From: Primulina eburnea
Taxonomy: Eukaryota; Streptophyta; Magnoliopsida; Lamiales; Gesneriaceae
Reading direction: 5' to 3'
DNA length: 64,000 nt
Assembly (NCBI RefSeq): GCF_022965805.1
Contig: NW_027330893.1
Span: 36,001-100,000 of the forward strand
Position 1 is the stretch's first letter. Each line of letters starts with the position of its first letter. The translations under genes and the position numbers were made by a program. The notes under the pieces were generated by a model that saw only the letters and a list, made by a program, of their open reading frames with translations, was not told the DNA's origin and made no database searches. Positions 1 to 64,000 of this stretch are shown here, in pieces.

Positions 1-1667
1 TAAGCTCGATCGCCAATCTTTTCAAGAATCTCGTAAGGACCAATGTATCGAGGAGAGAGTTTTCCGCGTTTGCCAAATCGAACAACGCCTCTGAATGGAG
101 AAATCTTTAAAAACACTCTATCTCCCGCCTCAAATACTAACGGTCTACGTCTGATATTGGCGTACTTTGCTTGTCGATCTTGTGCTGTCTTCATTCGTTT
201 CTGAATGATCTTTACCTTCTCAGTCATGTCACGAATCATATCTGGCCCAAGTTCTGGTACCTCTGAAACGTCATCCCAATATAGCGGAGATCTGCACTTC
301 TTGCCATACAACGCTTCAAACGGTGCCATCTCAATGCTCGTCTGATAGCTGTTATTATAAGAGAATTCGCAAAGAGGTAGAGAATCTTGCCAACCAATGC
401 CAAAATCTAGCACTACGGCTCTTAACATATCCTCTAATGTCTGTATAGTCCGCTCTGACTGTCCGTCTGTCTGAGGATGATAAGCAGTACTCAGGTGTAA
501 TGTCGTACCTAAGGCCTGCTGTAAACTGTGCCAGAAGTGAGAAGTGAATCGTGGATCACGATCTGATACGATAGACTTCGGCACTCCATGCAATCTGACT
601 ACCTCGCGAATATAAATCTCCGCCATCTGATCCTGTCTAAACGTCATTCTATATGGAATGAAACATGCGGATTTGGTCAGTCTGTCAATAATGACCCAAA
701 TCGCATCACAGCCTTTGGATGATCGTGGTAACTTCGTCACAAAATCCATGGAAATGTGGTCCCATTTCCATTCTGGAATGGATAAACTCTGAAGTAAACC
801 CCCCGGCTTCTTCCTCTCGGCCTTCACCTGTTGGCAGTTCAAGCATTTAGACACAAATTCGGCAATATCTGACTTCATTTGCTTCCACCAGAACTGTGTC
901 TTCAAGTCATTGTACATCTTTCTGCCACCAGGATGGATGCTGAACCGACTACAATGTGCCTCCGTCAGAATCTGCTGTCTCAAATCTGCAACATCTGGCA
1001 CAACTAGACGGTTATTCACGTACAACACATGATCTCGTACCTGATATTCTGATACATGCCCTGATCTGACCATTTGGATTGATCTTTGCACATTCTGATC
1101 AGTTCTTTGTGCTTCCTTAATCCTCATAATCAAATTGGGCTCAACTTGGATCGTAAAGAGTCGTAGTGGCTTACTATCTGTATCAAATTCTAATCCAGAT
1201 GTACAGCAATTTTCAACTAACTTGTTAACACCTATCGTCGATAAGGACAAAGAACATACCTTACGACTCAAGGCATCGGCTGCTGCATTTGACTTTCCTG
1301 GATAATATTTGATTTCACAGTCAAAGTCTTTCAGAAGATCTAGCCATCTACGTTGCCTCATATTCAATTCTGATTGAGAAAATAGGTACTTTAAGCTCTT
1401 GTGATCGGAAAAGATCTCAAATTTCTCGCCATAGAGATAATGACGCCAAATCTTTAATGCAAACACGATAGCCGCCAATTCAAGATCATGAATGGGGTAT
1501 CGAACTTCATGTGGCTTCAATTGTCTCGAGGCGTATGCGATCACATGACCTCGCTGCATAAGAACACATCCCAAACCTCTATGAGAAGCATCACAATATA
1601 CAACAAAATCACCTGTACCTGAAGGTATCGTCAATACTGGAGCACTGGTCAGCCTTTTCTTCAATTC
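1..1667 (-). pseudogene. pol: RNase H and integrase part of the same polyprotein, out of frame and cut by the window edge
   Basis: On the minus strand, in the frame whose plus-strand triplets begin at multiples of three, there is no stop codon from 1667 to position 1. The translation gives RNase H (YCDASHRG near 1590, SDHKSLKYL near 1400, ADALSRK near 1270), the integrase HHCC zinc-binding domain (about 840-990), and the catalytic core: SMDF near 745, IVSDRDPRF near 560, TDGQSE near 460. All three acidic residues of the DDE triad are present. After the core comes the integrase C-terminal region with GDRVFLK. It overlaps the end of the gag-PR-RT frame by a few bases and is displaced by one base, so a single small indel at about 1661-1670 explains the break. 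I found no second lesion. The chromodomain, stop codon, PPT and 3' LTR are beyond the left edge. Confidence 0.9.
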
Positions 1668-4243
1668 ACAAAGCTAGACTCACACTCCTCTGACCAAACA
1701 AATGGTGCATTCTTTTGTGTTAATTGAGTTATTGGTTTTGCAATACTGGAGAAATCTTTGATAAATCTTCTGTAGTATCCGGCTAAGCCCATGAAACTGC
1801 GTATTTCTGGTACAGAAGTCGGTCTCGACCAACTAATCACAGCTTCCACTTTACTTGGATCAACAGAAATACCATCTCCAGAAATGATATGTCCTAAGAA
1901 GACAACTCTATTCAACCAAAACTCACACTTTGACAATTTAGCATACAGTCGCTCGTTTCTCAACGTCTGCAAAACAATTCTGAGATGCTCTGCATGCTCA
2001 TTTCTGTTCTTCGAATACACCAAAATGTCATCAATGAAGACAATCACAAATTCATCTAGATATCTCTGAAACACTTGGTTCATCAAGCCCATAAATACCG
2101 CAGGAGCATTTGTTAAACCAAAAGGCATGACAATAAATTCGTAATGTCCATACCTGGTTCGAAACGCTGTCTTTGGTATGTCTATATCTCGAACTCTGAG
2201 CTGATGATAACCAGAACGTAAATCAATCTTAGAATAGACCGAGGATCCCTGCAACTGATCAAATAGGTCATCGATCCTAGGCAAAGGATATTTATTCTTG
2301 ATCGTTGCCTTGTTCAACTGCCGGTAATCGATACACAACCGCATCGACCCATCTTTCTTTCGCACGAACAGCACCGGAGCGCCCCAAGGAGATACACTAG
2401 GTCTGATATATCCCTTGGCTAGAAGATCTTCTAATTGTGCTTTCAATTCTTTGAGTTCGATGGGTGCCATCCTATATGGAGCTCTCGAAATAGGTACGGT
2501 ACCTGGCGCAAGTTCAATGCTGAAATCTACCTCACGAACCGGAGGTAATCCTGGGATCTCATCTGGAAAAATATCTGGAAATTCCCGTACTACTGGCAGA
2601 TCTGCCAATGCCGGGCTCGACTTCTGCATATCTACAGCATAAACAAAGAAACCATCCGCTCCTTTCTGTAACAGTCTGTTCATAGTAAGAGCCGAAATCA
2701 AGGGAATCCGAGATCTGGAACCCTTCCCGTAGAATTTCCACTCGTCTGTCATCTCGGGTCTGAATCTGACAATCTTGTGGAAACAATCCACGGTGGCTCT
2801 GTACTTCGTTAGCATGTCAATACCAACTATACAATCAAAATCAGCTAGACCCAACACTATACAATCTAGGTCAATCTCATGCCCCTCAAACTGTAGAATG
2901 CAATGTCTAACCGTAGTTACAGATATTAATCCACTTCCCAACGGAGAATTAATAGACACAACGTCTAACAAAGACTCAACAGGCAATGAATGCAACAATG
3001 CAAATCGTTCTGAGATGAATGTATGCGATGCACCTGTATCTATCAAGATATAAGCAGGATAACCATAAAGGAGACAGTTACCTGCTATAACATCATCTGG
3101 TGCATCTTGTGCTTGCTCCTCTGTCAACGCAAACACTTGGGCCTGTTGCCTCGGAGGTTGAGTCACAGTCTGACTACCTCGGCCTCTGGGTGGAGTCGGT
3201 GCTGGTGGAGGCTGAAAAGAGTGAACCGACGATGCCTGCCGCTCAAACTGAGGTACTGAACCGGATGCTCTTCCACTCTGGCCTTGCTGTACACCTCTCT
3301 GTGGACAGACTTTGGCAAAATGCCCCGGTTGCCTACAAATGTTGCATCGGCCTGTAACTCCTTGGCACTGTTCAGTCGCATGCCTACCTCCACAATTATT
3401 GCAATATACATCTGAAGTCCTTGAACTTTGATCAAAACCAGTCTGTCTTGATCCGCTGGAGCTGGATGAACTGCTCCCAGGTCGCTTAAACTGCTTCCCC
3501 TTCGCCTTCAACTGTTCTTTGCGTCCACTACCACTACCACCACTTTCGAATCGAGGAGGAGGAACTTGGGATGGAGGTAGTGGCGGTCTCGGACTCGGTG
3601 CAACATACGGAGCACTCCGTTGTCTAAGCAATCCTGCTTCAGCTCCTTTGGCACGATTCAATGCATCCGAGAAGTTATCGGGTCTCCCAGTATTGACCAA
3701 CGTAAAGATATCTGGATTCAGGCCATTTATAAACTGATCCGCCATGGCCTCGTCATTTCCTGAAACATGGGGTGCAAAACGAAGCAAAGAAGAAAATTTA
3801 GCAACGTACTCCTCAATGTTCAATGGCCCTTGCCTCAGGTTTGCGAATTCAGCGCCTTTATCTTTACGGTAGGATACAGGGAAGAATCGCTGATAAAACT
3901 CGGTCTTGAATACCTTCCAAGAAATTTCGGTACCCCGCTGCTCTAAAGCTCTCCTAATGTTCAACCACCAATTCTTTGCTATATCTTGCAATTGATGGCC
4001 AATTAGCTTTATCCTCTTCTCATCACTGTACTCCAACGAGTCGAATAGCATCTCAATATCTTCAAGCCAACTTTCGCACTCGATGGCATTCTCGGTACCT
4101 TTTAAAGTGGGAGGTCGAAAGGATTGGAATCGCTTCAGCAACGTCTCCATAGGGGTCGCCGTAACATCCATAGGATCTCCGGATGTACTCCCTTGTTCTG
4201 GCGCTGCTGGTCGTAGAGGTACGGCTGCTCTCCTGGGAGGCAT
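1661..4243 (-). pseudogene. gag-pol: gag-protease-reverse transcriptase part of a frameshifted polyprotein
   Basis: This 860-codon frame is the front of a retrotransposon polyprotein. Residues about 40-200 are a retrotransposon gag (capsid) domain with the paired WW typical of plant gag. A serine/proline-rich linker follows. There is a degenerate knuckle at about 281-293 and a canonical CX2CX4HX4C zinc knuckle at 300-313, for RNA binding. The aspartic protease active site DTGA is at 402-405. Reverse transcriptase spans about 560-830, with the first catalytic Asp in [10 protein letters not shown] (D674) and the FIDD box at 736-739. The frame ends at a TGA just after the RT connection, where RNase H should continue; the continuation is in another frame, so this is a frameshift and not a natural end. 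The start is the first ATG after the leader, in MPPRR context common to Tekay-type gag. The product would act in cytoplasmic virus-like particles. Confidence 0.93.
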
Positions 4244-4476
4244 ATCTAATAATCCAACAGATTAGTAAACAAGATATACAACTGTCTCAGCCATCATCTA
4301 GTCAGTTACCTCTGATCTAGAATCGGTTCTGATTCAGTCAATCACATGCTGAAATTAATCAAATACCAAACAACATGTAATAAGAAAGCAATAATCATGC
4401 TAGCACATCATCAAGCAAGGAAGAAGACTCGATCTACCCCGCTCATTCTATCCTATTTCAGTCTAACGGAACTATC
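4244..4476 (-). other. Untranslated leader of the Tekay-like element
   Basis: This 233-bp stretch lies between the primer binding site and the gag start codon. It is AT-rich and holds no long frame of its own in the sense direction. It should contain the packaging and dimerisation signals of the genomic RNA, but I can point to none. Confidence 0.7.
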
Positions 4477-4489
4477 GGCTCTGATACCA
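4477..4489 (-). other. Primer binding site, initiator tRNA-Met type
   Basis: Read on the minus strand this is TGGTATCAGAGCC, which matches the first 13 bases of the plant tRNA-iMet 3'-end complement used by most plant Ty3/gypsy elements. It begins two bases after the LTR terminus. The match fades after base 13. Confidence 0.88.
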
Positions 4490-5179
4490 CCTGTTGTGGG
4501 GACCCGGGCTCTAATTCTTTTTCTTGGGATTAAATGGATTGTTATTAAAAACGTGGGTCAATTTTTCGCTTTTTACCTTAAATCTAATGTAAACAAACGA
4601 GCATGAGTTCTTTATTTAAATACAACATACAAACATCAAATACATGTATTATTCTGTATGTCCTCACCTAACCAGTAATACAATACATAACCAAAAGACA
4701 ACTACTGGTCCATCTGCTAGGCCCGAGATCTCCACGCTAACACGATCATCTCTGTCTCGACCCAGATCCTGCCCCACCTGTTGTTATGCACACATACAGA
4801 CATAACAACAGCCGGAAAACCGGTGAGAACAAATCCCAGTATAGACATGTGAACATACATATAAATACTATAAAACATGAAACATGCTGATATGAATGTC
4901 ATTCATATAAAATCATGAAATGCGAGCCTAATCATGTCTAGATGCGACTCGACTAAAACTCTAGGGATCCCGGTGTGAATAAGACGATCTATCACCTACC
5001 CTCCCAATCGGGGTGACGGTACGTCTTATTCCTAGACTTCGGCCTAATCTGTATCCACGTCTACAAAGGGGCGGTGATCTTCCCCTAAGCTGGGATAGAA
5101 CCGAACATCTAGAAGTCTGCCTGATCTCCAGACTGTCCTATCTTAATGCATGAATACAAAATCTGTAAACAAGCATAAT

Positions 5180-5285
5180 CATCTAATGCAATGTAACATG
5201 ATCTGTAAACAAAGCATAATAAGAATTGAATACAAGTTCTAATAAACATCTAATGCAATGTAACATGATCTGTAAACAAAGCATA
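5180..5285 (-). repeat. Direct repeat inside the LTR, two copies 67 bp apart
   Basis: A 39-bp sequence starting CATCTAATGCAATG at 5180-5218 recurs at 5247-5285 with no difference that I can see. It lies downstream of the TATA box in the transcribed R/U5 part. It probably arose by a local slippage duplication; no function is evident. Confidence 0.85.
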
Positions 5286-5557
5286 GCGAGATTTGCATAC
5301 AAGATCTATAAACAAATCTATAATAATAATACCTATATCAAGATATAAACAATAAAACTCGTATGTGGTTTTGGTTGGGAAACTCAAATGTGATCTCATT
5401 TGAGTCGTGATTCCCCAAAACAAAACATGTAGTATACCTTTCGTCGTAGAATTGCTGTCACAGTCGAGAAGATGAATCTGAAATAGAAATGACTCTTAAC
5501 ACTTCTACTTCTACTGAGAGCTCGTAGGAATGACTCTAAACTGAGACCTCGCGTCTC

Positions 5558-5565
5558 TATTTATA
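5558..5565 (-). promoter_or_regulatory. Probable TATA box of the LTR promoter
   Basis: The minus strand reads TATAAATA in the context CTATAAATAG, a near-perfect plant TATA box. It lies just downstream (in element sense) of the palindrome cluster. RNA would start about 30 bp to the left, near 5530, setting the U3/R border there. Confidence 0.65.
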
Positions 5566-5570
5566 GACAA

Positions 5571-5828
5571 CGATCGGAAGATCCGATCCACTTCGGACGA
5601 TCCGATCTGACACACGTCGGACGCTCCGAACTTACTTCGGACGTTCCGAATCCTGCATGTCTTCCACGTCTCTAGCCAACTGTCTCGGATGATCCGAACT
5701 ACGATCGGTCGATCCGAACTATTGCATGCCATCCATGTGTCCAGCCACCTGGCTCGGACGCTCCGAACTCCGAACGGACGATGCGAACTCTGATCGTACG
5801 TTCCGATCTCGGTTCGGTCCTTCCGGTC
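5571..5828. promoter_or_regulatory. Cluster of about ten short GC-rich palindromes in the LTR U3 region
   Basis: About ten copies of an imperfect palindrome of form TTCGGACGNTCCGAA start near 5571, 5592, 5617, 5636, 5684, 5704, 5753, 5773, 5793 and 5813. Spacing is mostly 19-25 bp, with two gaps near 48 bp. The block sits immediately upstream of the TATA box, where enhancer or repressor sites are expected. Part of it repeats at about 69 bp (the TGCATG-containing linkers at about 5653 and 5722), so it grew by duplication. It is CpG-rich. A role as repeated transcription-factor sites is inference. Confidence 0.6.
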
Positions 5829-5941
5829 TCACCGAAATATAAATACTCCAATATTCTCGATATCGGTCAATCTAATTCTCAATAGATATCAACACTATCA
5901 TATTCTCAATCATAATCCAATACAGTACTTCTGTCCCAACA

Positions 5942-6023
5942 AGTCATAATCATACTGAAAATCATATATGATATCATTTCTTATTTCTTATGGTTATGTA
6001 CAATCTTCACAACATATTCGTAT
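5942..6023. other. Short non-repetitive spacer between element and satellite
   Basis: This is 82 bp of AT-rich DNA without a recognisable feature. Its first 5 bases should be the target duplication of the Tekay-like element. It is the only sequence in the window that I cannot assign to a retrotransposon or to the satellite. Confidence 0.6.
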
Positions 6024-6394
6024 ATGTCAATCATTGTTCTGGGCATTACAGAATAGCACGCAAAAGTGTTCCCAAAGTTATATTGACAACTTCAGTTTGT
6101 CCATCTGTTTGAGGATGACAAGTAGTAGAAAACAACAATTTTGTGCCCAGTTTAGCCCATAAATTATTCCAAAAGTAACTCAAAAATTTAACATTGCGAC
6201 GAGAAACAATAGTCCTAGGCATGCCATGCAACCTAGCGACTTCTCTAAAGAACAAATCCGGAATGTTTGAAGCATCATCGGTTTCATGACAAGCTATAAA
6301 ATGTGCCATCTTAGAGAATCTATCCACAACTACAAAAATAGAATCCCTCCTCTTCTTAGGCCTAGGCAACTCCAAAATAAAGTCCAGAGAAATG

Positions 6395-6993
6395 TCAATC
6401 CAAGTTCTTTTTAAGAATAGCACGCAAAAGTGTTCCCAAAGTTCTATTGACAACTTCAGTTTGTCCATCCGTTTGAGGATGACAAGTAGTAGAAAACAAC
6501 AATTTTGTGCCAAGTTCAGCCCATAAAGTCTTCCAAAAGTAACTCAAGAATTTAACATCGCGACCAGAAACAATAGTCCTAGGCATGCCAAGCAACCTAG
6601 CGACTTCTCTAAAGAACAAATCCGCAATGTTTGAAGCATCATCTGTTTTATGACAAGCTATAAAATGTTCCCAAAGTTATATTGACAACTTCAGTTTGTC
6701 CATCCGTTTGAGGATGACAAGTAGTAGAAAACAACAATTTTTTGCCAAATTCAGCCCATAAAGTGTTCCAAAAGTAACTCAAGAATTTAACATCGCGACC
6801 AGAAACAATAGTCCTAGGCATGCCAAGCAACCTAGCGACTTCTCTAAAGAACAAATCCGCAATGTTTGAAGCATCATCGGTTTTTTGACAAGCTATAAAA
6901 TGTGCCATCTTAGAGAATCTATCCACAACAACAAAAATAGAATACATCCCCTTCTTAGTCCTAGGCAACCCCAAAATAAAGTCCATAGAAATG
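6395..6993 (-). repeat. Example of the truncated 235-bp monomer next to a full one
   Basis: The interval between two junction anchors here is 599 bp, i.e. 364 + 235. Near 6655-6670 the sequence jumps from ATAAAATGT to TTCCCAAAG, removing 129 bp that normally include the monomer junction. Both sides share TGT, so a 3-bp microhomology deletion is likely. The same junction recurs at about a dozen other places (for example near 12535, 20270, 26135, 28520, 31945, 33970, 34890, 36185, 37510, 39535, 40455 and 41740), which shows spread by amplification and not by repeated deletion. Confidence 0.85.
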
Positions 6994-7320
6994 TCAATCC
7001 AAGTTCTTTTTAAGAATAGCACGAAAAAGTGTTCCCAAAGTTCTATTGACAACTTCAATTTGTCCATCCGTTTGAGGATGACAAGTAGTAGAAAACAACA
7101 ATTTTGTGCCAAGTTTAGCCCATAAATTATTCCAAAAGTAACTCAAAAGTTTAACATTGCGACGAGAAACAATAGTCCTAGGCATGCCATACAACCTAGC
7201 GACTTCTCTAAAGAACAAATCCGCAATGTTTGAAGCATCATCGGTTTTATGACAAGCTATAAAATGTGCCATCTTAGAGAATCTATCCACAACAACCCCA
7301 AAATAAAGTCCATAGAAATG
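6994..7320 (-). repeat. Example of the 327-bp monomer class
   Basis: Relative to the 364-bp unit, 37 bp are missing between CAAC repeats (plus strand: ACAACAAC directly joined to CCCAAAATAAAG near 7290-7305). This deletes the codons around [11 protein letters not shown]...SIF. Since 327 is divisible by 3, this class keeps one frame across the unit, which allows in-frame fusions where the junction stop is also lost. Many monomers carry this deletion (for example units ending near 8342, 9408, 11519, 13161 and 20888). Confidence 0.85.
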
Positions 7321-10300
7321 TCAATCCAAGTTCTTTTTAAGAATAGCACGCAAAAGTGTTCCCAAAGTTATATTGACAACTTCAGTTTGTCCATCCGTTT
7401 GAGGATGACCAGTAGTAGAAAACAACAATTTTGTGCCAAGTTTAGCCCATAAATTATTCCAAAAGTAACTCAAAAATTTAACATTGCGACGAGAAACAAT
7501 AGTCCTAGGCATGCCATGCAACCTAGCGACTTCTCTAAAGAACAAATCCGTAATGTTTGAAGCATCATCGGTGTCATGACAAGCTATAAAATGTGCCATC
7601 TTAGAGAATCTATCCACAATTACAAAAATAGAATCCCTCCTCTTCTTAGGCCTAGGCAACCCCAACTAAAGTCCATAGAAATGTCAATCCAAGTTCTTTT
7701 TAAGAATAGCACGCAAAAGTGTTCCCAAAGTTTTATTGACAACTTCAGTTTGTCCATCTGTTTGAAAATGACAAGTAGTAGAAAACAACAATTTTGTGCC
7801 AAGTTTAGCCCATAAATTATTCCAAAAGTAACTCAAAAATTTAACATTGCGACGAGAAACAATAGTCCTAGGCATGCCATGCAACCTAGCGACTTCTCTA
7901 AAGAACAAATCCGTAATGTCTGAAGCATCATCGGTTTTGACAAGCTATAAAATGTGCCATCTTTGAGAATCTATCCACAACTACAAAAATAGAATCCCTC
8001 CTCTTCTTAGGCCTAGGCAACTCCAAAATAAAGTCCAGAGAAATGTCAATCCAAGTTCTTTTTAAGAATAGCACGCAAAAGTGTTCCCAAAGTTATATTG
8101 ACAACTTCAGTTTGTCCATCTGTTTGAGGATGACAAGTAGTAGAAAACAACAATTTTGTGCCAAGTTTAGCCCATAAATTATTCCAAAAGTAACTCAAAA
8201 ATCTAACATTGCGACGAGAAACAATAGTCCTAGGCATGCCATGAAACCTAGCGACTTCTCTAAAGAACAAATCCGCAATGTTTGAAGCATCATCGGTTTT
8301 ATGACAAGCTATAAAATGTGCCATCTTAGAGAATCTATCCACAACAACCCCAAAATAAAGTCCATAGAAATGTCAATCCAAGTTCTTTTTAAGAATAGCA
8401 CGCAAAGTGTTCCCAAAGTTATATTGACAACTTCAGTTTGTCCATCCGTTTGAGGATGACCAGTAGTATAAAACAACAATTTTGTGCCAAGTTTAGCCCA
8501 TAAATTATTCCAAAAGTAACTCAAAAATTTAACATTGCGACGAGAAACAATAGTCCTAGGCATGCCATGCAACCTAGCGACTTCTCTAAAGAACAAATCC
8601 GTAATGTTTGAAGCATCATCGGTGTCATGACAAGCTATAAAATGTGCCATCTTAGAGAATCTATCCACAATTACAAAAATAGAATCCCTCCTCTTCTTAG
8701 GCCTAGGCAACCCCAAATAAAGTCCATAGAAATGTCAATCCAAGTTCTTTTTAAGAATAGCACGCAAAAGTGTTCCCAAAGTTATATTGACAACTTCAGT
8801 TTGTCCATCTGTTTGAAAATGACAAGTAGTAGAAAACAACAATTTTGTGCCAAGTTTAGCCCATAAATTATTCCAAAAGTAACTCAAAAATTTAACATTG
8901 CGACGAGAAACAATAGTCCTAGGCATGCCATGCAACCTAGCGACTTCTCTAAAGAACAAATCCGTAATGTCTGAAGCATCATCGGTTTCATGACAAGCTA
9001 TAAAATGTGCCATCTTTGAGAATCTATCCACAACTACAAAAATAGAATCCCTCCTCTTCTTAGGCCTAGGCAACTCCAAAATAAAGTCCAGAGAAATGTC
9101 AATCCAAGTTCTTTTTAAGAATAGCACGCAAAAGTGTTCCCAAAGTTATATTGACAACTTCAGTTTGTCCATCTGTTTGAGGATGACAAGTAGTAGAAAA
9201 CAACAATTTTGTGCCAAGTTTAGCCCATAAATTATTCCAAAAGTAACTCAAAAATCTAACATTGCGACGAGAAACAATAGTCCTAGGCATGCCATGCAAC
9301 CTAGCGACTTCTCTAAAGAACAAATCCGCAATGTTTGAAGCATCATCGGTTTTATGACAAGCTATAAAATGTGCCATCTTAGAGAATCTATCCACAACAA
9401 CCCCAAAATAAAGTCCATAGAAATGTAAATCCAAGTTCTTTTTAAGAATAGCACGCTAAAGTGTTCCCAAAGTTATATTGACAACTTCAGTTTGTCCATC
9501 TGTTTGAGGATGACAAGTAGTAGAAAACAACAATTTTGTGACAAGTTTAGCCCATAAATTATTCCAAAAGTAACTCAAAAATTTAACATTGCGACGAGAA
9601 ACAATAGTCCTAGGCATGCCATGCAACCTAGCGACTTCTCTAAAGAACAAATCCGTAATGTTTGAAGCATCATCGGTTTCATGACAAGCTATAAAATGTG
9701 CCATCTTTGAGAATCTATACACAACTACAAAAATAGAATCCCTCCTCTTCTTAGGCCTAGGCAACTCCAAAATAAAGTCCAGAGAAATGTCAATCCAAGT
9801 TCTTTTTAAGAATAGCACGCAAAAGTGTTCCCAAAGTTCTATTGACAGTTCTTCAGTTTGTCCATCCGTTTGAGGATGACAAGTAGTAGAAAACACAAAT
9901 TTTGTGCCAAGTTTAGCCCATAAATTATTCCAAAAGTAACTCAAAAATCTAACATTGCGACGAGAAACAATAGTCCTAGGCATGCCATGCAACCTAGCGA
10001 CTTCTCTAAAGAACAAATCCGGAATGTTTGAAGCATCATCGGTTTCATGACAAGCTATAAAATGTGCCATCTTAGATAATCTATCCACAACAACCCCAAA
10101 ATAAAGTCCAGATAAATGTCAATCCAAGTTCTTTTTAAGAATAGCACGCAAAAGTGTTCCCAAAGTTTTATTGACAACTTCAGTTTGTCCATCTGTTTGA
10201 GAATGACAAGTAGTAGAAAACAACAATTTTGTGCCAAGTTTAGCCCATAAATTATTCCAAAAGTAACTCAAAAATTCAACATTGCGACGAGAAACAATAG

Positions 10301-13300
10301 TCCTAGGCATGCCATGCAACCTAGCGACTTCTCTAAAGAACAAATCCGGAATGTTTTAAGCATCATCGGTTTCATGACAAGCTATAAAATGTGCCATCTT
10401 AGATAATCTATCCACAACTACAAAAATAGAATCCCTCCTCTTCTTAGGCCTAGGCAACTCCAAAATAAAGTACAGAGAAATGTCAATCCAAGTTCTTTTT
10501 AAGAATATCACGCAAAAGTGTTCCCAAATTTCTATTGACAACTTCAGTTTGTCCATCCGTTTGAGGAGGACAAGTAGTAGAAAACAACAATTTTGTGCCA
10601 AGTTTAGCCCATAAATTATTCCAAAAGTAACTCAAAAATTTAACATTGCGACGAGAAACAATAGTCCTTGGCATGCCATGCAACCTAGCGACTTCTCTAA
10701 AGAACAAATCCGTAATGTTTGAAGCATCATCGGTTTCATGACAAGCTATAAAATATGCCATCTTAGAGAATCTATCCACAATTACAAAAATAGAATCCCT
10801 CCTCTTCTTAGGCCTAGGCAACCCCAACTAAAGTCCATAGAAATGTCAATCCAAGTTCTTTTTAAGAATAGCACGCAAAAGTGTTCCCAAAGTTTTATTG
10901 ACAACTTCAGTTTGTCCATCTGTTTGAGAATGACAAGTAGTAGAAAACAACAATTTTGTGCCAAGTTTAGCCCATAAATTATTCCAAAAGTAACTCAAAA
11001 ATCTAACATTGCGACGAGAAACAATAGTCCTAGGCATGCCATGCAACCTAGCGACTTCTCTAAAGAACAAATCCGTAATGTTTGAAGCATCATCGGTTTC
11101 ATGACAAGCTATAAAATGTGCCATCTTTGAGAATCTATCCACAACTACAAAAATAGAATCCCTCCTCTTCTTAGGCCTAGGCAACTCCAAAATAAATTCC
11201 AGAGAAATGTCAATCCAAGTTCTTTTTAAGAATAGCACGCAAAAGTGTTCCCAAAGTTCTATTGACAACTTCAGTTTGTCCATCCGTTTGAGGATGACAA
11301 GTAGTAGAAAACAACAATCTTGTGCCAAGTTTAGCCCATAAATTATTCCAAAAGTAACTCAAAAATCTAACATTGCGACGAGAAACAATAGTCCTAGGCA
11401 TGCCATGCAACCTAGCGACTTCTCTAAAGAACAAATCCGCAATGTTTGAAGCATCATCGGTTTTATGACAAGCTATAAAATGTGCCATCTTAGAGAATCT
11501 ATCCACAACAACCCCAAAATAAAGTCCATAGAAATGTAAATCCAAGTTCTTTTTAAGAATAGCACGCTAAAGTGTTCCCAAAGTTATATTGACAACTTCA
11601 GTTTGTCCATCTGTTTGAGGATGACAAGTAGTAGAAAACAACAATTTTGTGCCAAGTTTAGCCCATAAATTATTCCAAAAGTAACTCAAAAATTTAACAT
11701 TGCGACGAGAAACAATAGTCCTAGGCATGCCATGCAACCTAGCGACTTCTCTAAAGAACAAATCCGGAATGTTTGAAGCATCATCGGTTTCATGACAAGC
11801 TATAAAATGTGCCATCTTAGAGAATCTATCCACAACTACAAAAATAGAATCCCTCCTCTTCTTAGGCCTAGGCAACTCCAAAATAAAGTACATAGAAATG
11901 TCAATCCAAGTTCTTTTTAAGAATAGCACGCAAAAGTGTTCCCAAAGTTATATTGACAACTTCAGTTTGTCCATCTGTTTGAGGATGACAAGTAGTAGAA
12001 AACAACAATTTTGTGCCCAGTTTAGCCCATAAATTATTCCAAAAGTAACTCAAAAATTTAACATTGCGACGAGAAACAATAGTCCTAGGCATGCCATGCA
12101 ACCTAGCGACTTCTCTAAAGAACAAATCCGGAATGTTTGAAGCATCATCGGTTTCATGACAAGCTATAAAATGTGCCATCTTAGAGAATCTATCCACAAC
12201 TACAAAAATAGAATCCCTCCTCTTCTTAGGCCTAGGCAACTCCAAAATAAAGTCCAGAGAAATGTCAATCCAAGTTCTTTTTAAGAATAGCACGCAAAAG
12301 TGTTCCCAAAGTTCTATTGACAACTTCAGTTTGTCCATCCGTTTGAGGATGACAAGTAGTAGAAAACAACAATTTTGTGCCAAGTTCAGCCCATAAAGTC
12401 TTCCAAAAGTAACTCAAGAATTTAACATCGCGACCAGAAACAATAGTCCTAGGCATGCCAAGCAACCTAGCGACTTCTCTAAAGAACAAATCCGCAATGT
12501 TTGAAGCATCATCTGTTTTATGACAAGCTATAAAATGTTCCCAAAGTTATATTGACAACTTCAGTTTGTCCATCCGTTTGAGGATGACAAGTAGTAGAAA
12601 ACAACAATTTTGTGCCAAGTTCAGCCCATAAAGTGTTCCAAAAGTAACTCAAGAATTTAACATCGCGACCAGAAACAATAGTCCTAGGCATGCCAAGCAA
12701 CCTAGCGACTTCTCTAAAGAACAAATCCGCAATGTTTGAAGCATCATCGGTTTTTTGACAAACTATAAAATGTTGCCATCTTAGAGAATCTATCCACAAC
12801 AACAAAAATAGAATACATCCCCTTCTTAGTCCTAGGCAACCCCAAAATAAAGTCCATAGAAATGTCAATCCAAGTTCTTTTTAAGAATAGCACGGAAAAG
12901 TGTTCCCAAAGTTCTATTGACAACTTCAATTTGTCCATCCGTTTGAGGATGACAAGTAGTAGAAAACAACAATTTTGTGCCAAGTTTAGCCCATAAATTA
13001 TTCCAAAAGTAACTCAAAAGTTTAACATTGCGACGAGAAACAATAGTCCTAGGCATGCCATACAACCTAGCGACTTCTCTAAAGAACAAATCCGCAATGT
13101 TTGAAGCATCATCGGTTTTATGACAAGCTATAAAATGTGCCATCTTAGAGAATCTATCCACAACAACCCCAAAATAAAGTCCATAGAAATGTCAATCCAA
13201 GTTCTTTTTAAGAATAGCACGCAAAAGTGTTCCCAAAGTTATATTGACAACTTCAGTTTGTCCATCCGTTTGAGGATGACCAGTAGTAGAAAACAACAAT

Positions 13301-16300
13301 TTTGTGCCAAGTTTAGCCCATAAATTATTCCAAAAGTAACTCAAAAATTTAACATTGCGACGAGAAACAATAGTCCTAGGCATGCCATGCAACCTAGCGA
13401 CGTCTCTAAAGAACAAATCCGGAATGTTTGAAGCATCATCGGTTTCATGACAAGCTATAAAATGTGCCATCTTAGAGAATCTATCCACAACTACAAAAAT
13501 AGAATCCCTCCTCTTCTTAGGCCTAGGCAACTCCAAAATAAAGTCCAGAGAAATGTCAATCCAAGTTCTTTTTAAGAATAGCACGTAAAAGTGTTCCCAA
13601 AGTTCTATTGACAACTTCAGTTTGTCCATCCGTTTGAGGATGACAAGTAGTAGAAAACAACAATTTTGTGTCAAGTTCAGCCCATAAAGTCTTCCGAAAG
13701 TAACTCAAGAATTTAACATCGCGACCAGAAACAATAGTCCTAGGCATGCCAAGCAACCTAGCGACTTCTCTAAAGAACAAATCCGTAATGTTTGAAGCAT
13801 CATCGGTGTCATGACAAGCTATAAAATGTGCCATCTTAGAGAATCTATCCACAATTACAAAAATAGAATCCCTCCTCTTCTTAGGCCTAGGCAACCCCAA
13901 CTAAAGTCCATAGAAATGTCAATCCAAGTTCTTTTTAAGAATAGCACGCAAAAGTGTTCCCAAAGTTTTATTGACAACTTCAGTTTGTCCATCTGTTTGA
14001 AAATGACAAGTAGTAGAAAACAACAATTTTGTGCCAAGTTTAGCCCATAAATTATTCCAAAAGTAACTCAAAAATTTAACATTGCGACAAGAAACAATAG
14101 TCCTAGGCATGCCATGCAACCTAGCGACTTCTCTAAAGAACAAATCCGTAATGTCTGAAGCATCATCGGTTTCATGACAAGCTATAAAATGTGCCATCTT
14201 TGAGAATCTATCCACAACTACAAAAATAGAATCCCTCCTCTTCTTAGGCCTAGGCAACTCCAAAATAAAGTCCAGAGAAATGTCAATCCAAGTTCTTTTT
14301 AAGAATAGCACGCAAAAGTGTTCCCAAAGTTATATTGACAACTTCAGTTTATCCATCTGTTTGAGGATGACAAGTAGTAGAAAACAACAATTTTGTGCCC
14401 AGTTTAGCCCATAAATTATTCCAAAAGTAACTCAAAAATTTAACATTGCGACGAGAAACAATAGTCCTAGGCATGCCATGCAGCCTAGCGACTTCTCTAA
14501 AGAACAAATCCGTAATGTCTGAAGCATCATCGGTTTCATGACAAGCTATAAAATGTGCCATCTTTGAGAATCTATCCACAACTACAAAAATAGAATCCCT
14601 CCTCTTCTTAGGCCTAGGCAACTCCAAAATAAAGTCCAGAGAAATGTCAATCCAAGTTCTTTTTAAGAATAGCACGCAAAAGTGTTCCCAAAGTTATATT
14701 GACAACTTCAGTTTATCCATCTGTTTGAGGATGACAAGTAGTAGAAAACAACAATTTTGTGCCCAGTTTAGCCCATAAATTATTCCAAAAGTAACTCAAA
14801 AATTTAACATTGCGACGAGAAACAATAGTCCTAGGCATGCCATGCAACCTAGCGACTTCTCTAAAGAACAAATCCGGAATGTTTGAAGCATCATCGGTTT
14901 CATGACAAGCTATAAAATGTGCCATCTTAGAGAATCTATCCACAACTACAAAAATAGAATCCCTCCTCTTCTTAGGCCTAGGCAACTCCAAAATAAAGTC
15001 CAGAGAAATGTCAATCCAAGTTCTTTTTAAGAATAGCACGCAAAAGTGTTCCCAAAGTTATATTGACAACTTCAGTTTGTCCATCTGTTTGAGGATGACA
15101 AGTAGTAGAAAACAACAATTTTGTGCCCAGTTTAGCCCATAAATTATTCCAAAAGTAACTCAAAAATTTAACATTGCGACGAGAAACAATAGTCCTAGGC
15201 ATGCCATGCAACCTAGCGACTTCTCTAAAGAACAAATCCGGAATGTTTGAAGCATCATCGGTTTCATGACAAGCTATAAAATGTGCCATCTTAGAGAATC
15301 TATCCACAACTACAAAAATAGAATCCCTCCTCTTCTTAGGCCTAGGCAACTCCAAAATAAAGTCCAGAGAAATGTCAATCCAAGTTCTTTTTAAGAATAG
15401 CACGTAAAAGTGTTCCCAAAGTTCTATTGACAACTTCAGTTTGTTCATCCGTTTGAGGATGACAAGTAGTAGAAAACAACAATTTTGTGCCAAGTTCAGC
15501 CCATAAAGTCTTCCAAAAGTAACTCAAGAATTTAACATCGCGACCAGAAACAATAGTCCTAGGCATGCCAAGCAACCTAGCAACTTCTCTAAAGAACAAA
15601 TCCGCAATGTTTGAAGCATCATCGGTTTTTTGACAAGCTATAAAATGTGCCATTTTAGAGAATCTATCCACAACAACAAAAATAGAATACATCCCCTTCT
15701 TAGTCCTAGGCAACCCCAAAATAAAGTCCATAGAAATGTCAATCCAAGTTCTTTTTAAGAATAGCACGGAAAAGTGTTCTCAAAGTTCTATTGACAACTT
15801 CAGTTTGTCCATCCGTTTGAGGATGACAAGTAGTAGAAAACAACAATTTTGTGCCAAGTTTAGCCCATAAATTATTCCAAAAGTAACACAAAAATTTAAC
15901 ATTGCGACGAGAAACAATAGTCCTAGGCATGCCATGCAACCTAGCGACTTCTCTAAAGAACAAATCCGCAATGTTTGAAGCATCATCGGTTTTATGACAA
16001 GCTATAAAATGTGCCATCTTAGAGAATCTATCCACAACAACCCAAAATAAAGTCCATTGAAATGTCAATCCAAGTTCTTTTTAAGAATAGCACGCAAAAG
16101 TGTTCCCAAAATTATATTGACAACTTCAGTTTGTCCATCCGTTTGAGGATGACAAGTAGTAGAAAACAACAATTTTGTGTCAAGTTTAGCCCATAAATTA
16201 TTCCAAAAGTAACTCAAAAATTTAACATCGCGACCAGAAACAATAGTCCTAGGCATGCCAAGCAACCTAGCGACTTCTCTAAAGAACAAATCCGCAATGT

Positions 16301-19300
16301 TTGAAGCATCATCGGTTTCATGACAAGCTATAAAATGTGCCATCTTAGAGAATCTATCCACAATTACAAAAATAGAATCCCTCCTCTTCTTAGGCCTAGG
16401 CAACCCCAACTAAAGTCCATAGAAATGTCAATCCAAGTTCTTTTTAAGAATAGCACGCAAAAGTGTTCCCAAAGTTTTATTGACAACTTCAGTTTGTCCA
16501 TCTGTTTGAGAATGACAAGTAGTAGAAAACAACAATTTTGTGCCAAGTTTAGCCCATAAATTATTCCAAAAGTAACTCAAAAATTCAACATTGCGACGAG
16601 AAACAATAGTCCTAGGCATGCCATGCAACCTAGCGACTTCTCTAAAGAACAAATCCGGAATGTTTTAAGCATCATCGGTTTCATGACAAGCTATAAAATG
16701 TGCCATCTTAGATAATCTATCCACAACTACAAAAATAGAATCCCTCCTCTTCTTAGGCCTAGGCAACTCCAAAATAAAGTACAGAGAAATGTCAATCCAA
16801 GTTCTTTTTAAGAATAGCACGCAAAAGTGTTCCCAAATTTCTATTGACAACTTCAGTTTGTCCATCCGTTTGAGGAGGACAAGTAGTAGAAAACAACAAT
16901 TTTGTGCCAAGTTTAGCCCATAAATTATTCCAAAAGTAACTCAAAAATTTAACATTGCGACGAGAAACAATAGTCCTTGGCATGCCATGCAACCTAGCGA
17001 CTTCTCTAAAGAACAAATCCGTAATGTTTGAAGCATCATCGGTTTCATGACAAGCTATAAAATATGCCATCTTAGAGAATCTATCCACAATTACAAAATA
17101 GAATCCCTCCTCTTCTTAGGCCTAGGCAACCCCAACTAAAGTCCATAGAAATGTCAATCCAAGTTCTTTTTAAGAATAGCACGCAAAAGTGTTCCCAAAT
17201 TTTTATTGACAACTTCAATTTGTCCATCTGTTTGAGAATGACAAGTAGTAGAAAACAACAATTTTGTGCCAAGTTTAGCCCATAAATTATTCCAAAAGTA
17301 ACTCAAAAATCTAACATTGCGACGAGAAACAATAGTCCTAGGCATGCCATGCAACCTAGCGACTTCTCTAAAGAACAAATCCGTAATGTTTGAAGCATCA
17401 TCGGTTTCATGACAAGCTATAAAATGTGCCATCTTTGAGAATCTATCCACAACTACAAAAATAGAATCCCTCCTCTTCTTAGGCCTAGGCAACTCCAAAA
17501 TAAAGTCCAGAGAAATGTCAATCCAAGTTCTTTTTAAGAATAGCACGCAAAAGTGTTCCCAAAGTTCTATTGACAGTTCTTCAGTTTGTCCATCCGTTTG
17601 AGGATGACAAGTAGTAGAAAACACAAATTTTGTGCCAAGTTTAGCCCATAAATTATTCCAAAAGTAACTCAAAAATCTAACATTGCGACGAGAAACAATA
17701 GTCCTAGGCATGCCATGCAACCTAGCGACTTCTCTAAAGAACAAATCCGGAATGTTTGAAGCATCATCGGTTTCATGACAAGCTATAAAATGTGCCATCT
17801 TAGATAATCTATCCACAACAACCCCAAAATAAAGTCCAGATAAATGTCAATCCAAGTTCTTTTTAAGAATAGCACGCAAAAGTGTTCCCAAAGTTTTATT
17901 GACAACTTCAGTTTGTCCATCTGTTTGAGAATGACAAGTAGTAGAAAACAACAATTTTGTGCCAAGTTTAGCCCATAAATTATTCCAAAAGTAACTCAAA
18001 AATTCAACATTGCGACGAGAAACAATAGTCCTAGGCATGCCATGCAACCTAGCGACTTCTCTAAAGAACAAATCCGGAATGTTTTAAGCATCATCGGTTT
18101 CATGACAAGCTATAAAATGTGCCATCTTAGATAATCTATCCACAACTACAAAAATAGAATCCCTCCTCTTCTTAGGCCTAGGCAACTCCAAAATAAAGTA
18201 CAGAGAAATGTCAATCCAAGTTCTTTTTAAGAATATCACGCAAAAGTGTTCCCAAATTTCTATTGACAACTTCAGTTTGTCCATCCGTTTGAGGAGGACA
18301 AGTAGTAGAAAACAACAATTTTGTGCCAAGTTTAGCCCATAAATTATTCCAAAAGTAACTCAAAAATTTAACATTGCGACGAGAAACAATAGTCCTTGGC
18401 ATGCCATGCAACCTAGCGACTTCTCTAAAGAACAAATCCGTAATGTTTGAAGCATCATCGGTTTCATGACAAGCTATAAAATATGCCATCTTAGAGAATC
18501 TATCCACAATTACAAAAATAGAATCCCTCCTCTTCTTAGGCCTAGGCAACCCCAACTAAAGTCCATAGAAATGTCAATCCAAGTTCTTTTTAAGAATAGC
18601 ACGCAAAAGTGTTCCCAAAGTTTTATTGACAACTTCAGTTTGTCCATCTGTTTGAGAATGACAAGTAGTAGAAAACAACAATTTTGTGCCAAGTTTAGCC
18701 CATAAATTATTCCAAAAGTAACTCAAAAATCTAACATTGCGACGAGAAACAATAGTCCTAGGCATGCCATGCAACCTAGCGACTTCTCTAAAGAACAAAT
18801 CCGTAATGTTTGAAGCATCATCGGTTTCATGACAAGCTATAAAATGTGCCATCTTTGAGAATCTATCCACAACTACAAAAATAGAATCCCTCCTCTTCTT
18901 AGGCCTAGGCAACTCCAAAATAAATTCCAGAGAAATGTCAATCCAAGTTCTTTTTAAGAATAGCACGCAAAAGTGTTCCCAAAGTTCTATTGACAACTTC
19001 AGTTTGTCCATCCGTTTGAGGATGACAAGTAGTAGAAAACAACAATCTTGTGCCAAGTTTAGCCCATAAATTATTCCAAAAGTAACTCAAAAATCTAACA
19101 TTGCGACGAGAAACAATAGTCCTAGGCATGCCATGCAACCTAGCGACTTCTCTAAAGAACAAATCCGCAATGTTTGAAGCATCATCGGTTTTATGACAAG
19201 CTATAAAATGTGCCATCTTAGAGAATCTATCCACAACAACCCCAAAATAAAGTCCATAGAAATGTAAATCCAAGTTCTTTTTAAGAATAGCACGCTAAAG

Positions 19301-19648
19301 TGTTCCCAAAGTTATATTGACAACTTCAGTTTGTCCATCTGTTTGAGGATGACAAGTAGTAGAAAACAACAATTTTGTGCCAAGTTTAGCCCATAAATTA
19401 TTCCAAAAGTAACTCAAAAATTTAACATTGCGACGAGAAACAATAGTCCTAGGCATGCCATGCAACCTAGCGACTTCTCTAAAGAACAAATCCGGAATGT
19501 TTGAAGCATCATCGGTTTCATGACAAGCTATAAAATGTGCCATCTTAGAGAATCTATCCACAACTACAAAAATAGAATCCCTCCTCTTCTTAGGCCTAGG
19601 CAACTCCAAAATAAAGTCCATAGAAATGTCAATCCAAGTTCTTTTTAA

Positions 19649-22600
19649 GAATAGCACGCAAAAGTGTTCCCAAAGTTATATTGACAACTTCAGTTTGTCC
19701 ATCTGTTTGAGGATGACAAGTAGTAGAAAACAACAATTTTGTGCCCAGTTTAGCCCATAAATTATTCCAAAAGTAACTCAAAAATTTAACATTGCGACGA
19801 GAAACAATAGTCCTAGGCATGCCATGCAACCTAGCGACTTCTCTAAAGAACAAATCCGGAATGTTTGAAGCATCATCGGTTTCATGACAAGCTATAAAAT
19901 GTGCCATCTTAGAGAATCTATCCACAACTACAAAAATAGAATCCCTCCTCTTCTTAGGCCTAGGCAACTCCAAAATAAAGTCCAGAGAAATGTCAATCCA
20001 AGTTCTTTTTAAGAATAGCACGCAAAAGTGTTCCCAAAGTTCTATTGACAACTTCAGTTTGTCCATCCGTTTGAGGATGACAAGTAGTAGAAAACAACAA
20101 TTTTGTGCCAAGTTCAGCCCATAAAGTCTTCCAAAAGTAACTCAAGAATTTAACATCGCGACCAGAAACAATAGTCCTAGGCATGCCAAGCAACCTAGCG
20201 ACTTCTCTAAAGAACAAATCCGCAATGTTTGAAGCATCATCTGTTTTATGACAAGCTATAAAATGTTCCCAAAGTTATATTGACAACTTCAGTTTGTCCA
20301 TCCGTTTGAGGATGACAAGTAGTAGAAAACAACAATTTTTTGCCAAATTCAGCCCATAAAGTGTTCCAAAAGTAACTCAAGAATTTAACATCGCGACCAG
20401 AAACAATAGTCCTAGGCATGCCAAGCAACCTAGCGACTTCTCTAAAGAACAAATCCGCAATGTTTGAAGCATCATCGGTTTTTTGACAAGCTATAAAATG
20501 TGCCATCTTAGAGAATCTATCCACAACAACAAAAATAGAATACATCCCCTTCTTAGTCCTAGGCAACCCCAAAATAAAGTCCATAGAAATGTCAATCCAA
20601 GTTCTTTTTAAGAATAGCACGGAAAAGTGTTCCCAAAGTTCTATTGACAACTTCAATTTGTCCATCCGTTTGAGGATGACAAGTAGTAGAAAACAACAAT
20701 TTTGTGCCAAGTTTAGCCCATAAATTATTCCAAAAGTAACTCAAAAGTTTAACATTGCGACGAGAAACAATAGTCCTAGGCATGCCATACAACCTAGCGA
20801 CTTCTCTAAAGAACAAATCCGCAATGTTTGAAGCATCATCGGTTTTATGACAAGCTATAAAATGTGCCATCTTAGAGAATCTATCCACAACAACCCCAAA
20901 ATAAAGTCCATAGAAATGTCAATCCAAGTTCTTTTTAAGAATAGCACGCAAAAGTGTTCCCAAAGTTATATTGACAACTTCAGTTTGTCCATCCGTTTGA
21001 GGATGACCAGTAGTAGAAAACAACAATTTTGTGCCAAGTTTAGCCCATAAATTATTCCAAAAGTAACTCAAAAATTTAACATTGCGACGAGAAACAATAG
21101 TCCTAGGCATGCCATGCAACCTAGCGACTTCTCTAAAGAACAAATCCGTAATGTTTGAAGCATCATCGGTGTCATGACAAGCTATAAAATGTGCCATCTT
21201 AGAGAATCTATCCACAATTACAAAAATAGAATCCCTCCTCTTCTTAGGCCTAGGCAACCCCAACTAAAGTCCATAGAAATGTCAATCCAAGTTCTTTTTA
21301 AGAATAGCACGCAAAAGTGTTCCCAAAGTTTTATTGACAACTTCAGTTTGTCCATCTGTTTGAAAATGACAAGTAGTAGAAAACAACAATTTTGTGCCAA
21401 GTTTAGCCCATAAATTATTCCAAAAGTAACTCAAAAATTTAACATTGCGACGAGAAACAATAGTCCTAGGCATGCCATGCAACCTAGCGACTTCTCTAAA
21501 GAACAAATCCGTAATGTCTGAAGCATCATCGGTTTTGACAAGCTATAAAATGTGCCATCTTTGAGAATCTATCCACAACTACAAAAATAGAATCCCTCCT
21601 CTTCTTAGGCCTAGGCAACTCCAAAATAAAGTCCAGAGAAATGTCAATCCAAGTTCTTTTTAAGAATAGCACGCAAAAGTGTTCCCAAAGTTATATTGAC
21701 AACTTCAGTTTGTCCATCTGTTTGAGGATGACAAGTAGTAGAAAACAACAATTTTGTGCCAAGTTTAGCCCATAAATTATTCCAAAAGTAACTCAAAAAT
21801 CTAACATTGCGACGAGAAACAATAGTCCTAGGCATGCCATGAAACCTAGCGACTTCTCTAAAGAACAAATCCGCAATGTTTGAAGCATCATCGGTTTTAT
21901 GACAAGCTATAAAATGTGCCATCTTAGAGAATCTATCCACAACAACCCCAAAATAAAGTCCATAGAAATGTCAATCCAAGTTCTTTTTAAGAATAGCACG
22001 CAAAAGTGTTCCCAAAGTTATATTGACAACTTCAGTTTGTCCATCCGTTTGAGGATGACCAGTAGTATAAAACAACAATTTTGTGCCAAGTTTAGCCCAT
22101 AAATTATTCCAAAAGTAACTCAAAAATTTAACATTGCGACGAGAAACAATAGTCCTAGGCATGCCATGCAACCTAGCGACTTCTCTAAAGAACAAATCCG
22201 TAATGTTTGAAGCATCATCGGTGTCATGACAAGCTATAAAATGTGCCATCTTAGAGAATCTATCCACAATTACAAAAATAGAATCCCTCCTCTTCTTAGG
22301 CCTAGGCAACCCCAACTAAAGTCCATAGAAATGTCAATCCAAGTTCTTTTTAAGAATAGCACGCAAAAGTGTTCCCAAAGTTATATTGACAACTTCAGTT
22401 TGTCCATCTGTTTGAAAATGACAAGTAGTAGAAAACAACAATTTTGTGCCAAGTTTAGCCCATAAATTATTCCAAAAGTAACTCAAAAATTTAACATTGC
22501 GACGAGAAACAATAGTCCTAGGCATGCCATGCAACCTAGCGACTTCTCTAAAGAACAAATCCGTAATGTCTGAAGCATCATCGGTTTCATGACAAGCTAT

Positions 22601-25600
22601 AAAATGTGCCATCTTTGAGAATCTATCCACAACTACAAAAATAGAATCCCTCCTCTTCTTAGGCCTAGGCAACTCCAAAATAAAGTCCAGAGAAATGTCA
22701 ATCCAAGTTCTTTTTAAGAATAGCACGCAAAAGTGTTCCCAAAGTTATATTGACAACTTCAGTTTGTCCATCTGTTTGAGGATGACAAGTAGTAGAAAAC
22801 AACAATTTTGTGCCAAGTTTAGCCCATAAATTATTCCAAAAGTAACTCAAAAATCTAACATTGCGACGAGAAACAATAGTCCTAGGCATGCCATGCAACC
22901 TAGCGACTTCTCTAAAGAACAAATCCGCAATGTTTGAAGCATCATCGGTTTTATGACAAGCTATAAAATGTGCCATCTTAGAGAATCTATCCACAACAAC
23001 CCCAAAATAAAGTCCATAGAAATGTAAATCCAAGTTCTTTTTAAGAATAGCACGCTAAAGTGTTCCCAAAGTTATATTGACAACTTCAGTTTGTCCATCT
23101 GTTTGAGGATGACAAGTAGTAGAAAACAACAATTTTGTGACAAGTTTAGCCCATAAATTATTCCAAAAGTAACTCAAAAATTTAACATTGCGACGAGAAA
23201 CAATAGTCCTAGGCATGCCATGCAACCTAGCGACTTCTCTAAAGAACAAATCCGTAATGTTTGAAGCATCATCGGTTTCATGACAAGCTATAAAATGTGC
23301 CATCTTTGAGAATCTATCCACAACTACAAAAATAGAATCCCTCCTCTTCTTAGGCCTAGGCAACTCCAAAATAAAGTCCAGAGAAATGTCAATCCAAGTT
23401 CTTTTTAAGAATAGCACGCAAAAGTGTTCCCAAAGTTCTATTGACAGTTCTTCAGTTTGTCCATCCGTTTGAGGATGACAAGTAGTAGAAAACACAAATT
23501 TTGTGCCAAGTTTAGCCCATAAATTATTCCAAAAGTAACTCAAAAATCTAACATTGCGACGAGAAACAATAGTCCTAGGCATGCCATGCAACCTAGCGAC
23601 TTCTCTAAAGAACAAATCCGGAATGTTTGAAGCATCATCGGTTTCATGACAAGCTATAAAATGTGCCATCTTAGATAATCTATCCACAACAACCCCAAAA
23701 TAAAGTCCAGATAAATGTCAATCCAAGTTCTTTTTAAGAATAGCACGCAAAAGTGTTCCCAAAGTTTTATTGACAACTTCAGTTTGTCCATCTGTTTGAG
23801 AATGACAAGTAGTAGAAAACAACAATTTTGTGCCAAGTTTAGCCCATAAATTATTCCAAAAGTAACTCAAAAATTCAACATTGCGACGAGAAACAATAGT
23901 CCTAGGCATGCCATGCAACCTAGCGACTTCTCTAAAGAACAAATCCGGAATGTTTTAAGCATCATCGGTTTCATGACAAGCTATAAAATGTGCCATCTTA
24001 GATAATCTATCCACAACTACAAAAATAGAATCCCTCCTCTTCTTAGGCCTAGGCAACTCCAAAATAAAGTACAGAGAAATGTCAATCCAAGTTCTTTTTA
24101 AGAATATCACGCAAAAGTGTTCCCAAATTTCTATTGACAACTTCAGTTTGTCCATCCGTTTGAGGAGGACAAGTAGTAGAAAACAACAATTTTGTGCCAA
24201 GTTTAGCCCATAAATTATTCCAAAAGTAACTCAAAAATTTAACATTGCGACGAGAAACAATAGTCCTTGGCATGCCATGCAACCTAGCGACTTCTCTAAA
24301 GAACAAATCCGTAATGTTTGAAGCATCATCGGTTTCATGACAAGCTATAAAATATGCCATCTTAGAGAATCTATCCACAATTACAAAAATAGAATCCCTC
24401 CTCTTCTTAGGCCTAGGCAACCCCAACTAAAGTCCATAGAAATGTCAATCCAAGTTCTTTTTAAGAATAGCACGCAAAAGTGTTCCCAAAGTTTTATTGA
24501 CAACTTCAGTTTGTCCATCTGTTTGAGAATGACAAGTAGTAGAAAACAACAATTTTGTGCCAAGTTTAGCCCATAAATTATTCCAAAAGTAACTCAAAAA
24601 TCTAACATTGCGACGAGAAACAATAGTCCTAGGCATGCCATGCAACCTAGCGACTTCTCTAAAGAACAAATCCGTAATGTTTGAAGCATCATCGGTTTCA
24701 TGACAAGCTATAAAATGTGCCATCTTTGAGAATCTATCCACAACTACAAAAATAGAATCCCTCCTCTTCTTAGGCCTAGGCAACTCCAAAATAAATTCCA
24801 GAGAAATGTCAATCCAAGTTCTTTTTAAGAATAGCACGCAAAAGTGTTCCCAAAGTTCTATTGACAACTTCAGTTTGTCCATCCGTTTGAGGATGACAAG
24901 TAGTAGAAAACAACAATCTTGTGCCAAGTTTAGCCCATAAATTATTCCAAAAGTAACTCAAAAATCTAACATTGCGACGAGAAACAATAGTCCTAGGCAT
25001 GCCATGCAACCTAGCGACTTCTCTAAAGAACAAATCCGCAATGTTTGAAGCATCATCGGTTTTATGACAAGCTATAAAATGTGCCATCTTAGAGAATCTA
25101 TCCACAACAACCCCAAAATAAAGTCCATAGAAATGTAAATCCAAGTTCTTTTTAAGAATAGCACGCTAAAGTGTTCCCAAAGTTATATTGACAACTTCAG
25201 TTTGTCCATCTGTTTGAGGATGACAAGTAGTAGAAAACAACAATTTTGTGCCAAGTTTAGCCCATAAATTATTCCAAAAGTAACTCAAAAATTTAACATT
25301 GCGACGAGAAACAATAGTCCTAGGCATGCCATGCAACCTAGCGACTTCTCTAAAGAACAAATCCGGAATGTTTGAAGCATCATCGGTTTCATGACAAGCT
25401 ATAAAATGTGCCATCTTAGAGAATCTATCCACAACTACAAAAATAGAATCCCTCCTCTTCTTAGGCCTAGGCAACTCCAAAATAAAGTCCATAGAAATGT
25501 CAATCCAAGTTCTTTTTAAGAATAGCACGCAAAAGTGTTCCCAAAGTTATATTGACAACTTCAGTTTGTCCATCTGTTTGAGGATGACAAGTAGTAGAAA

Positions 25601-28600
25601 ACAACAATTTTGTGCCCAGTTTAGCCCATAAATTATTCCAAAAGTAACTCAAAAATTTAACATTGCGACGAGAAACAATAGTCCTAGGCATGCCATGCAA
25701 CCTAGCGACTTCTCTAAAGAACAAATCCGGAATGTTTGAAGCATCATCGGTTTCATGACAAGCTATAAAATGTGCCATCTTAGAGAATCTATCCACAACT
25801 ACAAAAATAGAATCCCTCCTCTTCTTAGGCCTAGGCAACTCCAAAATAAAGTCCAGAGAAATGTCAATCCAAGTTCTTTTTAAGAATAGCACGCAAAAGT
25901 GTTCCCAAAGTTCTATTGACAACTTCAGTTTGTCCATCCGTTTGAGGATGACAAGTAGTAGAAAACAACAATTTTGTGCCAAGTTCAGCCCATAAAGTCT
26001 TCCAAAAGTAACTCAAGAATTTAACATCGCGACCAGAAACAATAGTCCTAGGCATGCCAAGCAACCTAGCGACTTCTCTAAAGAACAAATCCGCAATGTT
26101 TGAAGCATCATCTGTTTTATGACAAGCTATAAAATGTTCCCAAAGTTATATTGACAACTTCAGTTTGTCCATCCGTTTGAGGATGACAAGTAGTAGAAAA
26201 CAACAATTTTGTGCCAAGTTCAGCCCATAAAGTGTTCCAAAAGTAACTCAAGAATTTAACATCGCGACCAGAAACAATAGTCCTAGGCATGCCAAGCAAC
26301 CTAGCGACTTCTCTAAAGAACAAATCCGCAATGTTTGAAGCATCATCGGTTTTTTGACAAACTATAAAATGTTGCCATCTTAGAGAATCTATCCACAACA
26401 ACAAAAATAGAATACATCCCCTTCTTAGTCCTAGGCAACCCCAAAATAAAGTCCATAGAAATGTCAATCCAAGTTCTTTTTAAGAATAGCACGGAAAAGT
26501 GTTCCCAAAGTTCTATTGACAACTTCAATTTGTCCATCCGTTTGAGGATGACAAGTAGTAGAAAACAACAATTTTGTGCCAAGTTTAGCCCATAAATTAT
26601 TCCAAAAGTAACTCAAAAGTTTAACATTGCGACGAGAAACAATAGTCCTAGGCATGCCATACAACCTAGCGACTTCTCTAAAGAACAAATCCGCAATGTT
26701 TGAAGCATCATCGGTTTTATGACAAGCTATAAAATGTGCCATCTTAGAGAATCTATCCACAACAACCCCAAAATAAAGTCCATAGAAATGTCAATCCAAG
26801 TTCTTTTTAAGAATAGCACGCAAAAGTGTTCCCAAAGTTATATTGACAACTTCAGTTTGTCCATCCGTTTGAGGATGACCAGTAGTAGAAAACAACAATT
26901 TTGTGCCAAGTTTAGCCCATAAATTATTCCAAAAGTAACTCAAAAATTTAACATTGCGACGAGAAACAATAGTCCTAGGCATGCCATGCAACCTAGCGAC
27001 TTCTCTAAAGAACAAATCCGGAATGTTTGAAGCATCATCGGTTTCATGACAAGCTATAAAATGTGCCATCTTAGAGAATCTATCCACAACTACAAAAATA
27101 GAATCCCTCCTCTTCTTAGGCCTAGGCAACTCCAAAATAAAGTCCAGAGAAATGTCAATCCAAGTTCTTTTTAAGAATAGCACGTAAAAGTGTTCCCAAA
27201 GTTCTATTGACAACTTCAGTTTGTCCATCCGTTTGAGGATGACAAGTAGTAGAAAACAACAATTTTGTGTCAAGTTCAGCCCATAAAGTCTTCCGAAAGT
27301 AACTCAAGAATTTAACATCGCGACCAGAAACAATAGTCCTAGGCATGCCAAGCAACCTAGCGACTTCTCTAAAGAACAAATCCGTAATGTTTGAAGCATC
27401 ATCGGTGTCATGACAAGCTATAAAATGTGCCATCTTAGAGAATCTATCCACAATTACAAAAATTGAATCCCTCCTCTTCTTAGGCCTAGGCAACCCCAAC
27501 TAAAGTCCATAGAAATGTCAATCCAAGTTCTTTTTAAGAATAGCACGCAAAAGTGTTCCCAAAGTTTTATTGACAACTTCAGTTTGTCTATCTGTTTGAA
27601 AATGACAAGTAGTAGAAAACAACAATTTTGTGCCAAGTTTAGCCCATAAATTATTCCAAAAGTAACTCAAAAATTTAACATTGCGACAAGAAACAATAGT
27701 CCTAGGCATGCCATGCAACCTAGCGACTTCTCTAAAGAACAAATCCGTAATGTCTGAAGCATCATCGGTTTCATGACAAGCTATAAAATGTGCCATCTTT
27801 GAGAATCTATCCACAACTACAAAAATAGAATCCCTCCTCTTCTTAGGCCTAGGCAACTCCAAAATAAAGTCCAGAGAAATGTCAATCCAAGTTCTTTTTA
27901 AGAATAGCACGCAAAAGTGTTCCCAAAGTTATATTGACAACTTCAGTTTATCCATCTGTTTGAGGATGACAAGTAGTAGAAAACAACAATTTTGTGCCCA
28001 GTTTAGCCCATAAATTATTCCAAAAGTAACTCAAAAATTTAACATTGCGACGAGAAACAATAGTCCTAGGCATGCCATGCAACCTAGCGACTTCTCTAAA
28101 GAACAAATCCGGAATGTTTGAAGCATCATCGGTTTCATGACAAGCTATAAAATGTGCCATCTTAGAGAATCTATCCACAACTACAAAAATAGAATCCCTC
28201 CTCTTCTTAGGCCTAGGCAACTCCAAAATAAAGTCCAGAGAAATGTCAATCCAAGTTCTTTTTAAGAATAGCACGTAAAAGTGTTCCCAAAGTTCTATTG
28301 ACAACTTCAGTTTGTCCATCCGTTTGAGGATGACAAGTAGTAGAAAACAACAATTTTGTGCCAAGTTCAGCCCATAAAGTCTTCCAAAAGTAACTCAAGA
28401 ATTTAACATCGCGACCAGAAACAATAGTCCTAGGCATGCCAAGCAACCTAGCGACTTCTCTAAAGAACAAATCCGCAATGTTTGAAGCATCATCGGTTTT
28501 ATGACAAGCTATAAAATGTTCTCAAAGTTATATTGACAACTTCAGTTTGTTCATCCGTTTGAGGATGACAAGTAGTAGAAAACAACAATTTTGTGCCAAG

Positions 28601-31334
28601 TTCAGCCCATAAAGTCTTCCAAAAGTAACTCAAGAATTTAACATCGCGACCAGAAACAATAGTCCTAGGCATGCCAAGCAACCTAGCAACTTCTCTAAAG
28701 AACAAATCCGCAATGTTTGAAGCATCATCGGTTTTTTGACAAGCTATAAAATGTGCCATTTTAGAGAATCTATCCACAACAACAAAAATAGAATACATCC
28801 CCTTCTTAGTCCTAGGCAACCCCAAAATAAAGTCCATAGAAATGTCAATCCAAGTTCTTTTTAAGAATAGCACGGAAAAGTGTTCTCAAAGTTCTATTGA
28901 CAACTTCAGTTTGTCCATCCGTTTGAGGATGACAAGTAGTAGAAAACAACAATTTTGTGCCAAGTTTAGCCCATAAATTATTCCAAAAGTAACACAAAAA
29001 TTTAACATTGCGACGAGAAACAATAGTCCTAGGCATGCCATGCAACCTAGCGACTTCTCTAAAGAACAAATCCGCAATGTTTGAAGCATCATCGGTTTTA
29101 TGACAAGCTATAAAATGTGCCATCTTAGAGAATCTATCCACAACAACCCAAAATAAAGTCCATTGAAATGTCAATCCAAGTTCTTTTTAAGAATAGCACG
29201 CAAAAGTGTTCCCAAAATTATATTTACAACTTCAGTTTGTCCATCCGTTTGAGGATGACAAGTAGTAGAAAACAACAATTTTGTGTCAAGTTTAGCCCAT
29301 AAATTATTCCAAAAGTAACTCAAAAATTTAACATCGCGACCAGAAACAATAGTCCTAGGCATGCCAAGCAACCTAGCGACTTCTCTAAAGAACAAATCCG
29401 CAATGTTTGAAGCATCATCGGTTTCATGACAAGCTATAAAATGTGCCATCTTAGAGAATCTATCCACAATTACAAAAATAGAATCCCTCCTCTTCTTAGG
29501 CCTAGGCAACCCCAACTAAAGTCCATAGAAATGTCAATCCAAGTTCTTTTTAAGAATAGCACGCAAAAGTGTTCCCAAAGTTTTATTGACAACTTCAGTT
29601 TGTCCATCTGTTTGAGAATGACAAGTAGTAGAAAACAACAATTTTGTGCCAAGTTTAGCCCATAAATTATTCCAAAAGTAACTCAAAAATTCAACATTGC
29701 GACGAGAAACAATAGTCCTAGGCATGCCATGCAACCTAGCGACTTCTCTAAAGAACAAATCCGGAATGTTTTAAGCATCATCGGTTTCATGACAAGCTAT
29801 AAAATGTGCCATCTTAGATAATCTATCCACAACTACAAAAATAGAATCCCTCCTCTTCTTGGGCCTAGGCAACTCCAAAATAAAGTACAGAGAAATGTCA
29901 ATCCAAGTTCTTTTTAAGAATAGCACGCAAAAGTGTTCCCAAATTTCTATTGACAACTTCAGTTTGTCCATCCGTTTGAGGAGGACAAGTAGTAGAAAAC
30001 AACAATTTTGTGCCAAGTTTAGCCCATAAATTATTCCAAAAGTAAATCAAAAATTTAACATTGCGACGAGAAACAATAGTCCTTGGCATGCCATGCAACC
30101 TAGCGACTTCTCTAAAGAACAAATCCGTAATGTTTGAAGCATCATCGGTTTCATGACAAGCTATAAAATATGCCATCTTAGAGAATCTATCCACAATTAC
30201 AAAATAGAATCCCTCCTCTTCTTAGGCCTAGGCAACCCCAACTAAAGTCCATAGAAATGTCAATCCAAGTTCTTTTTAAGAATAGCACGCAAAAGTGTTC
30301 CCAAATTTTTATTGACAACTTCAATTTGTCCATCTGTTTGAGAATGACAAGTAGTAGAAAACAACAATTTTGTGCCAAGTTTAGCCCATAAATTATTCCA
30401 AAAGTAACTCAAAAATCTAACATTGCGACGAGAAACAATAGTCCTAGGCATGCCATGCAACCTAGCGACTTCTCTAAAGAACAAATCCGTAATGTTTGAA
30501 GCATCATCGGTTTCATGACAAGCTATAAAATGTGCCATCTTTGAGAATCTATCCACAACTACAAAAATAGAATCCCTCCTCTTCTTAGGCCTAGGCAACT
30601 CCAAAATAAAGTCCAGAGAAATGTCAATCCAAGTTCTTTTTAAGAATAGCACGCAAAAGTGTTCCCAAAGTTCTATTGACAACTTCAGTTTGTCCATCCG
30701 TTTGAGGATGACAAGTAGCAGAAAACAACAATCTTGTGCCAAGTTTAGCCCATAAATTATTCCAAAAGTAACTCAAAAATCTAACATTGCGACGAGAAAC
30801 AATAGTCCTAGGCATGCCATGCAACCTAGCGACTTCTCTAAAGAACAAATCCGCAATGTTTGAAGCATCATCGGTTTTATGACAAGCTATAAAATGTGCC
30901 ATCTTAGAGAATCTATCCACAACAACCCCAAAATAAAGTCCATAGAAATGTAAATCCAAGTTCTTTTTAAGAATAGCACGCTAAAGTGTTCCCAAAGTTA
31001 TATTGACAACTTCAGTTTGTCCATCTGTTTGAGGATGACAAGTAGTAGAAAACAACAATTTTGTGCCAAGTTTAGCTTATAAATTATTCCAAAAGTAACT
31101 CAAAAATTTAACATTGCGACGAGAAACAATAGTCCTAGGCATGCCATGCAACCTAGCGACTTCTCTAAAGAACAAATCCGGAATGTTTGAAGCATCATCG
31201 GTTTCATGACAAGCTATAAAATGTGCCATCATAGAGAATCTATCCACAACTACAAAAATAGAATCCCTCCTCTTCTTAGGCCTAGGCAACTCCAAAATAA
31301 AGTCCATAGAAATGTCAATCCAAGTTCTTTTTAA
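19649..31334 (-). repeat. Higher-order repeat, second period (11.69 kb, with rearrangements)
   Basis: This is the second copy of the 13.6-kb unit. Collinearity with the first is exact to about 27.9 kb. It then lacks two monomers (728 bp, offset falls to 12871 at 28246), gains one 235-bp unit (offset 13106 from 28845) and lacks a 1420-bp four-monomer block present at 17518-18938 (offset 11686 from 30624). All changes are whole-monomer steps, as expected from unequal crossing-over in register. Confidence 0.82.
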
Positions 31335-34300
31335 GAATAGCACGCAAAAGTGTTCCCAAAGTTATATTGACAACTTCAGTTTGTCCATCTGTTTGAGGAT
31401 GACAAGTAGTAGAAAACAACAATTTTGTGCCCAGTTTAGCCCATAAATTATTCCAAAAGTAACTCAAAAATTTAACATTGCGACGAGAAACAATAGTCCT
31501 AGGCATGCCATGCAACCTAGCGACTTCTCTAAAGAACAAATCCGGAATGTTTGAAGCATCATCGGTTTCATGACAAGCTATAAAATGTGCCATCTTAGAG
31601 AATCTATCCACAACTACAAAAATAGAATCCCTCCTCTTCTTAGGCCTAGGCAACTCCAAAATAAAGTCCAGAGAAATGTCAATCCAAGTTCTTTTTAAGA
31701 ATAGCACGCAAAAGTGTTCCCAAAGTTCTATTGACAACTTCAGTTTGTCCATCCGTTTGAGGATGACAAGTAGTAGAAAACAACAATTTTGTGCCAAGTT
31801 CAGCCCATAAAGTCTTCCAAAAGTAACTCAAGAATTTAACATCGCGACCAGAAACAATAGTCCTAGGCATGCCAAGCAACCTAGCGACTTCTCTAAAGAA
31901 CAAATCCGCAATGTTTGAAGCATCATCTGTTTTATGACAAGCTATAAAATGTTCCCAAAGTTATATTGACAACTTCAGTTTGTCCATCCGTTTGAGGATG
32001 ACAAGTAGTAGAAAACAACAATTTTTTGCCAAATTCAGCCCATAAAGTGTTCCAAAAGTAACTCAAGAATTTAACATCGCGACCAGAAACAATAGTCCTA
32101 GGCATGCCAAGCAACCTAGCGACTTCTCTAAAGAACAAATCCGCAATGTTTGAAGCATCATCGGTTTTTTGACAAGCTATAAAATGTGCCATCTTAGAGA
32201 ATCTATCCACAACAACAAAAATAGAATACATCCCCTTCTTAGTCCTAGGCAACCCCAAAATAAAGTCCATAGAAATGTCAATCCAAGTTCTTTTTAAGAA
32301 TAGCACGGAAAAGTGTTCCCAAAGTTCTATTGACAACTTCAATTTGTCCATCCGTTTGAGGATGACAAGTAGTAGAAAACAACAATTTTGTGCCAAGTTT
32401 AGCCCATAAATTATTCCAAAAGTAACTCAAAAGTTTAACATTGCGACGAGAAACAATAGTCCTAGGCATGCCATACAACCTAGCGACTTCTCTAAAGAAC
32501 AAATCCGCAATGTTTGAAGCATCATCGGTTTTATGACAAGCTATAAAATGTGCCATCTTAGAGAATCTATCCACAACAACCCCAAAATAAAGTCCATAGA
32601 AATGTCAATCCAAGTTCTTTTTAAGAATAGCACGCAAAAGTGTTCCCAAAGTTATATTGACAACTTCAGTTTGTCCATCCGTTTGAGGATGACCAGTAGT
32701 AGAAAACAACAATTTTGTGCCAAGTTTAGCCCATAAATTATTCCAAAAGTAACTCAAAAATTTAACATTGCGACGAGAAACAATAGTCCTAGGCATGCCA
32801 TGCAACCTAGCGACTTCTCTAAAGAACAAATCCGTAATGTTTGAAGCATCATCGGTGTCATGACAAGCTATAAAATGTGCCATCTTAGAGAATCTATCCA
32901 CAATTACAAAAATAGAATCCCTCCTCTTCTTAGGCCTAGGCAACCCCAACTAAAGTCCATAGAAATGTCAATCCAAGTTCTTTTTAAGAATAGCACGCAA
33001 AAGTGTTCCCAAAGTTTTATTGACAACTTCAGTTTGTCCATCTGTTTGAAAATGACAAGTAGTAGAAAACAACAATTTTGTGCCAAGTTTAGCCCATAAA
33101 TTATTCCAAAAGTAACTCAAAAATTTAACATTGCGACGAGAAACAATAGTCCTAGGCATGCCATGCAACCTAGCGACTTCTCTAAAGAACAAATCCGTAA
33201 TGTCTGAAGCATCATCGGTTTCATGACAAGCTATAAAATGTGCCATCTTTGAGAATCTATCCACAACTACAAAAATAGAATCCCTCCTCTTCTTAGGCCT
33301 AGGCAACTCCAAAATAAAGTCCAGTGAAATGTCAATCCAAGTTTTTTTTAAGAATAGCACGCAAAAGTGTTCCCAAAGTTATATTGACAACTTCAGTTTG
33401 TCCATCTGTTTGAGGATGACAAGTAGTAGAAAACAACAATTTTGTGCCCAGTTTAGCCCATAAATTATTCCAAAAGTAACTCAAAAATTTAACATTGCGA
33501 CGAGAAACAATAGTCCTAGGCATGCCATGCAACCTAGCGACTTCTCTAAAGAACAAATCCGGAATGTTTGAAGCATCATCGGTTTCATGACAAGCTATAA
33601 AATGTGCCATCTTAGAGAATCTATCCACAACTACAAAAATAGAATCCCTCCTCTTCTTAGGCCTAGGCAACTCCAAAATAAAGTCCAGAGAAATGTCAAT
33701 CCAAGTTCTTTTTAAGAATAGCACGTAAAAGTGTTCCCAAAGTTCTATTGACAACTTCAGTTTGTCCATCCGTTTGAGGATGACAAGTAGTAGAAAACAA
33801 CAATTTTGTGCCAAGTTCAGCCCATAAAGTCTTCCAAAATTAACTCAAGAATTTAACATCGCGACCAGAAACAATAGTCCTAGGCATGCCAAGCAACCTA
33901 GCGACTTCTCTAAAGAACAAATCCGCAATGTTTGAAGCATCATCGGTTTTATGACAAGCTATAAAATGTTCTCAAAGTTATATTGACAACTTCAGTTTGT
34001 TCATCCGTTTGAGGATGACAAGTAGTAGAAAACAACAATTTTGTGCCAAGTTCAGCCCATAAAGTCTTCCAAAAGTAACTCAAGAATTTAATATCGCGAC
34101 CAGAAACAATAGTCCTAGGCATGCCAAGCAACCTAGCGACTTCTCTAAAGAACAAATCCGCAATGTTTGAAGCATCATCGGTTTTTTGACAAGCTATAAA
34201 ATGTGCCATTTTAGAGAATCTATCCACAACAACAAAAATAGAATACATCCCCTTCTTAGTCCTAGGCAACCCCAAAATAAAGTCCATAGAAATGTCAATC

Positions 34301-37300
34301 CAAGTTCTTTTTAAGAATAGCACGGAAAAGTGTTCCCAAAGTTCTATTGACAACTTCAGTTTGTCCATCCGTTTGAGGATGACAAGTAGTAGAAAACAAC
34401 AATTTTGTGCCAAGTTTAGCCCGTAAATTATTCCAAAAGTAACACAAAAATTTAACATTGCGACGAGAAACAATAGTCCTAGGCATGCCATGCAACCTAG
34501 CGACTTCTCTAAAGAACAAATCCGCAATGTTTGAAGCATCATCGGTTTTATGACAAGCGATAAAATGTGCCATCTTAGAGAATCTATCCACAACAACCCC
34601 AAAATAAAGTCCATTGAAATGTCAATCCAAGTTCTTTTTAAGAATAGCACGCAAAAGTGTTCCCAAAATTATATTGACAACTTCAGTTTGTCCATCCGTT
34701 TGAGGATGACAAGTAGTAGAAAACAACAATTTTGTGTCAAGTTTAGCCCATAAATTATTCCAAAAGTAACTCAAAAATTTAACATCGCGACCAGAAACAA
34801 TAGTCCTAGGCATGCCAAGCAACCTAGCGACTTCTCTAAAGAACAAATCCGCAATGTTTGAAGCATCATCGGTTTTATGACAAGCTATAAAATGTTCCCA
34901 AAGTTATATTGACAACTTCAGTTTGTCCATCCGTTTGAGGATGACAAGTAGTAGAAAACAACAATTTTGTGCCAAGTTCAGCCCATAAAGTCTTCCAAAA
35001 GTAACTCAAGAATTTAACATCGCGACCAGAAACAATAGTCCTAGGCATGCCAAGCAACCTAGCGACTTCTCTAAAGAACAAATCCGCAATGTTTGAAGCA
35101 TCACCGATTTTTTGACAAGCTATAAAATGTGCCATCTTAGAGAATATATCCACAACAACAAAAATAGAATACATCCCCTTCTTAGTCCTAGGCAACCCCA
35201 AAATAAAGTCCATAGAAATGTCAATCCAAGTTCTTTTTAAGAATAGCACGCAAAAGTGTTCCCAAAGTTCTATTGACAACTTCAATTTGTCCATCCGTTT
35301 GAGGATGACAAGTAGTAGAAAACAACAATTTTGTGCCAAGTTTAGCCCATAAATTATTCCAAAAGTAACTCAAAAGTTTAACATTGCGACGAGAAACAAT
35401 AGTCCTAGGCATGCCATACAACCTAGCGACTTCTCTAAAGAACAAATCCGCAATGTTTGAAGCATCATCGGTTTTATGACAAGCTATAAAATGTGCCATC
35501 TTAGAGAATCTATCCACAACAACCCCAAAATAAAGTCCATAGAAATGTCAATCCAAGTTCTTTTTAAGAATAGCACGCAAAAGTGTTCCCAAAGTTATAT
35601 TGACAACTTCAGTTTGTCCATCCGTTTGAGGATGACCAGTAGTAGAAAACAACAATTTTGTGCCAAGTTTAGCCCATAAATTATTCCAAAAGTAACTCAA
35701 AAATTTAACATTGCGACGAGAAACAATAGTCCTAGGCATGCCATGAAACCTAGCGACTTCTCTAAAGAACAAATCCGTAATGTTTGAAGCATCATCGGTG
35801 TCATGACAAGCTATAAAATGTGCCATCTTAGAGAATCTATCCTCAACTACAAATATAGAATCCCTCCTCTTCTTAGGCCTAGGCAACTGCAAAATAAAGT
35901 CCAAAGAAATGTCAATCCAAGTTCTTTTTAAGAATAGCACGCAAAAGTGTTCCCAAAATTATATTGACAACTTCAGTTTGTCCATCCGTTTGAGGATGAC
36001 AAGTAGTAGAAAACAACAATTTTGTGCCAAGTTTAGCCCATAAATTATTCCAAAAGTAACTCAAAAATTTAACATCGCGACTAGAAACAATAGTCCTAGG
36101 CATGCCAAGCAACCTAGCGACTTCTCTAAAGAACAAATCCGCAATGTTTGAAGCATCATCGGTTTTATGACAAGCTATAAAATGTTCCCAAAGTTATATT
36201 GACAACTTCAGTTTGTCCATCCGTTTGAGAATGACAAGTAGTAGAAAACAACAATTTTGTGCCAAGTTTAGCCCATAAATTATTCCAAAAGTAACTCAAA
36301 AATTTAACATTGCGACGAGAAACAATAGTCCTAGGCATGCCATGCAACCTAGCGACTTCTCTAAAGAACAAATCCGTAATGTTTGAAGCATCATCGGTTT
36401 CATGACAAGCTATAAAATGTGCCATCTTAGAGAATCTATCCTCAACTACAAATATAGAATCCCTCCTCTTCTTAGGCCTAGGCAACTGCAAAATAAAGTC
36501 CAGAGAAATGTCAATCCAAGTTCTTTTTAAGAATAGCACGCAAAAGTGTTCCCAAAGTTCTATTGACAACTTCAGTTTGTCCATCTGTTTGAGGAAGACA
36601 AGTAGTAGAAAACAACAATTTTGTGCCAAGTTTAGCCCATAAATTATTCCAAAAGTAACTCAAAAATTTAACATTGCGACGAGAAACAATAGTCCTAGGC
36701 ATGCCATGCAACCTAGCGACTTCTCTAAAGAACAAATCCGGAATGTTTGAAGCATCATCGGTTTCATGACAAGCTATAAAATGTGCCATCTTAGATAATC
36801 TATCCACAACTACAAAAATAGAATCCCTCCTCTTCTTAGGCCTAGGCAACTCCAAAATAAAGTACAGAGAAATGTCAATCCAAGTTCTTTTTAAGAATAG
36901 CACGCAAAAGTGTTCCCAAATTTCTATTGACAACTTCAGTTTGTCCATCCGTTTGAGGATGACAAGTAGTAGAAAACAACAATTTTGTGCCAAGTTTAGC
37001 CCATAAATTATTCCAAAAGTAACTCAAAAATTTAACATTGCGACGAGAAACAATAGTCCTAGGCATGCCATGCAACCTAGCGACTTCTCTAAAGAACAAA
37101 TCCGTAATGTTTGAAGCATCATCGGTTTCATGACAAGCTATAAAATGTGCCATCTTAGAGAATCTATCCACAACTACAAAAATAGAATCCCTCCTCTTCT
37201 TAGGCCTAGGCAACTCCAAAATAAAGTCCAGAGAAATGTCAATCCAAGTTCTTTTTAAGAATAGCACGCAAAAGTGTTCCCAAAGTTCTATTGACAACTT

Positions 37301-40300
37301 CAGTTTGTCCATCCGTTTGAGGATGACAAGTAGTAGAAAACAACAATTTTGTGCCAAGTTCAGCCCATAAAGTCTTCCAAAAGTAACTCAAGAATTTAAC
37401 ATCGCGACCAGAAACAATAGTCCTAGGCATGCCAAGCAACCTAGCGACTTCTCTAAAGAACAAATCCGCAATGTTTGAAGCATCATCTGTTTTATGACAA
37501 GCTATAAAATGTTCCCAAAGTTATATTGACAACTTCAGTTTGTCCATCCGTTTGAGGATGACAAGTAGTAGAAAACAACAATTTTTTGCCAAATTCAGCC
37601 CATAAAGTGTTCCAAAAGTAACTCAAGAATTTAACATCGCGACCAGAAACAATAGTCCTAGGCATGCCAAGCAACCTAGCGACTTCTCTAAAGAACAAAT
37701 CCGCAATGTTTGAAGCATCATCGGTTTTTTGACAAGCTATAAAATGTGCCATCTTAGAGAATCTATCCACAACAACAAAAATAGAATACATCCCCTTCTT
37801 AGTCCTAGGCAACCCCAAAATAAAGTCCATAGAAATGTCAATCCAAGTTCTTTTTAAGAATAGCACGGAAAAGTGTTCCCAAAGTTCTATTGACAACTTC
37901 AATTTGTCCATCCGTTTGAGGATGACAAGTAGTAGAAAACAACAATTTTGTGCCAAGTTTAGCCCATAAATTATTCCAAAAGTAACTCAAAAGTTTAACA
38001 TTGCGACGAGAAACAATAGTCCTAGGCATGCCATACAACCTAGCGACTTCTCTAAAGAACAAATCCGCAATGTTTGAAGCATCATCGGTTTTATGACAAG
38101 CTATAAAATGTGCCATCTTAGAGAATCTATCCACAACAACCCCAAAATAAAGTCCATAGAAATGTCAATCCAAGTTCTTTTTAAGAATAGCACGCAAAAG
38201 TGTTCCCAAAGTTATATTGACAACTTCAGTTTGTCCATCCGTTTGAGGATGACCAGTAGTAGAAAACAACAATTTTGTGCCAAGTTTAGCCCATAAATTA
38301 TTCCAAAAGTAACTCAAAAATTTAACATTGCGACGAGAAACAATAGTCCTAGGCATGTCATGCAACCTAGCGACTTCTCTAAAGAACAAATCCGTAATGT
38401 TTGAAGCATCATCGGTGTCATGACAAGCTATAAAATGTGCCATCTTAGAGAATCTATCCACAATTACAAAAATAGAATCCCTCCTCTTCTTAGGCCTAGG
38501 CAACCCCAACTAAAGTCCATAGAAATGTCAATCCAAGTTCTTTTTAAGAATAGCACGCAAAAGTGTTCCCAAAGTTTTATTGACAACTTCAGTTTGTCCA
38601 TCTGTTTGAAAATGACAAGTAGTAGAAAACAACAATTTTGTGCCAAGTTTAGCCCATAAATTATTCCAAAAGTAACTCAAAAATTTAACATTGCGACGAG
38701 AAACAATAGTCCTAGGCATGCCATGCAACCTAGCGACTTCTCTAAAGAACAAATCCGTAATGTCTGAAGCATCATCGGTTTCATGACAAGCTATAAAATG
38801 TGCCATCTTTGAGAATCTATCCACAACTACAAAAATAGAATCCCTCCTCTTCTTAGGCCTAGGCAACTCCAAAATAAAGTCCAGAGAAATGTCAATCCAA
38901 GTTCTTTTTAAGAATAGCACGCAAAAGTGTTCCCAAAGTTATATTGACAACTTCAGTTTGTCCATCTGTTTGAGGATGACAAGTAGTAGAAAACAACAAT
39001 TTTGTGCCCAGTTTAGCCCATAAATTATTCCAAAAGTAACTCAAAAATTTAACATTGCGACGAGAAACAATAGTCCTAGGCATGCCATGCAACCTAGCGA
39101 CTTCTCTAAAGAACAAATCCGGAATGTTTGAAGCATCATCGGTTTCATGACAAGCTATAAAATGTGCCATCTTAGAGAATCTATCCACAACTACAAAAAT
39201 AGAATCCCTCCTCTTCTTAGGCCTAGGCAACTCCAAAATAAAGTCCAGAGAAATGTCAATCCAAGTTCTTTTTAAGAATAGCACGTAAAAGTGTTCCCAA
39301 AGTTCTATTGACAACTTCAGTTTGTCCATCCGTTTGAGGATGACAAGTAGTAGAAAACAACAATTTTGTGCCAAGTTCAGCCCATAAAGTCTTCCAAAAG
39401 TAACTCAAGAATTTAACATCGCGACCAGAAACAATAGTCCTAGGCATGCCAAGCAACCTAGCGACTTCTCTAAAGAACAAATCCGCAATGTTTGAAGCAT
39501 CATCGGTTTTATGACAAGCTATAAAATGTTCTCAAAGTTATATTGACAACTTTAGTTTGTTCATCCGTTTGAGGATGACAAGTAGTAGAAAACAACAATT
39601 TTGTGCCAAGTTCAGCCCATAAAGTCTTCCAAAAGTAACTCAAGAATTTAATATCGCGACCAGAAACAATAGTCCTAGGCATGCCAAGCAACCTAGCGAC
39701 TTCTCTAAAGAACAAATCCGCAATGTTTGAAGCATCATCGGTTTTTTGACAAGCTATAAAATGTGCCATTTTAGAGAATCTATCCACAACAACAAAAATA
39801 GAATACATCCCCTTCTTAGTCCTAGGCAACCCCAAAATAAAGTCCATAGAAATGTCAATCCAAGTTCTTTTTAAAAATAGCACGGAAAAGTGTTCCCAAA
39901 GTTCTATTGACAACTTCAGTTTGTCCATCCGTTTGAGGATGACAAGTAGTAGAAAACAACAATTTTGTGCCAAGTTTAGCCCGTAAATTATTCCAAAAGT
40001 AACACAAAAATTTAACATTGCGACGAGAAACAATAGTCCTAGGCATGCCATGCAACCTAGCGACTTCTCTAAAGAACAAATCCGCAATGTTTGAAGCATC
40101 ATCGGTTTTATGACAAGCGATAAAATGTGCCATCTTAGAGAATCTATCCACAACAACCCCAAAATAAAGTCCATTGAAATGTCAATCCAAGTTCTTTTTA
40201 AGAATAGCACGCAAAAGTGTTCCCAAAATTATATTGACAACTTCAGTTTGTCCATCCGTTTGAGGATGACAAGTAGTAGAAAACAACAATTTTGTGTCAA

Positions 40301-42100
40301 GTTTAGCCCATAAATTATTCCAAAAGTAACTCAAAAATTTAACATCGCGACCAGAAACAATAGTCCTAGGCATGCCAAGCAACCTAGCGACTTCTCTAAA
40401 GAACAAATCCGCAATGTTTGAAGCATCATCGGTTTTATGACAAGCTATAAAATGTTCCCAAAGTTATATTGACAACTTCAGTTTGTCCATCCGTTTGAGG
40501 ATGACAAGTAGTAGAAAACAACAATTTTGTGCCAAGTTCAGCCCATAAAGTCTTCCAAAAGTAACTCAAGAATTTAACATCGCGACCAGAAACAATAGTC
40601 CTAGGCATGCCAAGCAACCTAGCGACTTCTCTAAAGAACAAATCCGCAATGTTTGAAGCATCACCGATTTTTTGACAAGCTATAAAATGTGCCATCTTAG
40701 AGAATATATCCACAACAACAAAAATAGAATACATCCCCTTCTTAGTCCTAGGCAACCCCAAAATAAAGTCCATAGAAATGTCAATCCAAGTTCTTTTTAA
40801 GAATAGCACGCAAAAGTGTTCCCAAAGTTCTATTGACAACTTCAATTTGTCCATCCGTTTGAGGATGACAAGTAGTAGAAAACAACAATTTTGTTGCCAA
40901 GTTTAGCCCATAAATTATTCCAAAAGTAACTCAAAAGTTTAACATTGCGACGAGAAACAATAGTCCTAGGCATGCCATACAACCTAGCGACTTCTCTAAA
41001 GAACAAATCCGCAATGTTTGAAGCATCATCGGTTTTATGACAAGCTATAAAATGTGCCATCTTAGAGAATCTATCCACAACAACCCCAAAATAAAGTCCA
41101 TAGAAATGTCAATCCAAGTTCTTTTTAAGAATAGCACGCAAAAGTGTTCCCAAAGTTATATTGACAACTTCAGTTTGTCCATCCGTTTGAGGATGACCAG
41201 TAGTAGAAAACAACAATTTTGTGCCAAGTTTAGCCCATAAATTATTCCAAAAGTAACTCAAAAATTTAACATTGCGACGAGAAACAATAGTCCTAGGCAT
41301 GCCATGCAACCTAGCGACTTCTCTAAAGAACAAATCCGTAATGTTTGAAGCATCATCGGTGTCATGACAAGCTATAAAATGTGCCATCTTAGAGAATCTA
41401 TCCTCAACTACAAATATAGAATCCCTCCTCTTCTTAGGCCTAGGCAACTGCAAAATAAAGTCCAAAGAAATGTCAATCCAAGTTCTTTTTAAGAATAGCA
41501 CGCAAAAGTGTTCCCAAAATTATATTGACAACTTCAGTTTGTCCATCCGTTTGAGGATGACAAGTAGTAGAAAACAACAATTTTGTGCCAAGTTTAGCCC
41601 ATAAATTATTCCAAAAGTAACTCAAAAATTTAACATCGCGACCAGAAACAATAGTCCTAGGCATGCCAAGCAACCTAGCGACTTCTCTAAAGAACAAATC
41701 CGCAATGTTTGAAGCATCATCGGTTTTATGACAAGCTATAAAATGTTCCCAAAGTTATATTGACAACTTCAGTTTGTCCATCCGTTTGAGGATGACAAGT
41801 AGTAGAAAACAACAATTTTGTGCCAAGTTCAGCCCATAAAGTCTTCCAAAAGTAACTCAATAATTTAACATCGCAACCAGAAACAATAGTCCTAGGCATG
41901 CCAAGCAACCTAGCGACTTCTCTAAAGAACAAATCCGCAATGTTTGAAGCATCACCGGTTTTTTGACAAGCTATAAAATGTGCCATCTTAGAGAATATAT
42001 CCACAACAACAAAAATAGAATACATCCCCTTCTTAGTCCTAGGCAACCCCAAAATAATTTCCATAGAAATATCAATCCAAGTTCTTTTTAAGAATTGCAC
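31335..42100 (-). repeat. Third period start, then 5.56-kb higher-order repeats
   Basis: The first 2 kb continues the previous pattern (31315, 31679, 32278, 32605 and 32968 equal 19629, 19993, 20592, 20919 and 21282 plus 11686). A second regime then begins: 31679, 32278, 32605, 32968, 33332, 33696, 34295, 34622, 35221, 35548, 35912 and 36511 recur at +5560/5561 (37239 to 42072). The two copies share odd features, such as a 233-codon frame at 33949-34650 and 39509-40210 that crosses a monomer boundary. Confidence 0.8.
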
Positions 42101-42397
42101 GGAAAAGTGTTCCCAAAATTCTATTGACAACTTCAGTTTGTCCCTCCGTTTGAGGATGACAGGTAGTAGAAAACAACAATTTTGTGCCAAGTTTAGCCCA
42201 TAAATTATTCCAAAAGTAACTCAAAAATTTAACATTGCGACGAGAAACAATAGTCCTAGGCATGCCATGCAACCTAGCGACTTCTCTAAAGAACAAATCC
42301 GCAATGTTTGAAGCATCATCGGTTTTATGACAAGCTATAAAATGTTCCATCTTAGAGAATCTATCCACAACAACCCAAAATAAAGTCCATAGAAATG

Positions 42398-45300
42398 TCA
42401 ATTCAAGTTCTTTTTAAGAATAGCACGCAAAAGTGTTCCCAAAGTTATATTGACAACTTCAGTTTGTCCATCCGTTTGAGGATGACCAGTAGTAGAAAAC
42501 AACAATTTTGTGCCAAGTTTAGCCCATAAATTATTCCAAAAGTAACTCAAAAATTTAACATTGCGACGAGAAACAATAGTCCTAGGCATGCCATGCAACC
42601 TAGCGACTTCTCTAAAGAACAAATCCGTAATGTTTGAAGCATCATCGATGTCATGACAAGCTATAAAATGTGCCATCTTAGAGAATCTATCCTCAACTAC
42701 AAATATAGAATCCCTCCTCTTCTTAGGCCTAGGCAACTGCAAAATAAAGTCCAAAGAAATGTCAATCCAAGTTCTTTTTAAGAATAGCACGCAAAAGTGT
42801 TCCCAAAGTTCTATTGACAACTTCAGTTTGTCCATCTGTTTGAGGAAGACAAGTAGTAGAAAACAACAATTTTGTGCCAAGTTTAGCCCATAAATTATTC
42901 CAAAAGTAACTCAAAAATTTAACATTGCGACGAGAAACAATAGTCCTAGGCATGCCATGCAACCTAGCGACTTCTCTAAAGAACAAATCCGTAATGTTTG
43001 AAGCATCATCGGTTTTATGACAAGCTATAAAATGTGCCATCTTAGAGAATCTATCCACAACAACCCCAAAATAAAGTCCATAGAAATATCAATCCAAGTT
43101 CTTTTTAAGAATAGCACGCAAAAGTGTTCCCAAAGTTATATTGACAACTTCAGTTTGTCCATCCGTTTGAGAATGACAAGTAGTAGAAAACAACAATTTT
43201 GTGCCAAGTTTAGCCCATAAATTATTCCAAAAGTAACTCAAAAATTTAACATTGCGACGAGAAACAATAGTCCTAGGCATGCCATGCAACCTAGCGACTT
43301 CTCTAAAGAACAAATCCGTAATGTTTGAAGCATCATCGGTTTCATGACAAGCTATAAAATGTGCCATCTTAGAGAATCTATCCTCAACTACAAATATAGA
43401 ATCCCTCCTCTTCTTAGGCCTAGGCAACTGCAAAATAAAGTCCAGAGAAATGTCAATCCAAGTTCTTTTTAAGAATAGCACGCAAAAGTGTTCCCAAAGT
43501 TCTATTGACAACTTCAGTTTGTCCATCTGTTTGAGGAAGACAAGTAGTAGAAAACAACAATTTTGTGCCAAGTTTAGCCCATAAATTATTCCAAAAGTAA
43601 CTCAAAAATTTAACATTGCGACGAGAAACAATAGTCCTAGGCATGCCATGCAACCTAGCGACTTCTCTAAAGAACAAATCCGGAATGTTTGAAGCATCAT
43701 CGGTTTCATGACAAGCTATAAAATGTGCCATCTTAGATAATCTATCCACAACTACAAAAATAGAATCCCTCCTCTTCTTAGGCCTAGGCAACTCCAAAAT
43801 AAAGTACAGAGAAATGTCAATCCAAGTTCTTTTTAAGAATAGCACGCAAAAGTGTTCCCAAATTTCTATTGACAACTTCAGTTTGTCCATCCGTTTGAGG
43901 ATGACAAGTAGTAGAAAACAACAATTTTGTGCCAAGTTTAGCCCATAAATTATTCCAAAAGTAACTCAAAAATTTAACATTGCGACGAGAAACAATAGTC
44001 CTTGGCATGCCATGCAACCTAGCGACTTCTCTAAAGAACAAATCCGTAATGTTCGAAGCATCATCGGTTTCATGACAAGCTATAAAATGTGCCATCTTTG
44101 AGAATCTATCCACAATTACAAAAATAGAATCCCTCCTCTTCTTAGGCCTAGGCAACCCCAACTAAAGTCCATAGAAATGTCAATACAAGTTCTTTTTAAG
44201 AATAGCATGCAAAAGTGTTCCCAAAGTTTTATTGACAACTTCAGTTTGTCCATCTGTTTGAGAATGACAAGTAGTAGAAAACAACAATTTTGTGCCAAGT
44301 TTAGCCCATAAATTATTCCAAAAGTAACTAAAAAATATTTAACATTGCGACGAGAAACAATAGTCCTAGGCATGCCATGCAACCTAGCGACTTCTCTAAA
44401 GAACAAATCCGTAATGTTTGAAGCATCATCGGTTTCATGACAAGCTATAAAATGTGCCATCTTTGAGAATCTATCCACAACTACAAAAATAGAATCCCTC
44501 CTCTTCTTAGGCCTAGGCAACTCCAAAATAAAGTCCAGAGAAATGTCAATCCAAGTTCTTTTTAAGAATAGCACGCAAAAGTGTTCCCAAAGTTTTATTG
44601 ACAACTTCAGTTTGTCCATCTGTTTGAGAATTACAAGTAGTAGAAAACAACAATTTTGTGCCATGTTTAGCCCATAAATTATTCCAAAAGTAACTCAAAA
44701 ATTTAACATTGCGACGAGAAACAATAGTCCTAGGCTTGCCATGCAACCTAGCGACTTCTCTAAAGAACAAATCCGCAATGTTTGAAGCATCATCGGTTTT
44801 ATGACAAGCTATAAAATGTTCCATCTTAGAGAATCTATCCACAACAACCCAAAATAAAGTCCATAGAAATGTCAATTCAAGTTCTTTTTAAGAATAGCAC
44901 GCAAAAGTGTTCCCAAAGTTATATTGACAACTTCAGTTTGTCCATCCGTTTGAGGATGACCAGTAGTAGAAAACAACAATTTTGTGCCAAGTTTAGCCCA
45001 TAAATTATTCCAAAAGTAACTCAAAAATTTAACATTGTGACGAGAAACAATAGTCCTAGGCATGCCATGCAACCTAGCGACTTCTCTAAAGAACAAATCC
45101 GTAATGTTTGAAGCATCATCGGTGTCATGACAAGCTATAAAATGTGCCATCTTAGAGAATCTATCCTCAACTACAAATATAGAATCCCTCCTCTTCTTAG
45201 GCCTAGGCAACTGCAAAATAAAGTCCAAAGAAATGTCAATCCAAGTTCTTTTTAAGAATAGCACGCAAAAGTGTTCCCAAAGTTCTATTGACAACTTCAG

Positions 45301-47345
45301 TTTGTCCATCTGTTTGAGGAAGACAAGTAGTAGAAAACAACAATTTTGTGCCAAGTTTAGCCCATAAATTATTCCAAAAGTAACTCAAAAATTTAACATT
45401 GCGACGAGAAACAATAGTCCTAGGCATGCCATGCAACCTAGCGACTTCTCTAAAGAACAAATCCGTAATGTTTGAAGCATCATCGGTTTTATGACAAGCT
45501 ATAAAATGTGCCATCTTAGAGAATCTATCCACAACAACCCCAAAATAAAGTCCATAGAAATATCAATCCAAGTTCTTTTTAAGAATAGCACGCAAAAGTG
45601 TTCCCAAAGTTATATTGACAACTTCAGTTTGTCCATCCGTTTGAGAATGACAAGTAGTAGAAAACAACAATTTTGTGCCAAGTTTAGCCCATAAATTATT
45701 CCAAAAGTAACTCAAAAATTTAACATTGCGACGAGAAACAATAGTCCTAGGCATGCCATGCAACCTAGCGACTTCTCTAAAGAACAAATCCGTAATGTTT
45801 GAAGCATCATCGGTTTCATGACAAGCTATAAAATGTGCCATCTTAGAGAATCTATCCTCAACTACAAATATAGAATCCCTCCTCTTCTTAGGCCTAGGCA
45901 ACTGCAAAATAAAGTCCAGAGAAATGTCAATCCAAGTTCTTTTTAAGAATAGCACGCAAAAGTGTTCCCAAAGTTCTATTGACAACTTCAGTTTGTCCAT
46001 CTGTTTGAGGAAGACAAGTAGTAGAAAACAACAATTTTGTGCCAAGTTTAGCCCATAAATTATTCCAAAAGTAACTCAAAAATTTAACATTGCGACGAGA
46101 AACAATAGTTCTAGGCATGCCATGCAACCTAGCGACTTCTCTAAAGAACAAATCCGGAATGTTTGAAGCATCATCGGTTTCATGACAAGCTATAAAATGT
46201 GCCATCTTAGATAATCTATCCACAACTACAAAAATAGAATCCCTCCTCTTCTTAGGCCTAGGCAACTCCAAAATAAAGTACAGAGAAATGTCAATCCAAG
46301 TTCTTTTTAAGAATAGCACGCAAAAGTGTTCCCAAATTTCTATTGACAACTTCAGTTTGTCCATCCGTTTGAGGATGACAAGTAGTAGAAAACAACAATT
46401 TTGTGCCAAGTTTAGCCCATAAATTATTCCAAAAGTAACTCAAAAATTTAACATTGCGACGAGAAACAATAGTCCTTGGCATGCCATGCAACCTAGCGAC
46501 TTCTCTAAAGAACAAATCCGTAATGTTCGAAGCATCATCGGTTTCATGACAAGCTATAAAATGTGCCATCTTTGAGAATCTATCCACAATTACAAAAATA
46601 GAATCCCTCCTCTTCTTAGGCCTAGGCAACCCCAACTAAAGTCCATAGAAATGTCAATACAAGTTCTTTTTAAGAATAGCATGCAAAAGTGTTCCCAAAG
46701 TTTTATTGACAACTTCAGTTTGTCCATCTGTTTGAGAATGACAAGTAGTAGAAAACAACAATTTTGTGCCAAGTTTAGCCCATAAATTATTCCAAAAGTA
46801 ACTAAAAAATATTTAACATTGCGACGAGAAACAATAGTCCTAGGCATGCCATGCAACCTAGCGACTTCTCTAAAGAACAAATCCGTAATGTTTGAAGCAT
46901 CATCGGTTTCATGACAAGCTATAAAATGTGCCATCTTTGAGAATCTATCCACAACTACAAAAATAGAATCCCTCCTCTTCTTAGGCCTAGGCAACTCCAA
47001 AATAAAGTCCAGAGAAATGTCAATCCAAGTTCTTTTTAAGAATAGCACGCAAAAGTGTTCCCAAAGTTTTATTGACAACTTCAGTTTGTCCATCTGTTTG
47101 AGAATTACAAGTAGTAGAAAACAACAATTTTGTGCCATGTTTAGCCCATAAATTATTCCAAAAGTAACTCAAAAATTTAACATTGCGACGAGAAACAATA
47201 GTCCTAGGCTTGCCATGCAACCTAGCGACTTCTCTAAAGAACAAATCCGTAATGTTTGAAGCATCATCGGTTTCATGACAAGCTATAAAATGTGCCATCT
47301 TTGAGAATCTATCCACAACTACAAAAATAGAATCCCTTCTCTTCT
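42398..47345 (-). repeat. 2.47-kb higher-order repeat, two copies
   Basis: Anchors 42398, 42762, 43089, 43453, 43817 and 44546 recur at +2474 (44872, 45236, 45563, 45927, 46291 and 47020). Shared private variants include the CAACTGCAAAATAAAG form of the LPRPKK region and an extended A-run (ACTAAAAAATATTTAAC) near 44327 and 46801. Confidence 0.8.
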
Positions 47346-47383
47346 TAGGCCTAGGCAACTCCAAAATAAAGTCCAGAGAAATG

Positions 47384-48193
47384 TCAATCCAAGTTCTTTT
47401 TAAGAATAGCACGCAAAAGTGTTCCCAAAGTTCTATTGACAACTTCAGTTTGTCCATCCGTTTGAGGATGACAAGTAGTAGAAAACAACAATTTTGTGCC
47501 AAGTTTAGCCCATAAATTATTCCAAAAGTAACTCAAAAATCTAACATTGCGACGAGAAACAATAGTCCTAGGCATGCCATGCAACCTAGCGACTTCTCTA
47601 AAGAACAAATCCGCAATGTTTGAAGCATCATCGGTTTTATGACAAGCTATAAAATGTGCCATCTTAGAGAATCTATCCACAACAACCCCAAAATAAAGTC
47701 CATAGAAATGTAAATCCAAGTTCTTTTTAAGAATAGCACGCAAAAGTGTTCCCAAAGTTATATTGACAACTTCAGTTTGTCCATCTGTTTGAGGATGACA
47801 AGTAGTAGAAAACAACAATTTTGTGGCAAGTTTAGCCCATAAATTATTCCAAAAGTAACTAAAAAATTTAACATTGCGACGAGAAACAATAGTCCTAGGC
47901 ATGCCATGCAACCTAGCGACTTCTCTAAAGAACAAATCCGGAATGTTTGAAGCATCATCGGTTTCATGACAAGCTATAAAATGTGCCATCTTAGATAATC
48001 TATCCACAACTACAAAAATAGAATCCCTCCTCTTCTTAGGCCTAGGCAACTCCAAAATAAAGTACAGAGAAATGTCAATCCAAGTTCTTTTTATGAATAG
48101 CACGCAAAAGTGTTCCCAGATTTCTATTGACAACTTCAGTTTGTCCATCCGTTTGAGGATGACAAGTAGTAGAAAACAACAATTTTGTGCCAA
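47384..48193 (-). pseudogene. Two integrase-core monomers fused in frame (269 codons)
   Basis: This open frame covers more than two monomers. In the inner junction the usual TGA is changed to TTA (plus strand TGTAAATCC instead of TGTCAATCC), and the adjacent 37-bp deletion keeps the frame, so two cores are joined through [20 protein letters not shown]. Both cores lack the second catalytic Asp (SRRN), and the first has LYF where the first catalytic Asp (MDF) should be. An equivalent frame lies one higher-order period away at 50260-51069. No promoter or leader is visible, so I treat it as satellite sequence and not a gene. Confidence 0.6.
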
Positions 48194-50259
48194 GTTTAGC
48201 CCATAAATTATTCCAAAAGTAACTCAAAAATTTAACATTGCGACGAGAAACAATAGTCCTTGGAATGCCATGCAACCTAGCGACTTCTCTAAAGAACAAA
48301 TCCGTAATGTTTGAAACATCATCGGTTTCATGACAAGCTATAAAAATGTGCCATCTTTGAGAATCTATCCACAATTACAAAAATAGAATCCCTCCTCTTC
48401 TTAGGCCTAGGCAACCCCAACTAAAGTCCATAGAAATGTAAATCCAAGTTCTTTTTAAGAATAGCACGCAAAAGTGTTCCCAAAGTTATATTGACAACTT
48501 CAGTTTGTCCATCCGTTTGAGAATGACAAGTAGTAGAAAACAACAATTTTGTGCCAAGTTTAGCCCATAAATTATTCCAAAAGTAACTCAAAAATTTAAC
48601 ATTGCGACGAGAAACAATAGTCCTAGGCATGCCATGCAACCTAGCGACTTCTCTAAAGAACAAATCCGTAATGTTTGAAGCATCATCGGTTTCATGACAA
48701 GCTATAAAATGTGCCATCTTAGAGAATCTGTCCTCAACTACAAATATAGAATCCCTCCTCTTCTTAGGCCTAGGCAACTGCAAAATAAAGTCCAGAGAAA
48801 TGTCAATCCAAGTTCTTTTTAAGAATAGCACGCAAAAGTGTTCCCAAAGTTCTATTGACAACTTCAGTTTGTCCATCTGTTTGAGGAAGACAAGTAGTAG
48901 AAAACAACAATTTTGTGCCAAGTTTAGCCCATAAATTATTCCAAAAGTAACTCAAAAATTTAACATTGCGACGAGAAACAATAGTCCTAGGCATGCCATG
49001 CAACCTAGCGACTTCTCTAAAGAACAAATCCGGAATGTTTGAAGCATCATCGGTTTCATGACAAGCTATAAAATGTGCCATCTTAGATAATCTATCCACA
49101 ACTACAAAAATAGAATCCCTCCTCTTCTTAGGCCTAGGCAACTCCAAAATAAAGTACAGAGAAATGTCAATCCAAGTTCTTTTTAAGAATAGCACGCAAA
49201 AGTGTTCCCAAATTTCTATTGACAACTTCAGTTTGTCCATCCGTTTGAGGATGACAAGTAGTAGAAAACAACAATTTTGTGCCAAGTTTAGCCCATAAAT
49301 TATTCCAAAAGTAACTCAAAAATTTAACATTGCGACGAGAAACAATAGTCCTTGGCATGCCATGCAACCTAGCGACTTCTCTAAAGAACAAATCCGTAAT
49401 GTTCGAAGCATCATCGGTTTCATGACAAGCTATAAAATGTGCCATCTTTGAGAATCTATCCACAATTACAAAAATAGAATCCCTCCTCTTCTTAGGCCTA
49501 GGCAACCCCAACTAAAGTCCATAGAAATGTCAATACAAGTTCTTTTTAAGAATAGCATGCAAAAGTGTTCCCAAAGTTTTATTGACAACTTCAGTTTGTC
49601 CATCTGTTTGAGAATGACAAGTAGTAGAAAACAACAATTTTGTGCCAAGTTTAGCCCATAAATTATTCCAAAAGTAACTAAAAAATATTTAACATTGCGA
49701 CGAGAAACAATAGTCCTAGGCATGCCATGCAACCTAGCGACTTCTCTAAAGAACAAATCCGTAATGTTTGAAGCATCATCGGTTTCATGACAAGCTATAA
49801 AATGTGCAATCTTTGAGAATCTATCCACAACTACAAAAATAGAATCCCTCCTCTTCTTAGGCCTAGGCAACTCCAAAATAAAGTCCAGAGAAATGTCAAT
49901 CCAAGTTCTTTTTAAGAATAGCACGCAAAAGTGTTCCCAAAGTTTTAGTGACAACTTCAGTTTGTCCATCTGTTTGAGAATTACAAGTAGTAGAAAACAA
50001 CAATTTTGTGCCATGTTTAGCCCATAAATTATTCCAAAAGTAACTCAAAAATTTAACATTGCGACGAGAAACAATAGTCCTAGGCTTGCCATGCAACCTA
50101 GCGACTTCTCTAAAGAACAAATCCGTAATGTTTGAAGCATCATCGGTTTCATGACAAGCTATAAAATGTGCCATCTTTGAGAATCTATCCACAACTACAA
50201 AAATAGAATCCCTTCTCTTCTTAGGCCTAGGCAACTCCAAAATAAAGTCCAGAGAAATG

Positions 50260-51069
50260 TCAATCCAAGTTCTTTTTAAGAATAGCACGCAAAAGTGTTC
50301 CCAAAGTTCTATTGACAACTTCAGTTTGTCCATCCGTTTGAGGATGACAAGTAGTAGAAAACAACAATTTTGTGCCAAGTTTAGCCCATAAATTATTCCA
50401 AAAGTAACTCAAAAATCTAACATTGCGACGAGAAACAATAGTCCTAGGCATGCCATGCAACCTAGCGACTTCTCTAAAGAACAAATCCGCAATGTTTGAA
50501 GCATCATCGGTTTTATGACAAGCTATAAAATGTGCCATCTTAGAGAATCTATCCACAACAACCCCAAAATAAAGTCCATAGAAATGTAAATCCAAGTTCT
50601 TTTTAAGAATAGCACGCAAAAGTGTTCCCAAAGTTATATTGACAACTTCAGTTTGTCCATCTGTTTGAGGATGACAAGTAGTAGAAAACAACAATTTTGT
50701 GGCAAGTTTAGCCCATAAATTATTCCAAAAGTAACTCAAAAATTTAACATTGCGACGAGAAACAATAGTCCTAGGCATGCCATGCAACCTAGCGACTTCT
50801 CTAAAGAACAAATCCGGAATGTTTGAAGCATCATCGGTTTCATGACAAGCTATAAAATGTGCCATCTTAGATAATCTATCCACAACTACAAAAATAGAAT
50901 CCCTCCTCTTCTTAGGCCTAGGCAACTCCAAAATAAAGTACAGAGAAATGTCAATCCAAGTTCTTTTTATGAATAGCACGCAAAAGTGTTCCCAAATTTC
51001 TATTGACAACTTCAGTTTGTCCATCCGTTTGAGGATGACAAGTAGTAGAAAACAACAATTTTGTGCCAA
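50260..51069 (-). pseudogene. Second copy of the in-frame two-monomer fusion (269 codons)
   Basis: This is the higher-order copy of the frame at 47384-48193, displaced by 2876 bp. It differs by very few residues (for example FLSYF versus FFSYF in the first core). Its duplication explains its conservation; selection need not be invoked. Confidence 0.6.
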
Positions 51070-51314
51070 GTTTAGCCCATAAATTATTCCAAAAGTAACT
51101 CAAAAATTTAACATTGCGACGAGAAACAATAGTCCTTGGAATGCCATGCAACCTAGCGACTTCTCTAAAGAACAAATCCGTAATGTTTGAAACATCATCG
51201 GTTTCATGACAAGCTATAAAAATGTGCCATCTTTGAGAATCTATCCACAATTACAAAAATAGAATCCCTCCTCTTCTTAGGCCTAGGCAACCCCAACTAA
51301 AGTCCATAGAAATG

Positions 51315-54312
51315 TCAATCCAAGTTCTTTTTAAGAATAGCATGCAAAAGTGTTCCCAAAGTTTTATTGACAACTTCAGTTTGTCCATCTGTTTGAGAAT
51401 GACAAGTAGTAGAAAACAACAATTTTGTGCCAAGTTTAGCCCATAAATTATTCCAAAAGTAACTCAAAAATTTAACATTGCGACGAGAAACAATAGTCCT
51501 AGGCATGCCATGCAACCTAGCGACTTCTCTAAAGAACAAATCCGTAATGTCTGAAGCATCATCGGTTTCATGACAAGCTATAAAATGTGCCATCTTTGAG
51601 AATCTATCCACAACTACAAAAATAGAATCCCTCCTCTTCTTAGGCCTAGGCAACTCCAAAATAAAGTCCAGAGAAATGTCAATCCAAGTTCTTTTTAAGA
51701 ATAGCACGCAAAAGTGTTCCCAAAGTTTTATTGACAACTTCAGTTTGTCCATCTGTTTGAGAATGACAAATAGTAGAAAACAACAATTTTGTGCCAAGTT
51801 TAGCCCATAAATTATTCCAAAAGTAACTCAAAAATTTAACATTGCGACGAGAAACAATAGTCCTAGGCTTGCCATGCAACCTAGCGACTTCTCTAAAGAA
51901 CAAATCCGTAATGTTTGAAGCATCATCGGTTTCATGACAAGCTATAAAATGAGCCATCTTTGAGAATCTATCCACAACTACAAAAATAGAATCCCTCCTC
52001 TTCTTAGGCCTAGGCAACTCCAAACTAAAGTCCAGAGAAATGTCAATCCAAGTTCTTTTTAAGAATAGCACGCAAAAGTGTTCCCAAAGTTCTATTGACA
52101 ACTTCAGTTTGTCCATCCGTTTGAGGATGACAAGTAGTAGAAAACAACAATTTTGTGCCAAGTTTAGCCCATAAATTATTCCAAAAGTAACTCAAAAATC
52201 TAACATTGCGACGAGAAACAATAGTCCTAGGCATGCCATGCAACCTAGCGACTTCTCTAAAGAACAAATCCGCAATGTTTGAAGCATCATCGGTTTTATG
52301 ACAAGCTATAAAATGTGCCATCTTAGAGAATCTATCCACAACAACCCCAAAATAAAGTCCATAGAAATGTAAATCCAAGTTCTTTTTAAGAATAGCACGC
52401 AAAGTGTTCCCAAAGTTATATTGACAACTTCAGTTTGTCCATCTGTTTGAGGATGACAAGTAGTAGAAAACAACAATTTTGTGGCAAGTTTAGCCCATAA
52501 ATTATTCCAAAAATAACTCAAAAATTTAACATTGCGACGAGAAACAATAGTCCTAGGCATGCCATGCAACCTAGCGACTTCTCTAAAGAACAAATCCGCA
52601 ATGTTTGAAGCATCATCGGTTTCATGACAAGCTATAAAATGTGCCATCTTAGAGAATCTATCCACAACTACAAAAATAGAATGCCTCCTCTTCTTAGGCC
52701 TAGGCAACTCCAAAATAAAGTCCAGATAAATGTCATTCCAAGTTCTTTTTAAGAATAGCACGCAAAAGTGTTCCCAAAGTTCTATTGACAACTTCAGTTT
52801 GTCCACCCGTTTGAGGATGACAAGTAGTAGAAAACAACAATTTTGTGCCAAGTTTAGCCCATAAATTATTCCAAAAGTAACTCAAAAATCTAACATTGCG
52901 ACGAGAAACAATAGTCCTAGGTATGCCATGCAACCTAGCGACTTCTCTAAAGAACAAATCCGCAATATTTGAAGCATCATCGGTTTTATGACAAGCTATA
53001 AAATGTGGCATCTTAGAGAATCTATCCACAACTACAAAAATAGAATCCCTCCTCTTCTTAGGCCTAGGCAACTCCAAAATAAAGTCCAGAGAAATGTCAA
53101 TCCAAGTTCTTTTTAAGAATAGCACGCAAAAGTGTTCTCAAAGTTCTGTTGACAACTTCAGTTTGCCCATCCGTTTGAGGATGACAAGTAGTAGAAAACA
53201 ACAATTTTATGCCAAGTTTAGCCCATAAATTATTCCAAAAGTAACTCAAAAATCTAACATTGCGACGAGAAACAATAGTCCTAGGCATGCCATGCAACCT
53301 AGCGACTTCTCTAAAGAACAAATCCGTAATGTTTGAAGCATCATCGGTTTCATGACAAGCTATAAAATGTGCCATCTTTGAGAATCTATCCACAACTACA
53401 AAAATAGAATCCCTCCTCTTCTTAGGCCTAGGCAACTCCAAAATAAAGTCCAGAGAAATGTCAATCCAAGTTCTTTTTAAGAATAGCACGCACAAGTGTT
53501 CCCAAAGTTCTATTGACAACTTCAGTTTGTCCATCCGTTTGAGGATGACAAGTAGTAGAAAACAACAATTTTGTGCCAAGTTTAGCCCATAAATTATTCC
53601 AAAAGTAACCCAAAAATCTAACATTGCGACGAGAAACAATAGTCCTAGGCATGCCATGCAACCTAGCGACTTCTCTAAAGAACAAATCCGCAATGTTTGA
53701 AGCATCATCGGTTTTATGACAAGCTATAAAATGTGCCATCTTAGAGAATCTATCCACAACAACCCCAAAATAAAGTCCATAGAAATGTCAATCCAAGTTC
53801 TTTTTAAGAATAGCACGCAAAAGTGTTCCCAAAGTTTTATTGACAACTTCAGTTTGTCCATCTGTTTGAGGATGACAAGTAGTAGAAAACAACAATTTTG
53901 TGCCAAGTTTGGCCCATAAATTATTCCAAAAGTAACTCAAAAATTTAACATTGCGACGAGAAACAATAGTCCTAGGCATGCCATGCAACCTAGCGACTTC
54001 TCTAAAGAACAAATCCGTAATGTTTGAAGCATCATTGGTTTCATGACCAGCTATAAAATGTGACATCTTAGAGAATCTATCCACAACTACAAAAATAGAA
54101 TCCCTCCTCTTCTTAGGCCTAGGCAACCCCAACTAAAGTCCATAGAAATGTCAATCCAAGTTCTTTTTAAGAATAGCACGCAAAAGTGTTCCCAAAGTTT
54201 TATTGACAACTTCAGTTTGTCCATCTGTTTGAGAATGACAAGTAGTAGAAAACAACAATTTTGTGCCAAGTTTAGCCCATAAATTATTCCACAAGTAACT
54301 CAAAAATTTAAC
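51315..54312 (-). repeat. Less homogenised right part of the array next to the CRM-like insertion
   Basis: About eight monomers here carry many private substitutions not seen elsewhere (for example TTTGTCCACC near 52800, TTTGCCCATCC near 53162, ATTTTATGCC near 53205, ATCATTGGTTTC near 54033). They do not fit the nearby 2.88-kb repeat. The last monomer is cut at 54312 by the insertion and resumes at 61605. Confidence 0.65.
54308..54312. other. Left copy of the target-site duplication (TTAAC)
   Basis: TTAAC immediately precedes the LTR terminus TGATGCGAAC. The same 5 bases follow the inverted LTR at 61605-61609. Together they rebuild the normal monomer sequence AAAAATTTAACATTGCGACG, proving that the whole 54313-61604 block is an insertion in one monomer. 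Confidence 0.93.
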
Positions 54313-55224
54313 TGATGCGAACGTGGACGTCCCAAGGAAAACATGGGATCCTTTGCAGTTGCCGGAGGGACCAATCACGAGGGGTCGACTAAAGAGATTC
54401 AAGGAGGCGCTACAAGGAGTCATGAGTAAGCCTGAAGAGGTCGCGATGCATGGGAGTACGATTGGAGGCCAACGGAAAGTCGTTCAAACATTGGTGTTGC
54501 TTACCGAGTCTGGACGGACCAGTACACGTACCTGCACACGGGGTCCGTGTCCTTCACAAGCTGGGGAGGGTTTTTACAGTGGCTCCACGGACCTGGAGAC
54601 GGACCCAGGCACGGGGTCCGTGCCCTTTGAAGTTGGCAAATACAGTGCCTACACGGACCCGTACACGGAGGTGAGCACGGGGTCCGTGTCGCTTGATCCC
54701 GATTGAAGAGTTTTACAGTATGTACACGGACCCGTCTACGGACGTCTGCACGGGGTCCGTGTCCTCTGTTTTCTGCGTGGATTTGTTTCCTTTTCTGGAG
54801 TTTTATTATTTTGGGAGACTAGATTGCATGGTATCTTTTGATATATTGACTATGTTGGACGAAAAATTACAGACAATACATATTTTATTTTGAGTTTATC
54901 AAAAACTTTTGAGAATTTTCTCTCAACTTTTCAAAGCCAAGCTTTGTCAAATCAAATCAAACTTATCAAAGTTTTTAACTTTGTGGCGTTTGTCGATCGT
55001 TGCTTGAGCGGATTGTCGTAGGCAAAGTTCTTCGAAGGTTCGTATAGTTTTCGATTGTTTATCCTCGTGTTTATTTGTTGCTAAACTCTTGCTAGTTTAG
55101 AGGTGAATATCACACAATACTTGAATCAAAAGATCGGGAAAACACACGGATCTTAATATCGTAATTGAATAGAGGGTGCGATTTATTTTTAATCGTGTTT
55201 GCTATTTATTCGTGTCAAGATTCA
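54313..55224 (+). repeat. 5' LTR of the CRM-like element
   Basis: 912 bp, from TGATGCGAAC to AAGATTCA (TGA...TCA termini). The first 394 bp also read as an open frame (54323-54706) because they duplicate the pol C-terminus present in the 3' LTR; this is not a separate gene. It contains four CACGGGGTCCGTG palindromes. Relative to the 3' LTR it has 12 extra bases near 54522. I could not identify a convincing TATA box; the AT-rich GATATATTGAC near 54840 is a weak candidate. Confidence 0.93.
54537..54761 (+). promoter_or_regulatory. Four spaced CACGGGGTCCGTG palindromes in the LTR
   Basis: The 13-bp near-palindrome occurs at 54537-54549, 54610-54622, 54676-54688 and 54749-54761, at steps of 73, 66 and 73 bp. 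Complementary-type ACACGGACCC blocks lie between them. The same set is in the 3' LTR (about 60663-60890). Three of the four lie within the pol coding tail, giving recurring GTGSV/TRGPC residues. They may be protein-binding or RNA-hairpin elements; this is inference. Confidence 0.6.
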
Positions 55225-55231
55225 TATCATT

Positions 55232-55249
55232 TGGTATCAGAACGCCAGG
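55232..55249 (+). other. Primer binding site, initiator tRNA-Met-like
   Basis: TGGTATCAGAACGCCAGG, seven bases after the LTR end. The first ten bases match the tRNA-iMet complement perfectly; then an AGC to AACG change interrupts the match before CCAGG resumes. The 7-bp gap between LTR and PBS is longer than the usual 0-5. Confidence 0.75.
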
Positions 55250-55859
55250 TTTATTGAATTCAAGTAAATTATCTTGTTCTTAAATTGCAGATCTGTATTA
55301 TTTCTTCGAATATTTTCAGATCTGTTTTGTTCTATCGTTCTTCGTATTTTTTTCGTGAATCTGTGATACACGAAATTTTGAGTCCTTTTTTTTTTTTTGA
55401 ATTTTCGGAATTCAAAGAGGAGGAAAAAAAAAAAAAAAAAAGAGTACAAAAGTTCCGAAAATTCACCATTATTTCTTTTTGATATATTGTTCTATTGTCT
55501 TCATAGAGTCATATTCAATTGTCTCACACAGTCAAAAAAAAAAAAAAAATTTTCCTATATTCGAATTTCTTGTCTACACAGTCCAAGTGAGTCGGTCGCA
55601 TTTTTTCACAAGTTTGAACTTTGATTGTTTGATATACCCACAATACAAAGCTTGAGCACTTCCAAGAGAGCTTTCAAAATTCGAGTGATACACTTGAGTG
55701 AGAGTGACTTTTCTTTGGAGTGAACGGTGAGTATTTGTTGTGAGCATACAAATAAAGAGGTAAAAGACGAGTGAATTTCTTTGGAGTGATCGTGAGCATT
55801 TGGGTGAGGATTATTTTATTTCTACTAACCTTTTCTTGCATGTACAACTTTGAAATTAA
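55250..55859 (+). other. Leader of the CRM-like element
   Basis: 610 bp without a convincing coding frame. It contains long homopolymers: T13 at 55386-55398, A18 at 55424-55441 and A16 at 55534-55549. The first two flank GAATTTTCGGAATTC, so the RNA could form a strong hairpin. A 27-bp block around TTTCTTTGGAGTGA occurs twice, near 55709 and 55776. Packaging signals are expected here but not identifiable. Confidence 0.6.
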
Positions 55860-57722
55860 ATGGAGAGGGAGGTAGGAGATAGTTCGAATTCGGGGGTGTC
55901 CAAAGCTCATCTAGATGCGTTGTTTGGGGATTTTGGTAGAATGATGACGACCCAAATGGAGTCGTTGAATGAGAGGTTGGATAAACTTGAGGTTAGTGTT
56001 AGTGGGGGTAAACCTAAGCCTAGGGATTTGGGTAGAGATGACGAGGAGTATGATCTAGGAGGAGGCGATGAGAGTCAAAATGAGAATTGGGGTAGGAATG
56101 GGAGAGATAGAGGATTTGGAAGAGGAAGAAGAGAAGCTATGAGGGGTAGGTATGAGGAGACTAGGGAAGATGGTCACATGGGTAGCATTAAGATGAAAAT
56201 CCCTTCATTCCATGGGAAATCTGACCCGGAGGCGTACCTAGAATGGGAAAAGAGGGTAGAGTTCGTATTTGCATGCCACCACTACTCCGAACAAAAGAAG
56301 GTGTGGTTGGCGGTGGTTGAATTCTTAGACTATGCTCTCATTTGGTGGGATCAATTAGTGACCACTAAAAGAAAGTATAATGAGAGACCTATTGAATCTT
56401 GGGATGAGATGAAGAGTGTAATGAGGAAGAGGTTTGTGCCTAACCATTACTATAGGGAGATGTTTAAGAGGTTACAAACTTTGAGGCAAGGGTTGAAGAG
56501 TGTTGAGGACTACTATAAGGAGATGGAAGTACTCATGATTAGGGCAAATATTGAGGAGGATAATGAAGCAACTATGGCTCGTTTTCTTTGTGGTTTGAAC
56601 AGGGAGATCCAAGATCAAGTGGAGCTTCGGCACTACTTAGAACTAGACGAGATGGTGCAAATGGCCATAAAGGTGGAGCAACAACTCAAGAGGCGAGGAG
56701 TTGGCCGCACCAATCAAACCGGAGGTGCATCATCTTCTTGGAGATCAAATGTGGGGAAGCGTGAGGAGAACAAAGTGGTGGCCAAGCCCAAATTTGAGAC
56801 CAAACAAGAAGCGCCTAAGCAAGGAGTCCAAGGTAAATCTGAAACTCCTTCTAATCGCTCTAGAGATGTTAGATGTTTTAGGTGTCAAGGGTTGGGCCAT
56901 ATTGCTAGTGAGTGTCCTAATAAGAGAGTCATGTTTTTGAATGATTATGGTGAGTATGAGTCTCAAAGTGAGGGGGATGGCGAGGGTAGTGATGATGATA
57001 TGCCGGAGTTGGAGGATCCCGATGAGGGATATGGGGCGGTTGTAGGAGAAGCTCTAGTGACTAGGCGAATCATGAGTGCCCAAGTCAAAGATGAGGAGAT
57101 TAACCAAAGGGAAAACTTGTTTCACACTAGATGTTTTGTGAGTGGTAAGGTGTGCAATGTAATCATAGATGGGGGAAGTTGCACCAATGTGGCTAGCATT
57201 GAGATGGTTGAGAAATTGGGATTGCCTACAATAAAACATCCTCAACCATATAAGCTTCAATGGTTGAACGATTGTGCGGAGGTGAGAGTGAATAGGCAAG
57301 TTCTAGTGTCCTTTTCAATTGGGAAGTATGTGGATGAGGTTTTGTGTGACATGGTACCTATGCATGCTTGTCATATTTTGTTGGGTAGGCCATGGCAATT
57401 TGATAGGCGAGTGACTCACGATGGGTTCAAAAATAAGTACTCGTTTGTCTTGAAAAAAGAAACTGTTGTCCTACTTCCATTGTCCCCAAAGCAAGTATTG
57501 GAGGACCACTTGAAAAAGAAAAAGAGAGATGAGGCCGAAAAAAAGAGTGAACTAAAAAGTGAGATGGCCTTTGAAAACAAACATGAAGTGGCTGAAAAAA
57601 AGAGTGAACAAAAGAGTGAGATAGCCACAAAAATAAAAAAAGAGAGGAAAGAAAATGAGGGAAAAGAAAAAAGAGGAAAGAGGCCAAAAAGAATTCTTAT
57701 ATGGCCCAAAAAGGTGAGGTAA
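55860..57722 (+). CDS. gag: Gag-protease polyprotein of the CRM-like element
   Basis: A 620-residue product that would form the virus-like particle and process the polyprotein. Residues 1-100 are charged, with an Arg/Gly-rich stretch (76-98). The retrotransposon gag domain covers about 108-275, with [17 protein letters not shown] and the WWDQL motif. A CX2CX4HX4C zinc knuckle spans 339-352 ([14 protein letters not shown]), followed by an acidic stretch (366-390). The aspartic protease motif is IIDGGS at 435-440; DGGS in place of DTGA is common in this group of plant elements. The tail (540-615) is rich in Lys and Glu, with a repeated EKKSE unit. The start is the first in-frame ATG after the leader. 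The frame overlaps the pol frame (22 bp from the pol ATG); pol is in the -1 frame and stays open back to 57659. I see no canonical slippery heptamer in register. Confidence 0.92.
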
Positions 57723-60700
57723 AACACTTGTTGCACACACATGAGCCACTTGTGTTAATTCTTTACAAGGAGATCCTCCTTAACACAAGTGATATAGCCG
57801 GATCCCTTCCGAGCATTGTTGTTTCACTATTGCAGGAATTTGACGATGTATTTCCGGAGGAGCTACCTCAAGGCTTACCACCATTGAGGGGAATTGAGCA
57901 CCAAATTGACTTGGTGCCCGGGAGTGCCTTGCCGAACCGTCCAGCTTATAGGAGCAATCCGGAGGAGACTAAGGAGCTGCAAAGGCAGGTAAGTGAGTTA
58001 TTAGATAAAGGTTATGTGCGTGAGTCCATGTCACCTTGTGCGGTGCCTGTTTTGCTAGTCCCTAAGAAAGATGGCTCATGGCGTATGTGTGTCGACTGTA
58101 GGGCAATCAATAACATAACCATTAAGTATAGGCATCCCATACCTAGACTAGATGATATGTTAGATGAATTGCATGGATCTTGCATCTTTAGCAAAATTGA
58201 CTTAAGAAGTGGCTACCATCAAATTAGGATGAGGGAAGGTGATGAGTGGAAAACTGCTTTTAAAACTAAGTATGGGTTGTATGAGTGGATGGTTATGCCT
58301 TTTGGTTTAACTAATGCACCTAGCACCTTTATGAGGTTAATGTATCATGTCTTGCGTGCACATATAGGTAAATTTGTTGTGGTTTACTTTGATGATATCC
58401 TAGTGTATAGCAAGAATCTTGAAGAGCATGTTAAACACTTGAAACTTGTGCTAATCACATTAAGGGCTGAAAATTTGTATGCTAACTTAAAGAAGTGTGA
58501 TTTTTGTACAAACAAACTTGTGTTTCTTGGTTTCGTTGTGAGTTCACAAGGGATACAAGTGGATGAAGACAAGGTAAGTGCTATTCGAGATTGGCCATCG
58601 CCTACTACTGTTGGTCAAGTCCGAAGCTTTCATGGTCTTGCAAGCTTCTATAGGAGGTTTGTCAAGGATTTTAGCGCATTGGCGGCACCAATGACGGCGG
58701 TGATCAAGAAGAACGTTCCATTCTATTGGGGCGAGGAGCAAGAGAAGTCCTTTAATATCATTAAGCAAAAGTTGATTAATGCTCATTTACTTGTCTTACC
58801 TGATTTTGCTAATACTTTTGAAATTGAATGTGATGCATCAGGTGTAGGTATTGGTGGAGTGTTGATGCAAGGAGGGCGGTCGGTGGCATACTTTAGTGAG
58901 AAGCTCAATGGAGCGGCATTTACCTATCCCACGTATGATAAGGAGTTCTACGCACTTGTGAGGACCCTAGAGACGTGGCAGCACTACTTGAGGCCTAAAG
59001 AATTTGTGATTCACACGGATCATGAGTCTCTTAAGCACCTTAAGGGGCAACAAAAGCTGAACAAGAGGCATGCTAAGTGGGTGGCCTTCATAGAGACATT
59101 CCCCTACATGATCAAGTATAAGCAAGGTAAGGAAAATGTAGTGGCCGACGCACTATCACGGAGGTATGTACTTTTCTCTACTTTGGAATCTAAAATATTG
59201 GGGTTTGAACTTGTTAAAGAGTTGTATGTGCTAGATGATGATTTTAAGGAAGTGTTTGAAACTTGTATGCATGGTCCACATGATAAATTCTACTTGCATA
59301 AAGGTTTCTTGTTTAGAGAGGATAGATTGTGCATTCCCAAGTCATCGATTCGTGAATTACTTGTTAGGGAGGCACATGGGGGTGGACTAATGGGACACTT
59401 TGGGGTGGCCAAAACTTTAAGTGCATTGCATGAACATTTTTTTTGGCCACACATGAAACGTGATGTTGAGCGTATTTGTGAGAGGTGCGTAACTTGTAGA
59501 CAAGCTAAGTCTAGAACACTACCACATGGATTATATACACCACTTTCCGTCCCTAGTGAACCTTGGGTTGATATATCTATGGACTTTGTTTTGGGATTAC
59601 CTAGGACAAAGAAGGGGAGGGACTCTATATTTGTTGTTGTGGATAGGTTTTCTAAAATGGCACACTTCATTGCTTGTCACAAGACTGATGATGCATCTAA
59701 TATTGCGGACCTATTCTTTAGAGAAGTTGTTAGGCTACATGGCATGCCTAGGACCATTGTGTCGGACCGTGATGTTAAATTCCTAAGTTATTTCTGGAAA
59801 ACACTGTGGGCTAAACTTGGCACTAAATTACTGTTTTCTACGACCTGTCATCCTCAGACTGATGGTCAAACTGAGGTAGTTAATAGGACGTTAGGAACTT
59901 TATTACGTGCTATTCTCAAGAAGAACTTAAAGAATTGGGAAAATTGCTTGCCATTTGTTGAATTTGCTTATAATCGTTGTGTGCATTCTACTACTAGCTA
60001 TTCACCATTTGAAATTGTATACGGTTTTAATCCTTTGACTCCGTTGGATTTGATGTCTTTACCTGTGAGTGAAAGGTTAAACTTAGACGGTAAAAAGAAG
60101 GCTGAATTCGTTAGGAGTTTGCATGAGAAGGTAAAAGCCAATATTGAGAAGCGAAATGAGCAATATGCTAAGCAAGCTAACAAGGGGAAAAAGAAGGTGG
60201 TATTCGAGAAGGGCGATTGGGTGTGGCTACACTTGAGGAAGGAGAGGTTTCCGGAGAAGCGACGCTCAAAGCTATTACCTAGGGGCGATGGACCATTTCA
60301 AGTACTTGAGAGGATCAATGACAACGCCTACAAACTCGACTTGCCAGGTGAGTACAACGTAAGTTCTACATTTAATGTTAGTGATTTGTCGTTGTTTGAT
60401 GTAGGTGATGAGCAAGATTTGAGGACAAATCCTTTTCAAGAAGGGGAGGATGATGCGAACGTGGACGTCCCAAGGAAAACATGGGATCCTTTGCAGTTGC
60501 CGGAGGGACCAATCACGAGGGGTCGACTAAAGAGATTCAAGGAGGCGCTACAAGGAGTCATGAGTAAGCCTGAAGAGGTCGCGATGCATGGGAGTACGAT
60601 TGGAGGCCAACGGAAAGTCGTTCAAACATTGGTGTTGCTTACCGAGTCTGGACGGACCTGCACACGGGGTCCGTGTCCTTCACAAGCTGGGGAGGGTTTT

Positions 60701-60832
60701 TACAGTGGCTCCACGGACCTGGAGACGGACCCAGGCACGGGGTCCGTGCCCTTTGAAGTTGGCAAATACAGTGCCTACACGGACCCATACACGGAGGTGA
60801 GCACGGGGTCCGTGTCGCTTGATCCCGATTGA
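57701..60832 (+). CDS. pol: Pol polyprotein: reverse transcriptase, RNase H, integrase
   Basis: A 1043-residue enzyme polyprotein that copies the RNA to DNA and inserts it. Reverse transcriptase covers about 50-340, with D167 in [10 protein letters not shown] and the YFDD box at 229-232. RNase H covers about 370-490, with D378 (CDAS), D440 (TDHES) and D483 (ADALSRR). The integrase zinc-binding domain has H559, H566, C596 and C599. The catalytic core has D628, D689 and E725; the last two are 35 residues apart, as in DDE integrases. The C-terminal domain includes [14 protein letters not shown] (838-851). The end, from about residue 918, is encoded inside the 3' LTR and includes [16 protein letters not shown]. 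All catalytic residues are present and there is no internal stop. Translation could start at the ATG (context TATATGGCC) or follow a -1 shift from gag. Its core (622-742) is the homologue of the surrounding satellite monomer. Confidence 0.93.
60438..60450 (+). other. Polypurine tract
   Basis: AAGAAGGGGAGGA lies directly before the 3' LTR terminus TGATGCGAAC. It is the expected primer for plus-strand DNA synthesis. It is within the pol frame, encoding part of QEGEDD, so coding and replication functions overlap here. Confidence 0.9.
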
Positions 60833-61350
60833 AGAGTTTTACAGTATGTACACGGACCCGTCTACGGACGTTTGCACGGGGTCCGTGTCCTCTGTTTTCT
60901 GCGCGGATTTGTTTCCTTTTCTAGAGTTTTATTATTTTGGGAGACTAGATTGCATGGTATCTTTTGATATATTGACTATGTTGGACGAAAAATTACAGAC
61001 AATACATATTTTATTTTGAGTTTATCAAAAACTTTTGAGAATTTTCTCTCAACTTTTCAAAGCCAAGCTTTGTCAAATCAAATCAAACTTATCAAAGTTT
61101 TTAACTTTGTGGCGTTTGTCGATCGTTGCTTATGCGGATTGTCGTAGGCAAAGTTCTTCGAAGGTTCGTATAGTTTTCGATTGTTTATCCTCGTGTTTAT
61201 TTGTTGCTAAACTCTTGCTAGTTTAGAGGTGAATATCACACAATACTTGAATCAAAAGATCGGGAAAACACACAGATCTTAATATCGTAATTGAATAGAG
61301 GGTGCGATTTATTTTTAATCGTGTTTGCTATTTATTCGTGTCAAGATTCA
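60451..61350 (+). repeat. 3' LTR of the CRM-like element
   Basis: 900 bp, the same termini as the 5' LTR. Differences by eye: a 12-bp loss between GGACC repeats near 60657, and seven substitutions (near 60788, 60871, 60903, 60922, 61132-61133 and 61273). The pol frame ends at 60832 inside it. The LTR is not followed by the target duplication, because an inverted LTR piece intervenes. Confidence 0.93.
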
Positions 61351-61357
61351 AATGACG
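61351..61357. other. 7-bp spacer (AATGACG) between two tail-to-tail LTR ends
   Basis: It separates the U5 end of the 3' LTR (AAGATTCA) from the U5 end of an inverted LTR (TGAATCTT). The flanks form a palindrome of about 15 bp on each side. It could be filler DNA from end joining. Confidence 0.7.
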
Positions 61358-61604
61358 TGAATCTTGACACGAACCCCGTGTGCAGGTCCGTGTACTGGTC
61401 CGTCCAGACTCGGTAAGCAACACCAATGTTTGAACGACTTTCCGTTGGCCTCCAATCGTACTCCCATGCATCGCGACCTCTTCAGGCTTACTCATGACTC
61501 CTTGTAGCGCCTCCTTGAATCTCTTTAGTCGACCCCTCGTGATTGGTCCCTCCGGCAACTGCAAAGGATCCCATGTTTTCCTTGGGACGTCCACGTTCGC
61601 ATCA
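61358..61604 (-). repeat. Inverted third LTR, internally deleted
   Basis: Read on the minus strand, 61604 to about 61374 equals the first 231 bp of the LTR (from TGATGCGAAC). The next 14-16 bases equal the last bases of the LTR (TCGTGTCAAGATTCA). About 670 bp between are missing. Both breakpoints share CGTGTC/GACACG, so a microhomology deletion is likely. Its outer end, GTTCGCATCA, directly abuts the right TTAAC target duplication. It keeps the 12 bp that the 3' LTR has lost. Confidence 0.9.
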
Positions 61605-64000
61605 TTAACATTGCGACGAGAAACAATAGTCCTAGGCATGCCATGCAACCTAGCGACTTCTCTAAAGAACAAATCCGTAATGTTTGAAGCATCATCGGTT
61701 TTATGACAAGCTATAAAATGTGCCATATTAGAGAATCTATCCACAACAACCCCAAAATAAAGTCCATAGAAATGTCAATCCAAGTTCTTTTTAAGAATAG
61801 CACGCAAAAGTGTTCCCAAAGTTCTATTGACAACTTCAGTTTGTCCAGCCGTTTGAGGATGACAAGTAGTAGAAAACAACAATTTTGTGCCAAGTTTAGC
61901 CCATAAATTATTCCAAAAGTAACTCAAAAATCTAACATTGCGACGAGAAACAATAGTCCTAGGAATGCCATACAACCTAGCGACTTCTCTAAAGAACAAA
62001 TCCGCAATGTTTGAAGCATCATCGGTTTTATGACAAGCTATAAAATGTGCCATAATAGAGAATCTATCCACAACAACCCCAAAATAAAGTCTAGAGAAAT
62101 GTCAATCCAAGTTCTTTTTAAGAATAGCACGCACAAGTGTTCCCAAAGTTCTATTGACAACTTCAGTTTGTCCATCCGTTTGAGGATGACAAGTAGTAGA
62201 AAACAACAATTTTGTGGCAAGTTTAGCCCATAAATTATTCCAAAAGTAACTCAAAAATTTAACATTGCGACGAGAAACAATAATCCTAGGCATGCCATGC
62301 AACCTAGCGACTTCTCTAAAGAACAAATCTGGAATGTTTGAAGCATCATCGGTTTCATGACAAGCTATAAAATGTGCCATCTTAGAGAATCTATCCACAA
62401 CTACAAAAATAGAATCCCTCCTCTTCTTAGGCCTAGGCAACTCCAAAATAAAGTCCAGAGAAATGTCAATCCAAGTTCTTTTTAAGAATAGCACGCAAAA
62501 GTGTTCCCAAAGTTCTATTGACAACTTCAGTTTGTCCATCCGTTTGAGGATGACAAGTAGTAGAAAACAACAATTTTGTGCCAAGTTCAGCCCATAAAGT
62601 CTTCCAAAAGTAACTCAAGATTTTAACATCGCGACCAGAAACAATAGTCCTAGGCATGCCAAGCAACCTAGCGACTTCTCTAAAGAACAAATCCGCAATG
62701 TTTGAAGCATCATCGGTTTTATGACAAGCTATAAAATGTTCCCAAAGTTATATTGACAACTTCAGTTTGTCCATCTGTTTGAGGATGACAAGTAGTAGAA
62801 AACAACAATTTTGTGCCAAGTTCAGCCCATAAAGTCTTCCAAAAGTAACTCAAGAATTTAACATCGCGACCAGAAACAATAGTCCTAGGCATGCCAAGCA
62901 ACCTAGCGACTTCTCTAAAGAACAAATCCGCAATGTTTGAAGCATCATCGGTTTTTTGACAAGCTATAAAATGTGCCATCTTAGAGAATCTATCCACAAC
63001 AACAAAAATAGAATACATCCCCTTCTTAGTCCTAGGCAACCCCAAAATAAAGTCCATAGAAATGTCAATCCAAGTTCTTTTTAAGAATAGCACGGAAAAG
63101 TGTTCCCAAAGTTCTATTGACAACTTCAGTTTGTCCATCCGTTTGAGGATGACAAGTAGTAGAAAACAACAATTTTGTACCAGGTTTAGCCCATAAATTA
63201 TTCCAAAAGTAACTCAAAAATTTAACATTGCGACGAGAAACAATAGTCCTAGGCATGCCATGCAACCTAGCGACTTCTCTAAAGAACAAATCCGCAATGT
63301 TTGAAGCATCATCGGTTTTATGACAAGCTATAAAATGTGCCATCTTAGAGAATCTATCCACAACAACCCCAAAATAAAGTCCATAGAAATGTCAATCCAA
63401 GTTCTTTTTAAGAATAGCACGCAAAAGTGTTCCCAAAGTTATATTGACAACTTCAGTTTGTCCATCCGTTTGAGGATGACAAGTAGTAGAAAACAACAAT
63501 TTTGTGCCAAGTTTAGCCCATAAATTATTCCAAAAGTAACTCAAAAATTTAACATTGCGACGAGAAACAATAGTCCTAGGCATGCCATGCAACCTAGCGA
63601 CTTCTCTAAAGAACAAATCCGGAATGTTTGAAGCATCATCGGTTTCATTACAAGCTATAAAATGTGCCATCTTAGATAATCTATCCACAACTACAAAAAT
63701 AGAATCCCTCCTCTTCTTAGGCCTAGGCAACTCCAAAATAAAGTACAGAGAAATGTCAATCCAAGTTCTTTTTAAGAATAGCACGCAAAAGTGTTCCCAA
63801 ATTTCTATTGACAACTTCAGTTTGTCCATCTGTTTGAGGATGACAAGTAGTAGAAAACAACAATTTTGTGCCAAGTTTAGCCCATAAATTATTCCAAAAG
63901 TAACTCAAAAATTTAACATTGCGACGAGAAACAATAGTCCTTGGCATTCCATGCAACCTAGCGACTTCTCTAAAGAACAAATCCGTAATGTTTGAAGCAT
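61605..64000 (-). repeat. Continuation of the integrase-core satellite array
   Basis: The first 5 bases are the right target duplication, then the interrupted monomer resumes (ATTGCGACGAG). Seven to eight monomers follow, with 364-, 327- and 235-bp classes (anchors 61775, 62102, 62466, 63065, 63392 and 63756; a 235-bp unit near 62740). Private variants are frequent. The array runs off the right edge, so its true size exceeds 50 kb. Confidence 0.95.

Follow-up and report, generated by a model that had tools for sequence, protein, structure and literature searches.

The window (64,000 nucleotides of Primulina eburnea, the end of contig NW_027330893.1, hereafter C363) contains a tandem array of a 364-bp unit with retrotransposons inserted into it. 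Its features are:

1..6050, minus strand: Ty3/gypsy element inserted in the array; gag-pol on the minus strand, LTR at 4495-6050, target duplication GAATA
6051..54312, minus strand: main array; spacings of 364, 327, and 235 bp, ancestral integrase coding sense on the minus strand
13164..13527, minus strand: reference full-length monomer used for comparisons
54313..61604, plus strand: CRM-like Ty3/gypsy element inserted in the array; target duplication TTAAC, inverted shortened LTR at the 3' side
54313..55229, plus strand: 5' LTR of the CRM-like element (TGATG ... TATCA)
55860..57722, plus strand: its gag and protease open frame
57659..60832, plus strand: its reverse transcriptase (RT), RNase H, and integrase open frame, continuing into the 3' LTR
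59562..59928, plus strand: its integrase core, homologous to the monomer but on the opposite strand
60451..61353, plus strand: its 3' LTR, with 8 substitutions in 903 sites compared with the 5' LTR
61366..61604, minus strand: inverted partial LTR closing the insertion; 239 bp, 99.2% identical to the LTR start
61605..64000, minus strand: array continuation after the inserted element, reaching the end of the window and of C363

Between 6051 and 54312, about 140 copies of the 364-bp unit stand head to tail on the minus strand, forming in 48 kb the long homogeneous array typical of satellite DNA. A search with one monomer gave 151 matches in the window (141 in the main array, eight after 61605, and two in the element's integrase). 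Together with 145 anchors, this bears out the earlier note's count of about 140 copies. That note had bounded the array at 6024..54312; the right limit holds for the main array, but the left edge lies at 6051, since 4495-6050 is the LTR of an inserted element, and the array resumes at 61605 past the CRM-like insertion and runs to the window end. The 144 intervals between anchors measure 362-366 bp (96 intervals), 326-328 bp (30), or 235 bp (14), plus three of 693 bp, where a missed anchor merges two units, and one of 7624 bp (the retroelement). Pairwise identity among the 84 full-length window copies averages 96.7%, with a minimum of 91.2%. Larger blocks are duplicated within the array, including 8872 bp at 99.7% identity (offset 13,598 bp) and 5883 bp at 98.9% (offset 5560 bp). 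When every lag up to 59 monomers is compared, monomer pairs with at least 99.5% identity are most numerous at lag 35 and absent at the neighbouring lags.

Sequence comparison supports derivation of the monomer from the catalytic core of a CRM-type Ty3/gypsy integrase. Nineteen CRM-like element copies elsewhere in the genome have cores 82-90% identical to the monomer. Their integrase runs past the monomer on both sides in 18 of 19 copies, and in L089 it does so on one side within the stretch examined. The core of the window's inserted element is 79% identical (79.3% over 329 bp and 86.5% over 37 bp). The monomer comes wholly from this type of element, and it aligns to the core in two pieces because it is circularly permuted. 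The 19 elements, a Pfam rve match to the integrase of the window's own element, and the tree described below all support the source proposed earlier. The part of the core covered by the unit starts ahead of the first catalytic Asp and ends past the Glu. Rather than exactly one protein domain, as described earlier, the unit is the catalytic core with a broken active site, and its 364 bp do not make a whole number of codons.

The second catalytic Asp is absent from all 148 window copies with data in a reference-anchored count. Its codon in 149 window copies is CGT (114), GGT (31), TGT (two), or AGT (one), with no data for one. Beyond the window, where satellite rows below 88% identity were left out, Asp occurs in none of 52 further C363 copies and none of 217 C4 copies with a complete codon, and GGT is present in all six copies with data on C1, C2, C3, C5, C6, and C8. 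CRM-like elements elsewhere keep this Asp in 18 of 19 cases. At C1:14.04 Mb, a copy at the edge of a short array has Asp (GAT); it may be a reversal, or the Asp may have been lost only after the first duplication. The catalytic Glu is retained in 147 of 148 window copies. The satellite does not carry the intact D, D, E of an active integrase and, as read from its sequence, is no working enzyme.

Both visible array edges are retrotransposons inserted into the array, each with a 5-bp target duplication; the duplications of three insertions in C363 (GAATA, TTAAC, and TGTGC) lie inside monomers. The left-hand element extends left of the window, from C363:34055, and we take it to be Tekay/Del-like by resemblance. 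LTRs of CRM group A elements have the ends TGATG ... T/CATCA (PMC3059260). The right-hand element has these ends (TGATG at 54313, TATCA ending at 55229), and those of a solo LTR in L116 (target duplication TAAAG) match them. As in CRM group A, its polyprotein frame (57659-60832) enters the 3' LTR (from 60451). Soon after the 5' LTR stands TGGTATCAGAAC, presumably a candidate primer site complementary to tRNA-Met (a CRM group A trait), and we take the integrase C-terminus to resemble the CR motif of that group. The single gag-pol frame of intact group A elements is absent from this copy, which has gag-protease and pol in two overlapping frames; many elements are interrupted (PMC3059260).

A 31-base sequence spanning the monomer junction has 36,117 exact matches in the assembly and none for its reversed control. 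A looser count allowing one mismatch gave 44,793 matches, some of them from elements, again with none for the reversed control. Scaled up, the satellite is estimated at about 17-19 Mb, or 2.1-2.3% of the assembly; "large", as the earlier note had it, was an understatement for a genome-wide satellite. Junction copies are found on each of the chromosome-size contigs C1-C10; the 100 listed of 518 variant places fall into one to three clusters on each of them. High copy number in large blocks at chromosomal sites is a property of satellite DNA that is found here. On C4, the array was encountered at many sampled places across 13.3-17.0 Mb. Clusters span 28-42 Mb on C5 and 13-26 Mb on C8, and those on C5 and C7 approach the contig end. 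Only 1 of 20 sampled stretches in C1 33-38 Mb and C8 11.5-15 Mb had satellite, indicating that arrays are patchy there. The window array is part of a genome-wide satellite, not a local oddity.

Phylogenetic comparison used 51 rows (31 sampled satellite copies and 20 element cores), with a midpoint root for drawing. One branch separates satellites from elements (100/99), and it was recovered in 100% of 200 bootstrap trees. Their position on opposite sides of this branch favours one founding event. All 18 window rows and four of the seven C4 rows form a subclade (100/98); the C4 rows L044, L047, and L060 fall outside it, suggesting that copies are homogenised locally and not across a whole chromosome. 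At only 90% identity, the nearest element in the sample does not identify the direct parent.

Tandem integrase-domain genes kept for a protein product, as in a domesticated integrase, could account for some properties of the array: 113 of 131 core-spanning copies are free of stops when read in the ancestral frame with inserted bases disregarded, nearly all keep the catalytic Glu, and stop-to-stop stretches on the coding-sense strand reach 279 aa. However, a unit of 364 bp is no whole number of codons and shifts the reading frame at every full-length junction, the second Asp is gone throughout the window, and diversity at codon positions 1, 2, and 3 is near-equal (0.0295, 0.0243, and 0.0271 in a raw comparison without a significance test). 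Among annotated proteins, the best 120 of 3000 short-protein matches were at most 79% identical to the satellite, and none had the altered active-site signature. A domesticated gene was rejected on frame, catalytic loss, and codon-position variation, and we consider a conserved coding array very unlikely. It is just as improbable that the array is absent from the plant and was created when repeats were collapsed or joined wrongly in an unplaced contig of 100 kb. C363 is exactly 100,000 bp long, suggesting scaffolding debris, and the array has large near-identical blocks, but junction copies are present on C1-C10, the array recurs at many sampled places on C4, and full-length monomers differ by 3.3% on average. 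Assembly artefacts would also not make three insertions with matching 5-bp target duplications inside monomers.

A centromere role for the satellite is plausible. The satellite could be the main CENH3-binding repeat of P. eburnea (putative), seeded by CRM elements that keep inserting into it; this proposal is tentative, and we judge it slightly less probable than its opposite. Its estimated share of 2% of the genome, its presence in one to three listed clusters on each of C1-C10, and the two CRM group A features of the inserted element (LTR ends and a frame into the 3' LTR) are consistent with it, as is the separate subclade of the window and most C4 rows. Among the best 40 of 3554 LTR candidates, 12 are on C4, five of them in the 3.7-Mb satellite interval that makes up 8% of this contig; a single element may account for two of these five as its LTR pair. 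The 364-bp unit is also close to two nucleosome lengths. By contrast, the wide clusters on C5 and C8 and the approach of clusters to the contig end on C5 and C7 make pericentromeric or subterminal heterochromatin equally possible, and 10-bp AA/TT periodicity was no stronger in the satellite than in shuffled sequences (56 of 300 shuffles were as strong). P. eburnea centromeres might stand on a satellite that is a dead copy of the enzyme by which centromere-seeking CRM elements insert, so that the retrotransposon would have produced the very DNA its descendants enter today, with the catalytic site damaged in the founder or just after, before spread among chromosomes; we favour this somewhat less than its alternatives.

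We are confident of the broader reading, in which a genome-wide P. eburnea satellite, probably of single origin, arose from a CRM-type integrase core by the steps proposed here. Homology, tree separation of the sampled copies, scale, catalytic loss, near-equal codon-position variation, nested blocks, and later insertions were observed directly; the founding join, the way the arrays grew, the sequence of Asp changes, and the centromeric position are proposed. Repair of a break in one element copy would have joined the core end to the core start, probably at a microhomology of 3 nt (CTT), and so produced the first tandem pair. This pair may have grown into arrays by unequal exchange, slippage, or rolling-circle copying. 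Arrays would then have spread to many chromosomes and been homogenised locally as blocks of several kb were duplicated again and again. Loss of the second catalytic Asp probably came early, through an Asp to Gly change, and many copies on C4 and C363 would later have gone from Gly to Arg. The satellite most likely lies in centromeric or pericentromeric heterochromatin, and it receives insertions of younger elements, both CRM-like and of other Ty3/gypsy types. Searches of the assembly for a founding locus in which the element's upstream flank or, in a strict pattern, its downstream flank adjoins a monomer gave no exact matches; a looser downstream pattern gave 27 candidate matches. The short array at C1:14.04 Mb was rejected as a seed locus: the stretch read there has no integrase flank but contains a solo CRM LTR bordered by a target duplication of its own.

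Retrotransposon-derived satellites are already known, including one related to a CRM-type gag gene. Maize CRM1TR and CRM4TR are tandem repeats derived wholly from CRM Ty3/gypsy elements and, like the P. eburnea satellite, have a proposed trinucleotide join by illegitimate recombination, local homogenisation, and later retrotransposon insertions (PMC3648361). They come from LTR and UTR sequence, and their monomers measure about 0.7-1.4 kb and are confined to one or two loci (PMC3648361), whereas the P. eburnea source is integrase coding sequence, with a 364-bp unit that recurs tens of thousands of times and is spread over ten or more chromosome-size contigs. The 250-bp centromeric repeat of wheat and rye is likewise related to a coding part of a CRM-type element, the Cereba gag gene, but it includes a CAA microsatellite and has 53% amino-acid similarity to its source (PMC3648361, PMC9659126); the P. 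eburnea satellite derives from the integrase core and has 82-90% DNA identity to elements still present. In Lathyrus sativus, Ogre retrotransposon sequences also expanded to long arrays, but from short tandem repeats pre-existing downstream of the coding region (PMC7004042); no tandem form of the core occurs in the 19 P. eburnea element copies. Hop SaazCEN is similarly tied to a CRM element, but as a 284-bp repeat in its LTR; it is centromeric and stands beside chromosome-specific satellites (PMC12371157). Chenopodium CficCl-61-40 also comes from the coding region of a transposition enzyme, in this case the Tnp2 transposase of CACTA, a DNA transposon, rather than an LTR-retrotransposon integrase (PMC9659126).

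Element parts turned into satellites include, according to one review, LTRs, UTRs, gag, LINE ORF2, and a DNA transposase (PMC9659126). An integrase core that has come to occupy an estimated 2% of the genome, with copies on ten or more chromosome-size contigs, adds to these sources and shows that conserved coding sequence can give rise to a major satellite. No satellite derived from an integrase core was found among the matches listed from open-licence PubMed Central papers, in agreement with the earlier suggestion that this satellite has perhaps not been described from the species. The genome retains relatives of the parent family (82-90% identity), and the changed catalytic site and the junction provide markers, which makes it possible to follow how a satellite is born, spreads, and is homogenised locally. 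If centromeric, the satellite would offer a direct test of whether centromeric retrotransposons renew centromeric satellites.

CCTAGG and GCATGC had both been proposed as ladder sites for digestion of the array. In its 48,262 bp, GCATGC occurs 136 times, most commonly 364 bp apart, and CCTAGG occurs 225 times, mostly at spacings of 147 and 216-217 bp. AvrII would therefore cut many monomers twice, and SphI is the better ladder enzyme.

Satellites derived from retrotransposons are of a known kind, and the satellite of P. eburnea, a member of Gesneriaceae in the order Lamiales, is one of them; its source is unusual, its reach is genome-wide, and it may be centromeric DNA. Maize CRM1TR and CRM4TR are traced to the LTR and UTR of CRM elements (PMC3648361), and a 250-bp repeat of wheat and rye is related to gag of the Cereba element (PMC3648361, PMC9659126), whereas the P. 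eburnea unit corresponds to an integrase core. The word "integrase" is absent from one review (PMC9659126) and from a second review (PMC6947457). The literature scope was integrase-derived, 364-bp plant, retroelement-derived centromeric, and Primulina satellites in open-licence PubMed Central papers, and the P. eburnea satellite was not found described among the matches listed. The earlier note as a whole was right, and understated.

Its proposal that the unit is the DDE core of a CRM-like Ty3/gypsy integrase is backed by element homology and by a tree. Within the integrase, the monomer covers the stretch that opens shortly ahead of the first catalytic Asp and closes shortly past the Glu. A single sequence difference at the edge of the monomer led to element copies elsewhere in the genome; 28 places (8 + 20 loci) were examined. 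Nineteen of these are elements in which integrase sequence extends past the monomer, on both sides in 18 and visibly on one side only in the fetched stretch L089; their cores have 82-90% identity to the monomer. The remaining nine places are satellite copies with an altered junction base. An IQ-TREE tree of 51 rows (satellites: 18 from the window, seven from C4 and six from other chromosomes; 20 elements), midpoint-rooted for drawing only, has one branch with support 100/99 that parts satellites from elements. Within it, the 18 window rows and four of the seven C4 rows form a subclade (100/98), with the other three C4 rows outside. At protein level, the best matches among 239 proteins compared were polyproteins of Primulina, at 85.8-88.7%; those listed next reached 78-82%. 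The satellite junction AAGAACTT|GGATTGAC unites the element's AAGAACTTAAAG and GAACCTTGGGTTGA, and CTT, common to both joined element ends, is a 3-base microhomology.

The catalytic site has decayed at its second Asp. Among 148 window copies with data, this codon is CGT in 114, GGT in 31, TGT in two and AGT in one, and the catalytic Glu is retained in 147; the first Asp is retained in 116 of 133 copies (TAC in 13, GAA in four). Outside the window, with satellite rows below 88% identity excluded, the second Asp is present in none of 52 further copies on the window's contig (C363) and none of 217 on C4, and the codon is GGT in all six copies with data on C1, C2, C3, C5, C6 and C8. Element copies have this Asp in 18 of 19 cases (TAC in one). 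One satellite copy, the last in a short array at C1:14.04 Mb (L116), has GAT (Asp) at this position; GGT stands there in 19 further rows, drawn from four C1 loci that partly overlap. Judged by these codon states, the satellite probably spread with GGT, and CGT, frequent on C4 and C363, probably arose afterwards. The short C1 array lies far from the main C1 arrays, and a solo CRM LTR flanked by a TAAAG target duplication interrupts it.

No working enzyme is encoded by the satellite. The ancestral frame is stop-free in 113 of 131 copies (inserted bases ignored), but variation among window monomers looks roughly equal at the three codon positions and 364 is not divisible by 3. We read the open frames as reflecting youth and homogenisation rather than selection.

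The 364-bp tandem repeat was confirmed over nearly all of the 6024-54312 interval first proposed, with the left edge corrected to 6051. The array and its neighbors are arranged as follows:

4495-6050, minus strand: LTR of the left Ty3/gypsy element; the array starts where it stops
6051-54312: main array of head-to-tail monomers
54313-61604: CRM-like Ty3/gypsy element, with TTAAC on both sides
61605 to window end: array resumed

Tandem Repeats Finder reported periods of 364, 327 and 235 in overlapping rows across the array stretch. BLAST with monomer 13164-13527 against the window gave 151 matches, comprising 141 in the main array, eight after 61605, and two on the opposite strand within a retrotransposon (59562-59928). 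Monomers were counted by a 12-base anchor with one mismatch permitted; its 145 occurrences define 144 intervals, 96 of 362-366 bp, 30 of 326-328 bp, 14 of 235 bp, three of 693 bp, and a single one of 7624 bp that is the retrotransposon. The 327-bp form is missing 37 bp between two CAAC words, and TGT is common to both deletion ends at the 235-bp spacing. Pairwise identity of 84 full-length copies averages 96.7% (range 91.2-100%).

Blocks of 8872 bp (99.7% identity, offset 13,598), 5883 bp (98.9%, offset 5560), 4818 bp (98.8%, offsets 5871 and 7728) and 3927 bp (99.0%, offset 2876) are repeated within the array. With all pairs counted per lag, identity is at least 99.5% in 22% of monomer pairs 35 apart and 15% of pairs 17 apart, and in no pair of neighboring monomers. 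Such a pattern is what recurrent duplication of blocks leaves, for example through unequal exchange or conversion.

The other end of the left element lies on the same contig, left of the window, and GAATA flanks both sides; a third insertion, also situated to the left of the window, is bordered on either side by TGTGC. The array predates all three insertions, since each of them interrupts a monomer. The LTR pair of the CRM-like element has eight differences at 903 compared sites. That of the left element (window 1-6050 with 4055-6000 of the fetched stretch L012) has one at 1555, so this insertion is very recent. Under the grass substitution rate, 1.3e-8 per site and year, this corresponds to roughly 0.34 million years for the former element and 0.025 million for the latter. 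Short repeats of the form CGGACGATCCGAAC occupy 5617-5810 in the left element's LTR.

Of five CRM group A features given in PMC3059260 (the LTR ends, a frame into the 3' LTR, a tRNA-Met site, a CR motif and a single open frame), the CRM-like element shows the first two; the last is absent from the window's copy. Its Pfam domains are RT, RNase H, integrase zinc-binding, rve and SH3_Tf2-1, and a putative tRNA-Met site was judged by eye. The insertion runs LTR, internal part, LTR, and an extra inverted, shortened LTR (61366-61604) at the 3' end inside the same target duplication; this arrangement may stem from the joining of two copies, either prior to integration or in the course of it. Elsewhere, at contig C785:69661-85025 and C8:10116519-10127568, several LTRs of this family share one orientation at spacings of a few kb, possibly as tandem or nested elements.

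The assembly searched contains 812,487,562 bases in 1224 contigs. Allowing one mismatch, the 24-mer DAAGTTCTTTTTAAGAATAGCACG had 44,793 matches (24,042 + 20,751), some of which are element copies, and an exact 31-base junction-spanning pattern had 36,117 (19,494 + 16,623); the reversed control of each had none. Scaled by the window array (121 and 106 matches, respectively, per 50.66 kb), these give genome estimates of about 18.8 and 17.3 Mb (2.3% and 2.1%), respectively, provided that other arrays are like this one. A one-base junction variant had 518 matches, and the 100 places listed are spread in clusters over all of the contigs C1 to C10 (e.g., C2 17.3-19.4 and 23.9-27.4, C4 13.56-16.04, C6 6.9-7.0, and C8 13.3-16.1 and 25.2-25.5 Mb). 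Sampling of C4 found satellite in 11 of 15 10-kb, 11 of 20 600-bp and two of 20 500-bp stretches, with none in nine 500-bp stretches at 11.5-13.2 Mb and a reverse orientation in a 500-bp stretch at 17.0 Mb. On C1 and C8, one of 20 400-bp stretches had satellite.

Junction spacing at C1:32.35-32.57 Mb is frequently 356-357 bp rather than 364 bp, suggestive of a length variant that is either local or specific to the chromosome. One C2 stretch (L081, 18.6 Mb) has a head-to-head orientation switch of satellite copies within 461 bp. The window's own contig is exactly 100,000 bp, and because of this size it looks like scaffolding debris of a larger satellite region.
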